Shown here: one piece after another, positions 1 to 64,000 of the stretch
Numbering within the stretch: the stretch's first letter is position 1
Layout: each line of letters starts with the position of its first letter
NCBI GenBank assembly: GCA_011033025.1
Contig: WFMF01000009.1
Coordinates: forward strand, 124,001 to 188,000
Length of the DNA stretch: 64,000 nucleotides
Direction of reading: 5' to 3'
From: Beroe forskalii
Lineage: Eukaryota > Ctenophora > Nuda > Beroida > Beroidae
Position numbers and translations under genes: made by a program
The notes under the pieces: model-generated
Told to the model about the DNA's origin: nothing
Database searches by the model: none
What the model saw: the letters and a program-made list of their open reading frames with translations, nothing else

Positions 1-361
1 ACCTAGATCCTGCATTTAGTCAGGATCTAAAAGAACCTTACTTAATAACAGGTTTAACCTGCGCCACCGTGGGCATTAAGCACGGCTCCTTATTCACTCT
101 ACCACGGGGCAATGAACCCGTGAAGCCTTCGTGGGCATATACACGAACACAATCCGTTACACCGGCTGCCAAATCATTTCTTCCTCCAAACGCACAAATT
201 ACTAGCAATTTTCGCACTTTTGTCAATGAAAGCATACGAATGCAGCTGAGCGCGCCTTATCTTATCTCTTATCTTATCCCTATTCTCTAAAATGATTAGC
301 CATTTATTAATCTTTTCCCAACAAACCTGAGCATCTAACTACATTAAACTAAGCTTATAAT
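1..361. other. no gene recognised
   Basis: This stretch before the first tandem repeat holds only short chance open frames on both strands, with no domain, splice pattern or RNA gene that I recognise. Confidence 0.5.
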
Positions 362-1440
362 CATGACTAGCAGGCCCGTTGGGTCTGCTAATACGCAACT
401 CATTGGGCACTGCTTCGCTGCACCTCTTTCTCAGATTTCTACAATTGCAATTCAAATTCATGAAAACTTTTTACTGCATCGAAAAATTCGAATCAGAACC
501 AAAGTTGCAGGCTCAAGTGAGTTGAGTAACAAAGTAAACAGTGAATTAACGGAATTTACACACTCCACATGACACCATAGTAACAGAACTACTTTTCCCA
601 ATTTGTACGTGCTTGCATTCCGACACGAATCCCATACACACAATGGTACGACACAGTGCCCATACTCACGGTTTTTCCATTCTAATCTATGATAACGACA
701 CAGAGTCCCATACACACGCTGACACTAATCCCATACAGTATACTCTCAATTTTATTTTATATTTAAGACTAGCAGGCCCGATGGGCCAACAAATACACAG
801 CTTACCTCGTTCACAAATCTGAACCATTGCAATTCATAATAATGAAATACCTTTATTGCATCAAACTATCAAAATATTGCAATCAGAACGAAAGTTACAG
901 GTTCTGGGGTAGCGTACTAAAACCAACATAGCAAGAAATGAAATTAACATTCGTCACATGTTACCATAGTACGTGCATTCTGACACGAATCCCATACACA
1001 CAACGACACAGTGCCCATACACACGGTTTCCCCATAATCTATGATAACGACACAGAGTCCTATACACACACCGACACGAATCCCATACACTCAATTTTTT
1101 TTATAAAGAAGACTACAGCAGGCCCGTTGGGCCTGCTAATATGCAGCTCACTTTGCGCTGCTTTGCAGCACCTCGTTCGCAGATTTCAACCTTTGTAATT
1201 GAAATTAGTAAAACTTCTTACTGCATCGAAAAATTCAAATCAGAACCAAAGGTACAGGTTCATGTGAATAGCGTAACAAAATAAACAACGCAAGAAATGA
1301 AATTCACACACTTCACATGTTACCATAGCATCAGAACTACTTTTCCCAATATGCACGTGCATTCCGACACGAATCCCATGCACACAACGACACAGTGCCC
1401 ATACATACGGTTTCGGTATTACAAAACCCAATACCGAACC
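362..1440. repeat. ~350-bp tandem repeat, three diverged copies
   Basis: Three units start near 362, 768 and 1117. Each opens with a short palindrome around GCAGGCCCGTTGGGCCTGC, continues through a run containing TTACTGCATC and AATCAGAAC, and ends in a block where GACACGAATCCCATACACAC recurs beside GACACAGTGCCCATACACAC. Identity between units is only moderate, so the array is old. No coding potential was recognised. Confidence 0.7.
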
Positions 1441-2185
1441 TCCTCTGTATCATTACATAGAAAATCACAAATTTAAATTAATGGAAGGTAATAAGAAAAA
1501 TCTAAGATTAATCACGCACATGCTCTCAGATCAGAACTGGCTGAACAATAGTAAGAGTGATCTTCAATGATACGAAAACCCCAATCTACTAATGAAATAC
1601 CAACAGCTGGGGTCTCTTAACAGACCGAAATCGGACAAAACTAAAAGCGAATCAAAAAATCAAGAATGAATGATCGGATGACCTTGTCACAGACTAACAG
1701 ATAGATGTAATCACAATCACCCTTATCTCACTACCTTTTAACTGCCACTTTAACTGCCATAAATAACACTTTCGCCATAATTATACGTCATCGTGATAAA
1801 AATGAGTAATTATGCAACTTCAAAGGAGGTTTACGCAGTGCTCCTTTATACCCATTATGCACGCTAAAACAGTTACACTTTTTAAAAAGTGCAACTACAG
1901 TGCCAAAAAAGTGGAACTACAGTTGATAATAAGATCATTTTGGCATTGTACTCTGGTGTTTTTCAAAACGTGACCTTACTATAGGAGGGAGACGTGTTAG
2001 AAATGAACACTGGGGTGACAGACCGCAGATTTCACACTGAAGGATACAGTAGCTGCACTTTTTACAATAGCTCAAATACTAGACAAGCCAATAACTACTC
2101 ATATTCTCATATATTCTCATAATATTCTTGCTTGAATTATACATAATTACGAAATATATACCTTCATGACATTCTCGTTGCATAA
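1441..2185. other. no gene recognised
   Basis: AT-rich sequence with no long open frame and no recognisable domain or RNA gene. Confidence 0.5.
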
Positions 2186-2188
2186 TTC

Positions 2189-2327
2189 GGTTTTGTAACT
2201 CGCAAAAACTGCAAACCTTCCATTAAAACCTTGGCCTTCGGCCTCGGTCTTAATGTGTTATTATGCCCTCGCGCTTCGCGCTCGGTGCATAATATCGAGG
2301 TTTGCAATTTTTGCTAGTTACAAAACC
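2189..2327. mobile_element. MITE-like inverted-repeat element with two internal hairpins
   Basis: Left arm 2189-2219 (begins GGTTTTGTAACTCGCAAAAA) and right arm 2297-2327 (ends TTGCTAGTTACAAAACC) are near-perfect inverted repeats. Between them sit two further hairpins, one built on CTTGGCCTTCGGCCTCGG and one on CCTCGCGCTTCGCGCTCGG. At ~140 bp with no coding capacity this fits a non-autonomous DNA element. A second element of the same architecture but different arms lies at 36926-37058. Confidence 0.65.
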
Positions 2328-2739
2328 TCTCATTAGTTATCTACTTCGATCCTGAGAGATCATCAAACCCAAGCTCTTATCACTCCCTAACGATGACACT
2401 ATGTCTTTAACTAACTGCTACTTTAAGTCCACACCACTCTTTTCCCCAATATCAATGACTATGCACAAACTCAACCAGTGGCGTGTCCACAGAACACTAG
2501 GTTAGAGAGTCATCTTCCTCTCGGTCTTACCACAGGGATCAAGGTAGTCAATCTCCGGAGGGGCGCCCCCGACCATTTGTTTCTCCTAGAGAAACACCAC
2601 CTGGTACCAGGTAAGAGGGTACTAGCCTGCTAGTAGTGCAACCAGGTGGGTCCCAGTAGAACTCTCTGCTGTTGAGAGTTGCCACCCACTCCGCAAGGTG
2701 ATGTGGTGGTCCGTGGATTTTGCACCAAAAAAAAAAAAA

Positions 2740-2915
2740 GCTCCGGAAAATCCGCGGCGGATCCGCCGCGGACCCGCAATTCCGCGGCGGACTTTAAAAA
2801 AGTCCGCCGCGATCCACTAAATTCCGCCAAAAATTTTTTATTGTGGAATTTATTGGAGTCCGCGGCGGAACTGGCGGGTCCGCTGCAGATCCGCGGCGGA
2901 GGCGATTCCGCCAAG
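2740..2915. repeat. cluster of TCCGCGGCGGA palindromes
   Basis: The motif TCCGCGGCGGA and partial versions (TCCGCCGCGGA, GTCCGCCGCG) occur about eight times in 170 bases in both orientations. Function unknown. The long open frames here are by-products of the repeat. Confidence 0.6.
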
Positions 2916-3180
2916 TATTTAGCCGTAAAAGCAGCAAGCCTCCATGGAGGTTTTCAATCCAATCCTAAAAAACCGAGCCCCACCCTCATCTACCTTTCTG
3001 ATTCTTGGGGGCCACTTTTTTGGTTATTTTTTGCAAATTTCTATGACAATTTGAAATGATTTCTTACAACCCCTAGCTGATTTTGAATTCTTGAAGAAAT
3101 CATTATTTACTGTGGGGAACTTCATTGAAAGGTACACTTTTAGTCGACTTCAAATGATAATGTATTTCAACTTCCATTAG

Positions 3181-6100
3181 GATGCTGACAAAAAGAAGCG
3201 CAACCAAAGAATTGCTGCCAGAATCGCACACACAATCCTAACAATATTTGTTGTCTTTGGGATATCTCTCAATCCAAACAGCAGTTAGTGTGGTATTTCC
3301 ATTTATAAGTTGTGTATGGTTTTGTTGTCATTTACCTGCCATAAAAGATCACATACCAGCTACAATTATGTAGATTTTTCATAAGTGAAGTTTGAGCTTC
3401 GATTCTTATGTTAAATGAATATGAGGTTTTGAAGTTGACAGCACAATGAACATTTCTATGCTTGCCTAAGAATTTGAAGCCAATCTTGTGCCTGACTGAG
3501 ATTTTTGGTTGTATATTTTCAGATACTCAGTGATTTTAATCATTATCATATCAAAATAATGATTATTTGATTAGTTGAGTGTCTGATGAAAGATCTATGA
3601 CGATTTTTTTTCAAAGCCTTTTTATTTCAAACACTAACAAAAGTTACTTTCACAGGTATTTATCAAGCAGTAACAAATGGAAGCAACATCCTAGAGCCTA
3701 TCCTCTTCTCTTCCCTGATAATCTTGGCATTTGTTCTCTATTTTATTGCTTCACTCATGAATCCTGGATTTGTACCTATCATTGATGAGGTAAATGTGGA
3801 TCTACTTGAGTAGGCCATGTCATCGACCAACTCATGAAAATGGTCTCCAAGATTCAAAGGAATTCCAATATAATTCAACTTTCCAAAAATCAATTAGATT
3901 GAAATGTCTCTCATTAATTAGCATCAATTTGTCTGATTCACATTGTTGTACACAGGATGCTGAAGAAGCAGATAACCTCATAACATCAGAAGATGCATTC
4001 TACTGTCGGTGGTGTGACCAGCCCCAACCACTGAGAAGTAAACACTGTAGGGAGTGTAACAGATGTGTGAGGAGGTGGGTATAGTAGGGGCCAGCACCCC
4101 CCTCCCCCTTAGGGGGATATAGTCATGTCCCATGGTATAATAAAACGGGGGATGTAGTATAATACACCCCAACCCCTGAGAAGTAAACACTGTAGGGAGT
4201 GTAACAGATGTGTGAGGAGGTGGGTATAGTAGGGGCCTGCACCCCCCCCCCTTAGGGGGATATAGTCATGTCCCTTGGTATAATACACCCCAAGTCCCAA
4301 CCACTGAGAAGATAATGTTAGTTGAATGAAACAACCAATTGGTATATATCAAACTGAAATGAAATAGAATATTAGGAATCAATAACAAGTATAGGTATTC
4401 GAACATATAAGGCAGCAAACATTATCACAATCAAAATATACTCATGATGAAATAACAACCCTTGTGAATAATATAAACTTACCACTGAAGGTGGATAACT
4501 ACAAAACCCAAAGTAGTTCGATCACTGTTCGTGGTCCTGTTATCACATTTTCATTGCTACAAAGGAGATTGATTAGAAGTTAAACAGATAACACTGTAGG
4601 GAGTGTAACAGATGTGTGAGGGGGTGGGTATAGTAGGGACCTGCCCCCCCCCTCCCCCGTAGGGGGGATATAGTCATGTCCCATGGTATAATAAACCGGG
4701 GGAGGGGGGGTAACCCCAACCACTGAGAAGTAAACACTGTAGGGAGTGTAACAGATGTGTGAGGAGGTGGGTATAGTAGATATAGAACACTATCAAACTT
4801 AAATGCATTTATTCAAGCTGCATCATGCCGCAAGCTGTGTACTGATTTTCCCAGGCTTTGATGCCTCAAAATGTTTCCCAAGGCAATTTTAAAAGGATTT
4901 AAAGTTAAATTCTATCACCTCAGTTAGATGTTATGCTCAATGTGCATTGTGCAGTGAACAATGAGCGTAATAGTTACATTGTACTACATTATAGAACTTA
5001 GATTATTGAACTGAATTGAATTGAATAAGTAGTGACATTGCACCATGGACAATAAGTATAGGTTGGACACCATTACCCCGGGTTTGACCACCACTGCCTC
5101 AGGTTTGACACCACTGCCCCAGGTTTGACACCACTGACCCAGGTTTGACACCACTGCCCCAGGTTTGACACCACTGCCCCAGGTTTGACACCACTGCCCC
5201 AGGTTTGACACCACTGCCCCAGGTTTGTACCTCTGTCCCAGGTTTGACACCACTGTCCCAGGTTTGACACCACTGCCTTTGGGTTTGACACCACTGCCCA
5301 GGTTTGACACCACTGCCCCAGATTTGGCACCACTGCCCCAGAATTTACACCACTGCCCCAGGTTTGACCACCACTGTCCCAGGTTTGACACCACTGCCCC
5401 AGGTTTGACATCACTGCCCCAGGTTTGACACCACTGCCCCAGGTTTGACACCACTGTCCCAGGTTTGACACCACTGCCCCAGGTTTGACACCACTGCCCC
5501 AGGTTTGACACCACTGCCCCAGGTTTGACACCACTGCCCCAGGTTTGACACCACTGCCCCAGGTTTGACACCACTGCCCCAGGTTTGACACCTCTGTCCC
5601 AGGTTTGACACCACTGTCCCAGGTTTGACACCACTGCCCCAGGTTTGACACCACTGCCCAGGTTTGACACCACTGCCCCAGATTTGGCACCACTGCCCCA
5701 GGATTTACACCACTGCCCCAGGTTTGACCACCACTGTCCCAGGTTTGACACCACTGTCCCAGGTTTAACACCACTGCCCCAGGTTTGACACCACTGTCCC
5801 AGGTTTGACACCACTGCCCAGGTTTGACATCACTGCCCCAGGTTTGACACCACTGCCCAAGCTTTGAGACCACTGCCCCAGGTCTGACCACCTGCCCCAG
5901 GATTGACACCAGTGCCCCAGTTTTGACATCACTGCCCCAGGTTTGACATCACTGCCTCAGGTTTGACACCACTGCCTCAGGTTTGACTCCACTGCCTCAG
6001 GTTTGACACCACTGCCCCAGGTTTGACACCACTGCCCCAGGTTTGACACCACTGCCTCAGGTTTGACACCACTGCCCCAGGTTTGACACCACTGCCCAGG

Positions 6101-7397
6101 TTTGACACCACTGCCCAGGTTTGACCACCACTGCCCTTGGCTCGGGAACTGTGTTGGAGAGAGGAATCACCGGTCCTTCCTTTACTTCCTTCTAGTGGAA
6201 GACGTCCTCATTTGCCGCTGCCTTTCCATGGCCTGGTCAGTCTCTAACTTTGTGTCTCTAACTTTCAGACATCGTATATTTTCAACAATGTCGGTGATTT
6301 GAAAATTAACGGGGCGTATATTTTCTATTTTCCGAACGTGAGCAATTCATGGTATTATTTCTCAAATTGCCGTTAAAATGCAGCTGAAAGCCCGGAATGA
6401 GTGGTCTTCCTCACAGCTTGTTTCTAAATTTAGCATTAAAACGAAGGTGTGTAAGTAAATTAGCTTAAAAGCTCTAGTGTATGCCTGCTCAATGTATGAG
6501 AAGGAGTGCAAATGTGACATTATAATGATGATGCCCGACATTTCACGAGTCATGAGCACGATGAAATTTACTGATGAGTACTTCCTGAATACCTTATGAA
6601 TACTTCAATACCACAAATACTAAGGCTACAAAAATTTCTGAAAAATTGCCTTGCATTTCTCATCTGATATTTCTCACTTGAAATTGATTACGTAATATAT
6701 TTGAACGATTTTTAAACAGTGTTTTTAGTTTTCAAAGATTATCACACTTGAATGGCTAGAATATTTCCCTCTTTGATATCTATTTGAAAATGTCTAAGCG
6801 TGTAAGAAAAACTTTAATTCATTAATTTAAGTTTAATCTAAGTTTAATTTGTTTATTTATTATACCTTGACAGGGAATCAGTGAGATCTACTAGCCAGGG
6901 CATACAATGGATCCAGTATAACGGAATATTGCTGCTGTGTGCTGTGGTGCTCATATTCGGAGGTCTGGCAGTCACTTCCCTGCTGGTGTGTCATCTCTAC
7001 CTGATACTCCATGGGATGACAACCTGGGAACACGTCTCTCACAGCAAGGTAAGGGATCAATTTTTGGCCATTTTCAATCCCCCCCTCTTTCCCCCTTGTA
7101 ATCAAAAGTAATTAAAGCCCAACCCCCCTCTCTTGAGAAGAATATTACGTAGTCATGGCTTACTATACCCTAAAAGTCGTCATACTTAGTCGAACAATGG
7201 AAATAAAAACCTTGCCAAAGTTCAATTAAGTGCGACTCAATAATCAAACACTACTAAAAATATTTCAGATAACGTATCTAAAAAGGTGGCCTGAAGACGG
7301 CACTCCCTTCAACTTCGGTTACTGTAAGAACTGTTTTGTATTCTGTTGTTACTGTAGCATCCAAAATTGGGAGAAATACGTCAAATCTTTTACTTGA
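3181..7397 (+). CDS. ZDHHC12: DHHC palmitoyltransferase, ZDHHC12-like (5' end not found)
   Basis: S-acyltransferase that moves palmitate onto cysteines of substrate proteins, expected in Golgi/ER membrane. Exons: 3181-3283, 3656-3789, 3956-4074, 6119 to about 6253, 6874-7048, 7269-7397 (TGA). In order: helix 1, helix 2 ending [10 protein letters not shown], the Cys-rich domain [20 protein letters not shown], then [17 protein letters not shown] with the catalytic DHHC, helix 3, helix 4 ([11 protein letters not shown]), the TTxE-like motif as MTTWEH, and a short Cys-containing tail. The CRWC/PLRxKHCRECxRCVRR pattern and the short length best match ZDHHC12. Introns 1-3, 5 and the stop are phase-consistent. 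The exon 4 donor is weak; GTCTCT after 6253 keeps frame. The initiator exon upstream of 3181 was not identified. Intron 3 carries amplified copies of both flanking exon edges. Confidence 0.85.
4021..4790 (+). repeat. tandem copies of exon 3's 3' edge and splice donor
   Basis: The end of the Cys-rich exon (about 4021-4074) plus the following intron bases recurs near 4165-4240, 4585-4640 and 4710-4782, with a partial copy near 4290-4312. Each fuller copy keeps the codons for [12 protein letters not shown] and the donor context GAGGAG/GTGGGTATAGTAG, followed by a C-run and GGGGGATATAGTCATGTCCC. So an intron holds several near-copies of a coding exon end with a donor. Confidence 0.8.
5070..6118 (+). 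repeat. ~20-bp minisatellite copying the exon 4 acceptor and DHHC codons
   Basis: About 50 units of CCAGGTTTGACACCACTGCC run up to the exon 4 splice acceptor. The exon itself starts CAG/GTTTGACCACCACTGCCC, so every unit is a copy of the acceptor plus the codons for Phe-Asp-His-His-Cys. Units near 5082, 5362 and 5722 keep the full GACCACCACTG spelling. Long antisense open frames over the array arise from the period and are not genes. Confidence 0.9.
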
Positions 7398-8839
7398 TCT
7401 TTTAGTAGATATGCGCCAAACCTACGTAAATACGTACGTAACGAATCAGTGTTGTTCAGAGTGTTAAACAAATATTTTTACATATATTTTTACATAGATA
7501 TACATTATACAATTATTGTTCTTTTGAGTGTACTAGCTTTTCTTACTATATAGCATGAAAAACAACTGTTGTCTTTGTGGTATTCTTTCATAGATTAAAC
7601 TTAATCATGTCTTATACAGTAAACCTTAATCATTGACTTTGACTTAGATTTGGAATGATGTCAATGTACTTTTTTGAAACACAAGAAAAGATTTTAAAGT
7701 TTTGATAAGCCATTTTTCGTGTTTAGATCTTGATTATAAGAGTACCATTAAATTAAAATACTGTTTTCAGAACTACAATTAAATATTCCCAGTTAATGTT
7801 TCCAGTTAATGTTTCCAGTAAGCTTTTGGGCGGTTTGATCACGTTTACAATGCTATCCACCATTTAAATACTTTCGGTGGATTGGGCCGATGCACAAAAC
7901 TGATGGACTTCAGTGCACAGCAGATCGAAAAGGTCCACTCATGGACTTAACAACATATAGCATTCCAATAGTAACCCTCAGTACTGCTGACACCAAATTA
8001 TGCAATATACATGACAAATCGGTCTGCATTCCAAGTTGCATCAAATCTGTGGAATTATTCATGTAATGATAACCACGGATTTGATTTCTTGAAAATTGTG
8101 CCTTGATCAATGCCCACTAAAATCTTTATTATATCAGTAAAATGGGAGGTAAAATCAAGTACACAGTAACATTTCAGAGTTCAGATGCTGTACTTTTCCT
8201 TTGAATGTGATCCCGTAATTACTCTTTATTCTTGTGGTATATACTTACAATATCGAATATAGTTAGTAACAGTTCTGTAATTTGTATATTTACATGCATG
8301 TATGTTTTCAGTCTAACTCTAATTAAGCTGTAAGTTGCTGAATAAACTATAAATAACGTGGAAAGATCCTATTCAGAAAATGTTTGGTTTTTCAGAATGT
8401 CTCGAAAATCAAGATTGATTTTGTAATTTTCGTGGTTTTCATTTAGGTAATTGTCGTAATGCCTTGGTTCGAAATGGATAGTTCTAAATTATTTCCATTT
8501 TGAGATACTGTTTAAGATGTCGCGTTGTCCCACATCGGTACCAATTTCAACATTACATATACGTAGGCCGCGACGACAAAGTCGCATCTCGAAATTTCAC
8601 TGTAGTTGTGATGTTTATTACGTTCGGCGCGCGCGCGCGTTCCTCAGATTCTAAGTTTTTTTTGACGACAAAAAAAACGTCCGTATTTCATACTTTTCGA
8701 GGAATTTGTTTTCAATTTTCTCGTTAATTTTGAGGTAAAGATAGGAGATAAATTCTAGCTCATTACCACATTTCAGATACAGCAGAATTTTGTATTGTTC
8801 AGTATTCAAATATTAATCTCATCTCTTCTGAGTAGGGCC
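7398..8839. other. intergenic, no gene recognised
   Basis: 3' flank of the DHHC gene and 5' flank of the YIPF gene. It is AT-rich with short open frames only. AATAAA-like sequence occurs near 8341. A small GC-rich patch with GCGCGCGCGC lies near 8630, upstream of the YIPF start. Confidence 0.5.
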
Positions 8840-11034
8840 ATGTCTGATCTGGACCCGATACTGAAAAGCGAAGATTTCGAGATAGACTTCCAGGACTTCA
8901 GTAACACAGTGGTATCAATTCCTGATGATGCGCCAACTGTACCTCTGCCCAGTAAATCTAATGAGTATGAAGGTAAGTCATGAGTGATCGAGGATATAAG
9001 GATATTGGGGTAGATTGTAGATGTCAATTTTGTTAAATTTTAGGAGGACTTTCATAGGTACATTCATATAAAATTTAATCGACATTTATTTATCGAGTGA
9101 AGTGATCTACGTTTTCAGAGGCAGCCGAACCCGATTCCTTAGACTCAGATAAATTGCTGGGCGAAGAGAACTCGGCTCCCCAAACCACCTCGGCTTTCTG
9201 GTCCTTCAAGTTCTACCAGCAGTTCTTCAACGTCAACGATCAAGTGGTGAGTGCCGAGCTCAGTTGTTAGAGTAACGGGTCCGACAATTTCAATTATCTG
9301 ACAAGGGCCCATGGGGGTGATTCTTTATCGAATATTGGGAAGGAAGCGTATTTGAGGGAAAAGGCACTGAATACGAGAAGCGTATTTGAGGGAAAAGGCA
9401 CTGAATACGAGAAATTTTAAGATCAGGAGCTTTCAAACAGTCGAACCGTTTTTGGCGTTTTTGGAATTCAGGTCGAGGTTTAATCAGTTGACTTAGATTA
9501 TCCACTATCCCAGGTTATCGAGCGGTTGATGCACGCCTGCATTCCGAACCCCAACTCTAACTACATGGAGCGTCTGAAGCCCCTGCCAGACATGTATGGC
9601 CCTATCTGGGTCTGCATCACACTCATCTTCTCCACTGCTATCAGTGGTAACCTCGCAGACTTCTTCACGAGCAAGGGGACTGACTCAGACTGGACCTACG
9701 ACTTCAAGAAGGGTAGGTGAATTGAAACAGAAATGTGTATTTACTCTTTCATTTTTGTCTTTCTTTTGAAATAATGGGCCTGACAACGACAGACAATTGA
9801 TTTTAATGTTCTGAAGTTCAGCCTTTTCAGTGTTGGTAACAATTTTATTTATCCTTGTCTGGTACTCGGATTAGGAAGGTTCATCATGGATGTACCTATA
9901 ACCTGGCCACTGTTTCACCCACAATCCATTGTTAACTAACCACCACCACCACCCCAGTAACGATAGCAGCCAGTGTAATCATAACCTACGTGACTGTAGT
10001 CCCCGCCCTCCTCTCTGCCTACCTCTGGTGGAGAAAGAGCAGTGCTGGAGTGAAGTTAGCAGACACTCTATCTCTCTACGGATACTCACTCACTGTCTTC
10101 ATACCTGTATCGTTAAGTGGCAGTATAGAGTGCTTTGATTTCAAGTGTCAGATAGCAGATTGAATGAACATCATAAAATTTAATCTTAATGCCCTATTTC
10201 GCTGGCAATTTAAATGCGCTATTTCGCTGGCAATGTTTTCATATCAAATTAGCTTTCCGTAAAACTGTTGTCGATGTCATTGTCAGAACGCGCCCGCCGA
10301 AGGCGAAGAGGCCAGACAACATCTGACAATGAAACTGCAGAGTTAACTCAATATCACTTCCATTTGATTTAAATTAGTTAAACTGACAGCATTAACATAG
10401 CATTTTATTTCAGTTATTACTCTGCATAAACCACGAGTGGGTTAGATGGATCTTAGTCCTTGTTCTGCTTGGAACCAGTGGTACGTATCAAATCCTTCCA
10501 GTATGTGTTCATGAAACACAGAGAAAACTTTGGCCGTACAATATGTTTGGTTTTGATTTTACCAAGATTCCAAAACAAGAACCACTTCACACCTCGGCTA
10601 ATGCCCCTTTCTACTACCCCTCACTACTGCCCTACATTACAGGCGCAGTGCTAACCCTGACGCTGTGGAAAGTACTGCAGGAAGAGCCCAAACAAATGGC
10701 CCTTCTCCTTACTGGTGTGGCTGCAGCCCTGCACGTAGCCCTTATTTTACTGTTTAAAGTGAGTACCTACTACATTCATAGCACTTCAATTAGGGGAGTT
10801 GTCACTGGTCACATCACGTCATTATCCGAAGGGGGTGGGTGTTTTTAATTTCAAATTATGACAGGGACAGGAAGGCTTTACTGACATCAGCATAAATTTT
10901 GAAATGATCACATCCTGATTCAGTCACCTAATATCATGGTATTTGAAATTTTGAATGTCCTCTAGATAATTCCTAATTTTCAGATCTACTTCTTCGCCAA
11001 CAAAAAGCCAGACTCATCCGAAACACCAAGTTGA
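8840..11034 (+). CDS. YIPF1: Yip1-domain Golgi membrane protein, YIPF1/YIPF2-like
   Basis: YIPF1/2 proteins are five-helix membrane proteins of the Golgi that work in vesicle traffic with other YIPF members and Rab GTPases. Seven phase-consistent exons: 8840-8972, 9119-9246, 9514-9712, 9958-10106, 10414-10480, 10643-10758, 10984-11034, about 280 residues (family about 305-315). The first ATG in an acidic N-terminus is the start. Family marks: SFKFYQQFFNVNDQVVIERL, DMYGPIWVCITLIF, NLADFF, YGYSLTVFIP, WVRWILVLVLLGTSG, and LHVALILLFKIYFF at the end. The exon 4 donor is placed at CCT/GTATCG because only that keeps frame and the FIP-LLL join seen in relatives. YIPF1 and YIPF2 cannot be told apart here. 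Confidence 0.88.
9355..9414. repeat. 31-bp tandem duplication in intron 2 of the YIPF gene
   Basis: Two direct copies of AGCGTATTTGAGGGAAAAGG followed by CACTGAATACGAGA lie back to back. They are nearly identical, so recent. Confidence 0.75.
10265..10335. mobile_element. short inverted-repeat element in YIPF intron 4
   Basis: Arms CATTGTCAGA and TCTGACAATG flank CGCCCGCCGAAGGCGAAG. The same core and arms are found in the fuller element at 12067-12194, so this looks like a truncated member of that family. Confidence 0.45.
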
Positions 11035-11224
11035 GCTGAGACAAGCAACAGTGAGACACTGAGTCTGCTGATTAAGAAGCAAAGTTTAGTGCGGTGTCAC
11101 TGTTTCAATGGGACCACGTACAGATGAGGAACTGATGAGCGTCTTACTAAGCTAGTTAGCTCTTCTAGTGAGCTTTAGACAAAAAAGTTTGATTAGATAT
11201 CTTCTGACTGTTTCATTGCCATTC

Positions 11225-11905
11225 GGTTTCATATCGCAGTCGCACGTGTCCCGAGTCGGGGGCCAGGCAACGTCTAACAACGTTTCATTATTAAAAACGG
11301 TTTGTAGTGGTTGGGCATTTTTGAAATAATTCCGATTTTTAAATATATTGCTTGAAATGTAGAAGGGGCAGTTCGAACTGCAGTTTGTGTTTTTGATTTT
11401 CGTGTGCGCGGCGTAATCGTATAGACATAAAATGTCTGTACGCCGCGCAAACTTCCGCCGCGCACACAAAAGACGCGCAAACTGCAGTTCGAAGTGTCAC
11501 CGTGGAAAATATATTTTACATTCATTGATAAACTTCAATTCCACAAATAAGGTTTATAAATTATTGATACAATTACAAATTCAATTTACAGTTGAAAAAC
11601 TAGAGGTGAAATTTAAAAAAAAAACTTGATAAACAATTCTTAACAGTAACTTAAGGTTAAATATTCCCAAATTTGATTTTGAACTTTATAATACAAATTT
11701 GAACTCATACAGTTCAATGCCACAAATAAAGTTTACTGATTGTGATACTGATACAAATGCAATTTACAGCTAAAATTGGAAATTACCCCATGGATATTAT
11801 ATATTAAGCATAACGAGCTGTTTATTATAAAATTTAACTATCAAAAAATAGATAAATAGATTTAAAAAATTCAATTTAAAGCAAAGATAGGTTTGATGGT
11901 GCAAT
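11225..11905. repeat. foldback and diverged direct repeat downstream of the YIPF gene
   Basis: From about 11368 to 11490 there is an inverted repeat with arms containing CGAACTGCAGTTTGTGTTTT and GCGCAAACTGCAGTTCGAAG, with CGCCGCGC near the loop. After it, a stretch with CCACAAATAAGGTTTA and AATTTACAG appears twice (near 11537 and 11720). A GGGGCCAGGCAACGTCTAACAAC motif near 11257 matches the 12067-12194 element family. No coding potential. Confidence 0.5.
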
Positions 11906-12066
11906 AGCCGGAGTCATTTAGGTTGAAAGCTTAAAAAGTGGGCATGGAAATCCGCCCTTTTTACTTCAATATGCCTTGAACGCAATGAGAATTCCTTCAG
12001 CCTGCCCAGCCTTTGGAGCCGCTCCTTCAATCAATACTTTTTCGTGCGCAGCTCACTAACTGCAGA

Positions 12067-12194
12067 TTCAGACTGAGGTTGTCAGACGTTGTCTGACCAT
12101 TATTTCAGTCTGACCATTATTTCAGCGGACGCGCGCGCTTCGCGCGCGCGCCCGCCGAAGGCGAAGGGGTCAGACAACGTCTGACAAGACTGAG
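12067..12194. mobile_element. MITE-like element with TTGTCAGACGTTGTCTGACC arms
   Basis: Left arm GACTGAGGTTGTCAGACGTT and right arm AACGTCTGACAAGACTGAGG are inverted repeats. The middle holds GCGCGCGCTTCGCGCGCGC and CGCCGAAGGCGAAGG. Related motifs occur at 10265-10335, about 11257, about 26205 and about 32655, so this is a dispersed family. Confidence 0.6.
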
Positions 12195-12399
12195 GCCAGA
12201 GGAGCCCACGAAAAAGCCGCGCACGTAGGTCCGAGGTCGTAAGAGTTCGTAGGATGTTACCCTACCCTCGCGCGCGCGGCGCAACGTTCCACATTTGGAC
12301 GTCACTTTGCGCCTTCCGCGACAAAGTGTCAACAACAACAAGTCAGAAGAAAGGGACGGACATCGCCCGAGGTCGTAGGAGTTCGAATGGTTTAGGATA

Positions 12400-13706
12400 T
12401 CAGGGTTGCGATTGAGATACGTAAGTGACGTTACTGAGCATTGAGTTCTTCATGTAGAGATACCAGAAAATCTGGAGTATTTCCACCACCACAAACGATA
12501 CGGCCTGAAAATGAGTGAAAACGGTTACTTTGATTGGTTACTAAAATACTCAAGAGTGAAGAGTCACAACAGCTAGGATGGGAATGAATCCCGCCGTGTT
12601 CGAAGTTGAAGTTGAACAACGCCCTTGTTCAAACTTGCATCAGGTATCCCATGAGAGTGATTCGAATGACTATGAAACTTAATATGCATGCAGAACCCTT
12701 ACCTGAGTACTCAAGAGATTTAAGTTTAAACGAAATAACTGATACGAGATAATTGTAATCAGAAGCTTTCGAATATCTTGTGATAATCGTTGTCCGCTTA
12801 CCTGAGTAGCTATTCCTGCGTACACGAGGTAGGGTCGGTTTTTGAGGGAGCCGAAGTACCAGAGAACACTGCCCAGAGGGATGATGAACAGCATCACGAC
12901 CAACATCGTCTTGTTCAGCGCTCCCGTGTCTGTGGGGGTGAAATTATGGTTTAATGTCAGGGGGTGTACGACACTAAACATGACGACATTTGGACACTTT
13001 CTCCTTTTCCTAACCCAGACCTTTGCTCGGAGTTGAAATATTGCGAGATGAAGTGTCGTGAGATCATATGTCGAGAGATGAAATTTCCGGTAGATTTGAA
13101 CTTCAATTGTAATGAAATTAAAAGATTTAAAAAAGAAGTATCGAAAATAGACATGAGCTTGGGGCATGACTCCAAACCAGATTTCAACAAAATTTGCCAT
13201 TACATTTGTAAGCAGGAGAGTTCTGACCAGCTTCTCTGATCACGATAGTTTCTGTTCGCACGGGTACTGTTGAAGGAGAAAATAGGTTTTCAATAAGTTT
13301 TCAAGAAATTTGGTTAAACCTCATAACCCCGATAAACTGCACCCTCATTTTCCACCCCCCCCCCCCCAGTAAACTAATAAAGTACAAATTTCTCATCAGA
13401 TACCAGTACTAATTTCGAATTTAATTTTCCAAGAATTGACTCAGTACCACCTGCTGTGTGTGGGCTAGGGTGCGCTGCGAGTGGGCTAGGGTGCGCTGCA
13501 AGTGGGCTAGGGTGGACTGCAAGGGGTACCATCTGGACAGGTGACACGTGGACTGGTGAGATTGGGGCAGGGAGAGGTTTCTCCGGAGTGTAGTCCTGAG
13601 TGGTGGCAGGGAGAGTGGGCGCAGTGGCTGCCGTGTAGGTTATCTGTCCGAGGGGGGCGGTGGGGGGCTCCGAGTAGGGTGGGGGAGGTTCAGGCATCTG
13701 GCTCAT
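12400..13706 (-). CDS. small two-helix membrane protein, VMA21-like, with proline-rich N-terminus
   Basis: Three phase-consistent exons: 13706-13451, 12929-12802, 12504-12400, about 162 residues. Residues 1-85 are Pro-rich (starts MSQMPEPPPPYSEPP, contains three copies near HPSPLAA). Then comes NKTMLVVMLFIIPLGSVLWY, a loop, YLVYAGIATQAVSFVVVEI and LQIFWYLYMKN. The two-helix hairpin, the spacing and the IPLG / YAGIA stretches resemble VMA21, the ER chaperone for V-ATPase Vo assembly, which is normally about 100 residues and lacks a Pro-rich extension. The usual C-terminal lysine retrieval signal is absent; the end here is QSQP. The fold is well supported and the VMA21 identity is tentative. 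An additional small exon between exons 1 and 2 cannot be excluded. Confidence 0.55.
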
Positions 13707-13925
13707 AGCTAACTGGGAATTTACGGGTTAAACTTAATACTAATAGGGTTGTGACTGGGGGGCAGGCATCTGGCTCATAGCTAACTGGGAATTTACGGGT
13801 TAAACTCAATAGGGTTGTGACTGGGGGGCAGGCATCTGACTCATGGCTAGCTGGGGGTGAACGGGTTGATAAACTTAATATGGTTGTGACTGGGGGGTGG
13901 GGGCAGGCATCCGGCTCATAGCAAA
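13690..13925 (-). repeat. tandem copies of the start-codon region of the two-helix gene
   Basis: A ~72-bp unit, read on the minus strand, includes AGCTATGAGCCAGATGCC, the initiator and codons 1-5. It is present at the real start (about 13706) and again near 13770, 13842 and 13915 with growing divergence. Several upstream ATGs in the same context therefore exist in the presumptive 5' leader. Confidence 0.7.
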
Positions 13926-14311
13926 CCGGGGATGCCAGTGGTATTGAATTTGAACGTATTCAAAAACAAAATGTTCACGAGAGAGCAAAAAATAAAATCA
14001 TAGTCATAGTGTATAGGGCATAGACAAACAATCGTTGGAAATGTTTATGCAGGAAAACAACTATTTCAATAGAAAATAATGTATAATGAAATTTGAAATA
14101 GATTAATAAATAAATTATGGGATAAATTGAATTCATAATAACAAAGTTCTATCAAACAAATTAACAATTAATCTTAATATACATTCAGTTGCTGAAATCA
14201 CAATTTTAAAAATAATAGCGCAAAACTTCTGTAAAACGAAATTGATGAAACCACAAAATTGAAAGATAATTCGAGAGACTTTGCTTCTATTCTTCTACAT
14301 ATACATCTAAA
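13926..14311. other. no gene recognised
   Basis: AT-rich spacer between two minus-strand genes. It likely holds the 3' untranslated part of the coiled-coil gene on the minus strand and upstream sequence of the two-helix gene. No other feature seen. Confidence 0.4.
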
Positions 14312-15499
14312 TCAGAGTTTTTGAAATAAATCCCCCTTCAAGAAAGCAGCATGGTCCCTCTTGGCTGCATCAAACTGAGCTTTGAAGTGTTGCAGATATT
14401 CGTTGACTTTGGACAGGTCCTGCTTGAATTTGTCCAAGTTTTGTGCCAGAGCGTCCATGCAGGAAGTTCTGAAAATAGAGAGGTCACGTGTTTTTGGTTA
14501 ATTTCTAGCTATTTTTATGACATATGAGGCAAATCATACCTTTCTATGAAAACTCGATTGAAACTGAAAACAAACAAACCAATAATATTTACTTACTCTT
14601 CCGCCAAGTTGATAGTCCTGTCATTGTCCTTATCACTTTGGGCACTGGATCCGGACAGCTGTATGTCATCAAATTCCTGAGTGTTCTCCCCCTCTTCCTG
14701 GTACTTCTCAATATCCTCCTCTTCCTGCACGTCATTCTTAACATCGTCCTCTTCCTGCCCCTGCTGCACATTCTTAACATTCTCTTCTCCCTTCCTCGCC
14801 TCCTCAGTCTCACCTTCTTTCTTTTCTTTCTTAACCTCCTCTCTCCCTTCTCACTCTCTCCCTTGCTCATCAGCCCTTTCTTTTCTTCCTCCTCTTTAGT
14901 TGCTTGACTTCCTGAAGAAACGCTGGTGGACGCCCCCACAGTTCCCTTCTCACCCAACAGGGAACAGGGAATGATTGTGATCTCTCCTCCTCCTCCTCCT
15001 TTTACTGGCATCTCCAACTCACGAAGCACAATCTGATTCGTTGAAGAGGCTCCACTCGTGATTTCTCCAACAAACTCAACCTCGGAATCGACAATTGCAG
15101 CTTCTTTTAGGCGACTTGACGAACCTGCAGAGAAATGTGCATTTTTACACACTGTTCAATGCATTAATTACGAACCTTTGCCAGTGAAATATTCCCCAAA
15201 AAATTCCCCAAGAAAGTTAAGGGATTTTAACAAACCGTTTTTGACGCAGTCTCCTGACGGTGCTGTATCAGCAACTTTCTGCTTCTTGGTGCCCCCTGGA
15301 GAATGTAGTGTAATAAAGCACAGGAATCAAACGAGAATACAGGATGAGCTTTGAAATAATTCATGGTTACATAAAAATTTTCCACATTTTGAGGACAAGA
15401 AATAACTTTATCATTTGAAATTAGCACATCGACAGGTTTAGGTTTCATTATCTCACCTGTTGATTTGCTAGAACCCTTTCTTCTCTTGGTTTTAGCCAT
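14312..15499 (-). CDS. basic-start, acidic coiled-coil protein of unknown function
   Basis: Not recognised. Exons 15499-15457, 15295-15236, 15124-14597 and 14468-14312 have good GT-AG sites. The N-terminus is very basic (MAKTKRRKGSSKSTGG, then TKKQK), suggesting nuclear localisation. The middle has SEVEFVGEITSG and a five-Gly run, then a Lys/Glu-rich stretch. The C-terminus is a helical segment from SCMDALAQNLDKFKQDL to FLKGDLFQKL. Oddity: exon 3 is open in one frame from its acceptor to about 14850, while the frame that joins the last exon (EEDDVKNDVQEEEDIEKY) opens only after about 14850. Either the sequence has a one- or two-base indel in a purine-rich run near 14830-14870, or a small unseen intron lies there. 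Exon ends are well supported, function is not. Confidence 0.55.
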
Positions 15500-16060
15500 A
15501 TCTCCTAAACGGGTATTGGGGTTCACAACTTTTGTTTTTAGCCTTAGATTACAATTTTCATAAATTCAGGGGTGGGTTTTGACAAGGGGGGGGGGGGGGT
15601 TGAAGACTTCCGGGAGAGGGGGTGGATCCAGGATGAAGCTATGGAGTCCCAAGCTATGCAGTCGGACATAATCATGATCAATATGTCTTCCCAAATGTAG
15701 TTCAGCCATTTACCTCTTAAGTACAATTTACAAACCAGTTCGTTCCATTATCAAATCAATATGATTGAAACAGTGAAAAATAACAATTTACAATTCTCAA
15801 GAAAAATCGTCCAGAAATGAATCAGTTTAAAATTTTCGAAAATCGCACGAAATAACAATTTCGCCCGAGTACCCATGATCATGTCCGCCCACATAAAGCC
15901 TGATATGTCTTCAAATATCATCCTGGCATAGCACGAGGCATTGACTTTGTAAAATACTCTGGACTTTGGTGCAACTGCAAGTTGCATGGATCATGCAGTC
16001 TCGGTTGTGTTGTTGAGAATGTAAAGGACACAAATTTCATTGTTTGGCGTGTCCTTTTTC
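15500..16060. other. intergenic, no gene recognised
   Basis: Spacer between the receptor's 3' end and the coiled-coil gene's start. It contains a G homopolymer near 15588-15598 and no supported gene. Confidence 0.45.
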
Positions 16061-16063
16061 TGG

Positions 16064-16225
16064 TCTTCAGCCCAGTTCTGCTGGCTCAAGTTCAGCCCAG
16101 TTGTGCTGGCTTCAAGTTCAGCCCAGTTCTGCTGCTTCAACTTCAGCCCATTTGTGCTCGATTCAGCCCTGGCCCCTGAGCCAAGCTGTGCTTCAAGTTC
16201 ACGCAGTTGTGCTCGTTGAAGTGAA
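16064..16225 (-). repeat. ~26-bp tandem repeat overlapping the receptor stop codon
   Basis: On the minus strand about six diverged units of AGCACAACTGGGCTGAACTT run from the last codons of the receptor (16225-16199) into the 3' flank. The stop TGA at 16201-16199 lies inside the first unit, so later units repeat the coding end. Confidence 0.6.
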
Positions 16226-17380
16226 ATAGGAGTAGGAGAATTGCACCTGGACACAGGCCCATTTGTGAGCGCTGCAAACTGATTTAGAGATAACGTTAAA
16301 CGGATACAAAAAGAAACCCAGGTACTTCTTTTTCATGGAACTGTTCCTGAGAATCATGATGAGCTGAAAGCCGAAAGCGTTGATGAGGGGCATGGTTGAG
16401 ACGGCTAGGATTGTCATGGTGCGGTAGGTGTGGAGAGACTCTGCCCTCGCCGCGTGGATGCCGTAATTGAGAATACAGAAGAGGTCACTCACCACGTCCA
16501 GGATATTGATGAGGATGATGGTTACGGTCATCTTGTGGGATTCTCTGAAGAGATTAGCCGCAGCTTCGCTCACTCTCAGAGATTTGCGGAGGTAGTAGAT
16601 CTGAATGGGGATGCATATCAGGGTGATGAGACTGGGAACGCCCTGGATGGCAACCTGGATAGGGGCTCCCACGTATACCACGAAGTGATCCACGGTTTTG
16701 TAGGAGAAAAACTTGACAGAAACCAAGATAAATTCCACGAGATCGGGCAAGGAGAGGTGCATTCGGAGCAAACTGCAGATCGTGTAGAAATGGTGCTGGT
16801 ACGCCATCAAGTCGAACTTGAAAGCAAAGCACAGTATCGCTGTGAACTGGACAGCAAACCATAGCGATGTCCCACTGACTATAACGACCAACACACTGGT
16901 CCTCCATTGAGACGCTGAGAAAGGCTCTGCGATGGTAACAGTCCGGTAAACTGTCAGGACTACGTTGTAGAACGTACTGCAGGTCCAGCCCAGGATGGAA
17001 ACGGACGGAAGGAGGGACACAACTCCGGACAGGAGCGGGGAACTGTCCTGGATCAACTGCTGGAGCGGACAGGAGAAAACCAGCACCACCCGACCCATCT
17101 CCCCCACCGCAATGAGCATGTCAGCGCTGGCTATGAGGAGAAAGAGGAGGGGGATCAGCTTCTGCCGCTGGGGGTAGTACCCGGAAATAACCAGGAAGTT
17201 CTGGAGAATCACTCCTGTGCAGAGGAAGAGGTTGAAGTAGCCAACTCGTCGGTAATCGGAGAGTTTTACCCAATCCGCTGGGCGGTTGTCAGAGGTGATG
17301 AGAGGTACGGGGGCTATGCTGTTAGCTAGTGATACGTAGAGGGGTATGATGTTAGGAGTTAATGATGAGAGGTACGGGGG
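16199..17380 (-). CDS. seven-transmembrane receptor, rhodopsin-like GPCR, peptide-receptor type
   Basis: A single large exon encodes seven hydrophobic segments, starting with GYFNLFLCTGVILQNFLVIS (TM1) and ending with PLINAFGFQLIMIL (TM7) followed by a basic turn (SSMKKKYLGFF). After TM3 the motif is VYRTVTIAEPF instead of DRY, and TM7 lacks a clear NPxxY. TM2 carries ASADMLIA. Such features occur in lineage-specific invertebrate GPCRs, for example FMRFamide-receptor-like groups; the ligand cannot be told. The frame is open up to about 17380 without an ATG, so the N-terminus must come from an unseen upstream exon. Candidate acceptors CTAACAG and GCATAG lie in a duplicated segment. A tiny acceptor-donor pair near 18118-18146 could be an upstream exon, but this is weak. 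Confidence 0.75.
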   Translation of the reverse strand, partial: PPYLSSLTPNIIPLYVSLANSIAPVPLITSDNRPADWVKLSDYRRVGYFNLFLCTGVILQNFLVISGYYPQRQKLIPLLFLLIASADMLIAVGEMGRVVLVFSCPLQQLIQDSSPLLSGVVSLLPSVSILGWTCSTFYNVVLTVYRTVTIAEPFSASQWRTSVLVVIVSGTSLWFAVQFTAILCFAFKFDLMAYQHHFYTICSLLRMHLSLPDLVEFILVSVKFFSYKTVDHFVVYVGAPIQVAIQGVPSLITLICIPIQIYYLRKSLRVSEAAANLFRESHKMTVTIILINILDVVSDLFCILNYGIHAARAESLHTYRTMTILAVSTMPLINAFGFQLIMILRNSSMKKKYLGFFLYPFNVISKSVCSAHKWACVQVQFSYSYFTSTSTTA

Positions 17381-17475
17381 CTATGCTGTTAGCTAGTGAT
17401 ACGTTCATATCCCTGTATAGGGGAGTAGAGGGGTATGATGTTAGGAGTTATGCTGTTAGCTAGTGATATTTTCCC
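17297..17475 (-). repeat. two to three copies of the receptor exon's 5' edge
   Basis: The segment ACGGGGGCTATGCTGTTAGC plus TAGTGATACGT appears at about 17311-17341 and 17374-17404, with a shorter third copy at about 17449-17467. The segment GGGGTATGATGTTAGGAGTTA occurs at 17341 and 17429. The first copy is coding (minus strand), the others are upstream. Confidence 0.65.
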
Positions 17476-18310
17476 GTATCTCCATAGGGGTTAATTATAT
17501 TTTACGACTATAAGAGGCAGCTCTGAATCGAATGACTCCATGTAAATGAATGAAATCAGTTTGAAAACGGAATTCAATTCAAAAAGCCTACCCAAACAAC
17601 AAATTGCAACAAGGGGCTTTTATTTTCAAAGAGTGGCATACAGTTACACAGACAGAGTCGAATCTGAACTTCACATTTCAAGTCCGGAATAATTCTAGAA
17701 TTCATACATAAAAACTTATTCGAGAAAATAATATTAGAATTAAAATGCGTGAGACCACGAAAATCACATATTGCAGAGACTTCAGTATCATATCAAAATC
17801 ACATTATGTTCAGTGCTGGTTGAAATACGATACTGATAAGAATCCCAGTAATATTTCGGTAGAAGACTCAGGTCCTTAATTAAATGGACGCCGTGCGATT
17901 GAAATGAATTAAATGCCCGTCACGCAAATGCCCGTCACGCAACAGGTCAAAAAGTAGTCAAATGGACAGGTTGAAAGAACCAAACATTTTGTACAGTTTT
18001 CCCTATTATCTTTTCCTCGCCTTAATGATAAGAAACCATGGAGTGCAGTTGACGAGCCATGAAGGGTCTTTGTTGAGCCGTTTCTACCTACTCTTTCGAC
18101 CTATAAAGACACTTACCAGTCAGCCAGTTGGCGGTTTGCGAAGCTGTAAATGAAAATGACGTTTTACATGTGCAAATTGTGACACGTATTGAAATTCCGT
18201 GATGGTCCTGAAACTTGAAAGTTAAAGAAGAAAAGTCGAGCAATTAAGGGTTCAATTATAGTTCGGCCTGCTCGGATGAGTTCATGGTTGCAGGGAAATT
18301 GAGAAATAGG
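17476..18310. other. no gene recognised
   Basis: AT-rich sequence upstream of the receptor exon. The only candidate is a 29-base minus-strand segment at about 18118-18146 between TTTACAG and GTAAGT. Repeat sequence begins near 18310. Confidence 0.35.
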
Positions 18311-18719
18311 TGATACTAGGTCGAACGTTACGGGCGCCTAAGGCGCCCGTTCGACGGTCGATCGAATGGAATTGTTCGACCGACCAACTCCGTTCGAACG
18401 ACTGATGTGTTTTTAAGCTGGTCCCTAATGACTTCAATCATGTTTAAATGAGCAATATTTAGTTGTTTCCCTAATAGCTCAAAAATTTTCTATCTAAAAA
18501 ACATCAGTCGATCAAATGAACTTGATCGATCGACCAATTCCATACGTACGTTTACGTACGTTTTGTTTCGATCGAATGGAATTGGTCGATCGATCAACTC
18601 CACACAGTGGCTGCGCTACGCGGAATATGCAAAACAAGGATTTCGCGTATTTGTGTCCTTTCCGCGCGCGCGCAGAAGTGACCAAATTTCTAATGACCAA
18701 AAGTACATGAGATTTTCAT

Positions 18720-19145
18720 AAGTCTGCGATTAAATTTACTCTCAATCCAAGAGGAATGATGGATCTACAGTTTCCTGCAAACTAGGTGTTTCTAGCTCAT
18801 ATGGTTGCTGAGCTATGGCCTTTCGAAAATCGCGAAAAATCACCCTTCTCATTTCGCTCATAACTTTTGAGCACAACAAGGCACACTGGGCACACAAACA
18901 CCAAACTAAAGCTCAATCTTTCTAGAACAAAATATCCAAAAATAGTATGTGTGGACATTTGTGGTCAATATGAAAACGTTCAATGGAAAGGGTGAAATTT
19001 CGAAATTTGGCAAAATAGGTCAGGATTTTGTCACATATAATGACGCGCGCGTCTCATTTTCAAATTACATGTTGCGATACATTTTTACCTTTTTACCAAA
19101 AAAAAATTTTTATTGTTTTCTATCCCCTTTTTTCCCTTTTTGTTT
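18720..19145. repeat. non-coding internal segment of the composite
   Basis: A 400-base stretch between the left terminal repeat and the first fossil. It has phrases such as TCATAACTTTTGAGCAC that echo the CATAACTCTGTTCC phrase of the ~170-bp units, so it may be a diverged relative of them. No gene seen. Confidence 0.3.
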
Positions 19146-19149
19146 TTTT

Positions 19150-20310
19150 TGTCTCATTGTTTCCCTATAACATTCTTCCTAAAAAAGAAAATCTTTAAAT
19201 CCCATTTAAAACTGGTCAAAAATGCTAAAAAAAGAAAATCATAAAGCTGCAACTGCCACTTTACAGCTGATCAGCAACTGGCATGTTTACCAGTTTATAT
19301 GCACCAATCAGAGGAGAAAAAGAACCTTTGCTCATACTGTGTTTTCACTAAGAAATCAGTAGATGCAGCATTCAAATTCCTTGAAGAAATCATTGTGGAA
19401 GGTATGTGTCATCTCTGAATGAAAAGTTCTTCTCCTTATTACCTAAGACTCATTGGTCGATAGCATAAGGAGTTATTGCTTTGACCTGTTAGAACAGGCT
19501 GAAGAGCAGAAATGCACCAGATGTGTTTATTAAACGATTTTGTCAAACATCAGAGGTGGGAAAAAACTGTTTCATTGACAAGAAAGATAGTATCAAAGAA
19601 GGAATGTGTGAAGAGAGGGAAATCATGACTTTTCAAAGACATCATGGAGAAAATATAGAAAAAGGCTGCTGCGTGACAGACCACTACAAGCATAAAAGGT
19701 GAGCCCTTCACATTTCAGTCGAAAGGAACTGTGAGGAAAATTCAAATATGCCATCTTAAGCCCAAGAGCTCAAGAAAGAAGTAGGAGAGCTCAGAACTAG
19801 GATGTACTCTGGAGAATCAAGTGGTACCTCTGAAAGTGAAGGCAGCTTCAGTGAAAACATCTTTGATTTGAGTAAGAGGAAGAGTAGCAATACCCGCAGA
19901 AAATGTGAGGTGTGCAACAGGTCAGGCCATTCAGGCAGGCAATGCCTATCGTACCTGTGGCAAATTCAGGAGCTGGACATGATGCTGAAATGTGCCCATC
20001 AAGAGGAAGCCCCGGAGACTGGAAACAAAGTAACAAAAAGCGCCCAGCACTAATCAGATGATTATATGATGGTGCAGATGGATACATTGAGGAAAAATGT
20101 TGTTCCGAGAAATCATGGGTCGAGGTGCAGTTCTTGATTGACTCACTTGATATGAACAATAAAGCATGTTAAGAACTAAAAAAAATAAATAAACAATTTT
20201 GATATTACATCAACAAATGTCACACAACTGTTTCTATGATTCACTAGGCATTAAACTGGATCTTCCAGACCACATTAAGTATAGAAAATTAACATTAGGA
20301 AAAAAGGCAA
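19150..20310 (+). mobile_element. LTR-retrotransposon Gag-protease fossil, copy A (broken)
   Basis: Fossil of an LTR-type retroelement: a Gag-like region with a zinc knuckle at the end and the beginning of a protease-like region after it. It is broken in many places and older-looking than copy B at 21748-22905, to which it is otherwise closely similar. No reverse transcriptase, integrase or flanking LTRs were recognised. The family (Gypsy or BEL/Pao type) could not be decided. Confidence 0.6.
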
Positions 20311-20594
20311 GCCTACAGCTAAGGCGCCCATAATGTTCGTCGGTCGATCGAATGGAATTGGTCGATCGATCAACTTATCTGATCAACTGATGTGTTTAGA
20401 TAGAAAATCTTCGAGCTAGTAGTAGTACAGTCAAAATCCTAATTTTTCAGGAACAAATTCTACACCAAGCGATTTTGACTGTTTTCTATAGTTTTTCGCC
20501 CAAAAAATCGATCTAGCAACTTTCCGAGACTTTCCGGGGTGGGGAAAGTGTCGAAAAATCGATTTTTATTTGAGGCGCAGCCGACTGACCAGTG

Positions 20595-21100
20595 AAAATT
20601 CGTAATTTGGCCCAGGAAGGTCGTAGAGACTTCGTTTTGGCTTAAAGAAGCGCAATGGCCATGTTTATATACGACTTGTTAATAAACATATGCCCAAAAA
20701 TGCTCAGGAACAGAGTTATGGGCGAAAAACTGTTTTTTGGGCACTCGCGAGACACTGTGGAAGCGATTTTTGGTTTCGGCCAGGAAGGTCGTAGAGACTT
20801 CGTTTTAGGCAAAAAAGAAGCACAATGGCCATGTTTATATACGACTTGTTAATAAACATATGCCCCTAAAATGCTCAGGAACAGAGTTATGGGCGAAACA
20901 CTGTTTTTGGGCACCCATAGCTTAATTTTGTATCTCGCCCAGAGCCTTGAGTAGATATTTCATTGTGCTTAAAATACGCGCAATGGGCGTGTGTATTATA
21001 TACTACTTGTTATCAAAGATATGTCCTAAAATGCTTTAGAACAAAGTTATGTAATTTTAGTTTTCTTCTGAGTACTAGAGGCAATTTTCCTGGCTGTATC
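20595..21100. repeat. ~170-bp satellite-like units, direct orientation
   Basis: About three units containing CCAGGAAGGTCGTAGAGACT, GGCCATGTTTATATACGAC and CAGGAACAGAGTTATGGGC repeat at roughly 170 bp. The same units occur at 23190-23760 (direct) and 24150-25125 (inverted). Confidence 0.75.
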
Positions 21101-21747
21101 TATTACATACGAATGAAATGAGTATGTAATAGGATATAAATATTGAGTAGCTTGCTACGAAATATTTATATCTAATTTATCACGCGACACTCGAAGAGTG
21201 GAGCCGTGATAAATTTAGATATGTTATGAATGGCTTTCGCTAAAGTAATATAATAGTCGAACGTGTTTCGCATATTTGTAACACGTAGGTTATATGTAGC
21301 TGTGGTTTGGGGATGACTGTGAATAATATTCATCTTGGGGCTATAAATTACATGAGGATACAAAGAAGACGCATGATATTTTATATGATGTTGATGTAGA
21401 GAAGATATAACATTGATGCGGTGTCGGATTTATCAAATAGAGCTCATGTAATAGATGGGTTTTTCATTTAGCATCCTTATAAAGTGTATGTGAGAGACGG
21501 TAGATATCAAGGGATGTAATTCGCAGAGGAGCTATGTTAAATGTGCGTGAGACTATTATATATTAGATCCCTCTTATATACTGTATATTTATGTTGGCTT
21601 CTATTATTTACTCACCACTCTCCCAATAGGAAGTTTTTTTATTACTTGACTATTCTGGACTACGTTACCAAGATTGTTATCCCTTTTGTACTCCCTACTT
21701 GTTGTGTCTCATTGCTTCACTAGTGGCTTACATTACTTCCTCAAAAA
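21101..21747 (+). other. unique AT-rich segment ahead of fossil copy B
   Basis: The ~2-kb direct duplication is interrupted here. The segment has a short inverted repeat at its left edge (ATTACATACGAATG / GAGTATGTAATAGG) and another near 21165-21220 (TATCTAATTTATCACG / CGTGATAAATTTAGATA). It could be leader or LTR-derived sequence of the retroelement, but no second copy exists in the window to prove that. Confidence 0.35.
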
Positions 21748-22905
21748 ATGATTACTACTATTGAAATCCCCCATTTAGAAGCTGGTCAGAAGATAGCTAA
21801 ATATAAGAAAATCTATAAAGCTGCAACTGCCACTTTTACAGCTGATCAGCAACTGGCATGTTTACCAGTTTATATACACCAATCAGAGGGAGAAAAGAAC
21901 CTTGCTCATACTGCAGCCACTAAGAAATCAGTAGATGCAGCATTCAAATTCCTTGAAGAAATCATTGATGGGAAGGTATGTGTCATCTCTGAATGTGAAA
22001 AGTTCTTCTCCTTATTACCTAAAGACTCATTGGTCGATAGCATAAGGAGTTATTGCTTTGACCTGTTAGAACAGGCTGAAAGAGCAGAAATGCACTCAGA
22101 TGTGTTTATTAAACGATTTTTGTCAAACATCAGAGGTGGAAAAAACTGTTCATTGACAAGAAAGATAGTATCAAAGAAGGAATGTGTGAAGAGGAAATCC
22201 ATGACTTTTTCAAAGACATCATGGAGAAAATACAGAAAAAAGGCTGCTGCACAACAGACACCCACTACAAGCATAAAAGGTGAGCCCTTCACATTTCCAG
22301 TCGAAAGGAACTGTGAGGAAAATTCAAATATGCCATCTTGGGCCCAAGAGCTCAAGAAAGAAGTAGGAGAGCTCAGAACTAGGATGTACTCTGGAGAATC
22401 AAGTGGTACCTCTGAAAGTGAAGGCAGCTTCAGTGAAAACATCCTTGCATTTGGTAAGAGGAAGAGTAGCAATACCGCAGAAAAATGTGAGGTGTGCAAC
22501 AGGTCAGGCCATTCAAGCAGGCAATGCTTCTATCGTACCTGTGGCAAATTCCAGGGAGCTGGACATGATGCTGAAATGTGCCCATCCAAGAGGAAGCCCC
22601 CCGGAGACTGGAAACAAAGTAACAAAAAGCGCCCAGCACTAATCAGATGATTATATGATGGTGCAGATGGATACATTGAGGGAAAAATGTTGTTCGAGAA
22701 ATCATGGGTCGAGGTGCAGTTCTTGATTGACTCACTTGATATGAACAATAAAGCATGTTAAGAACTAAAAAAATAAATAAACAATTTTGATATTACATCA
22801 ACAAATGTCACACAACTGTTTCTATGATTCACTAGGCATTAAACTGGATCTTCCAGACCACATTAAGTATAGAAAATTAACATTAGGAAAAAAGGCAAGC
22901 CTACA
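21748..22905 (+). mobile_element. LTR-retrotransposon Gag-protease fossil, copy B
   Basis: The younger of two copies. The Gag-like part is a ~300-residue open frame with a helical N-terminal half, a Ser/Glu-rich linker and two zinc-knuckle-like Cys/His clusters, the first CEVCNRSGHSSRQC. A short protease-like remnant follows. The element as a whole is broken: the rest of pol and recognisable LTRs are absent. High similarity to copy A suggests that a segmental duplication, not two insertions, produced the pair. Confidence 0.65.
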
Positions 22906-23189
22906 GCTAAGGCGCCCATAATGTTCGTCGGTCGATCGAATGGAATTGGTCGATCGATCAACTTCATTTGATCAACTGATGTGTTTTAGATAGAAAATCT
23001 TCGAGCTAGTAGTAGTACAGTCAAATCCTAATTTTTTCAGGAACAAATTCTACACCAAGCGATTTTGACTGTTTTCTATAGTTTTTCGCCCAAAAAATCG
23101 ATCTAGCAACTTTCCGAGACTTTCCGGGGTGGGGAAAGTGTCGAAAAATCGATTTTTATTTGAGGCGCAGCCGACTGACCAGTGAAAAT

Positions 23190-23760
23190 TCGTAATTTGG
23201 CCCAGGAAGGTCGTAGAGACTTCGTTTTAGGCTTAAAAGAAGCGCAATGGCCATGTTTATATACGACTTGTTAATAAACATATGCCCAAAAATGCTCAGG
23301 AACAGAGTTATGGGCGAAAAACTGTTTTTTGGGCACTGCGAGACACTGTGGAAGCGATTTTTGGTTTTCGGCCCAGGAAGGTCGTAGAGACTTCGTTTTA
23401 GGCTTAAAAGAAGCACAATGGCCATGTTTATATACGACTTGTTAATAAACATATGCCCTAAAATGCTCAGGAACAGAGTTATGGGCGAAACACTGTTTTT
23501 GGGCACCCGCAAGCAATTTTTGTATCTCGCCCAAGAGCCTTGAGTAGATATTTCATTGTGTGCTTAAAATACGCGCAATGGGCGTGTGTATTATGTACTA
23601 CTTGTTATCAAAGATATGTCCTAAAATGCTTTAGAACAAAGTTATGTAATTTTAGTTTTCTTCTGAGTACTAGAGGCAATTTTCTGGGCTGTATCTCAGC
23701 CTAGGAAGGTCATTGGAACTTATTAAAATAATGCAATGGCCATGTTTAATACATACTTGT
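23190..23760. repeat. ~170-bp satellite-like units, direct orientation
   Basis: Three to four units in the same orientation as 20595-21100. CCCAGGAAGG starts at 23201 and 23372, a period of 171. The last units are more diverged. Confidence 0.75.
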
Positions 23761-24149
23761 ATGGATTTGATGAAACTGATATGGGGCTCCCTACTAAGGC
23801 AAACACAATTTTCGTATCACAGCTTTGCCCCAAGAAGGGCTTAAAACTTAAAAAGAACCGCAACCGTGTAGACTATTAGGGGCTAATGTAAAGATGATGA
23901 TTGATGATTCATTGAATCAATGAATCATCAATGAATCATTGATGACACCTAGCTCTACGACCTGTATGTGTAGCAATACCTAAAACTTAGTCCATACTGC
24001 TTTGCTGAGCTAGGATTATATAAAATTGCTTCAGCCATGTCTAATGAGTCATGCCCCATGATTGACCAAACATCGGGTTTTTGCCAATAACCTGAGGTCT
24101 ACAATGAAATCTACAAGCCTATTGGGCAGAGATGTAGAAATAGCATTGG

Positions 24150-25125
24150 CCTTGTCTTAAAATGCCCAAAACACCAAAAAATCAGTGTTTCGCCCATAAC
24201 TTTGTTCTGGAGCATTTGAGGACATAATAATTATGTTTATTCACAAGTCGTACAAGTCCAAAATCAAGCTTCTATGACCTTCCTGGGCCGAAAAAAGGTG
24301 CCTTAAAACAGTTTTTCGCCCATAACCTCAGCATTTTAGGGCATATCATTATCAGCGAGCCGTATATAAACAAAGACCATTCCACTTCTTTTAAGTCCAA
24401 AACGAAGTCTCTACGACCTTCATAGGCCAAGATACAAAAATCGCTTCCACAATTTTTTGCGAGTGCCCAAAAAAAAGTTTTTCGCCCATAACTCTGTTCC
24501 TGAGCATTTTAGGGCACATGTTTATTAAAAAGTCCTACATAAACATGGCCATTGCGCTTCTTTTAAGCCTAATTTAACGAAGTCTCTACGACCTTCCTGG
24601 GCCGAGACACAAAATCGCTTCCACAATGTCAAGCAGGTGCCCAAAAAATCATTTTTTCGCCCATAACTCGGTTCCTCACCATTTTGGGGCATATGTTTAT
24701 TAACAAGTCGTATATAAACATGGCCATTGCGCTTCTTTTAAGCCTAAAAAGAAGTTTCTACGACCTTCCTGGGCCGAGATACAAAAATCGCTTCCACAAT
24801 GTCTTGCGGGTGCCAAAAACAGTTTTTCGCCCATAACTCTGTTCCTGAGCATTTTAGGGCATATGTTTATTAACAAGTCGTATATAAACATGGCCATTGC
24901 GCTTCTTTTGAGCCTAAAACGAAGTCTCTACGACCTTCCTGGGCCGAAAACCAAAAATCGCTTCCACAGTGTCTCGCGGTGCCCAAAAAACAGTTTTTCG
25001 CACATAACTCTGTTCCTGAGCATTTTTGGGCATATGTTTATTAACAAGTCGTATATAAACATGGCCATTGCGCTTCTTTTGAGCCTAAAACGAAGTCTCT
25101 ACGACCTTCCTGGGGCAAATTACGA
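24150..25125. repeat. ~170-bp satellite-like units, inverted orientation
   Basis: About six units in reverse orientation (CTACGACCTTCCTGGGCC, GTTTTTCGCCCATAACTC, TATGTTTATTAACAAGTCG) at roughly 170-bp steps. With 23190-23760 they form a long imperfect palindrome around about 23.95 kb. Confidence 0.75.
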
Positions 25126-25602
25126 ATTTTCACTGGTCAGTCGGCTGCGCCTCAACTAAAAATCGATTTTTCGGCACTTTCCCCACCCCGGAAAGTCTCG
25201 GAAAGTTGCTAGATCGATTTTTTGGGCAAAAAACTATAGAAAACAGTCAAAATCGCTTGGTGTAGAATTTGTTCCGATTTTGGGCCATTTTCGGCCAGAT
25301 TTGACTGTACTATAGGGAAACATCAAAATATTGCTAATTCAAACACGATTCGAGTCATTAGGGACCAGTAAAACACATCATTCGTTCCAATGGAGTTGAT
25401 CGATTGACCAATTCCATTTGATTGACCGACGAACGTTACGGGCGCCTAACAAAAGTACCAGATTCATTATGGAACTCACAAACTTATGAAATTATAAAAA
25501 GTTAAAAACTTTACCATGAGCATGCATAAAACTAAATACTTGAGAATTAATAAATTAAATTATTCAAACTATGGCATTTACTACAGTAGGAGTAATATTA
25601 TA

Positions 25603-25989
25603 AGGCGTCTGCATAGACTTAGGTTGATCGAAAATCAGGTTTAATGTAAAAACGCACACAAATGTTGCTACAAATAATATTTTTTCATGAATTGTTTTGC
25701 ATCAGTTAGAAAACGAAATTCCTCAGAAACCAATAGAGCCAGATTTTTGATTTAGGCCTCTAAAACTTTTTTAGCCCATTTGGGCCAAAGATTTGGCAAA
25801 AATATGAGTAAAATGGGCTCTAAATTTTTTGCAGGTCTGAATCAAAAATCCGGTTCCATTTGTTTCTGAAGAATTTAGTTTTCTAACTGATGCATAAAGA
25901 ATTAAGAAGAAAAAATATTCGTAGCAACATTTGTGCGTGTTTTTACATTAAACCTGATTTTCGATCAACCTAAGTCTATGCAGACGCCT
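25603..25989. mobile_element. ~387-bp foldback element
   Basis: The left arm from AGGCGTCTGCATAGACTTAG and right arm ending CTAAGTCTATGCAGACGCCT are inverted repeats of about 165-180 bases enclosing a short middle. Arms include AAAATCAGGTTTAATGTAAA and its complement. No open frame. The arms match closely, so the insertion or homogenisation is fairly recent. Confidence 0.75.
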
Positions 25990-25999
25990 CATGTAGAAC

Positions 26000-27218
26000 A
26001 ATTGCCATGTGATATAAGTTCAACAATGTCGAACACTTCTAGAGTGTGGGGTACTACTATTTGAATTTATTTCAGACACTTTATTTGATCATAAAAACAT
26101 AAGGATAGTGGTATTTAACCATCACCATAGAAAAGGAACGTATAATTGAACATTTAATTCCACCCAGGTGACTTTTCCAACGCATGTTTTAGCGCCGCAC
26201 AGGGGGTCAGGCAACGACAAGATTTAATAAATTTTTAAAATTGAAATTTTCTGTCGTTAACGGACCCTTCTGGTCGACGCGCTGCTCAGTCTCACATTGC
26301 GCTTGCCGTTCCCAGCTCATTCGCTATCCTTCATTTACTAAGCTAGGTGCGTTTATGGAAAATAATTTGATGGGAGTGCATTGTCGGTATGTCTCCCATA
26401 TAAACGGCTCTGAGTGACGTCACAGACCTAAACGTCAATTTTTCTGTATCGTAAACCTATCCATAGCCCTAAAGAAAAACCCTAACCTCAATCCTAACCG
26501 TAACCCTAACAAATCCTGACCCTAATCATGACCCTAACCCTAGTCCTTAAAGCGCTAGGTATGCTTAATTATATTTTTCTGAGAGACATCATTGTCATAG
26601 ATAATGTGGGGCAGGGACCTGGTTCTTTCCAGTTGGGGCTTCACGCACCTCCCCCTCCCGAGTGTGCCAACTGCACTTCCCCATGCAGTTGGTATCATCC
26701 ACACCTTCCACCTGCTGGGTATGCTCTAGTACCACTCACCAGCTAAGTATCATAACTTCACTATCCAACCAATAACGTATATCAACTTTTGATTTTACAT
26801 TATAACCACCCTAGCCCCTTCTTTCTTTATCTATTCTATTCTTTTTATCTCTTTCCTTAATTCATTATAATTCAGGTACACAAGCTGTCCTCAAAAGAAT
26901 TAATACCCCTAGGTACATATTATATTTATATATTGTAACAACGTGGGTGCAGCCCAGTTGTTAGTTCTCACTTTGTACTACAAAACAACCAGTATGGCTT
27001 CCTCCCTCAAACTCTCAAAGGCCACTCAAGAAGCCCTGATAAAATTTTTCTCCTCATACAACTTGTTAAAGTTCAGTTCCCTCAGCACCATCATGAAATA
27101 AATTTTGTATCATTCTGGAATCAGCAGTTACATTGGCGACCCCTGCATTATCAACCCTCTTACTGCTATAAAAATTAGCCCATTATCCAGCTCTCCCATA
27201 TTATATCCAATAAGTAAA
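26000..27218. other. repeat-derived spacer with telomere-like run
   Basis: Contains a GGGGGTCAGGCAACGAC motif near 26203 (dispersed element family) and a degenerate run of CCCTAA-like units at about 26455-26550. From about 26640 to 26760 the sequence resembles the right flank of the 502-bp array near 31005-31075 (CACCTGCTGGGTA and CAGCTAAGT shared). No gene recognised. Confidence 0.4.
26455..26550. repeat. degenerate CCCTAA-like interstitial repeat
   Basis: About ten CCCTAA or near variants in 95 bases, broken by substitutions. It resembles a decayed (TTAGGG)n tract and is too short and diverged to be a telomere. Confidence 0.5.
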
Positions 27219-30200
27219 CTTGACGGTGCTATACCCTGGTACCAGGGGGTGACTGCTGGGGGGCCTACCTCATAAAAAGCTCTCGCAATTTAAACACCCC
27301 GAAAGCTGAGGTAGGTATTGGACTGAAGATGCCTGCACACCACTCATCTTGGTGTGACTCACTTGGATCCTGCTGCTCTCCACATTGGATTACCGAAAGG
27401 GATCATGTTGGTGTTCAAGTACGGAGTTGGAGAAAAGTCTTGCAGATTGATGTCTTGAAGAAAGATTTCTTTTTAATTCAAAAATGTTTTAACCCTGATT
27501 TTCAGGAGAAGCATCTCTCAAGATGAAGTATTGGATCAGGATGCATGCCACTTCTCATTAATTTTATTAATGTGCAACGTAAAAGGACACAAATAACCCG
27601 GATCCATCCACCGGTCCTCTACTTCTCTTCACTAAGTGTTTTGCTTAATTTCTTGATGCTTGGAGTACAAACAAAGACCAAAGAGCAAGTTTCAGTTTCA
27701 TTCAGGCAGGTGGTCACTGCACTTGACGGTGCTATACCCTGGTACCAGGGGGTGACTGCTGGGGGGCCTACCTCATAAAAAGCTCTCGCAATTTAAACAC
27801 CCCGAAAGCTGAGGTAGGTATTGGACTGAAGATGCCTGCACACCACTCATCTTGGTGTGACTCACTTGGATCCTGCTGCTCTCCACATTGGATTACCGAA
27901 AGGGATCATGTTGGTGTTCAAGTACGGAGTTGGAGAAAAAGTCTTGCAGATTAATGTATTGAAGAAAGATTTCTTTTAATTCAAAATGTTTTAACCCTGA
28001 TTTTCAGGAGAAGCATCTCTCAAGATGAAGTATTGGATCAGGATGCATGCCACTTCTCATTAATTTTATTAATGTGCAACGTAAAAGGACACAAATAACC
28101 GGATCCATCCACCGGTCCTCTACTTCTCTTCACTAAGTGTTTTGCTTAATTTCTTGATGCTTGGGTACAAACAAAGACCAAAGAGCAAGTTTCAGTTTCA
28201 TTCAGGCAGGTGGTCACTGCACTTGACGGTGCTATACCCTGGTACCAGGGGGTGACTGCTGGGGGGCCTACCTCATAAAAAGCTCTCGCAATTTAAACAC
28301 CCCGAAAGCTGAGGTAGGTATTGGACTGAAGATGCCTGCACACCACTCATCTTGGTGTGACTCACTTGGATCCTGCTGCTCTCCACATTGGATTACCGAA
28401 AGGGATCATGTTGGTGTTCAAGTACGGAGTTGGAGAAAAGTCTTGCAGATTGATGTCTTGAAGAAAGATTTCTTTTTAATTCAAAAATGTTTTAACCCTG
28501 ATTTTCAGGAGAAGCATCTCTCAAGATGAAGTATTGGATCAGGATGCATGCCACTTCTCATTAATTTTATTAATGTGCAACGTAAAAGGACACAAATAAC
28601 CCGGATCCATCCACCGGTCCTCTACTTCTCTTCACTAAGTGTTTTGCTTAATTTCTTGATGCTTGGAGTACAAACAAAGACCAAAGAGCAAGTTTCAGTT
28701 TCATTCAGGCAGGTGGTCACTGCACTTGACGGTGCTATACCCTGGTACCAGGGGGTGACTGCTGGGGGGCCTACCTCATAAAAAGCTCTCGCAATTTAAA
28801 CACCCCGAAAGCTGAGGTAGGTATTGGACTGAAGATGCCTGCACACCACTCATCTTGGTGTGACTCACTTGGATCCTGCTGCTCTCCACATTGGATTACC
28901 GAAAGGGATCATGTTGGTGTTCAAGTACGGAGTTGGAGAAAAGTCTTGCAGATTGATGTCTTGAAGAAAGATTTCTTTTAATTCAAAAATGTTTTAACCC
29001 TGATTTTCAGGAGAAGCATCTCTCAAGATGAAGTATTGGATCAGGATGCATGCCACTTCTCATTAATTTTATTAATATTGCAACGTAAAGGACACAAATA
29101 ACCCGGATCCATCCACCGGTCCTCTACTTCTCTTCACTAAGTGTTTTGCTTAATTTCTTGATGCTTGGAGTACAAACAAAGAGCAAGTTTCAGTTTCATT
29201 CAGGCAGGTGGTCACTGCACTTGACGGTGCTATACCCTGGTACCAGGAGGTGACTGCTGGGGGCCTACCTCATAAAAAGCTCTCGCAATTTAAACACCCC
29301 AGCTGAGGTAGGTATTGGACTGAAGATGCCTGCACACCACTCATCTTGGTGTGACTCACTTGGATCCTGCTGCTCTCCACATTGGATTACCGAAAGGGAT
29401 CATGTTGGTGTTCAAGTACGGAGTTGGAGAAAAGTCTTGCAGATTGATGTCTTGAAGAAAGATTTCTTTTTAATTCAAAAAATGTTTTAACCCTGATTTT
29501 CAGGAGAAGCATCTCTCAAGATGAAGTATTGGATCAGGATGCATGCCACTTCTCATTAATTTTATTAATGTGCAACGTAAAGGACACAAATAACCCGGAT
29601 CCATCCACCGGTCCTCTACTTCTCTTCACTAAGTGTATTGCTTAATTTCTTGATGCTTGGAGTACAAACAAAGACCAAACAGCAAATTTCAGTTTCATTC
29701 AGGCAGGTGGTCACTGCACTTGACGGTGCTATACCCTGGTACCAGGGGTGACTGCTGGGGGGCCTACCTCATAAAAAGCTCTCACAATTTAAACACCCCG
29801 AAAGCTGAGGTAGGTATTGGACTGAAGATGCCTGCACACCACTCAATCACTCATCTTGGTGTGACTCACTTGGATCCTGCTGCTCTCCACATTGGATTAC
29901 CTCAAGGGATCATGTTGGTGTTCAAGTACGGAGTTGGAGAAAAGTCTTGCAGATTGATGTCTTGAAGAAAGATTTCTTTTAATTCAAAAAATGTTTTAAC
30001 CCTGATTTTCAGGAGAAGCATCTCTCAAGATGAAGTATTGGATCAGGATGCATGCCACTTCTCATTAATTTTATTAATGTGCAACGTAAAGGACACAAAT
30101 AACCCGGATCCATCCACCGGTCCTCTACTTCTCTTCACTAAGTGTTTTGCTTAATTTCTTGATGCTTGGGTACAAACAAAGACCAAAGAGCAAGTTTCAG

Positions 30201-30983
30201 TTTCATTCAGGCAGGTGGTCACTGCACTTGACGGTGCTATACCCTGGTACCAGGGGTGACTGCTGGGGGCCTACCTCATAAAAAGCTCTCGCAATTTAAA
30301 CACCCAGCTGAGGTAGGTATTGGACTGAAGATGCCTGCACACCACTCATCTTGGTGTGACTCACTTGGATCCTGCTGCTCTCCACATTGGATTACCGAAA
30401 GGGATCATGTTGGTGTTCAAAGTACGGAGTTGGAGAAAAGTCTTGCAGATTGATGTCTTGAAGAAAGATTTCTTTTAATTCAAAAATGTTTTAACCCTGA
30501 TTTTCAGGAGAAGCATCTCTCAAGATGAAGTATTGGATCAGGATGCATGCCACTTCTCATTAATTTTATTAATATTGCAGCGTAAAAGGACACAAATAAC
30601 CCGGATCCATCACGGTCTCTACTTCTCTTCACTAAGTGTTTTGCTTAATTTCTTGATGCTTGGGTACAAACAAGACCAAAGAGCAAGTTTCAGTTTCATT
30701 CAGGCAGGTTGTCACTGCACTTGACGATGCTATACCCTGGTACCAGGAGGTGACTGCTGGGGGCCTACCTCATAAAAAGCTCTCGCAATTTAAACACCCC
30801 CAAAGCTGAGGTAGGTATTGGACTGAAGATGCCTGCACACCACTCATCTTGGTGTGACTCACTTGGATCCTGCTGCTCTCCACATTGGATTACCGAAAGG
30901 GATCATGTTGGTGTTCAAGTACGGAGTTGGAGAAAAGTCTTGCAGATTGATGTCTTGAAGAAAGATTTCTTTTTAATTCAAAA
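27219..30983. repeat. 502-bp tandem array, about 7.5 near-identical copies
   Basis: Units start at CTTGACGGTGCTATACCCTG near 27219, 27722, 28222, 28725, 29220, 29719, 30228 and 30720; the last is partial. Each starts with a GGTACC-centred palindrome (CCCTGGTACCAGGG) and contains TTAATTTTATTAAT and ACCCGGATCCATCCACCGGT. Copies differ by few changes, mostly one- to few-base indels. Short open frames recur (starting MPAHHSSWCDSLGSCC), but indels break them in some copies and no domain is seen, so they are not called genes. No tRNA, 5S or snRNA was recognised inside. Confidence 0.9.
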
Positions 30984-31313
30984 ACATTTTATTTCGTTAT
31001 ATCTCCCACTTTCATCACCCTCACCTGCTGGGTACTCCGTACTTCAAACCAGCTAAGTCTCATTACCTCACCACTTCCGTCAAGCAACAAATTTCTGTGC
31101 ATCTAGACCCATAGAAATAAATACTATAAACTGCAGCCCATTTTGAAAGGATGTCCCCTCTCAATAAATCTGATTTAGCAACATTACTATGATTAATGAA
31201 CAATAATACAACACCAAAAACATCACCAAAACTAACAATCAGTTCCCTCTCTTCTTTTCCAGGTAGTACCCCATAGCTGGGCTTTGCCCATTGATCCCAG
31301 CATAACTCCAATT
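30984..31313. other. flank of the 502-bp array, no gene recognised
   Basis: Partly similar to 26640-26760 on the other side of the array. Otherwise AT-rich with no supported feature. Confidence 0.4.
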
Positions 31314-32570
31314 AATGGGAATATTATTTACACAGTCTGGTTGGGTCAGACCTCCCTGTGGCTCAGTCAGACGAAGGGAGGTGGTACATAGCCACCTCCG
31401 GCTGATCTCCGACTTAATCTGCAGGCAAGCACTGACTTGTTTCTCAGTCTGTTTGAAGCCACCGGGTGTTGGTAGCTTACTGGTCCAGTGAGGTCCTGGA
31501 CGGGTAAGCTACTCTCAGCCCAGGATATCTCCGGCAGTCGGGTGGCCTAAAAAACCACCCAGGAGTTCACACCCTTCGCCTAGTGTATGTACACTAGGCG
31601 AAGGGTGTGAACTCCTGGGTGGTACGCGTGCCATTTTTCAAGTACCTGTCCATCTTTGATGGCCTATAGGACCAATTTCCGCGCTTTTCCGCGGTATTTG
31701 ATCGATTGGACGTGGTTGGCAAGAGGCTAAAGTGTAAGGGGGTGAAAATTTTGGGAAGAGAAGTGTTGGAGATCAAAAGTTATAGACATGGCAAATTGAC
31801 CAACTTCGGTGACCTAAAAATCATGTCAAATGTTGTCATTTTGGAAAATAAAGCACACTGTGAAAATCTACAGCCTTAACCCAACTAGAATAACCGCACT
31901 TCAAGGGTATCAACTGATATTAACACAGTGTGGAGTGTCGCTGAACAGGAGGCACTTTCCAAATTGACGCGCATCGCAAAATCTGCCTAGTGCCGCGCAT
32001 CGCGAAATTGGCCTATTGTGTGTACTAGGGATAGTCTCCATGCTCAGCATGGCTGCCACTGGCCTGGTTGATTAAACCGACTGTGGCCGTTTTACTAAGA
32101 CGAAGACTAAGTCATAGATAATGCAATGAAGGCTCCCGTTTATATGGGAGACTCACCACATTGTTTGACGTCGTCAGACTCATTATTTGAAATTTTAAAT
32201 TTATTTGCGAGTTTCATGGGAATATTATTTACACAGTCTGGTTGGGTCAGACCTCCCTGTGGCTCAGTCAGACGAAAGGAGGTGGTACATAGCCACCTCC
32301 GGCTGATCTCCGACTTAATCTGCAGGCAAGCATTGACTTGCTTTGCAGTCTGTTTGAAGCCAGGGGCGTTGGTAGCCTACTGGTCCAGTGAGGTCCTGGA
32401 CGGGTGGGCTACTCTCAGCCCAGGATATCTCCGGCAGTCGGGTGGCCTAAAAAACCACCCAGGAGTTCACACCCTTCGCCTAGTGTACTAGGGATAGTCT
32501 CCATGCTCAGCATGGCTGCCACCGGCCTGGTTGATTAAACCGACTGTGGCCATTTTACTAAGACTACTTT
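31314..32570. repeat. duplicated ~275-bp element and ~75-bp tail
   Basis: The block from TGGGAATATTATTTACACAG to TTCACACCCTTCGCCTAGTG occurs at 31314-31588 and 32215-32489 with few differences. A second block, AGGGATAGTCTCCATGCTCA through GCCTGGTTGATTAAACCGAC, occurs at 32026-32100 and 32490-32565. The ~275-bp block is rich in short hairpins (GGGAGGTGGTACATAGCCACCTCC). This could be a non-coding mobile element; family unknown. Confidence 0.65.
31554..31623. repeat. perfect palindrome with 34-base arms
   Basis: ACCACCCAGGAGTTCACACC plus CTTCGCCTAGTGTA is followed, after two spacer bases, by its exact reverse complement. The arm equals the right end of the ~275-bp block, so two ends stand head to head. 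Confidence 0.85.
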
Positions 32571-32639
32571 GCGAGTTTCATAAGCCCGCATAGGTGTGTG
32601 TACGCGCACGGCGCTTCCCTGTTCTGAGGAACCGCGCAA

Positions 32640-33020
32640 TTTGCGAGTCGCGGCGCGCGCGCGAGGGGGTCAGGCAACGCCTGACAACCCAACCCAGGGG
32701 CGTCACGAAACGAGCAAGGATGAAGGAACTAGTGAACTACTAGCAAGCTAGCTATAATACCACGCAGGTAAACCTAGGGATCTAGATAGAGTTCACTGCA
32801 CCTAACCAGGTGCTTACGCGCGCGCAGAACAGGGCGCTGGTTCCCCTAACCAGGGGCGACGCGCACTCCGTGCGCGCAACCAGGGTCCTGGTTAGGGCAA
32901 GGCGCTGGTTAGGGCAAAGATAGAGTTGCCCTTACCAGATCTAGATCCCTAGTTTACGCGCGCGCAGCGTAGTTCCTTGCTCTTTTCCCCAGCGAACACT
33001 GTGCACTCGTTGGGGTGCGC
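32640..33020. repeat. GC-rich foldback region
   Basis: Inverted arms include GAGCAAGGATGAAGGAACT with CTAGGGATCTAGATAGA on the left (about 32710-32791) and CTAGATCCCTAG then AGTTCCTTGCTC on the right (about 32940-32982). Between them CTGGTTAGGG and its complement recur with GCGCGCGC runs. GGGGGTCAGGCAACGCCTGAC at about 32655 belongs to the dispersed inverted-repeat family. Confidence 0.5.
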
Positions 33021-34700
33021 GGCGTACATGAAAATGTCATTCTAGAGGCTCCCACTGAATCATGAATTTTTGATATACCAAGCTCATCTGATAGAGGAGA
33101 TCGTGCTGATTCCGACAAGCTAAGTCTTTTCGCTGTAGTTCATTCCTAGCATGAGATATTTGGATTTGAAAATGAACCCACGTGACACCTCTCCTCCCAT
33201 GAATTGGTCACGTGACACTACCTCACCTGACACCCACGTGACGACACTCATTCAATTAATTTGTTACTCCGCGCGCGCCCCCTAATTAGATACTCGCGTC
33301 TGATCACATTCGTATTCACTTCCCACTGAGCTGTTATGCGGATATTCAATCTAATTAAGTGCCTGTCCCACATCCACTTCGGAGAGTGAGTGTTGTTTGT
33401 TTAATATCAGCGTGTTGGGGTATAGTAATGCAATGAAAGGGTCTAATTGCATCATGTCACTGATCTTCCCCTATATATCTGTGTGTGCGATGATGTAATA
33501 TCGAATATGTACATGTAGGTAAATAAGCGAATGAGATGTTGCGTCATTATCATAGCGTAAAGTGTCACGTCGATGAGATTAAACCGTGTTAGTTTCGTGT
33601 GTGACTATTAAGCTGTGATGTTATACACGCACATACAATCAATGTACCATCCCGCAAGCTTCTCGTCCGAGAAAATAGCTCCTATTTTAGTTCGGTTGAA
33701 AAAACGAGATACGAAATTTCTAAAATAATTCTTCAAATACGGTCAATAATAATATTTAATAACATAATATTAATATCAATCTCTTAATCATGTTCATAAT
33801 GATACTCTAAATACCGTCACGTTAAAATAGAATTGTAAAAGCGAACTATCAGCTGTCAGCAGTCATAAAAATAAGTATACATTTAAAATGATGAATTAAA
33901 ATATAATGATGCGTATCACTATAAGTGTGCAATTTTGTCAATTAAATAGATAATTAGCACTTATTTAATTTTAATCACAAATAAAAACGTATAAGGTACT
34001 AAAACGATAGCGATCAGTCTTCTGTTTTTCTCTTTTTTGATCTCATTGGGTCCCTTTTCCTCTCTTCTGAAACAATGACCATGTGTCCAGACTTTCCGGT
34101 GTCGCTGGCACACTTCCGTTTGGCCTCTGTCATGAGTGCGACTGCCCTCTCGACTGCTTGCTGGTGACAAGGGTAAGCAGTTTCCAAAGGCTTCTCAGAA
34201 ATCTGTCAAACTGCTCAGGCACAAGTTGTTGTGATCTTCCCGGATTATCATGGGAATAGTCACAGCAGCCCATTGCTCTTCAGCTGCAAAAAGTTCAGAT
34301 TTGAAATTAAATACATATTCCGAGATTATTCTGAATTTATTCACGGCATTATATTGGCAGATGGGTAGCTTTTAGTGATGCTGGAATGAAGATTCTGATA
34401 AGCGCACAATCACCGCTCAGTACCTATTGCGATCATCTCCGTTCATTTTAAGGAAATCTTGCGTCCATTAATTGCTTTCATTTGCAAAATTTTTTGAAAA
34501 AATTTCCTTATTTTTGCGCTCAATTGCATTTGCACATCAATTTTTATTTAGTTCTTAGTATTATTCGTTACTTATCGCAACTTACCACAGTTAGTTTTGA
34601 AGCAAAGTCGAACCGTTCGTAAGACTTAAAGGACTTCTCCCTTCGGACTCTGTCATTGTCAGCCACCTCTGTGTTGTACACTGGGAGCTCGAATATGCTC
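33021..34700. other. no firm gene; possible coding remnants near 33970-34290
   Basis: 33021-33960 shows nothing recognisable. On the minus strand, about 34290-33970 contains a short open frame rich in basic residues (ends SKKRKTED) and a preceding one (EEQWAAVTIPMIIR). These look protein-like and may belong to the 34701-35661 locus, but I could not connect them with confidence. Confidence 0.3.
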
Positions 34701-35661
34701 TTAGCATACACGTTGATGTAGGGCTTGCAGAAAACTCTGGGCTTCCCTGTTCTCCTGAAGGGTCGGTTCATCCCCCTTCTGCTCGTGCCTCACAATTTCC
34801 TTGCAGAGATCTACTCCTTTAGCTCTCACTGCCGGATCCGGATCAGCTGCATCGTAATGATTATATGAATTTCTTACGACAAAATGGAAGGCAGAAAATA
34901 GAAAGGTAGGTACCTAAATTGAAAAATATTCATTTTTGGCGCCTTAAAGCGCGATTGGTTACGAAAATCGGCCCTGAATCGGCGATTTCCATAAGTAGGA
35001 TTTGGTCTCAGCGCCGATCAGCGCTGATCGATGCCGATCGGCGCCGATGGAAAATACCATTTTTCTATCGGTGGTCGTCGGCGCCGATCGGTAATTGTCG
35101 CCGATCGGCGCCGATCAGCGCATAACGGCCCCGGACGGGGCCGATCGTGCCGAGTCGGCGATTTTGCAATGTGGTCATTGCCCAAAAGTTAAGGTTTGGG
35201 TTAGGGTTGGGGAACGGACATCCTATACCTACCTATACCTACCTTAAACTTTAAAACAAGCAAGTTATTTATATCAGTATATGCTTACCTAGGCTAGCTA
35301 CGATCACTGCTTCTGGGTGACCGAAGTAGCTGTTGTTCTCGATCTTCTTCATAACAGCCTTCCTTGCTTTCGGGCTGAGCTGTACCTCAGCATTCAACTT
35401 CAGAGACTCAACAACATGTCCGGGCCCATCTTCGATTAAAGGCTTCATCTTTATCCTCGCATGCAACTGAAACAAAAGGTACCAAATTAAATTCTTACGA
35501 CATTTAAAATGAAGAACTGCAGCTCTATGACTATATATAGGTTTATAGGCAAAGTTTGAACCTCGATTCCGAACTAGTGGGTGGAACTCAAGATGCTTGT
35601 CTCTGGGGTTTGGTGCCCATTCAGGATCTTCTTCATCAGATGAGCTGTGTGAATCACCAAC
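34701..35661 (-). CDS. unrecognised protein, two 3' exons (possibly a decayed copy)
   Basis: Exon 35661-35289 follows TTTCTCAG and ends at G/GTAAGC. Exon 34846-34701 joins it in phase and ends in TAA. Visible features: an acidic start (DSHSSSDEEDPEWAPN), KMKPLIEDGPGHVVESLKLN, then KKIENNSYFGHPEAVIVASL joined to DPDPAVRAKGVDLC. A second protein-like open frame overlaps the last exon (34771-34568), so the true 3' structure is unsettled. The pattern of a HPE motif, short helix and D-x-D-P-x-V-R recalls uncharacterised multicopy proteins of invertebrates, but I cannot name a family. No start exon was identified; it could even be downstream coding of the finger gene above it. Confidence 0.4.
34975..35165. 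repeat. GCCGATCGGCGCCGAT short palindromic repeats
   Basis: GCCGATC / GATCGGC units and GATCAGCGC variants occur more than ten times in an intron of the preceding gene model. No coding content. Confidence 0.6.
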
Positions 35662-35689
35662 CTGAGAAAGAAAGTTATTGACTGAATTA

Positions 35690-35880
35690 GGACTCTGAGC
35701 GCAAAATGGGCGCAAAGGAGCGCAAATGAACAATACTGGGTAAAAAAGGAGCACAAAATTTTGCGTTCATTTGCGGCCAGCAATTTTTATGGGTCTGGAG
35801 CGCAAATGAGCGCAAATATTTGAGACCATTTGCGCTAAATTGCGCCCAATTGCGTTCATTTGCGGTCAATTACGGCTTGC
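35690..35880. repeat. GAGCGCAAATG / CATTTGCGCT short repeats
   Basis: A ~10-base word containing GCGCAAA or its complement TTTGCG recurs about ten times in both orientations, just upstream of the 35661 exon on the minus strand. Long open frames across it are by-products. Confidence 0.55.
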
Positions 35881-36074
35881 ACTAAAGTACCCATTTGGCC
35901 ATTTGCCGATTATAATTTCTTTGAAGTAGTATCCACGATAATTTATAATGAGGTCCGATAAGGTAATTATATGATCATGTCTTTTGGGGGTGCATTGCAA
36001 TCTTTTTATAATGATGCAAAAAATCCATGAATAAAAACTCACCAAATTGTCAGGGAAAGGGAAAATTTTCCCCC

Positions 36075-36805
36075 CCTGTTAGTGAGGACTTGTATTGGTG
36101 ATGGGACCTCTGTTAATGATAGGGTCCCTGTGATAGGGACTCTGTTAACTTGATAGGGTCCCTGTTAGTGATAGGGACCTCTGTTAATGATAGGGTCCCC
36201 TGTTAGTGATAGGATCTGTTAACTTGATAGGGTCCCCTGTTATGATAGGTCCTGTTGTTAATTGATAGTCCCCTGTTAGTGATAGGGACCTCTGTTTGCC
36301 CATAGGTCCCCTGTTAGTGATAAGGACCTCAGTTTACTTGATAGGGTCCCTGTTAGTGATAGGGACCTCTGTTAAATTGATAGGGTCCCCTGTTAGTGAT
36401 AGGGTCTATGTTAACTTGATAGAGATCCCCTGTTAGTGATAGGGACCTCTGTTAACTTGATAGGGTCCCCTGTTAGTGATAGGGTCCTATGTTAACTTGG
36501 GTCCCCTGTTAGTGATAGGGACTCTGTTAACTTGATAGGGTCCCCTGTTAGTGATAGGGACCTCAGTTAATTGAGGGTCCCTGTTAGTGATAGGGTCCTA
36601 TGTTAACTTGATAGGGTCCCCTGTTAGTGATAGGGTCCTATGTTAACTTGATAGGGTCCCCTGTTAGTGATAGGGTCCTATGTTAACTTGATAGGGTCCC
36701 CTGTTAGTGATAGGGACCTCTGTTAACTTGATAGGGTCCCTGTTAGTGATAGGGTCCTATGTTAACTTGATAGGGTCCCCTGTTAGTGATAGGGACCTCT
36801 CACGG
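36075..36805. repeat. ~40-bp minisatellite
   Basis: About 18 units of GATAGGGTCCCCTGTTAGTG followed by ATAGGGACCTCTGTTAACTT. Each unit holds inverted GGTCCC / GGGACC words. It is intergenic or intronic on the minus strand, with no coding seen. Confidence 0.85.
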
Positions 36806-36925
36806 AGATATTCAGAGTGAAGATGATGAGGGCATGACATGATTTTAATCATCAGTAAAAAGTGAAGTAAAACCTTTGCTTATACTTATAGAACCCTCTG
36901 ACGTTTTCATGCGGTTCTATAATAT

Positions 36926-37058
36926 ATAGACACTTGCCTGATCGGGTCCATATTGGTTTAGACCCTCGCCCTACGGGCTCGGGCCAAAACCGGATACATC
37001 CCTCGGGCTTACGCCCTCGGGCAGTATCCCAAAATGGACCCGATAGGCGCGTGTCTAT
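36926..37058. mobile_element. MITE-like element with two internal hairpins
   Basis: The left arm contains TAGACACTTGCCTGATCGGG and TCCATATTGG; the right arm contains AAAATGGACCCGATAGGCGC and GTGTCTATG. In between are hairpins CCTCGCCCTACGGGCTCGGG and CCTCGGGCTTACGCCCTCGG. Same architecture as 2189-2327 with different arms. Confidence 0.65.
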
Positions 37059-40000
37059 GTATTTTATAGATCGGCACAGCGCAGACCAGACATTTGTTAA
37101 ACATGGGTCGATATGATATGAAACTCACACAACTCTGGTCATCAAGTATCGTCCAAGTGATTCTTTGCCCTCTGAAATTCAAAGTATTTGGTTCACTCAT
37201 ATTATACCATCCTTTGCACCAAATTCAAAAACCACTATGCCTAATCAGAACTATAAGAATCGTCCCCGTGGAAATATTTTCATGCATAACTCAGTAAGAC
37301 ATTCGTAACCATAATACAAATACACTCAAGAACAAGACTTCATGATGTCCGTACCTGTGGCTCTTCTGTAGCACGTGTTTTACTTTCGCAGTCTCCTTAA
37401 TGACCATCCCGCAATACGAACATTGCACATCGCGGCGAAAATCTTTTACACCAAATTTAAAGGTTTTATCTAATAAAGAAACTCTGGGAGGATGTGAAAC
37501 TGGTGAAGAGGAATGAGTCACTGGTTGTTCGGATTCAGAGGAAACTGGTGGATTCAACTGGTTCACAGGTTGCTTGGATTCAGAGGAAACTGGTGGATTC
37601 AACTGGTTCACAGGTTGCTTGGATTCAGAGGAAACTGGTGGATTCAACTGGTTCACAGGTTGCTTGGATTCAGAGGAAACTTGTGGAGTTAACTGCTTCA
37701 CTGGTTGTTTGGAAGCAGAAAACACTGGTGAGGTTAACTGGTTCACTGGTTGATTGGAGGCTGGTTGCATTATAAAATTTACATAATTCTGGGTATCAAG
37801 TGCCATCCACGTGATTCTTTGCCCTCTGAAATTTGAAAGTCTATTGTGCCGCCATATTATTTGAAAGTGAATATTATTCAGAGCTTCAGTGGTAAATAAC
37901 CCTATCATTAATTACCTTCGTAATACATTGTCAAATACTGAGGCCCACGATCTCTGACTCAAATCATCATCGCATAACGCTTACGTAAAATTACCCGAAA
38001 GTCAGGAAACCTTCGTAATACAAATACACTTTGAACAAGCCTCAATTAATAATTTCCATACCTGTGGCTCTTCCGTCGCTCATGCCTTCCTTTCCCAGTC
38101 TCCTTAATGATCATCCCACAATACGAACATTGCACATCGCGGCGAAAACGTTTTACACCAGATTTATTTTTAACGGTTTTATCCATCAGAGAAACTCTAG
38201 GAGGAGAAAAAACTGGTGCGGAAGACTGCTTCACTGGTTGATTGGATTTAGAGAAAACTTGTGTAGTTAACTGGTCTACTGGTGGCTTGGATTCAGAGGA
38301 AACTGGTGAAGTCAACTGGCCCACTGGTGGCTTGGATTCAGAGGAAACTGGCAGAGTTAACTGCTTCACTGGTTGATTGGATTCAGAGGAAACTGGTGAA
38401 GTCAACTGGTCCACTGGTGGCTTGGATTCAGAGGAAACTGGTGAAGTCAACTGGTCCACAGGTGGCTTGGATTCAGAGGAACCTGGTGAAGTCAAATGGT
38501 CTACTGGTGGCTTGGATTCAGAGGAAACTGGTGAAGTCAACTGGTCCACAGGTGGCTTGGATTCAGAGGAAACTGGTGAAGTCAACTGGTCCACTGGTGG
38601 CTTGGATTCAGAGGAAACTGGTGAAGTCAACTGGTCCACTGGTGGCTTGGATTCAGAGGAAACTGGTAGAGTTAACTGTTTCACTGGTTGTTTGGATTCA
38701 GTAGAAACTGGTGGAGTCAACTGTTTCACTGGTGGCATGTATTCCATGGAAACTGGCGGAGTTATATGGTTCACTGGTTGCTTGGAAGCAGACTTAACTG
38801 GTGAAGTTAACTGGATCACTTGTTGATGGGGAGAAGTGGTAACTGGTGAAGTTAACTGGGTCGCTGGTTGCTTTGAAGAAGTGGAAACTGGTGAAGTTAA
38901 ATTATTCAATTTCAACTGGGACACTGGTCGATTTAAAGTTAACTGGGTCACTGCATGTTTGGAAGCAGAAGAAACTGGTACAGAGGACTGGATCACTGGT
39001 GGCTGGATCACTGGTGATGACTTCAACTGGGCCACTGGTTGCTTTGAAGCAGTGTAAACTGGCATGTATTCATAGTAGGAAAACTGATTCGATGTGTCAG
39101 AGCGTTTCTGAAAATTAGCGCGCCATGGGTATAAGCGCAGCGGAAATACTGTCCACGTGATGCTTTTCCCCCTGAAATACAAAATTCTTGGAATACTCCA
39201 TGGTTGCATACCTCTAAAGAATAATCAAGCAACAATGGGATTTAATATCACTTTTTACTCCGGGATTTAATATCACTCTTAATTAAATACAGAATATTTA
39301 TAAAATATTTATACGAATTTTGATTTTTTCTATAAATTTTGCATGTAAAATTTATGAATAAAATTATGTGTCCACAAAATAACCCGTTCTTTCATTGAAT
39401 AATTAGTTTCAAAATTTTCATCAAATTTGAAAATCACATAAATATTCTGTACTACTGCATAATTTCACTAGAATTTCCTTACCTGTGATCATTCCTTCGT
39501 TCATGTTTCCTCTTCCCTGTCTCTATAATAACAGAACCACAAAATGAACATTGCACTTTGCCGCGAATACGTTTTACAATACGTTTAGCGGGTCTAGCCA
39601 ATGAAGAAACGCTGGATGAAGAAAAAACCGGTGCAGAAGATTGGTTCATTGGTTGATTGGATTCAGTGGAAACTGGAGAAGTTAACTGGTTCATTGGTTG
39701 ATTGGATTCAGTGGAAACTGGAGAAGTTAATTGGTTCATTGGTTGATTGGATTCAGTGGAAACTGGAGAGGTTAACTGGTTCACCGGTTGATTGAATTCA
39801 GATGAAACTGGTGCAGTTAGCTGGTTGACTGGTTGTTTGGATTCAGATGAAACTGGTGCAGTAAGCTGGTTGACTGGTCGTTTGGATTCAGATGAAACTG
39901 GTGCAGTTAAATGGTTTACTGGTTGTTTGGAGGTGGAGACAACTGACATGTTTTCATAGCCAGATCTCTGAAACTGGACTTTGTCTCGGGAGGGTAATCT

Positions 40001-40856
40001 AGGATCGCGTGAGTGGTTTGGAAGTACAGTCCATCTAATTCTTTGCCCCCTGAAATACAAATTTTTGACCATGTACATGATTTCTCACTTTTTAACTAAA
40101 ACTAATCTAGCAATACCACAAAAATCTGGAATAACGATGACGCAGTAGAAGCTAAACGAATAATCTCAAGTATCTCAAATATGTCTTTAGTCCAGGATTT
40201 AATATAAATCAAATTCAGTGTGACAATCGAATAATTTCCCCAATATTTCCAAACCTGTGATCATATCTACGTTCATGTTTCCCTTTCGCAGTCTGTTTAA
40301 TTATAGAACCACAATATGAGCATTGCACGTCCGGCCGAAGGCGTTTTACACCAAGTTGATAATAAACGGTTTTACGTGCTGGTTGTTTAGCAGCAGATGA
40401 ATCTTGTAAGGTCAACTGGTTTACTGGTTGTTTAGATTCCGTGGAAACTGGTGAAGTTAACTGGTTCACTGGTTGTTTAGATTCAGTCGAAACTGGTGAA
40501 GTTAAGTGGTTCACTGGTTGTTTAGATTCCTTCGAAACTGGTGAAGTTAATTGGTTCACTGGTTGTTTAGATTCCGTGGAAACTGGTGAAGTTAACTGGT
40601 TCACTGGTTGTTTAGATTCTGTCGAAACTGGTGAAGTTAATTGGTTCACTGGTTGTTTAGATTCTGTCGAAACTGGTGAAGTTAACTGGTTCACTGGTTG
40701 TTTAGATTCCGTGGAAACTGGTGAAGTTAACTGGTTCACTGGTTGTTTAGATTCCGTGGAAACTGGTGAAGTTAACTGGTTCACTGGTTGATTGGAGGTG
40801 ACGTGATCAGAAAATCTATTCGGTGAACTGTCTACCCTCATTGTTATAATGTACAT
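37009..40856 (-). CDS. repeated C2H2-like finger and PV-rich repeat protein
   Basis: Not recognised as a named family. Exons 40856-40255, 40049-39483, 39171-38062, 37825-37355 and 37171 to about 37009 encode about 970 residues. Each of the first four ends with a finger such as VQCSYCGSIIKQTAKGKHER then RYDHR (C-x2-C-x11-H-x5-H), and the next begins with GQRITWT or a variant, so one conserved domain is split by every intron. All these introns are phase 2, which makes the middle exons freely duplicable. Between fingers lie 15-residue repeats (SPVSTESKQPVNQLT; nine in exon 1, more in exon 3). The last exon has the GQRITWT start but no finger and, if it is terminal, stops inside the MITE at 36926-37058. 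C2H2-like fingers suggest nucleic-acid binding; the repeats look disordered and phosphorylatable. The first ATG may instead be the second Met, five codons in. Confidence 0.7.
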
Positions 40857-40965
40857 GTTTTGTCAACGCAAAAAGAGTGAAGACCGAGGACGAGAAACAA
40901 CAATCGAAAAGTATAAAACACAAACAAATCAACCAAGTATCAAGCAAATCGAATTTAAACGCCGT

Positions 40966-41050
40966 CCACGAGAAGTAGGCGGGTACGATGACGTCATTAT
41001 CATGTAATGATGTAGTGAGTTGATGACGTTAAACCGCCTATTTCTCGTGT
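40966..41050. promoter_or_regulatory. hairpin with CRE site upstream of the finger gene
   Basis: Arms CACGAGAAGTAGGCGG and CCGCCTATTTCTCGTG enclose a perfect cAMP-response-type TGACGTCA (40989-40996) and a second TGATGACGTT. It lies 110 bases upstream of the minus-strand start at 40856, so a promoter role is plausible, but the hairpin may equally be a small inverted-repeat insertion. Confidence 0.4.
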
Positions 41051-41514
41051 GCGGGGTATAGTTGTACGAGAGCAGCTTCAAAACCCCACCTTTAAAACCG
41101 GAACAAGATTAGGGGACCGGGGATCTACGACGACCGCAGGTTGCCGTACATTAATAATAATATGATTTAATCAAGGTCTCCGATTTTCAAGAGGACTATA
41201 ATTCAATGACAATATATTGTACAGAGGCTAAAAATATGATTTTGTATAGAGCCTAAAAATGTGATTTGTTGTAGCTTTCTAAATAGGGTGAATCTGATTA
41301 GATGCCAACCAGTTTTATCAATTTCCCCCCCCCCTCCCCAGTATTACATAAAATATTGAGTCAATGGATCATTGGAACTATTTCCAAGGCTCTCTAGATT
41401 CGAATGAGGCCGGATCTTTGAAGGGTATCCAATGTGTTCAAGTGAACTAGTAAAAACCGTGTTTAAAACGGCTGGTCAATAAACCGTTGCGGCGTCAGGC
41501 GAGCATGAAATTAC
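41040..41514. other. 3' flank of the FIP200-like gene
   Basis: No further exon is convincing. A minus-strand open stretch at about 41412-41341 (IRPHSNLESLGNSSND then a stop) could be a terminal exon. A C-run lies at 41325-41337. Confidence 0.3.
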
Positions 41515-44500
41515 CTGCAAGTTCTTGAGGGCTTCCTCCTTCTCGGTTATAGCACTAGCTTGCGACTTTACTTGATTCTGTAAATCCTCGATCTTAGGCT
41601 TATCCAGCAGATATCCTGATATTAGATCGTGTGTTTATAGCATCAGAATGTGTAAAAGAAAACAAGAAAGCTTTTTAGAATTTAATACCAAAAAAGTTAC
41701 TGGCATACAGTACACTGATTACAGTCCGAACAGCTTTTATGTTAAGTGTTGGTTTATACAAATTGTGTTTCTAAACGCAAACCCAGATTGCCTGATATAA
41801 CATTCAAATATTCCGTTAGGTTTTCCAGCCATGAATTTTCAGTCTTCTCAACAATGCCTAGGAAATGTTATACCTCGTTGCTGAATCTTCATCTGCTCGT
41901 TCTCTGCTTTTAAGGCTGATATCCGCTTATCCTTCTCACAAGCCAGACCCTGGAATGTGGCACATTCCTGAGTTGCTTCCTCGTGCTGCTTGGTTAACTC
42001 GTCCACTCGAGGCGTGATCTCAGATAACTCCTGGAGTTTAGCTTCCAGCGCTTCCTGTGGGAAGAGGGAAGTCAAAATATAATTCTAATGGTGGGAACAG
42101 GGAGTTTGTATCTAAACCCCTCTCTGAGATTTGGAACATATTCTGGTCTGTTTTATTAACTAAGTTTCTGCCTAGTCTCTGCTCACTTTGGGGCTTTGTA
42201 CCAGCATTCCAGCAGAGTATTGACCAGATACAGTTTAATCTATCCCTCAATACCTGGGTTGAAGTAAGACTATTCTCCAGCTCCTTGTTCAGACTGCTGA
42301 GTCTGTTGTTCTGCTCCTTGCTGCTGCTCAACTCCACCTCCAGCTTCATGACACGATCCAGTTGGATCGCCAGCTCGTCTGAGAAGGAAGCCTTGTAGGT
42401 TTGAGCCAGGTTGCCGGTGAGGTTGTCTGCTGGAACGTTGCCAAGAGGAGAGGATTCACCGGGAGATGATGCTGTTGGTGCGGTAGTGTTGGCTGGGGCT
42501 GACGAACTGGACGGAAAGGATCATGAATATCAGCCTTTAAACTGCTTTTAGAATTTTTTCATTTTCATAAAGCATTAAAGATGCAGATTTCATATCAGTG
42601 TAAATATATTGTTTTACCTGGACGTGTGGTCGGCTTTTGTGTGTGGATCCTTACTCGAAGGACTTGCTTCTGAAGGCGCCTCAATCAGCCATCTGGAGAA
42701 TTTAATCAATTTAGAATTATTTTCTAAATTCCACTTTTATTTTAAGTTGAATAGCATGAAAATCAACTATATCTCGCTCATTTAATCATGGATTAAAGAT
42801 GACCTATATCGCGAATAGTTCAAATTAAAATCCACAAAATCAGCAAAAACGCGTGTTATTCTACAAATATCACACAACCCATTTTATTCGATGTCTGGGG
42901 GTGTAGGTGGTGGGCGTAGACAGGAAAAAGGCCGGTTAACTCCTTCATCTCTTCCTCAGAAACATCAAACAGTTCCTCGTCGAACGAGAGGGAATCCTTC
43001 GCAGCGAACTGAGTCGGGAACGAGTCCAGCCCTGAGGTAAGAGAACGGTTACAGAAATGATAAAACAATAAATGATAAATAATTGAAAAATAATAAGATA
43101 AAAACGACGGCATATTATTGTCGGCAGTGCATAGACTTAACCAATCCTCCAGTCGGTACCTGGTCGTCTTGATATTGACCAATCAGCAAGCGAGTTACGG
43201 TCATCTCGCTTGCTGATTGGTCAATGCCAAGACTATTTCGGGATAAAACGCCGTTGGTCTGGCAAACTGGTGTCAGGGATACCTGGTCTGACATACTGGT
43301 GTCACAGATACCTGGTCTGACATACTGGTGTCAGGAATACCTGGTCTGACGTACTGGTGTCAGGGATACGTGGTCTGACGTACTGGTGTCAGGGATACCT
43401 GGTGCGACGTACTGGTGTCAGCGATATCTGAACCTGACCTACTGGTGTCAACGATGCCTGACCTGACATAATGATGCATGGTATGTCAGGTCTGAAGTAG
43501 ATACTGGTATGAAGGATAAGTATTGGTATCCGAATCTCGAATGAAATTTAGAAATACACATATCACAGTTTTATCGCCAAAAACTGTGATAAAAACATAT
43601 ACCAAGAAATTCCAGACACTTTATTTTATACATTTCATACATATCGTACATTTCATACCTTGCATGAGATCAAGATATGGTATTATGGTCGAAAAATACA
43701 ACTGTACAAATTATTAAATTACATAATACAGAGGCTCACGCTGCCTTTGCTAATTATTATGCTTTATAATCGTCTGATGGTTGGGTGAAAGTCTTTAGAG
43801 AGTAAGTTGCTTTCGAGCATTAAGTCGACGGAAGTTTGTTCCTTCGACTACTATACAATCATAATAATGATTTACATAGCAATGGCGTACACGGTTTTAA
43901 GAAAAATTTACGACCAGGTTCAGTTATTGAGAACTCTGCAGTATCACAGAATTCCAGGGTGGAATGGTCGGGGGCTTCCGCGGTACTTCCGAGTTCTCAA
44001 AAACTGACTCTGAGTAAATTGTTGCGTACACGTACGCCATTGTTATGAATATCATTATCTTGATTGTATAGTAGTCGAAGGGAGTAGGAATAAATTTGCC
44101 TTGTTTACCCTTGCTAACTATCAGATTTCATAAACTTCGAATACTCAACATTGTAAAATGTAAACTTTCGCGTTTGGTTTCCACTTGTTTACTGTTGCTT
44201 TTGCTTAATTGTGTAGTAGTACTTCTCAAGTTTAGAAAAAAAAATAAAACAAAAATGTGCCTTTCCCATCCCAGGATCATCTACGAACCATTAAACAGTT
44301 ATAGGTTTAGGATGTTGGTTAGGGTGAGGGCTACAAATTGTGTTTCCACATTTGTTCCCACTTCTCCGGTGTCAGTGTTATTCCAGTCTGCCCTTTATCA
44401 ATCTCATCGAAACAAGTAACTTAGTATATGGTATTTATTATTCATAGCAATATCAATAATTAATAATGTTTCTTTAATGCTTTTGATTGGTGTACTTCAC

Positions 44501-47500
44501 ACTTGATATCGGAAGAAGGGTAGAAGTTTTGTTTGGGGCTATCTACTTCTATGTGGCGACCATCAGCTGAGATTGCATTATCAACCACACCTTGTCCTGT
44601 TTTTCTTTTTCGTTAAAATTAGTAAAACCACTCCATCAATCATGGCAAAATTTGGCAATGATGAACACAGCGAAAAGTTAGTCGTTCAATGTAGGTAAAA
44701 TGTCCTGGAGAAAAAGATAGCTAAAGGTCCCAGAATAATCTTTAAGACATAATGACGGAGTTACTCTAGAGTTACCAAACACATGTGTTTTGTGAACAAA
44801 AAAGGACATATGATTTTATAAAGGAGCAAAACCAGGATTTATAAATTTAACATTTCTAGCACACATTTTCTATAATTGTTTCAAATTTCTTTAATTTAGT
44901 CATTTGATTCATCCTTTAATCATTATTTATTGTCTTTAAAGTGTTAGTTCAGTAATCCTGAATCCAATTTCCGACAAATATATTTAGTTCTTCATGATTC
45001 AGAATCTCGTTAGAAATGCTATTGCTTTTATTGTTTTTAGTTCTTTTTCATTTCTATACTTCTATAATTATATTTTCATAGCTGGATATTTTCTATACTT
45101 TGGTGAAACGGATTTCGATTTTCGATCTATTTTGGAGATAACAAATAAACCTTTCTCATCCAATGACACAATAACAGGGTAAATGATTCGTTCTTATGTA
45201 AAGTTGAGCTGGAAACGGGCCATTCTTTTTTTGACCTGCCTAGTCTTCGGAGCACAAGTCCTGTTATGCCTCCTCCAAGAGAAATCGACTCCTTATTATC
45301 TTCTAAGTGCAGTGAAATTATCTGCTGAACAATATGCACCAAAAAACATTCAGATTCGGTTAGATTATACCAAGCTTGAACTTGATACTGAAGGTGAGAG
45401 CATTAAACCTGAAGATACCAACTATGGGGCTAAAAATGAGGAAGAAAGGACTGAATATAGGGCAGAAACGTATGAAAAGACTGATGAATTCCGTCTGATC
45501 AATGAATGGAAGGGATTTTGCATAGTTCCCAACAAAGAACTGAGACTTGTCCCCGGATGGTGTAACCCCAGAGCAGCCCAGAGTTTCACATTCACGCGAC
45601 AAGGATGGCTGCAACACGTTGCCAGTGGCTTGTGTGCTGGCCAGGATCTGTCACGAGAGTGGACGGTCATGTTAGGGGAATGCGGGCCCCAAAACTCATT
45701 CCTCTTCCAAGTATCCAACACCACAAGGCTACTCACAACTACGGGACAGTGTCTTACAGCCGTCCCTTGGAATTTCAATGGGAAAATAGCGTCACTTAAG
45801 AAGGGTTTTACACCGCATGAAAATAGAGTGGCACTGACAAAATGTCATGATATCTTATCTCGAATGATTTTGCAAAACGAGGAAGCATTTTTAAAGGTAA
45901 CATCTTACCAGAAATTATTTTATCAAATTGTAAGTAAGCATTTATAATCCATTTCAATTCTGTGGCATCAGTTAAAATTTTTATATCAAATTCACCGGTT
46001 TTTGACCACTATTTACCTTCTCAGGACCGCAAAGCCCTGCTTCACCCACCCCCCGAAGACCCAGCCGGATGTGGCATGCCCGCCCTCGCCTACAACCGCT
46101 CCCCTCCCGTCCTACCCCTGCCTCCCGACCAAATTACTCGTTGCACCAACCTAACCGAGTGTGTAACGATTGTCGTAAAAACGGGGGGCCGCGCCCCTTT
46201 AGTGCAGGAACTGGCCGACAGCATCAAGAAAACCCTGGGTTTTCACTTGCCGATGGTAGTAGTGGATGACGCAATTCAGTATGAGGATGGTGTGATAGCC
46301 AACCTAACCAGTGTACCACTTTTAACCTACTTAGTCGGTAAGGATGCAAATATGGGCATATCGGAAGGCCGGAATACGGGTTTGGCCATGGTTAAAACCA
46401 AGTATGCGGGATTTTTTGATGACGATGCAGTATTTGATAACAACACAGACATCAGCCGCCTGGTGGAACTACTGGATACTACAGACGCATCGTTAGCTGG
46501 CGGAAAGTCTACAACATTCGGCGGCGAAAACTTCGAGGGGATTTTCCGGTTCAACACAACAACGTGCAAGCCATCATCTGAAGGCCAGAAAGTGCCATGG
46601 TACGTGTGGCTTTCCCGCAAAGCTTGCGCTAAAAACCACGAACCCGTCGTGAACTTCCCGGACTGTTTCCGGTGTGACCTGACTCACAACTTCTTCCTGG
46701 CTAAAACCTCGGATATCCGGGATGCGGGGGGTTGGAGCGAGGAACTCCGGATAGCTGAGCACCGGGATATCTTCCTGCGACTCCGGGCGGAGGGGAGGAA
46801 GGTGGTGGTGTGTCCGGGGTTTAAGGTTACTCACAACCCCAAACGGAAGGAGTATCTGGGGAAGGATCAGGAGTACAAGGCCAAGAGGAAGGCGCAGGTT
46901 TACCGTTTTCAGGAACTGTATTTGTGGAGGTGGGGGTTTTATAAGCGGAGTCAGTGAATTGTGGAGTATTTTTCTTAAGTTTTTGGGGCAATATCTACCT
47001 CTTGTCACGCAGGAGGGATGGCAACTCCCCATAACGGAGTAAGTAAGTTGTGGAGTGTGATAATTGAAGATTCTTGGACATTTGTCCGATATGGACATTT
47101 ATCCGTTACCTGAAATCAGCTAATCAGATAGATGTCCGAGTCGGACAAATTTCCGAATATAACAATTGAATTGGTTTATTTGAAGTTTTATCATTTTATT
47201 TACATTCATGAATGATTAGTTGTTGTTGTAATAATTCACATTACTATTTGGTTATCTATTATTAAATTGAATATTTATCTAATGGTTGCTTAAATGTGAT
47301 TTTCATTAGGCCATGATATTATTTATTTCAATACAGAAATGGCTTCATAGTTTATCACTGAAGTTGAAATTGGTGTTTCATTTCTATCTTTATAGAAAAA
47401 CTATGAAATGGATTTCAAAATTCATGTTGTCTTACACAGTGACACACTGACATGAATAATGGATACTAGATAGACTTGTCAGAAAAAGTGAATTTAAAAG

Positions 47501-50500
47501 ATTAATTTATTCATCCAGTGTCATTATCCACGAAACAAAAAGCTTGCATTTATTCACCTGCATCTTTTACATATCGTCACGTGCTTTTAATTCAACTTGA
47601 CTTTAAAATACCTTCATTTTGATCATTGCAAGCATTCTTAAAAACAATCCCGTACAACACAATTTTGTATTGATCACATGATCGTACAAGGATGGACAAC
47701 TTTTCGAACTTTCCTCTCCGGTCTCCAACTTTAACATGCCGCGCGTAACTATCATGCAGAGTGCTGGTTAAAAAGCACGACTGGCAGCGGAGATGCATGC
47801 GACGCTGCTGAATTTCAGTGCGATTAGTCAACGAATAAACTCACAGAACTTATTCGGCGGTTTTCTTGCTTTGTTGCTGGTTAATATGTGTGTGTTCGCA
47901 TGCTGATATTTTGTGCTGTTAGATCAGATATTCTGCTTCAAAGAGTCTTATCTTTATAGTTTAATTAATTTCGTGAAGTATGACATTAGGAGTTCAAAGT
48001 TCAAACTGATCTATTTCGTTTATTATCTTTGGAAAATTTCAGTTCAGAAAATTTTATTCCATTACGTATGATTACGTTGTCATAGAAGTAATCGAACAAT
48101 TTGAGTTTTGACCGGGTCATGATGGCATGTAATCTGCAAATCCTAGAATCTTCATTAACAGGAAAGAACATTAATGAAATGAGTCATAGATGCCATAAAA
48201 GTACACATATTCAAAAGCGGTATTAGAAATTTTCGTGGAAAGTTATATGATGACATGCCGAAGCTGTGCGATATTACCATGATTCTATAATTGACTGGTA
48301 TCGTAACAAAATGTTCCTTCTAATCTCTCACCAAAGACTTATGGAAGGATCGAATCACAGTACTTACCACTTTTGTATTATGTTTTGTAGATAAAAATAG
48401 TGTGGTCACCTTAGCTTAGACAGGAAACAGATATATTTGGGGCAAAAATTCTTCAATGCTGGTGATTCGTTTGGCACTGATTGCTGATCAGTTGATATTG
48501 ATTACATTAGTGAATTTTACGTCATAGTGGACACATATATTATGACATTATCTGATTTATTGCCAAATCGCTTGAGTTGCCTTTGGTATGCGAATGTAGT
48601 TCCTTTTCCAGCGATTTATTCCTTTCATATGACCGTCATTCCTTTGCTTTCTGTTGGTATGCTGTTTATTCAGTTGACTTGCATGAAGCCTTAAGCCTTT
48701 CTTTTTGACTTATTTTATTTGTTTCGATCTGTATCATCAATCATTGTGGATTTAGGACAAACAACTTTCTTTACAGTTTAATTTGGAAAATAGTTTCTAG
48801 ATATTTTACTTGTCAGTCCAATTGCTAAGTAAGTTGGACTCAAATCTTATATCTTTGAGGTATCTTATTGCTAAAGAACTCCAAATAAGCTCCAAATGGT
48901 AAGTTCCTACTTCCTCAGATAATTCTGCATATTTATGCATATTCCTCATACAATTCTGCATATATTTATCTCGGAGGAATGTTTGAAAAAACTCTTGAGC
49001 AGAGAATGTTTCCCCGAAATCAGTTTATTTCTTCAAGGAGACTCTCACCCTTTCCCTTCCCTCACAGGGTTACGGAACACTGGTAGCAACGCTGCTGGTC
49101 ATTGGCTCCGTGCTGGCTCAGGATGGTCCTGCACCTAAGATTTACTACGGAAACGACACTCGACCGGGAGAATTTCCATTCATGGTAAAGATTACCTGTG
49201 TCACACTCTACATTCGGTGTCACACTCTACATTTGGTGTCACACTTTATAACCGGTGTCACACCCAACACGTACCATAAATTTACAAGAATTCTTGGCAT
49301 CTTTTAACAAATGTTACCTACTGCCAAAAAGTGTCCTATAGCCCAAACAATCCATCCATTACGCATACCACAACCTTCGTCCACTTCATTTTGGGGTTGT
49401 GTAAAGAAACACACTTTGTAGATACCAAACACTTGACACAATAGCTGCTCGGACTGAACGGAACCACACTTCAGGTTAGTCTGGAATGGTCGGAAGCCTC
49501 CCACTACTGCGGCGGAGCTCTGATCGACCCCCGGATCGTCATCACTGCCGCCCACTGTGTCTTCGACGACTGGGGCGAAGTGCCGCACCCCTCCGGCCTT
49601 CACATCCACGTGGGGGCGTGGAACCTGTCCGACGAGGATGCGATGAGTGAGCGGATGAGCGTGGGTCGCATCCTGCCGCATCCAGACTACAACGGGTATA
49701 CGATAGAGAACGATATCGCACTGGTGATCCTGAATGATCCGGTGAATACGACTGATAGGATGATTGGACTGATTGACCTTCCGATGAATAACTCATTGTA
49801 TGCTCAGGGTAAGTACCGTTTTTAGCGCTGTCATAAACAGCGTCCTATTGAGTGTGTCTTTTACATGACTTCCTCGTCAAGTAAAAGACAAACTCTAGGA
49901 CCCTTTTAGCTACCAATCTCTTAACCAGCAACCACCCTCTTAACCAGCTCCCACACCATGGTAACCACACTCCTCCCCAGACACTCCCATCACCGTGATC
50001 GGCTGGGGTGGCACTGACGACGGTGCCCGGGTGGCTGACGTTCTCCAGAAACACGATTACGTCGTCTCAAACCAGACGGCGTGTAACGAGACTTGGTCAG
50101 AGAGGGGGTACCCCATATACCCCGGAATGATGTGCACGGGGGTGCCACCCCTGGACGGACACTCCTGGTTTGGAGACTCAGGCGGCCCGCTTTTCACTGA
50201 ATTCGGAGGTCAGTTAAGCAAATATGCATGTATGAGTTTATCGTAAACCTTCTATTGGAGGGCATACTGGAAAGAAGGAATTTATTCGAAAACTCAGTAT
50301 ACAAAAACACCGTTAAGGATTAGAGTTTTACGCTACTGAACTGCTGTTTTTAAAGAAAATCCACCACTGCTACAACAAACATTGAATTATTTTCCGCAGG
50401 TAACAAGATCCTGCTTGGTTTGACCAGCTGGGGAGACGACGACCCTTCCAACTACACCTACGACGTGAACACTGATGTATGGTATTACAAAGATTGGATC

Positions 50501-53500
50501 ATGGAGACGGTGAACCAGAGCAGCCGACCAGCAGAGTTTCATCTCCTCGGAGGGGATGGGGACAGTCATGGGGTCGTTGTGTACGATGATTTCGCGGGAT
50601 ACGGGACCATCTGCCGGGATTACAGCATGGGACCGGCTGAAGTGGACGCCATCTGTCACCACTTTGGATACGACCACGGGATTGCAGTAGATATCCACGA
50701 CTACGTTGATCGACAGAAGAAGGGAGTGAATTACTACGACTTTGACATGCCACACTTTGCCGTTTCGAAGATGCATTGCCATGAAAATGCCTCCAACGTT
50801 GCCAACCATAGCCACTGCCACTTTGATCCGTACCCCCACCACTCCCCCTGCTTCGACGGCGAACAGCTAGCTGTCCGATGTGCCGACATCCCTTGGGAAT
50901 TCGAAGTCGAGGAAATGCGAGTAAACGTGATGACCATGCCAACTGGATACGTGAAGGGAAAAGTGGAGTGCGACGTGCATGCCCACAAGTACGGCATGGG
51001 TCTCGACATGGGAAGCGAAGTGGGGGCGTACCTTCTCGATGTAGTGGACGAGGACGACATAGAGTACATCAAAGAGCTGAAGTGGAACAAGAAACGGGAG
51101 ACGTTCATGGGGAAGATCAAGACACGGGATTACGCCGAACACAACTGCTGGATGTGCTATGTGGAGCTGGAGGAGCAGGACGACTTCTTCGCTTTTGACG
51201 TGGAGGATTCGTGTGGTGGCATGGATTTCATGGCATTGAAGATGAAGGCAAAGAGGAGTGTCTACCTCAGGAAACTTGGAGAGCTCGGTGAATAGAGGAG
51301 GAGGATGAGGCAGTGATGAGGAGTGAAGAAGAACATTTGGTGGATGAAGAAGTTGCGGAAAAGTAAATCTTCAATGATTTGCTCTGCAGAAAGAGCCGAT
51401 GATGATTGCTGCAATTCGTGGACTTGAATACATGAACTAAAACGCGGACTATAATGTAGAATGTAGATGGACCTCTTTAGACTGTAGCAGGAACCTAACA
51501 GATTAAAAACATTTTACGACGAAATAGTGTGTACACTGTACACGAAGATACAATTTGTAATACCTATGTACAATTTACTGTATATCATGTTTATTCTTCT
51601 TAGAATTGAACGAGATATCATGGAAACTAGACAACTGATCTTAGAAACGATCAGCTTCTTCCCGAAGGGAGAAAAATATTTATAATATTTATCGCTGTCT
51701 TGAAAAACGTTCTATATTTGATAATTTTCCAAAAATCTTTGTAATTTATTCTGACCAGCTTTCCTATTTTAATAAGTTCACTATTATAAATCATGATGAC
51801 AAAAACGAGAAATGCGCGGAAGAAATTCTTGAATCTCTGTCATAATTTCTTGACAACTGTTAGTGGCGAGGTATTTGATACTCTTCAGACAGCTTAGTTT
51901 TCCCAGAAAAAGCATTCTACTTTTCATCTGAAAAGCGCCGTCAGGAAAAGTCTTTGCTTCTGAATAGCAGTGTCAGAAAGTGTCCTTACCTCTAAATAGT
52001 GTTGTCAGAAAGTGTCCCTTACCTCTAAATAGTGTTTTCAGAAAGTGTCCCTACTGTCCTTTACCTCTGAATAACGTTGTCAGGAAATGGCCCTGAAGGA
52101 GCTCGTGAAACTCCGTCCTCTTCTGACTCTCTGCCTCCCGTTCAGCTTCCACCTTGTCAATGATCTGCTGTCCCCGGGTCTTGTAGGACTTGCTGAAACT
52201 ACTCCTTCGAGCAGCTTCACCTGAGTGACGTCATTGATTAAGTTCGTCGAATTAAATTAAGTTTGCTACTTTTGACAAATGATAATGATCTCACTCACGT
52301 TTGAAATGGACGTATTTCCATGCGATACGGCAGCAAAATTCATTAAAATGTTATGGCAAACCCAAAAGTTATTCACATTTTAGCATTGTACAATGAAGTA
52401 TCTGTACTCACCCAAGCACTTGAAGTAGAGGGTAGGTGACACGTTGATTTGCTCTAGAATAGCGAACCGTCGCTTAACCCTAACCAGGTTCTCTGACACC
52501 TGAAAACGACTAATAATTTCAGAGCTTTAAACCAATTTTAAAAACCATTCTTCAATCGATATTCATTGGGCTGGCACTGCGCTAATCTTTGACAGATTCC
52601 GCTTTAGCTCCAAAATAAAATCAACCGGTACAAAAATCATTTCAAATGAGTACCATATTGTATATTACCATGGTAAGGCGACCGTCGCAGTTCCAGATGG
52701 CTTTCTGACAGTGGGTAACCCAGTTCAGTCTGATCAGCAGGTTCTGTGAAAGCTCCTGGGGGACAGTTAACAGTTAGCATATGCTTTTTGTACAAATGAG
52801 TTGCGGAATCGTCTCGCAGTCGAAGTTTTCCAGTAGTTTCTTTCACGCGCGGGTTTAATCTTTACTTGCCCCGTGTTACCTTATTTTTCACGCGCGGCGC
52901 GTATTGCGCAATAGCGCTTCTCCGCAGGGGATCTGAAAAACGCTTCTCGCATGCAGAACATTTTGCAGGATGCAAATATCTGCTTCTCACCCCTTTGGCA
53001 GCAAATCATGCGCAAACATTGCATAGGAAACAAGGTTCTTCTCACCCCTTTGGCAGCAGAGAACTTGTTGGCAAACTCATTCATCGTTCTGTTGTTGGAA
53101 TGTAGTCTCTTCAGCTGATCTCTGTGAGCTATCAGCAGATCAGCTAACACTGAAACGTCTCCCTGCACCATGAAACTCTCTTCCTAGGAGGGAAAGATAT
53201 TTACTATATTCGATACACTGGAAAATACATCAAACTAATTGATTAGATATTGAAATATCTAATTCCAGCGTCATAACATGCATTTTGGCCTTGAAAAAAA
53301 TGTTTAAAACTGAATTACTGAAGATGATTGATATACAGCTGCGTCATTTATAAACCTACCTACAGACTTACAGACTTGTATCTGATGACTGAATACGTAC
53401 CTGGCTACAGATTGTCTTGGCATTAGCAGCTTGCTCCTCACAGATCCGCTCCGTTTGTAGGAGCAGAGATTGGAGTTGGTGAAGACGTTCCTCTAGTCCC

Positions 53501-56500
53501 CGGATATCTCTCATACCTGGACAGAAGAATCATCGTCCATTCGGGGACTTTCATATCATACACCCATCAATCGAAAATGATCCGAACAAAAAGACAAGTC
53601 GAAGTGATCAAAAAAATGAAATCCTGGACCAAGAATGTGGTTTCGCCTCTGTCCCATACCGACTGGAATATCCAAGTTTGCCTTTTTATGTTTTTAATAA
53701 AGAAGGAGTCTTCAATATTATGAACCTGGAGCTTGGAGGGACTGTTTGACCTTATCAATCTCCTCCTGGACACGAGGTAGGAACGAAGTGTTGATCTGAT
53801 CGAGTGCCCGAGTACACTGGAGAACGAGGGAGTGGAGAGAGTTCTGCGAGTCCTGCGCTTCTATCCAGTGCAGCAGGGAGATGAACTCACTCTGGGAAAC
53901 AAGGGAGTGAAGATGAGTATCCCTTAGGATTTTTCTAACTCAGAGACGAGAAAAGTTCAGGGAAGGGATGAGGAAATTTTAGGCTTTGGGAGGGGATTGG
54001 ATAAAGATCGTAGGAAATGGGAAATTCTAACAGGGTTGGGTGCCTAAGGAGGGGGTGGGTGTTTTCAGTTTTGGGGAGGAGTAGGAGTTACCCGAAACCT
54101 CCCAGACTATTTCAGACTGAAACCCTCCTGTTCCCCTAATACCTTGTTATTGTTGAATGTTTGAAGTGAAGGAGACTGCTGTGTCTCTCCACTCCCCCTG
54201 TTCCCCTTACCTTGTTATTGTTGAACGTCTGAAGTGAAGAAGACTGCTGTGTCTCTCCACTCCCCCTGGCCCTCTTACCTTGTTGTTGTTAAATGTTTGA
54301 AGAGAAGGAGACTGTTGTGTATCCCCACTCCCCCTGTTCCCCTTACCTTGTTATTGTTGAAGGTTTGAAGGGAAGGAGACTGCTGTGTCTCCCCACTCCC
54401 CCTGTTCCTCTAACCTTGGTATTGTTGAATGTTTGAAGGGAAGGAGACTGCTGTAACTCCCCTATTCCTTACCTTGTTGTTGTTGAATGTTTGAAGGGAA
54501 GGAGACTGCTGGGTATCCCCACTCCCCCTGTTCCCCTTACCTTGTTATTGTTGAAGGTTTGAAGGGAAGGAGACTGCTGTGTCTCCCCACTCCCCCTGTT
54601 CCTCTTACCTTGTTATTGTTGAATGTTTGAAGGGAAGGAGACTGCTGTGTTTCCCCACTCCCCCTGTTCCCCTTACCTTGTTATTGTTGAATGTTTGAAG
54701 GGAAGGACACTGCTGTGTCTCCCCACTCCCCCCTACTCCCCTTACCTTGTTATTGTTGAAGGTTTGAAGGGATGGAGACTGCTGTGTTTCCTCACTCCCC
54801 CTGTTCCTCTAACCTTGTTATTGTTGAATGTTTGAAGGGAAGGAGACTGCTGGGTATCCCCACTCCCCCTGTTCCCCTTACCTTGTTATTGTTGAAGGTT
54901 TGAAGGGAAGGAGACTGCTGTGTCTCCCCACTCCCCCTGTTCCTCTTACCTTGTTATTGTTGAATGTTTGAAGGGAAGGAGACTGCTGTGTTTCCCCACT
55001 CCCCCTGTTCCCCTATCTTGTTATTGTTGAATGTTTGAAGGGAAGGAGACTGCTGTGTCTCCCCACTCCCCCCTACTCCCCTTACCTTGTTATTGTTGAA
55101 GGTTTGAAGGGATGGAGACTGCTGTGTTTCCTCACTCCCCCTGTTCCTCTAACCTTGTTATTGTTGAAGGTTTGAAGGGATGGAGACTGCTGTGTTTCCT
55201 CACTCCCCCTGTTCCTCTAACCTTGTTATTGTTGAATGTTTGAAGGGAAGGAGACTGCTGTGTCTCCCCACTCCCCCTGTTCCCCTTACCTTGTTATTGT
55301 TGAAGGTTTGAAGGGATGGAGACTGCTGTGTTTCCTCACTCCCCCTGTTCTTCTAACCTTGCTATTGTTGAATGTTTGAAGGGAAGGAGACTGCTGTGTC
55401 TCCCCACTCCCCTGTTCCTCTTACCTTGTTGTTGTTGAATGTCTGAAGAGAGGGAGACTGCTGTGTCTCCCCACTCCCCCTGTTCCCCTTACCTTGTTAT
55501 TGTTGAATGTTTGAAGGGAAGGAGACTGCTGTGTTTCCCCACTCCCACCTATTCCTCTTACCTTGTGGTTGTTGAAGGTTTGAAGGGATGGAGACTGCTG
55601 TGTTTCCCCACTCCCACCTATTCCTCTTACCTTGTGGTTGTTGAAGTTTTGAAGGGAGGGAGACTGCTTTGTCTCCCCACTCCCCCTGTTCCCCTTACCT
55701 TGTTATTGTTGAAGGTTTGAAGGGAGGGAGATTGCTGTGTCTCCCCACTCCACCTATTCCCCTTACCGTGTTATTGTTGAATGTTTGAAGGGAAGGAGAC
55801 TGCTGTGTTTCCCCACTCCCACCTATTCCCCTTACCTTGTTATTGTTGAATGTTTGAAGTGAAGGAGACTGCTGTGTTTCCCCACTCCCAGGACTTCCTC
55901 CTGGGTCCGGCTCTCTCATACTCTCCGTGATCCCCAGTCCGTGGTCTTTTGAACACCTTGTTAGGGGTTAAGTGACGGAAGGGGATTAAGTGATGTAAGG
56001 GGTTAAGTGACGAGAGTCTGATCATAAAATAGGAACATATTATAATGTGTGATACGAGGGAAGCCACAGGATTTCAACGCTACATCGTGCAGAAGACGTG
56101 AACGAAAAAAAAATTGAGGGGGGGGGAGGAGCTGTGACTTCAGCTTTTAGATAATTGAAACAAAAGCAATTGGGGAGAGAGAAAGCTAAGTAATGTCGCA
56201 AAAACAATAAAACTTGAAACAGATTATATTAATTATAGGGATAAAACCCAATAATTATTCAAACGTCCTCAAAACCTGAAAAAACATGTTATTCCTGCTT
56301 TCTGGCCAATTCTCATGTGGCAATACGAGGGAAACCACAGGGTTATAATGCTACATGATGCATTGGAGGTCCTTTTCTAGCTTCTATAGTCCATAATCTA
56401 TGAAGCATCATATTTTGGGGGGATGGTGTGGAATTATCAGTAAACTATTATCATTATTATCATATCAGCTAATGAAAATCGAAAAGAATTAAATGGGGGG

Positions 56501-59500
56501 TGAAAGTTGTTTCCCCAGCTTTAGATAAATGTACAGAATTAAATGGGGGGGGTGAAAGCTTTTTCCCCAACTTTATATGAATGTACAGAATTAAATGGGG
56601 GGGGGGGGAAGAAAGCTGTTTCCCAGCTTTATATGAATGTACAGAATTAAATGGGGGGGAGAAAGCTGTTTCCCCACCTTTTAGATAAATGTACCAAATT
56701 AAATGGGGGGGGGGGGGTTAAGCTGTTTCCCCAGCTTTTAGATGAATGTACAGAATTTAATGGGGGGGGAAGAAAGCTATGCCGTAGTATGGGCATTGGG
56801 CAAACTCGAAGCTGTCGAAACCTGAAGAAGAATGTTATTTCTGCTTTCTGGGTAACTTCCTGAAACCTGATGGGTTTTATGATGCCTGTTTAATCAATCA
56901 TAGCATGTAATAATACCGGATTTAGTTATAATCACCGACCATTGCCATGAAAAACTCTCGGAATTGTCTGTTCCCAATAACAGACTAAAGGATTTAGAGA
57001 ATTCATTCAGGAATTTAAGATTGAGCCAAGAATTTTTGCAACAATCGCAATTCGCTTCCGGGGCTCTCTACTTGCTACATTCCATTATCAAATATCAAAA
57101 AACCTCTTAAAAGTAAAGTCGGACCAACAAATTCAGCCTATTTCGTGTGTAATTATGTACACTGTACACGATATGTCAATGTATGGGACGGTCTGCTTTT
57201 GCCGCTTGATTGCCCCTGGCTAATGTAATTGTTCAAACATTTCCACGAACATAAAAAGATTATCTATTGAATTATTCGAATTTAATAAAATTACAGTAGG
57301 GAGAGTAATTCGCATGTTCTTGAAAAATACCCGGCGGTTTAGTGTTTGGTAAAGAATCTTTTGAGAGCCGGATCTTGTACTTTTTGAAGTAGAATAGCAT
57401 ATCTGCATCGTGTATTGTTTGATTTGAGTGCCTCTGTGAAATGAATTGGTCAGTGGAAGAGGATAAAACGCGGAAGTCGCCAGAAAAGCCATCTTTTGTC
57501 TCCATGCTTAGGTATTTGCTAATTGACTTGACAAAATATCTCGTTCACAGCGTATTAAGAATACAGCAACGTTTTGAATAATTAAGTAAAGCCAAAGGCC
57601 ATCGGTAACCAACCGCGTTTTGCCTGTTTGTTGTCCTATCATTCTCGCAGTGAACGACGGATGACCGATCAAAGCACGACCGACCCCTCGCTCTAACTCT
57701 GATTGGCCAATCTCAATCTACTCCGCAAAATACTCAAGAGATAATTTCAACTTTGCAGTCAATATGATTATCGAACATGTGCCGCAGAAATTGACTTTCT
57801 TGCGTTTTTGTAGTTCTTCATTCCCAATTTACAAATTCCCAGGGTCCAGTTTGACTCCGATTCCCGCTCCCGAACCTCCTCCTTCAACTCTGCTATCTCG
57901 GGTACCTCAGAGTCGGAGCGACGGGACGCCTTCTCCAGTGACGAGGAAATCGGTAAGGGTAATTTTATAATTACTAATGAATTATTCCTTAAAGAAGATG
58001 GATTCAATGATATTTTCTGAATAAATGAGCCAACTGTCAATCAATGTACTGGAATTATCTGATCTGTGTGCATTGCCTTGCTTTTTAATGACTTATTAAC
58101 GTCAATCCAAATATGCGGCTTAGTTCTGTTGCACCTTGTGTCGACATTGCTGACGATAACTCAAACAATTCAGGCAGTGTCGAGACAGCAGCGCTCATCG
58201 AATCCCGGAAACAGCTCCGTCTTGGTTCCGTCAACTCGCTCCAACGCTCTCTTCGTCATGTGATCAACTACAACGTTCTAGTGGCGGGAGAGTCCCGGTT
58301 AGGGAAATCCACCATCATCGAGCAGCTGCTCCAGAGCGAACGAACCGCTCCCCGGTCCAAGTTCGCTCCACTCGACAGCGCTTCATCACCTACATCCGAG
58401 GTTTTTACCTGTCGGAGCGAGTCAGTGGTCCGGACTATGATGCTGAAACACAAACGGTCGAAGTTGGTGGTTTCGCTGATCGAAACGCCCGGGTTTGGTC
58501 CGAGATCGATGGGGTCGGACTGTTGGGAGCCTGTGTTTGAGGAGATAGAAGGACGGTTGAGTAAGTATATGGGGGAGGAGAATAATATAAACCGGAGAGT
58601 AGTGGTGGATCACCGGATCCACTGTTGTATCTACTTCCTGTCTCCTTTCGCTTCCGGGTTACGCCCTGTGGATGTGGAGTTTATGGGACGGGCTTGCAAG
58701 GTGGTGAATCTCATTCCTGTTATAGCCAAAGTAGACACGCTTACGACCAAGGAGTGCAAGCGACTGAAGGGTAAAATCCTGGAGGATTGTGCTGAGCATA
58801 ATATCACGCTATTCCACCCTGAAATGTTTGATCTGGATGACTACATCGCACCTCCCTACACTGTGATAGGAGGAGAAAACACCGCTTCTGACGTGACGTC
58901 ATCAGGGAATGAAGAAGGGGAGAGTCCGCTGCCGGTGGTAGGACGGCAGTACCCGTGGGGATTTGCAGAGGTCACTAATGAGGAACACTGCGATTACGTT
59001 ACCCTCTACGACATCATCATGCGATCATGCATCGAGGATTTTATGGAGTACACGGATTCAGTCCTTTACGAGAGTTACAGGATTAACCATATGAAGTCCC
59101 TGGATGTGAACTCTGCGATAGAGCTGATCGACCCCTTGAAGAAACACCCCTCACCTACTCTTAATGCTCCTGTTGAGGAGGTTCTGACGGAGAAGGAAAG
59201 GTTGTTAAGGGAGAAGCAGTTTGAGTTGGAAAGATTGAGGAAGCAGGTGGAGCAGATTAGTCAGAGAATGTCGGAGGGGGTTCCGACTGGTCCAGCGATC
59301 AAAGAGGAGGAGGAAGGAGAAAACGGGGAGATGGGAAAGAATCAGGAGTCTCAAATTGTGGAAAAATCAGAGGAACATGAGTCTCAAATTATGGAAAAGG
59401 AGCAGAATCAAGAGTCTCAAGTTGGGGATAACAGGAAGGAGGGTGAGGGAGCAACAGAGGAGAAGCGTGAAGATGAGGAAGAAAGGCAGGAAGTTTTCTC

Positions 59501-61866
59501 TCTTGAAGACACCTCACTCCAGCCTGTCCCTCGTTTTGCTGTAGAGGATGAGAGGAAAGTTCCAGATGTAAAGAAGGAACATGGTACTCCGAAACAGGGC
59601 CGAAGTGAAGATGCTGGCAAACGAAGAACGAAGATTCAAGATGAAGACAGAAAACAGGCGGCCAGTCGTGGAGATGAGAAGAAACCCGAGGCATTTCAAA
59701 GTGAAGATAGGAAGAAGAAGGTGAATAGGTCGTGGCGATGGAAGAAGAAGGAAGATAGCAAAACGAAGAAGGATGAGGCTAAGAAAAAGGGATCAGGTAA
59801 CGGGAGTGACAAAATGAAGAAGGGTGAAGACAAGAAAAGAGGGTCAGGTAATGAGAATGAGGGGTTGAAGAAAGGTGAAGATAAGAAGAACGTTTCAACT
59901 TCTTCATCTAAGAAGAAGGGGTCAGATCAGGAGCAGACAGCCATTGACAATGAGTATGGGGATGTGTTTCACATGCCAGAGTCTACGCTGTGATGATGTT
60001 AAAACTCCGAGGCTACGACAAGTTTCAACTATCGATATTTGCAGTGCTTCATGATTATATTTATTTCATTGATTAAATCAAGTAAATGTCCATTGAAATT
60101 GTTGGAGTAAATCTCCAATTGTATTAAATTGAGGTATTGGGCAATGAGTATTACAACAGAATTGGACTATAAATTTATCTTATTAAGCGACCAGTGAGTT
60201 CTATAAAGATATAGAGGTTTTTAATGTTATGAGCTGGTTTATTATTGTTTTATGAGTTTTCAAAAATCTGTCTTATTTACTTGTTCGTTAAACTTTATTA
60301 AAATTCGATGACGTTGAAAAGCACGCTGAATTGCAATCTGCTTTACCTGATGCTGTCAATCATCTTGGTTTGCTTCATATGCTCCAGTATGCCCGAGGTA
60401 AGAGGAATTTGGGAGAGAATCTTGACATCCTCATCAAACTGGATCAACATGCCACCTGTCATGAGAATAGGATATACTGCAGTTTGGGGGAGAAAACTAA
60501 GAGTGATTACATAATAATGACTTATAGTGGTAAATTAATCAAGCATTAAAATGGTCAAATCATAACGTCTCGATATACCTAAAACTCCATAAATCGATAA
60601 TGCACCGAACCACTTACTGTACTTATCTCTGTACTTGAGAAAAGAGTCGTAGAGTTCATGGAATAGCTCAACTCTCTTCTCAAACCCCACTGTTACTTGG
60701 TCCAGGTTACTGATCACTGCTGCCCAACCCTTCCTTTGCAGCTCCTGGTCTTCTACCTAAAGAGAAGATTGTTAAATTGGCAAAATGTTAATCGGACCAG
60801 AAAACGTTCGTCCAATAAATGAAGAATAGTGCGAGCTTTTTTGTGTCTTACGAATGAGGGCAAAGGTGGGTCTAACGAGGGGAGGATATCGTAAATTCCC
60901 AAGTTCCAACCCACCAGTTGCTTGGTTCTGACTAGTATCTCCTCCGCGTAGGAATGGTAATCTCTTGCCAGGTCAGCCCCCAGTTTCAGAGTCTCGCACG
61001 CCTGCCCGTCCTGCATATACCTCTCCAGACGTGCCTGCGGGGGAATAGGTACTAAAAACATGTAACGGGCAAAGCCCTCGAAACATCTCAATTAAAGACG
61101 CGGCTTAAAATATGAACTAAAATTTTCGTCATAATTTCCCTTTTCGCTCGCTCAGGGCACAGATTCAATGCAAGTTAATCGGGCAGATGAATTTTTGCCT
61201 TTTCACTTCACCTGTAAGTTCTTGTCATGAGGAAGGGACACATAAGCTGGTTGTACCACATGACACTCGATATTACTCTTGCTGAACAAGAAGATGGGTT
61301 TGTCCGGGGACACGGGAGACACGTAGTTGTAGAGGTGCTGGGTGGCGTCCAGAGAACGTCCGTCGAATGTCAGCAGGACCTGGGGAGATATTTAAAAGTG
61401 TATTTCGATAGGTTAAGGTGAAATTGTTTTTCTTAATTGGGGATTCATCATTTTGAGACTGTGAGCTGTAAAGGGGAAAGTACGTCCTTTTTCCTCTAAA
61501 AATACATGCCACACAACAACCTAGCTTCACACTGACACCACTACACTCTGACGCGACTTTACTCAGACACCACTTCATTCTGACACCATCCCATCCCGAC
61601 ACCACTCTACTCTAACACCACTTCACTCTGACACCACTTCACCCTGACACCACTTCACTCTGTCACCACTTCCCTCTGACACCACTTTACACTGACACCA
61701 CTTCACGCTGACACCACTTTGCACTTCCCTCGGCCCTCCGTACCTGTTTGTCAAGGGGTATATCTGCCAAGTCTGATAGGGCTATCTGCAAGTCCTGGAC
61801 CCGCTTTGAGATCATGCTGGCATCAAGGGAGAAGAGCTTCCCAGCATCCACCAAGAATACGTTCAT
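41515..61866 (-). CDS. RB1CC1: RB1CC1/FIP200-like autophagy scaffold (3' end unresolved)
   Basis: FIP200 is the scaffold of the ULK1 autophagy-initiation complex. Exons: 61866-61744, 61379-61212, 61034-60852, 60756-60618, 60455-60347, 55956-55836, 53891-53726, 53516-53401, 53183-53046, 52755-52669, 52499-52412, 52220-52065, 43031 to about 42941, 42692-42618, 42506-42254, 42054-41874, 41615-41515. Phases agree throughout; only the exon 13 donor is weak. Matches to the animal protein, in order: MNVFLVDAGKLFSLDAS, KPIFLFSKSNIECH, KGWAAVISNLDQ, LHWIEAQDSQNSLHSLV, GLEERLHQLQSLL, LADLLIAHRDQL, ELSQNLLIRLNW, SFSKSYK, and FLTTLFRG joined across a 9-kb intron to LDSFPTQF. The last four exons are coiled coil. 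About 764 residues are visible against about 1590 in human, and the C-terminal Claw domain was not seen. The frame after 41515 could stop shortly (about 41470), or a terminal exon may lie near 41412-41341. Three genes are nested in introns 5 and 12 on the plus strand. Confidence 0.85.
43166..43233. mobile_element. hairpin element (ATTGACCAATCAGCAAGCGA arms)
   Basis: Arms 43166-43194 and 43205-43233 are near-perfect inverted repeats with an 11-base loop, followed by CCAAGACTATTTCGGG. A diverged copy of arm, loop position and flank is at 62678-62750, so this is a dispersed family. Confidence 0.6.
43250..43510. repeat. ~30-bp minisatellite in FIP200 intron 12
   Basis: About nine units of TACTGGTGTCAGGGATACCT plus GGTCTGACG. 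It abuts the hairpin element on its left. No copied exon edge was found here. Confidence 0.8.
43511..44993. other. no gene recognised
   Basis: Part of intron 12 of the FIP200-like gene, upstream of the nested glycosyltransferase. AT-rich, short open frames only. Confidence 0.45.
44994..45182 (+). CDS. 62-residue upstream open frame abutting the glycosyltransferase
   Basis: A hydrophobic open frame (contains IAFIVFSSFSFLYFYNYIF) ends in TAA directly before the ATG at 45183 and is in the same frame. It may be a translated upstream ORF or chance. CACAATAACAG just before the stop could also be a splice acceptor for a 5' untranslated exon. Low certainty. Confidence 0.25.
   Translation: MIQNLVRNAIAFIVFSSFSFLYFYNYIFIAGYFLYFGETDFDFRSILEITNKPFSSNDTITG
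45183..46957 (+). CDS. B4GALNT-like glycosyltransferase with N-terminal ricin-type lectin domain
   Basis: Type II Golgi enzyme expected to transfer N-acetylgalactosamine or a similar sugar to a glycan or glycolipid. Exons 45183-45896 and 46025-46957 join in phase 0 (AFLK/DRKALL), 548 residues. Residues about 12-32 form the signal anchor. About 115-225 look like a ricin-B beta-trefoil half (LRLVPGWCNPRAAQSFTF, GLCAGQDLS, QCLTA). The catalytic part has VTIVVKTGGRAPLVQEL, ISEGRNTGLAMVKTKYAGF, the metal-binding FFDDDAVF, NFFLAKTSDIRDAGGW and a closing EHRDIFLRL, all as in the GM2/GD2-synthase group (B4GALNT1/2). Family members usually lack an N-terminal lectin unit. Several NxT/S sites fit a lumenal domain. 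It is nested in a FIP200 intron on the opposite strand. Confidence 0.8.
46958..48895. other. no gene recognised
   Basis: Spacer between the two nested plus-strand genes, 3' flank of the glycosyltransferase and 5' flank of the protease. AT-rich, no repeat of note. Confidence 0.5.
48896..51295 (+). CDS. secreted trypsin-like protease fused to an SRCR domain
   Basis: Exons: 48896-48898 (ATG only), 49068-49184, 49475-49808, 49981-50208, 50400-51295, about 526 residues, all in phase. The signal peptide MGYGTLVATLLVIGSVLAQ is split after its Met. The trypsin domain holds HYCGGALIDPRIVITAAHC (catalytic His), NDIALVIL (Asp) and GDSGGPLF (Ser). The S1 position that is Asp in trypsin falls on His (GHSWFGDSGG), and the Cys pairs 136-201 and 191-220 are missing. 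The activation site is not the usual R/IVGG; KIYYGND takes its place. It is followed by an SRCR-like domain (VVVYDDFAGYGTICRDYS, VDAICHHFGYDHG, QLAVRCAD) with a His-rich loop (HSHCHFDPYPHHSPC), then about 135 residues unlike anything I recognise (WMCYVELEEQDDFFAFDV). Likely extracellular, defence or digestion. Nested in a FIP200 intron. Confidence 0.85.
49190..49265. repeat. ~20-bp tandem repeat in protease intron 2
   Basis: About four units of GGTGTCACACTCTACATT start just after the exon 2 donor. They do not copy the exon. Confidence 0.6.
51296..51929. other. 3' flank of the protease gene
   Basis: Purine-rich then AT-rich sequence, probably 3' untranslated at its start. No gene recognised. 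Confidence 0.45.
51930..52090 (-). repeat. copies of FIP200 exon 12's 3' edge with donor
   Basis: The real exon end, minus strand TGACAACGTTATTCAGAG/GTAAAGG, is followed by diverged copies TGAAAACACTATTTAGAG/GTAAGGG and TGACAACACTATTTAGAG/GTAAGG, and a more distant one (TGACACTGCTATTCAGAAGC). Period about 35-40. The copies retain usable-looking donors. Confidence 0.75.
52975..53062 (-). repeat. copy of FIP200 exon 9's 3' edge with donor
   Basis: The exon end TGCTGCCAAAGGG/GTGAGAAG (minus strand, at 53046) recurs about 60 bases further into the intron as TGCTGCCAAAGGGGTGAGAA (about 52983-53003). Confidence 0.7.
54141..55835 (-). repeat. ~68-bp minisatellite copying FIP200 exon 6's 3' edge and donor, about 26 units
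   Basis: Exon 6 ends ACACAGCAGTCTCCTTCACT then TCAAACATTCAACAATAACAAG/GTAAGGGG (minus strand, donor after 55836). This end plus about 25 intron bases repeats down to 54141 roughly every 68 bases. Almost every unit keeps the codons for QQSPSLQTFNNNK and a GTAAG or GTTAG donor. CAGCAG inside each unit could act as an acceptor and would give 33-base in-frame mini-exons. Confidence 0.9.
55960..57640. other. FIP200 intron 5 with G-rich minisatellite, no gene
   Basis: At about 56490-56790, five units of AGAATTAAATGGGGGGGG with GAAAGCTGTTTCCCCAGC repeat at about 60-65 bp. A diverged duplicated phrase (CACAGG..T.AACGCTACAT) occurs near 56065 and 56336. The remainder is AT-rich up to the septin 5' region. 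Confidence 0.55.
57702..57711. promoter_or_regulatory. CCAAT-box palindrome upstream of the septin
   Basis: ATTGGCCAAT holds a CCAAT box on both strands, about 130 bases before the first septin exon seen. A role in its promoter is inference only. Confidence 0.3.
57843..59993 (+). CDS. septin GTPase with long Lys/Glu-rich tail
   Basis: Septins are GTP-binding filament proteins at cell cortex and division sites. Main exon 58174-59993 plus an upstream exon 57843-57952 (VQFDSDSRSRTSSFNS; joins EEIG/SVETAAL in phase). The initiator exon before 57843 was not found. Alternatively translation starts at the ATG at 58113, which is open straight into the main exon (MRLSSVAPCVDIADD). Motifs: N-terminal RHVINYNVLVAGESRLGKST (G1; Arg where septins usually have Gly), VSLIETPGFG (G3), FLSPFASGLRPVDVEFM, NLIPVIAKVDTLT (G4) and the septin-unique region. 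After about residue 350 comes a coiled-coil start (LREKQFELERLRKQVEQIS), then about 230 residues of Lys/Glu repeats. Nested in FIP200 intron 5, opposite strand. Confidence 0.88.
59994..60346. other. septin 3' flank
   Basis: AT-rich, TTATT-containing, probably 3' untranslated. No other feature. Confidence 0.4.
61540..61735. repeat. ~16-bp minisatellite in FIP200 intron 1
   Basis: About twelve units of CTGACACCACTTCACT, ending a few bases from the exon 1 donor (minus strand, at 61744). The unit does not copy the exon. Confidence 0.8.
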
Positions 61867-61927
61867 GTTGGTGCGGGAACTTTAGCGGTGGGAAATTTTG
61901 TTGGGAACTTTTATGACAGGAACTGTA

Positions 61928-61938
61928 TTGGCGGGAAA
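61928..61938. promoter_or_regulatory. E2F-like site upstream of the FIP200 start
   Basis: TTGGCGGGAAA, with a further GTGGCGGGA at 61941, lies 60-80 bases upstream of the minus-strand ATG at 61866. It fits the E2F consensus, but no functional claim can be made. Confidence 0.3.
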
Positions 61939-61989
61939 ATGTGGCGGGATTTTTTTTGCAGGAATTGGTCTTCAGCAAGAGTTTTTTCA

Positions 61990-63653
61990 GGATTTTGTGC
62001 CAGGTGAGGGGACCTTCGAAGGAATTGATAGGCAGGAAATGGTCTGTTTCTTGTAGAGGTTTGAAGTTTTAATCAGGAGTCTGGAGTTTAGGAGTGGTTT
62101 ATCAGGGGCTGTTCCGTAGATTCGTGCATCAATAAAGTCTCTTCATGAAAATCCGTCACATCATATAAAATCTCAAATGAAAGTAGCATATTTAACATTA
62201 AATCATTGAAAGAAAGATAAAAGAAATAATAAAAGAAAATAATTAAAAGTAATTCATCGCAGCCAAATTTATTAACATTTCAATACTGTCAACAGATCAA
62301 TTATCATTCGGTATTTTTATGGAATAGCAAAAGATGACTCCAAAACTTTAGAAGCTCACAGTGAAACAGAATAACGACACTATAATCAAAAATGTATCCG
62401 AAAGTGTAGCTAAAATAACTTATACAATTAATCTACATGTATATTATATTAACAGAAGTTCAACTTCCTGTTGAATATGGAGTATATTCATATATTCAAT
62501 TATTATATTGTTGAAATTTCAAAACAAACAGTTAAAAACTTGCAGTATAGTGGACCCTAATCCTTCTGAAAACATAGTACTCCTGATATGCTGACATAAA
62601 ACCTTAATGATATCAACGGCGTATTGGTAAGCTTATTAGCTTACCCACATGTCCATTTGACCGGATTTGACAAGAAAATTGACCATTCAGCGCGCGAGTT
62701 GACCGTAAACTTGCGCGCTGACTGGTCAATTCCAAGACAATCTCGGGATCCTACGGATATTAGCCTATCCGTCGGGTAAACTGATAAGACGCCGGTATCA
62801 ATATGCTACACGTACCAGTTAAACCTTCGTAAAGACATTCCAATTGTTACAGACTGATAAGATAATAAAATAAAGTAAAATTTGACTGAATTGAGAGTTC
62901 TCAGATAAACATGCTTGCTCGTTCTCCAAAATAGGCAAATTATAAGGAGCCTCGTGTTGTGCTTCTGTGCCGAAACAAAAATCCATTAACCAAACCAGTG
63001 TTTAGCTACAGAAATAAACAAAAAATGAATGATGATTCAAATCATTAATAGCAACCAAACATGACGCTGCGAAAAAATAACATCAATCTGATTATAAGCA
63101 ACGTTTTTGAGGCAAGTTTCGAAAAAATATTTGCAATAACATTTTCATAAGACGGTATATCTATATCGGCAAAAACCATGCCTTTTCAAAAGCATCAAAC
63201 AAAAAACATTTTAATTACAGCTGACTATATTTAGCAAAACTTTACATTTTCAGAGGCGCGATTTACATAAATTTTTCCATAAATCAAAAAAATCAACATA
63301 TCCACACCATCATTATGAAATAAATCATCACATTATCTACACCTGAACAGTAATTCTAATCACGGTCGCGATTATAAATCATCTCGAACTCGACCAAATA
63401 AAATGAGAAGTGGTTCGATTTCATAAACACACAATTCTGAAAAGATTATGATAACCACTACAATAGATCTTGCATACCCCCTTACTCATGCTCCCAACAT
63501 AGATACAAACTGCAACGCACCCGCTGAAATGCTACACAAAACAGGTGATTTCACGACTTCACTTGTCCATTCTAAACCCTGATAATGACATCACACTCCA
63601 CCAATATATAAACACTTTGAATAATGATCATTTCACACCCCCTCTTAGTCCTG
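61990..63653. other. intergenic, no gene recognised
   Basis: AT-rich spacer between the FIP200 promoter and the auxilin stop codon; part is likely auxilin 3' untranslated sequence. It contains the hairpin element at 62600-62800. Confidence 0.5.
62600..62800. mobile_element. hairpin element related to 43166-43233
   Basis: Inner arms ATTGACCATTCAGCGCGC (62678) and GCGCGCTGACTGGTCAAT (62713-62730), then CCAAGACAATCTCGGG as at the 43-kb copy. Outer arms are weaker (ATATCAACGGCGTATTGG and GACGCCGGTATCAATAT), suggesting an element of about 200 bp. Confidence 0.55.
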
Positions 63654-64000
63654 TTACACGCCCTCACTTTCCTCAAACGCCGTATACGCATCATTCAGCT
63701 CTGTCTGTATGGCTTTAGCCAGCTCCTCATGCTCTGTCCCTACCTGTTTATCAGGATGCACCACTCGGCTCGCATTCCGGTAGGTTTTCTTCACCCCTGC
63801 CGGGGAAATCATAACATGCATCCCCGGCTGACTCCACCGGGTTTCCCCGTCCCACAAAACGTCTCCTAGAGACGACAGCAGAGCTCGGATGTTCCCTTCT
63901 TTGCCTCGAGTCCAGTCCAGAATTTTAAGCTTTACCGGGTCCATGGTACGTTCCAGTTCCTCCCGTTGTTGCTCGTAGAGGGTTTGGTTTTTACCGGATG
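63654..64000 (-). CDS. auxilin/cyclin-G-associated kinase C-terminal J domain (partial)
   Basis: Auxilin and GAK recruit Hsc70 through this J domain to uncoat clathrin vesicles. The frame is open from the window edge to the stop at 63654: a Gln/Glu-rich helix (LYEQQREELERTMD), then LKILDWTRGKEGNIRALLSS, LGDVLWDGETRWSQPGM, VKKTYRNASRVVHPDKQVGT with the Hsp70-stimulating HPD, and LNDAYTAFEE near the end. Only the C-terminal ~115 residues are inside the window, so auxilin and GAK (with its kinase domain) cannot be told apart. Confidence 0.88.
   Translation of the reverse strand, partial: SGKNQTLYEQQREELERTMDPVKLKILDWTRGKEGNIRALLSSLGDVLWDGETRWSQPGMHVMISPAGVKKTYRNASRVVHPDKQVGTEHEELAKAIQTELNDAYTAFEESEGV

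Follow-up and report, generated by a model that had tools for sequence, protein, structure and literature searches.

Minisatellite-like tandem copies of intron-exon boundaries, called mirages, have been described in the globin, Adh, troponin C, and PGBD5 genes of lancelets (PMC3087553, PMC3902484), with the PGBD5 and troponin C cases contributed by the second of these reports. As portrayed in the portions of both papers on which we draw, mirages occur on either side of a boundary, carry AG or GT in many copies, and have units of ~10 to 160 bp. Their interiors are homogenized except at the cluster ends, as reported for the BflGb6 array, their lengths are unstable, and RNA evidence indicates that splicing is normal (PMC3087553, PMC3902484).

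A related event is known from the potato RdRp gene, in which, according to the part of the report considered here, an intron was gained through a tandem duplication crossing an intron-exon boundary (PMC4974935). That case resembles the arrays described below in that a boundary-crossing tandem duplication copies splice signals, but here the copies stay within the old intron. Ordinary intronic minisatellites or VNTRs are generally known to have similar unit sizes, divergence, and block turnover, and the arrays here differ from them only in having coding bases and a splice site within the unit.

We analyzed a 64-kb stretch of a ctenophore genome, hereafter the window, in which repeats at the exon edges of unrelated genes had been predicted from the sequence. 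As with the lancelet mirages, to the extent that these are characterized in the sources above, tandem arrays have units that span exon-intron boundaries (at 5/47 edges in the window and 3/108 edges of kinesin genes elsewhere), many units retain AG or GT, and a homogenized interior flanked by ends in an older state is clear in one array and weaker in another. Canestro 2002 is said to be among the sources on lancelet mirages. The original prediction knew of no described system of this type, a statement that the lancelet cases contradict. Unlike those cephalochordate examples as presented in their sources, the present ones come from a ctenophore, comprise several cases with a frequency estimate, and are known from one DNA assembly. 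Our literature search, in which subscription journals were thinly covered, listed no paper that evidently describes minisatellite arrays across exon boundaries in organisms other than lancelets, which is no proof of absence. What is new is the lineage, the multiple cases, and the measured frequency, and the phenomenon itself is of a known kind.

We consider it very probable that these arrays are mirages in the sense of ordinary minisatellites that arose when the initial duplication chanced to include an exon-intron border, with the edge serving as their source rather than their target.

Samples, gene models, and copy test

The window (C1024:124001-188000) lies in a 216-Mb assembly of 1134 contigs. 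Sample A is the window plus 10 kb on each side (84 kb), and sample B is 200 kb of another contig. Hand-made gene models in the window comprise 29 exons, of which 25 were used, yielding 47 splice edges; the donor of the coiled-coil exon at 14596-15124 is one base off in its model. The receptor exon, the proline-rich start exon, YIPF exon 6, and the first exon of the coiled-coil gene were left aside. Two of these four bear arrays named in the original prediction, and five of their edges were added in a second count (52 edges in the window, 160 in total). To score an edge, a near copy of the 24 bases centered on it was sought within 1.5 kb, with a main threshold of no more than five mismatches. 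The same 24-mer test was run at fixed distances into the exon and into the intron.

Because edges not chosen for their repeats were wanted, exons coding for kinesin motor domains were collected with a Pfam profile. This set grew from 41 edges to 62 under looser criteria and then, with more loci, to 108 edges from 19 loci and 71 profile matches (71/120 profile rows and 108/142 possible edges). Exon ends were used only when a credible splice site lay no more than 20 bases away. Three further stretches (C664:53296-54018, C671:28466-28909, and C212:75325-75834) were excluded because their frames contain several stops. Locus L036 (C291:171000-175100, seven rows) was excluded as a large-scale tandem duplication: a kinesin stretch of ~0.8-1.2 kb with complete exons and introns is repeated there at least four times. 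Because profile match and splice score determined where kinesin edges were set, some of them may sit a few bases off, and the genes chosen are compact ones, such that long introns may be under-sampled.

Automated edge prediction proved less useful. A gene finder trained on the window identified few exons in the first ten kinesin loci, and profile-guided edges were used instead. In C669:300001-500000 it produced 49 strong predicted edges, and copies were found for 6/49 at the edge, for 8/49 at a point 50 bases into the "exon", and for 6 to 12/49 within the intron. Because copies occur as often within these "exons", many of them are probably derived from repeats, and these edges do not enter the final count.

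Arrays at exon edges in the window

Repeats as described were found at every site named by the original prediction, in several unrelated genes (Table 1).

Table 1. Exons and tandem arrays in the window, in window positions
Feature	Position	Strand	Evidence
ZDHHC-type palmitoyltransferase exon 3	3956..4074	+	open frame, splice sites, Pfam DHHC match of join
Four copies of ZDHHC exon 3 end, donor, and intron start	within 4022..4798	+	alignment
20-bp minisatellite, ~52 units, reaching into ZDHHC exon 4	5060..6136	+	repeat finding, unit alignment
ZDHHC exon 4 (FDHHCPW active site)	6119..6235	+	open frame, splice sites, Pfam match of join
66-72-bp array over likely acceptor and start codon of proline-rich frame (predicted gene)	13691..13925	-	repeat finding
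25-26-bp array at stop codon of receptor-like frame	16064..16225	-	repeat finding
Three 65-67-bp units at 5' end of receptor-like frame, exon edge position uncertain	17297..17475	-	repeat finding
FIP200 exon 12 end and donor, 3-4 diverged units of ~31-33 bp	51949..52087	-	alignment
FIP200 exon 9 end and donor, two copies of 20-base core	52983..53057	-	alignment
FIP200 exon 6 end and donor array, 68-bp unit, 26 units	54127..55889	-	repeat finding, unit alignment
FIP200 exon 6 (linker exon, predicted)	55836..55956	-	open frame, donor, acceptor
16-bp array in FIP200 intron 1, edge not included (counter-example)	61525..61719	-	repeat finding

The joined exons of the ZDHHC gene match the Pfam DHHC profile (E 1e-36), and two of its edges bear arrays. 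At the 3' edge of exon 3, the donor and the ~53 coding bases before it are the source of three further copies downstream. The four copies (4022-4106, 4167-4251, 4571-4655, and 4714-4798) are spaced 145, 404, and 143 bp from start to start, and the second spacing departs from ~145 bp because some 260 extra A+T-rich bases, perhaps an insertion, lie between copies at 4310-4580. At the 5' edge of exon 4, the array unit consists of the acceptor and the first exon bases, cag|GTTTGAC(C)ACCACTGCCC, whose exon part holds codons of the DHHC active site. The A and G columns of the splice signal stand at 0.96 and 0.98 across the 52 units. The spelling of the exon is retained by unit 1, but also by units 15 and 33.

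The joined exons of the FIP200 gene match Pfam ATG17_like (E 3.8e-11) and PDB chains of RB1CC1/FIP200 (RB1-inducible coiled-coil protein 1; E 2.4e-45), the latter over two stretches of the join (residues 2-212 and 263-507). Exon 6 is located between the two, and is therefore predicted from its open frame and splice sites. The array at its end has a donor GT in 25/26 units and a homogenized interior, and the exon's spelling persists in units 1, 25, and 26 of the 26. The 3' edge of exon 9 has a single extra copy of 20 edge bases, 55 bp downstream, and is thus a two-copy repeat only, while the 3' edge of exon 12 is scored only when at least five mismatches are permitted. The array in intron 1 begins ~24 bases beyond the donor of exon 1, which ends at 61744, and copies no edge. 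A septin frame (58092-59993, +; Pfam E 2.3e-66) is located between FIP200 exons 5 and 6 on the other strand.

At the remaining named sites, the repeats themselves cover 13691-13897 (start codon), 16066-16150 (stop codon), and 17299-17404 (receptor edge). The receptor edge gave a negative result at its modeled start and a positive one at two other candidate AG sites. Two more groups of repeats were observed in the window. At 37290-40870 (-), four adjacent frames contain 45-bp in-frame coding repeats and share a cysteine/histidine end resembling a zinc finger. At 27160-31000, there are up to eight tandem units of ~500 bp, with a 43-bp part identical in all eight.

The retention of splice signals raises the question of whether selection maintains the extra sites, perhaps for alternative splicing or as decoys, which would make the arrays functional. 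Such selection would agree with the nearly universal donor GT of the FIP200 exon 6 units, with the preservation of the 20-base core at FIP200 exon 9 next to a diverged remainder, and with the slightly better conservation of exon-derived than intron-derived unit parts (0.957 versus 0.917 for ZDHHC; 0.945 versus 0.869 for FIP200 exon 6). However, these nominal differences are small, and the intron parts contain runs of G or C that slip easily. Moreover, units of 20, 55, 58, 68, and 145 bp have lengths that cannot be divided by three (unlike 33, 36, 39, 57, and 66), so most copies would shift the reading frame if used. We regard selective maintenance as improbable.

Recurrence at kinesin edges

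Arrays that copy exon edges recur outside the window, as clear examples are present at 3/108 kinesin edges, all within motor-domain sequence. In one gene (C647, L042), the acceptor and codons for GGNSMTLM form nine 39-bp units upstream of the exon, largely in an alternating two-unit pattern. In another (C212, L043), the end of an exon coding for SKLTRLLQ is repeated with its donor in ~8 downstream units of 28-36 bp. In the third (C164, L034), the acceptor and ~40 exon bases form 57-58-bp units upstream, and because this array reaches past the limit of the piece analyzed, its extent is a lower bound. We take SKLTRLLQ and GGNSMTLM to be kinesin hallmarks, well conserved stretches of the motor domain. 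Because edges carry DHHC codons or conserved kinesin motor sequence, the exon must be the source and the array the copy.

Frequency of copies at edges and in introns

Local copies of the edge, including the splice site, are present at eight of the 155 edges (5/47 in the window and 3/108 in kinesin genes); the five in the window belong to ZDHHC exons 3 and 4 and FIP200 exons 6, 9, and 12. They comprise five donors and three acceptors, such that both 5' and 3' exon boundaries are affected. These copies are not a product of chance. In sample A, a local copy was found for 14.6%, 17.9%, and 20.0% of positions with up to three, five, and six mismatches, respectively, compared with 0%, 0.04%, and 0.2% in one block-shuffled version of the same DNA. 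Arrays identified by TRF cover ~11% of both sample A and sample B, and with that much of the sampled DNA in tandem repeats, edges should often be struck by them.

The decisive question is whether edges are struck more often than their surroundings. On the exon side of the same 155 edges, copies were found for 0/155 at -60 and 4/155 at -20. On the intron side, the counts were 13/155 at +50, 15/155 at +100, 16/148 at +200, and 12/132 at +500. Local copies therefore become more frequent on passing from the exon into the intron, and the edge itself does not stand out as a peak. When edges were shifted by 40-300 bases into their own introns (4000 draws), a mean of 14.66 copies (sd 2.29) was obtained against the eight observed, with a probability of 1.000 that the shifted count is at least the observed one and 0.002 that it is at most the observed one. 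The corresponding comparisons are 5/47 with a shifted mean of 5.17 in the window and 3/108 with 9.50 in the kinesin set.

Other choices gave a similar result. Across the 155 edges, six copies compare with 10.9 after shifting when up to three mismatches are allowed, and ten with 17.0 when six are allowed (5/108 edges for kinesins at this threshold). Adding the five window edges, the start-codon array among them, yields 6/52 versus 5.93 in the window and 9/160 versus 15.48 overall, which leaves the picture unchanged. A plain Fisher test of the edge against +100 (8/155 versus 15/155) is not significant (P 0.19), and for this reason our claim is an absence of enrichment rather than a proven deficit. 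The counts exclude a marked excess at edges and are compatible with equality of edge and intron.

The original prediction had suggested that a process acting at exon-intron borders might seed the arrays, such as replication slippage linked to transcription or R-loops; splice-linked slippage would be a process of the same type. Arrays at both acceptors and donors of unrelated genes gave this idea its appeal, as did an edge rate that is higher in the window than in kinesin genes (Fisher P 0.056), although the window had been picked for its arrays. The shifted controls are nearly double the observed count, arrays are present also at a stop codon and off the edge in FIP200 intron 1, and no enrichment over mid-intron controls is seen across the 155 edges, which is the outcome that the prediction itself had set against its proposal. 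Because edge arrays are no commoner than intron ones, an edge-seeking process is unneeded, and we judge it very unlikely. The term "exon-edge-templated" holds as a description of the arrays, but neither the 155- nor the 160-edge count shows a preference for edges. That the arrays are an assembly artefact of collapsed or duplicated reads is barely credible, because even though tandem arrays are generally error-prone in assemblies, the units differ by ~10% in ordered blocks and the pattern recurs on other contigs.

Origin and growth of the arrays

Ordinary minisatellite birth in a repeat-rich genome, tolerated at edges, is our best reading of these results, and "retention because exon copies are tolerated", which the original prediction offered as another possibility, fits them. 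An array would begin with the duplication of some tens to ~150 bp, anywhere in non-coding or border DNA, through replication slippage or unequal exchange. When an edge lies within the duplicated segment, geometry dictates that one outer copy completes the exon and the extra copies land in the intron. The arrays seem to run away from the exon because of this geometry, and the process needs no direction of its own. The protein would remain unchanged provided that the proper splice site is still chosen, as it presumably is, while duplications wholly within exons would be removed by selection.

Subsequent growth appears to occur through turnover within the array rather than by repeated copying from the exon. 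In the FIP200 exon 6 array, a 300-nt stretch is 95% identical to a stretch five units away, and identity is highest at lag 5 (0.906 versus 0.878-0.898 for other lags). The ZDHHC exon 4 array likewise has an identity maximum at lag 18 (0.928; 52 units compared), and the two-unit alternation of the C647 kinesin array is a third such sign. Templated growth, wherein every copy is made anew from the exon, was rejected because of this block structure.

The finding of mirages in another animal lineage, at a rate no higher than that of the surrounding intronic tandem repeats, suggests that repeat-rich introns suffice for their formation and that special machinery is not required. The presence of many mirages in one genome also makes it possible to test how the spliceosome finds the correct site when dozens of nearly identical ones are present, and how frequently these copies turn into new introns. 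One could go further and propose that the arrays provide a lasting reservoir of duplicated splice sites for new introns or exon extensions, that edge arrays are so common (8/155, or 3/108 in the less biased set) that the genome total would reach thousands, and that exon parts are better kept since the extra sites take part in splicing. We consider this extended proposal unlikely.

Other observations in the assembly

One contig of 2.8 kb carries a mitochondrial-type COX1 frame that contains four in-frame TGA codons and stays open with TGA translated as Trp. A search of this contig by ARAGORN under the bacterial code revealed no tRNA; to our knowledge, ctenophore mitochondria lack tRNA genes.

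Frames L023 (C229, 861 aa) and L024 (C395, 858 aa) code for ionotropic glutamate receptors and are without introns. For one ionotropic glutamate receptor frame of this assembly, the top PDB match is ML032222a (195 bits, E 1.5e-56), presumably a protein of the ctenophore Mnemiopsis, followed by kainate receptors with 192 bits over a much longer chain. For a second receptor frame, kainate receptors rank first in PDB (236 bits), followed by ML032222a (216 bits).
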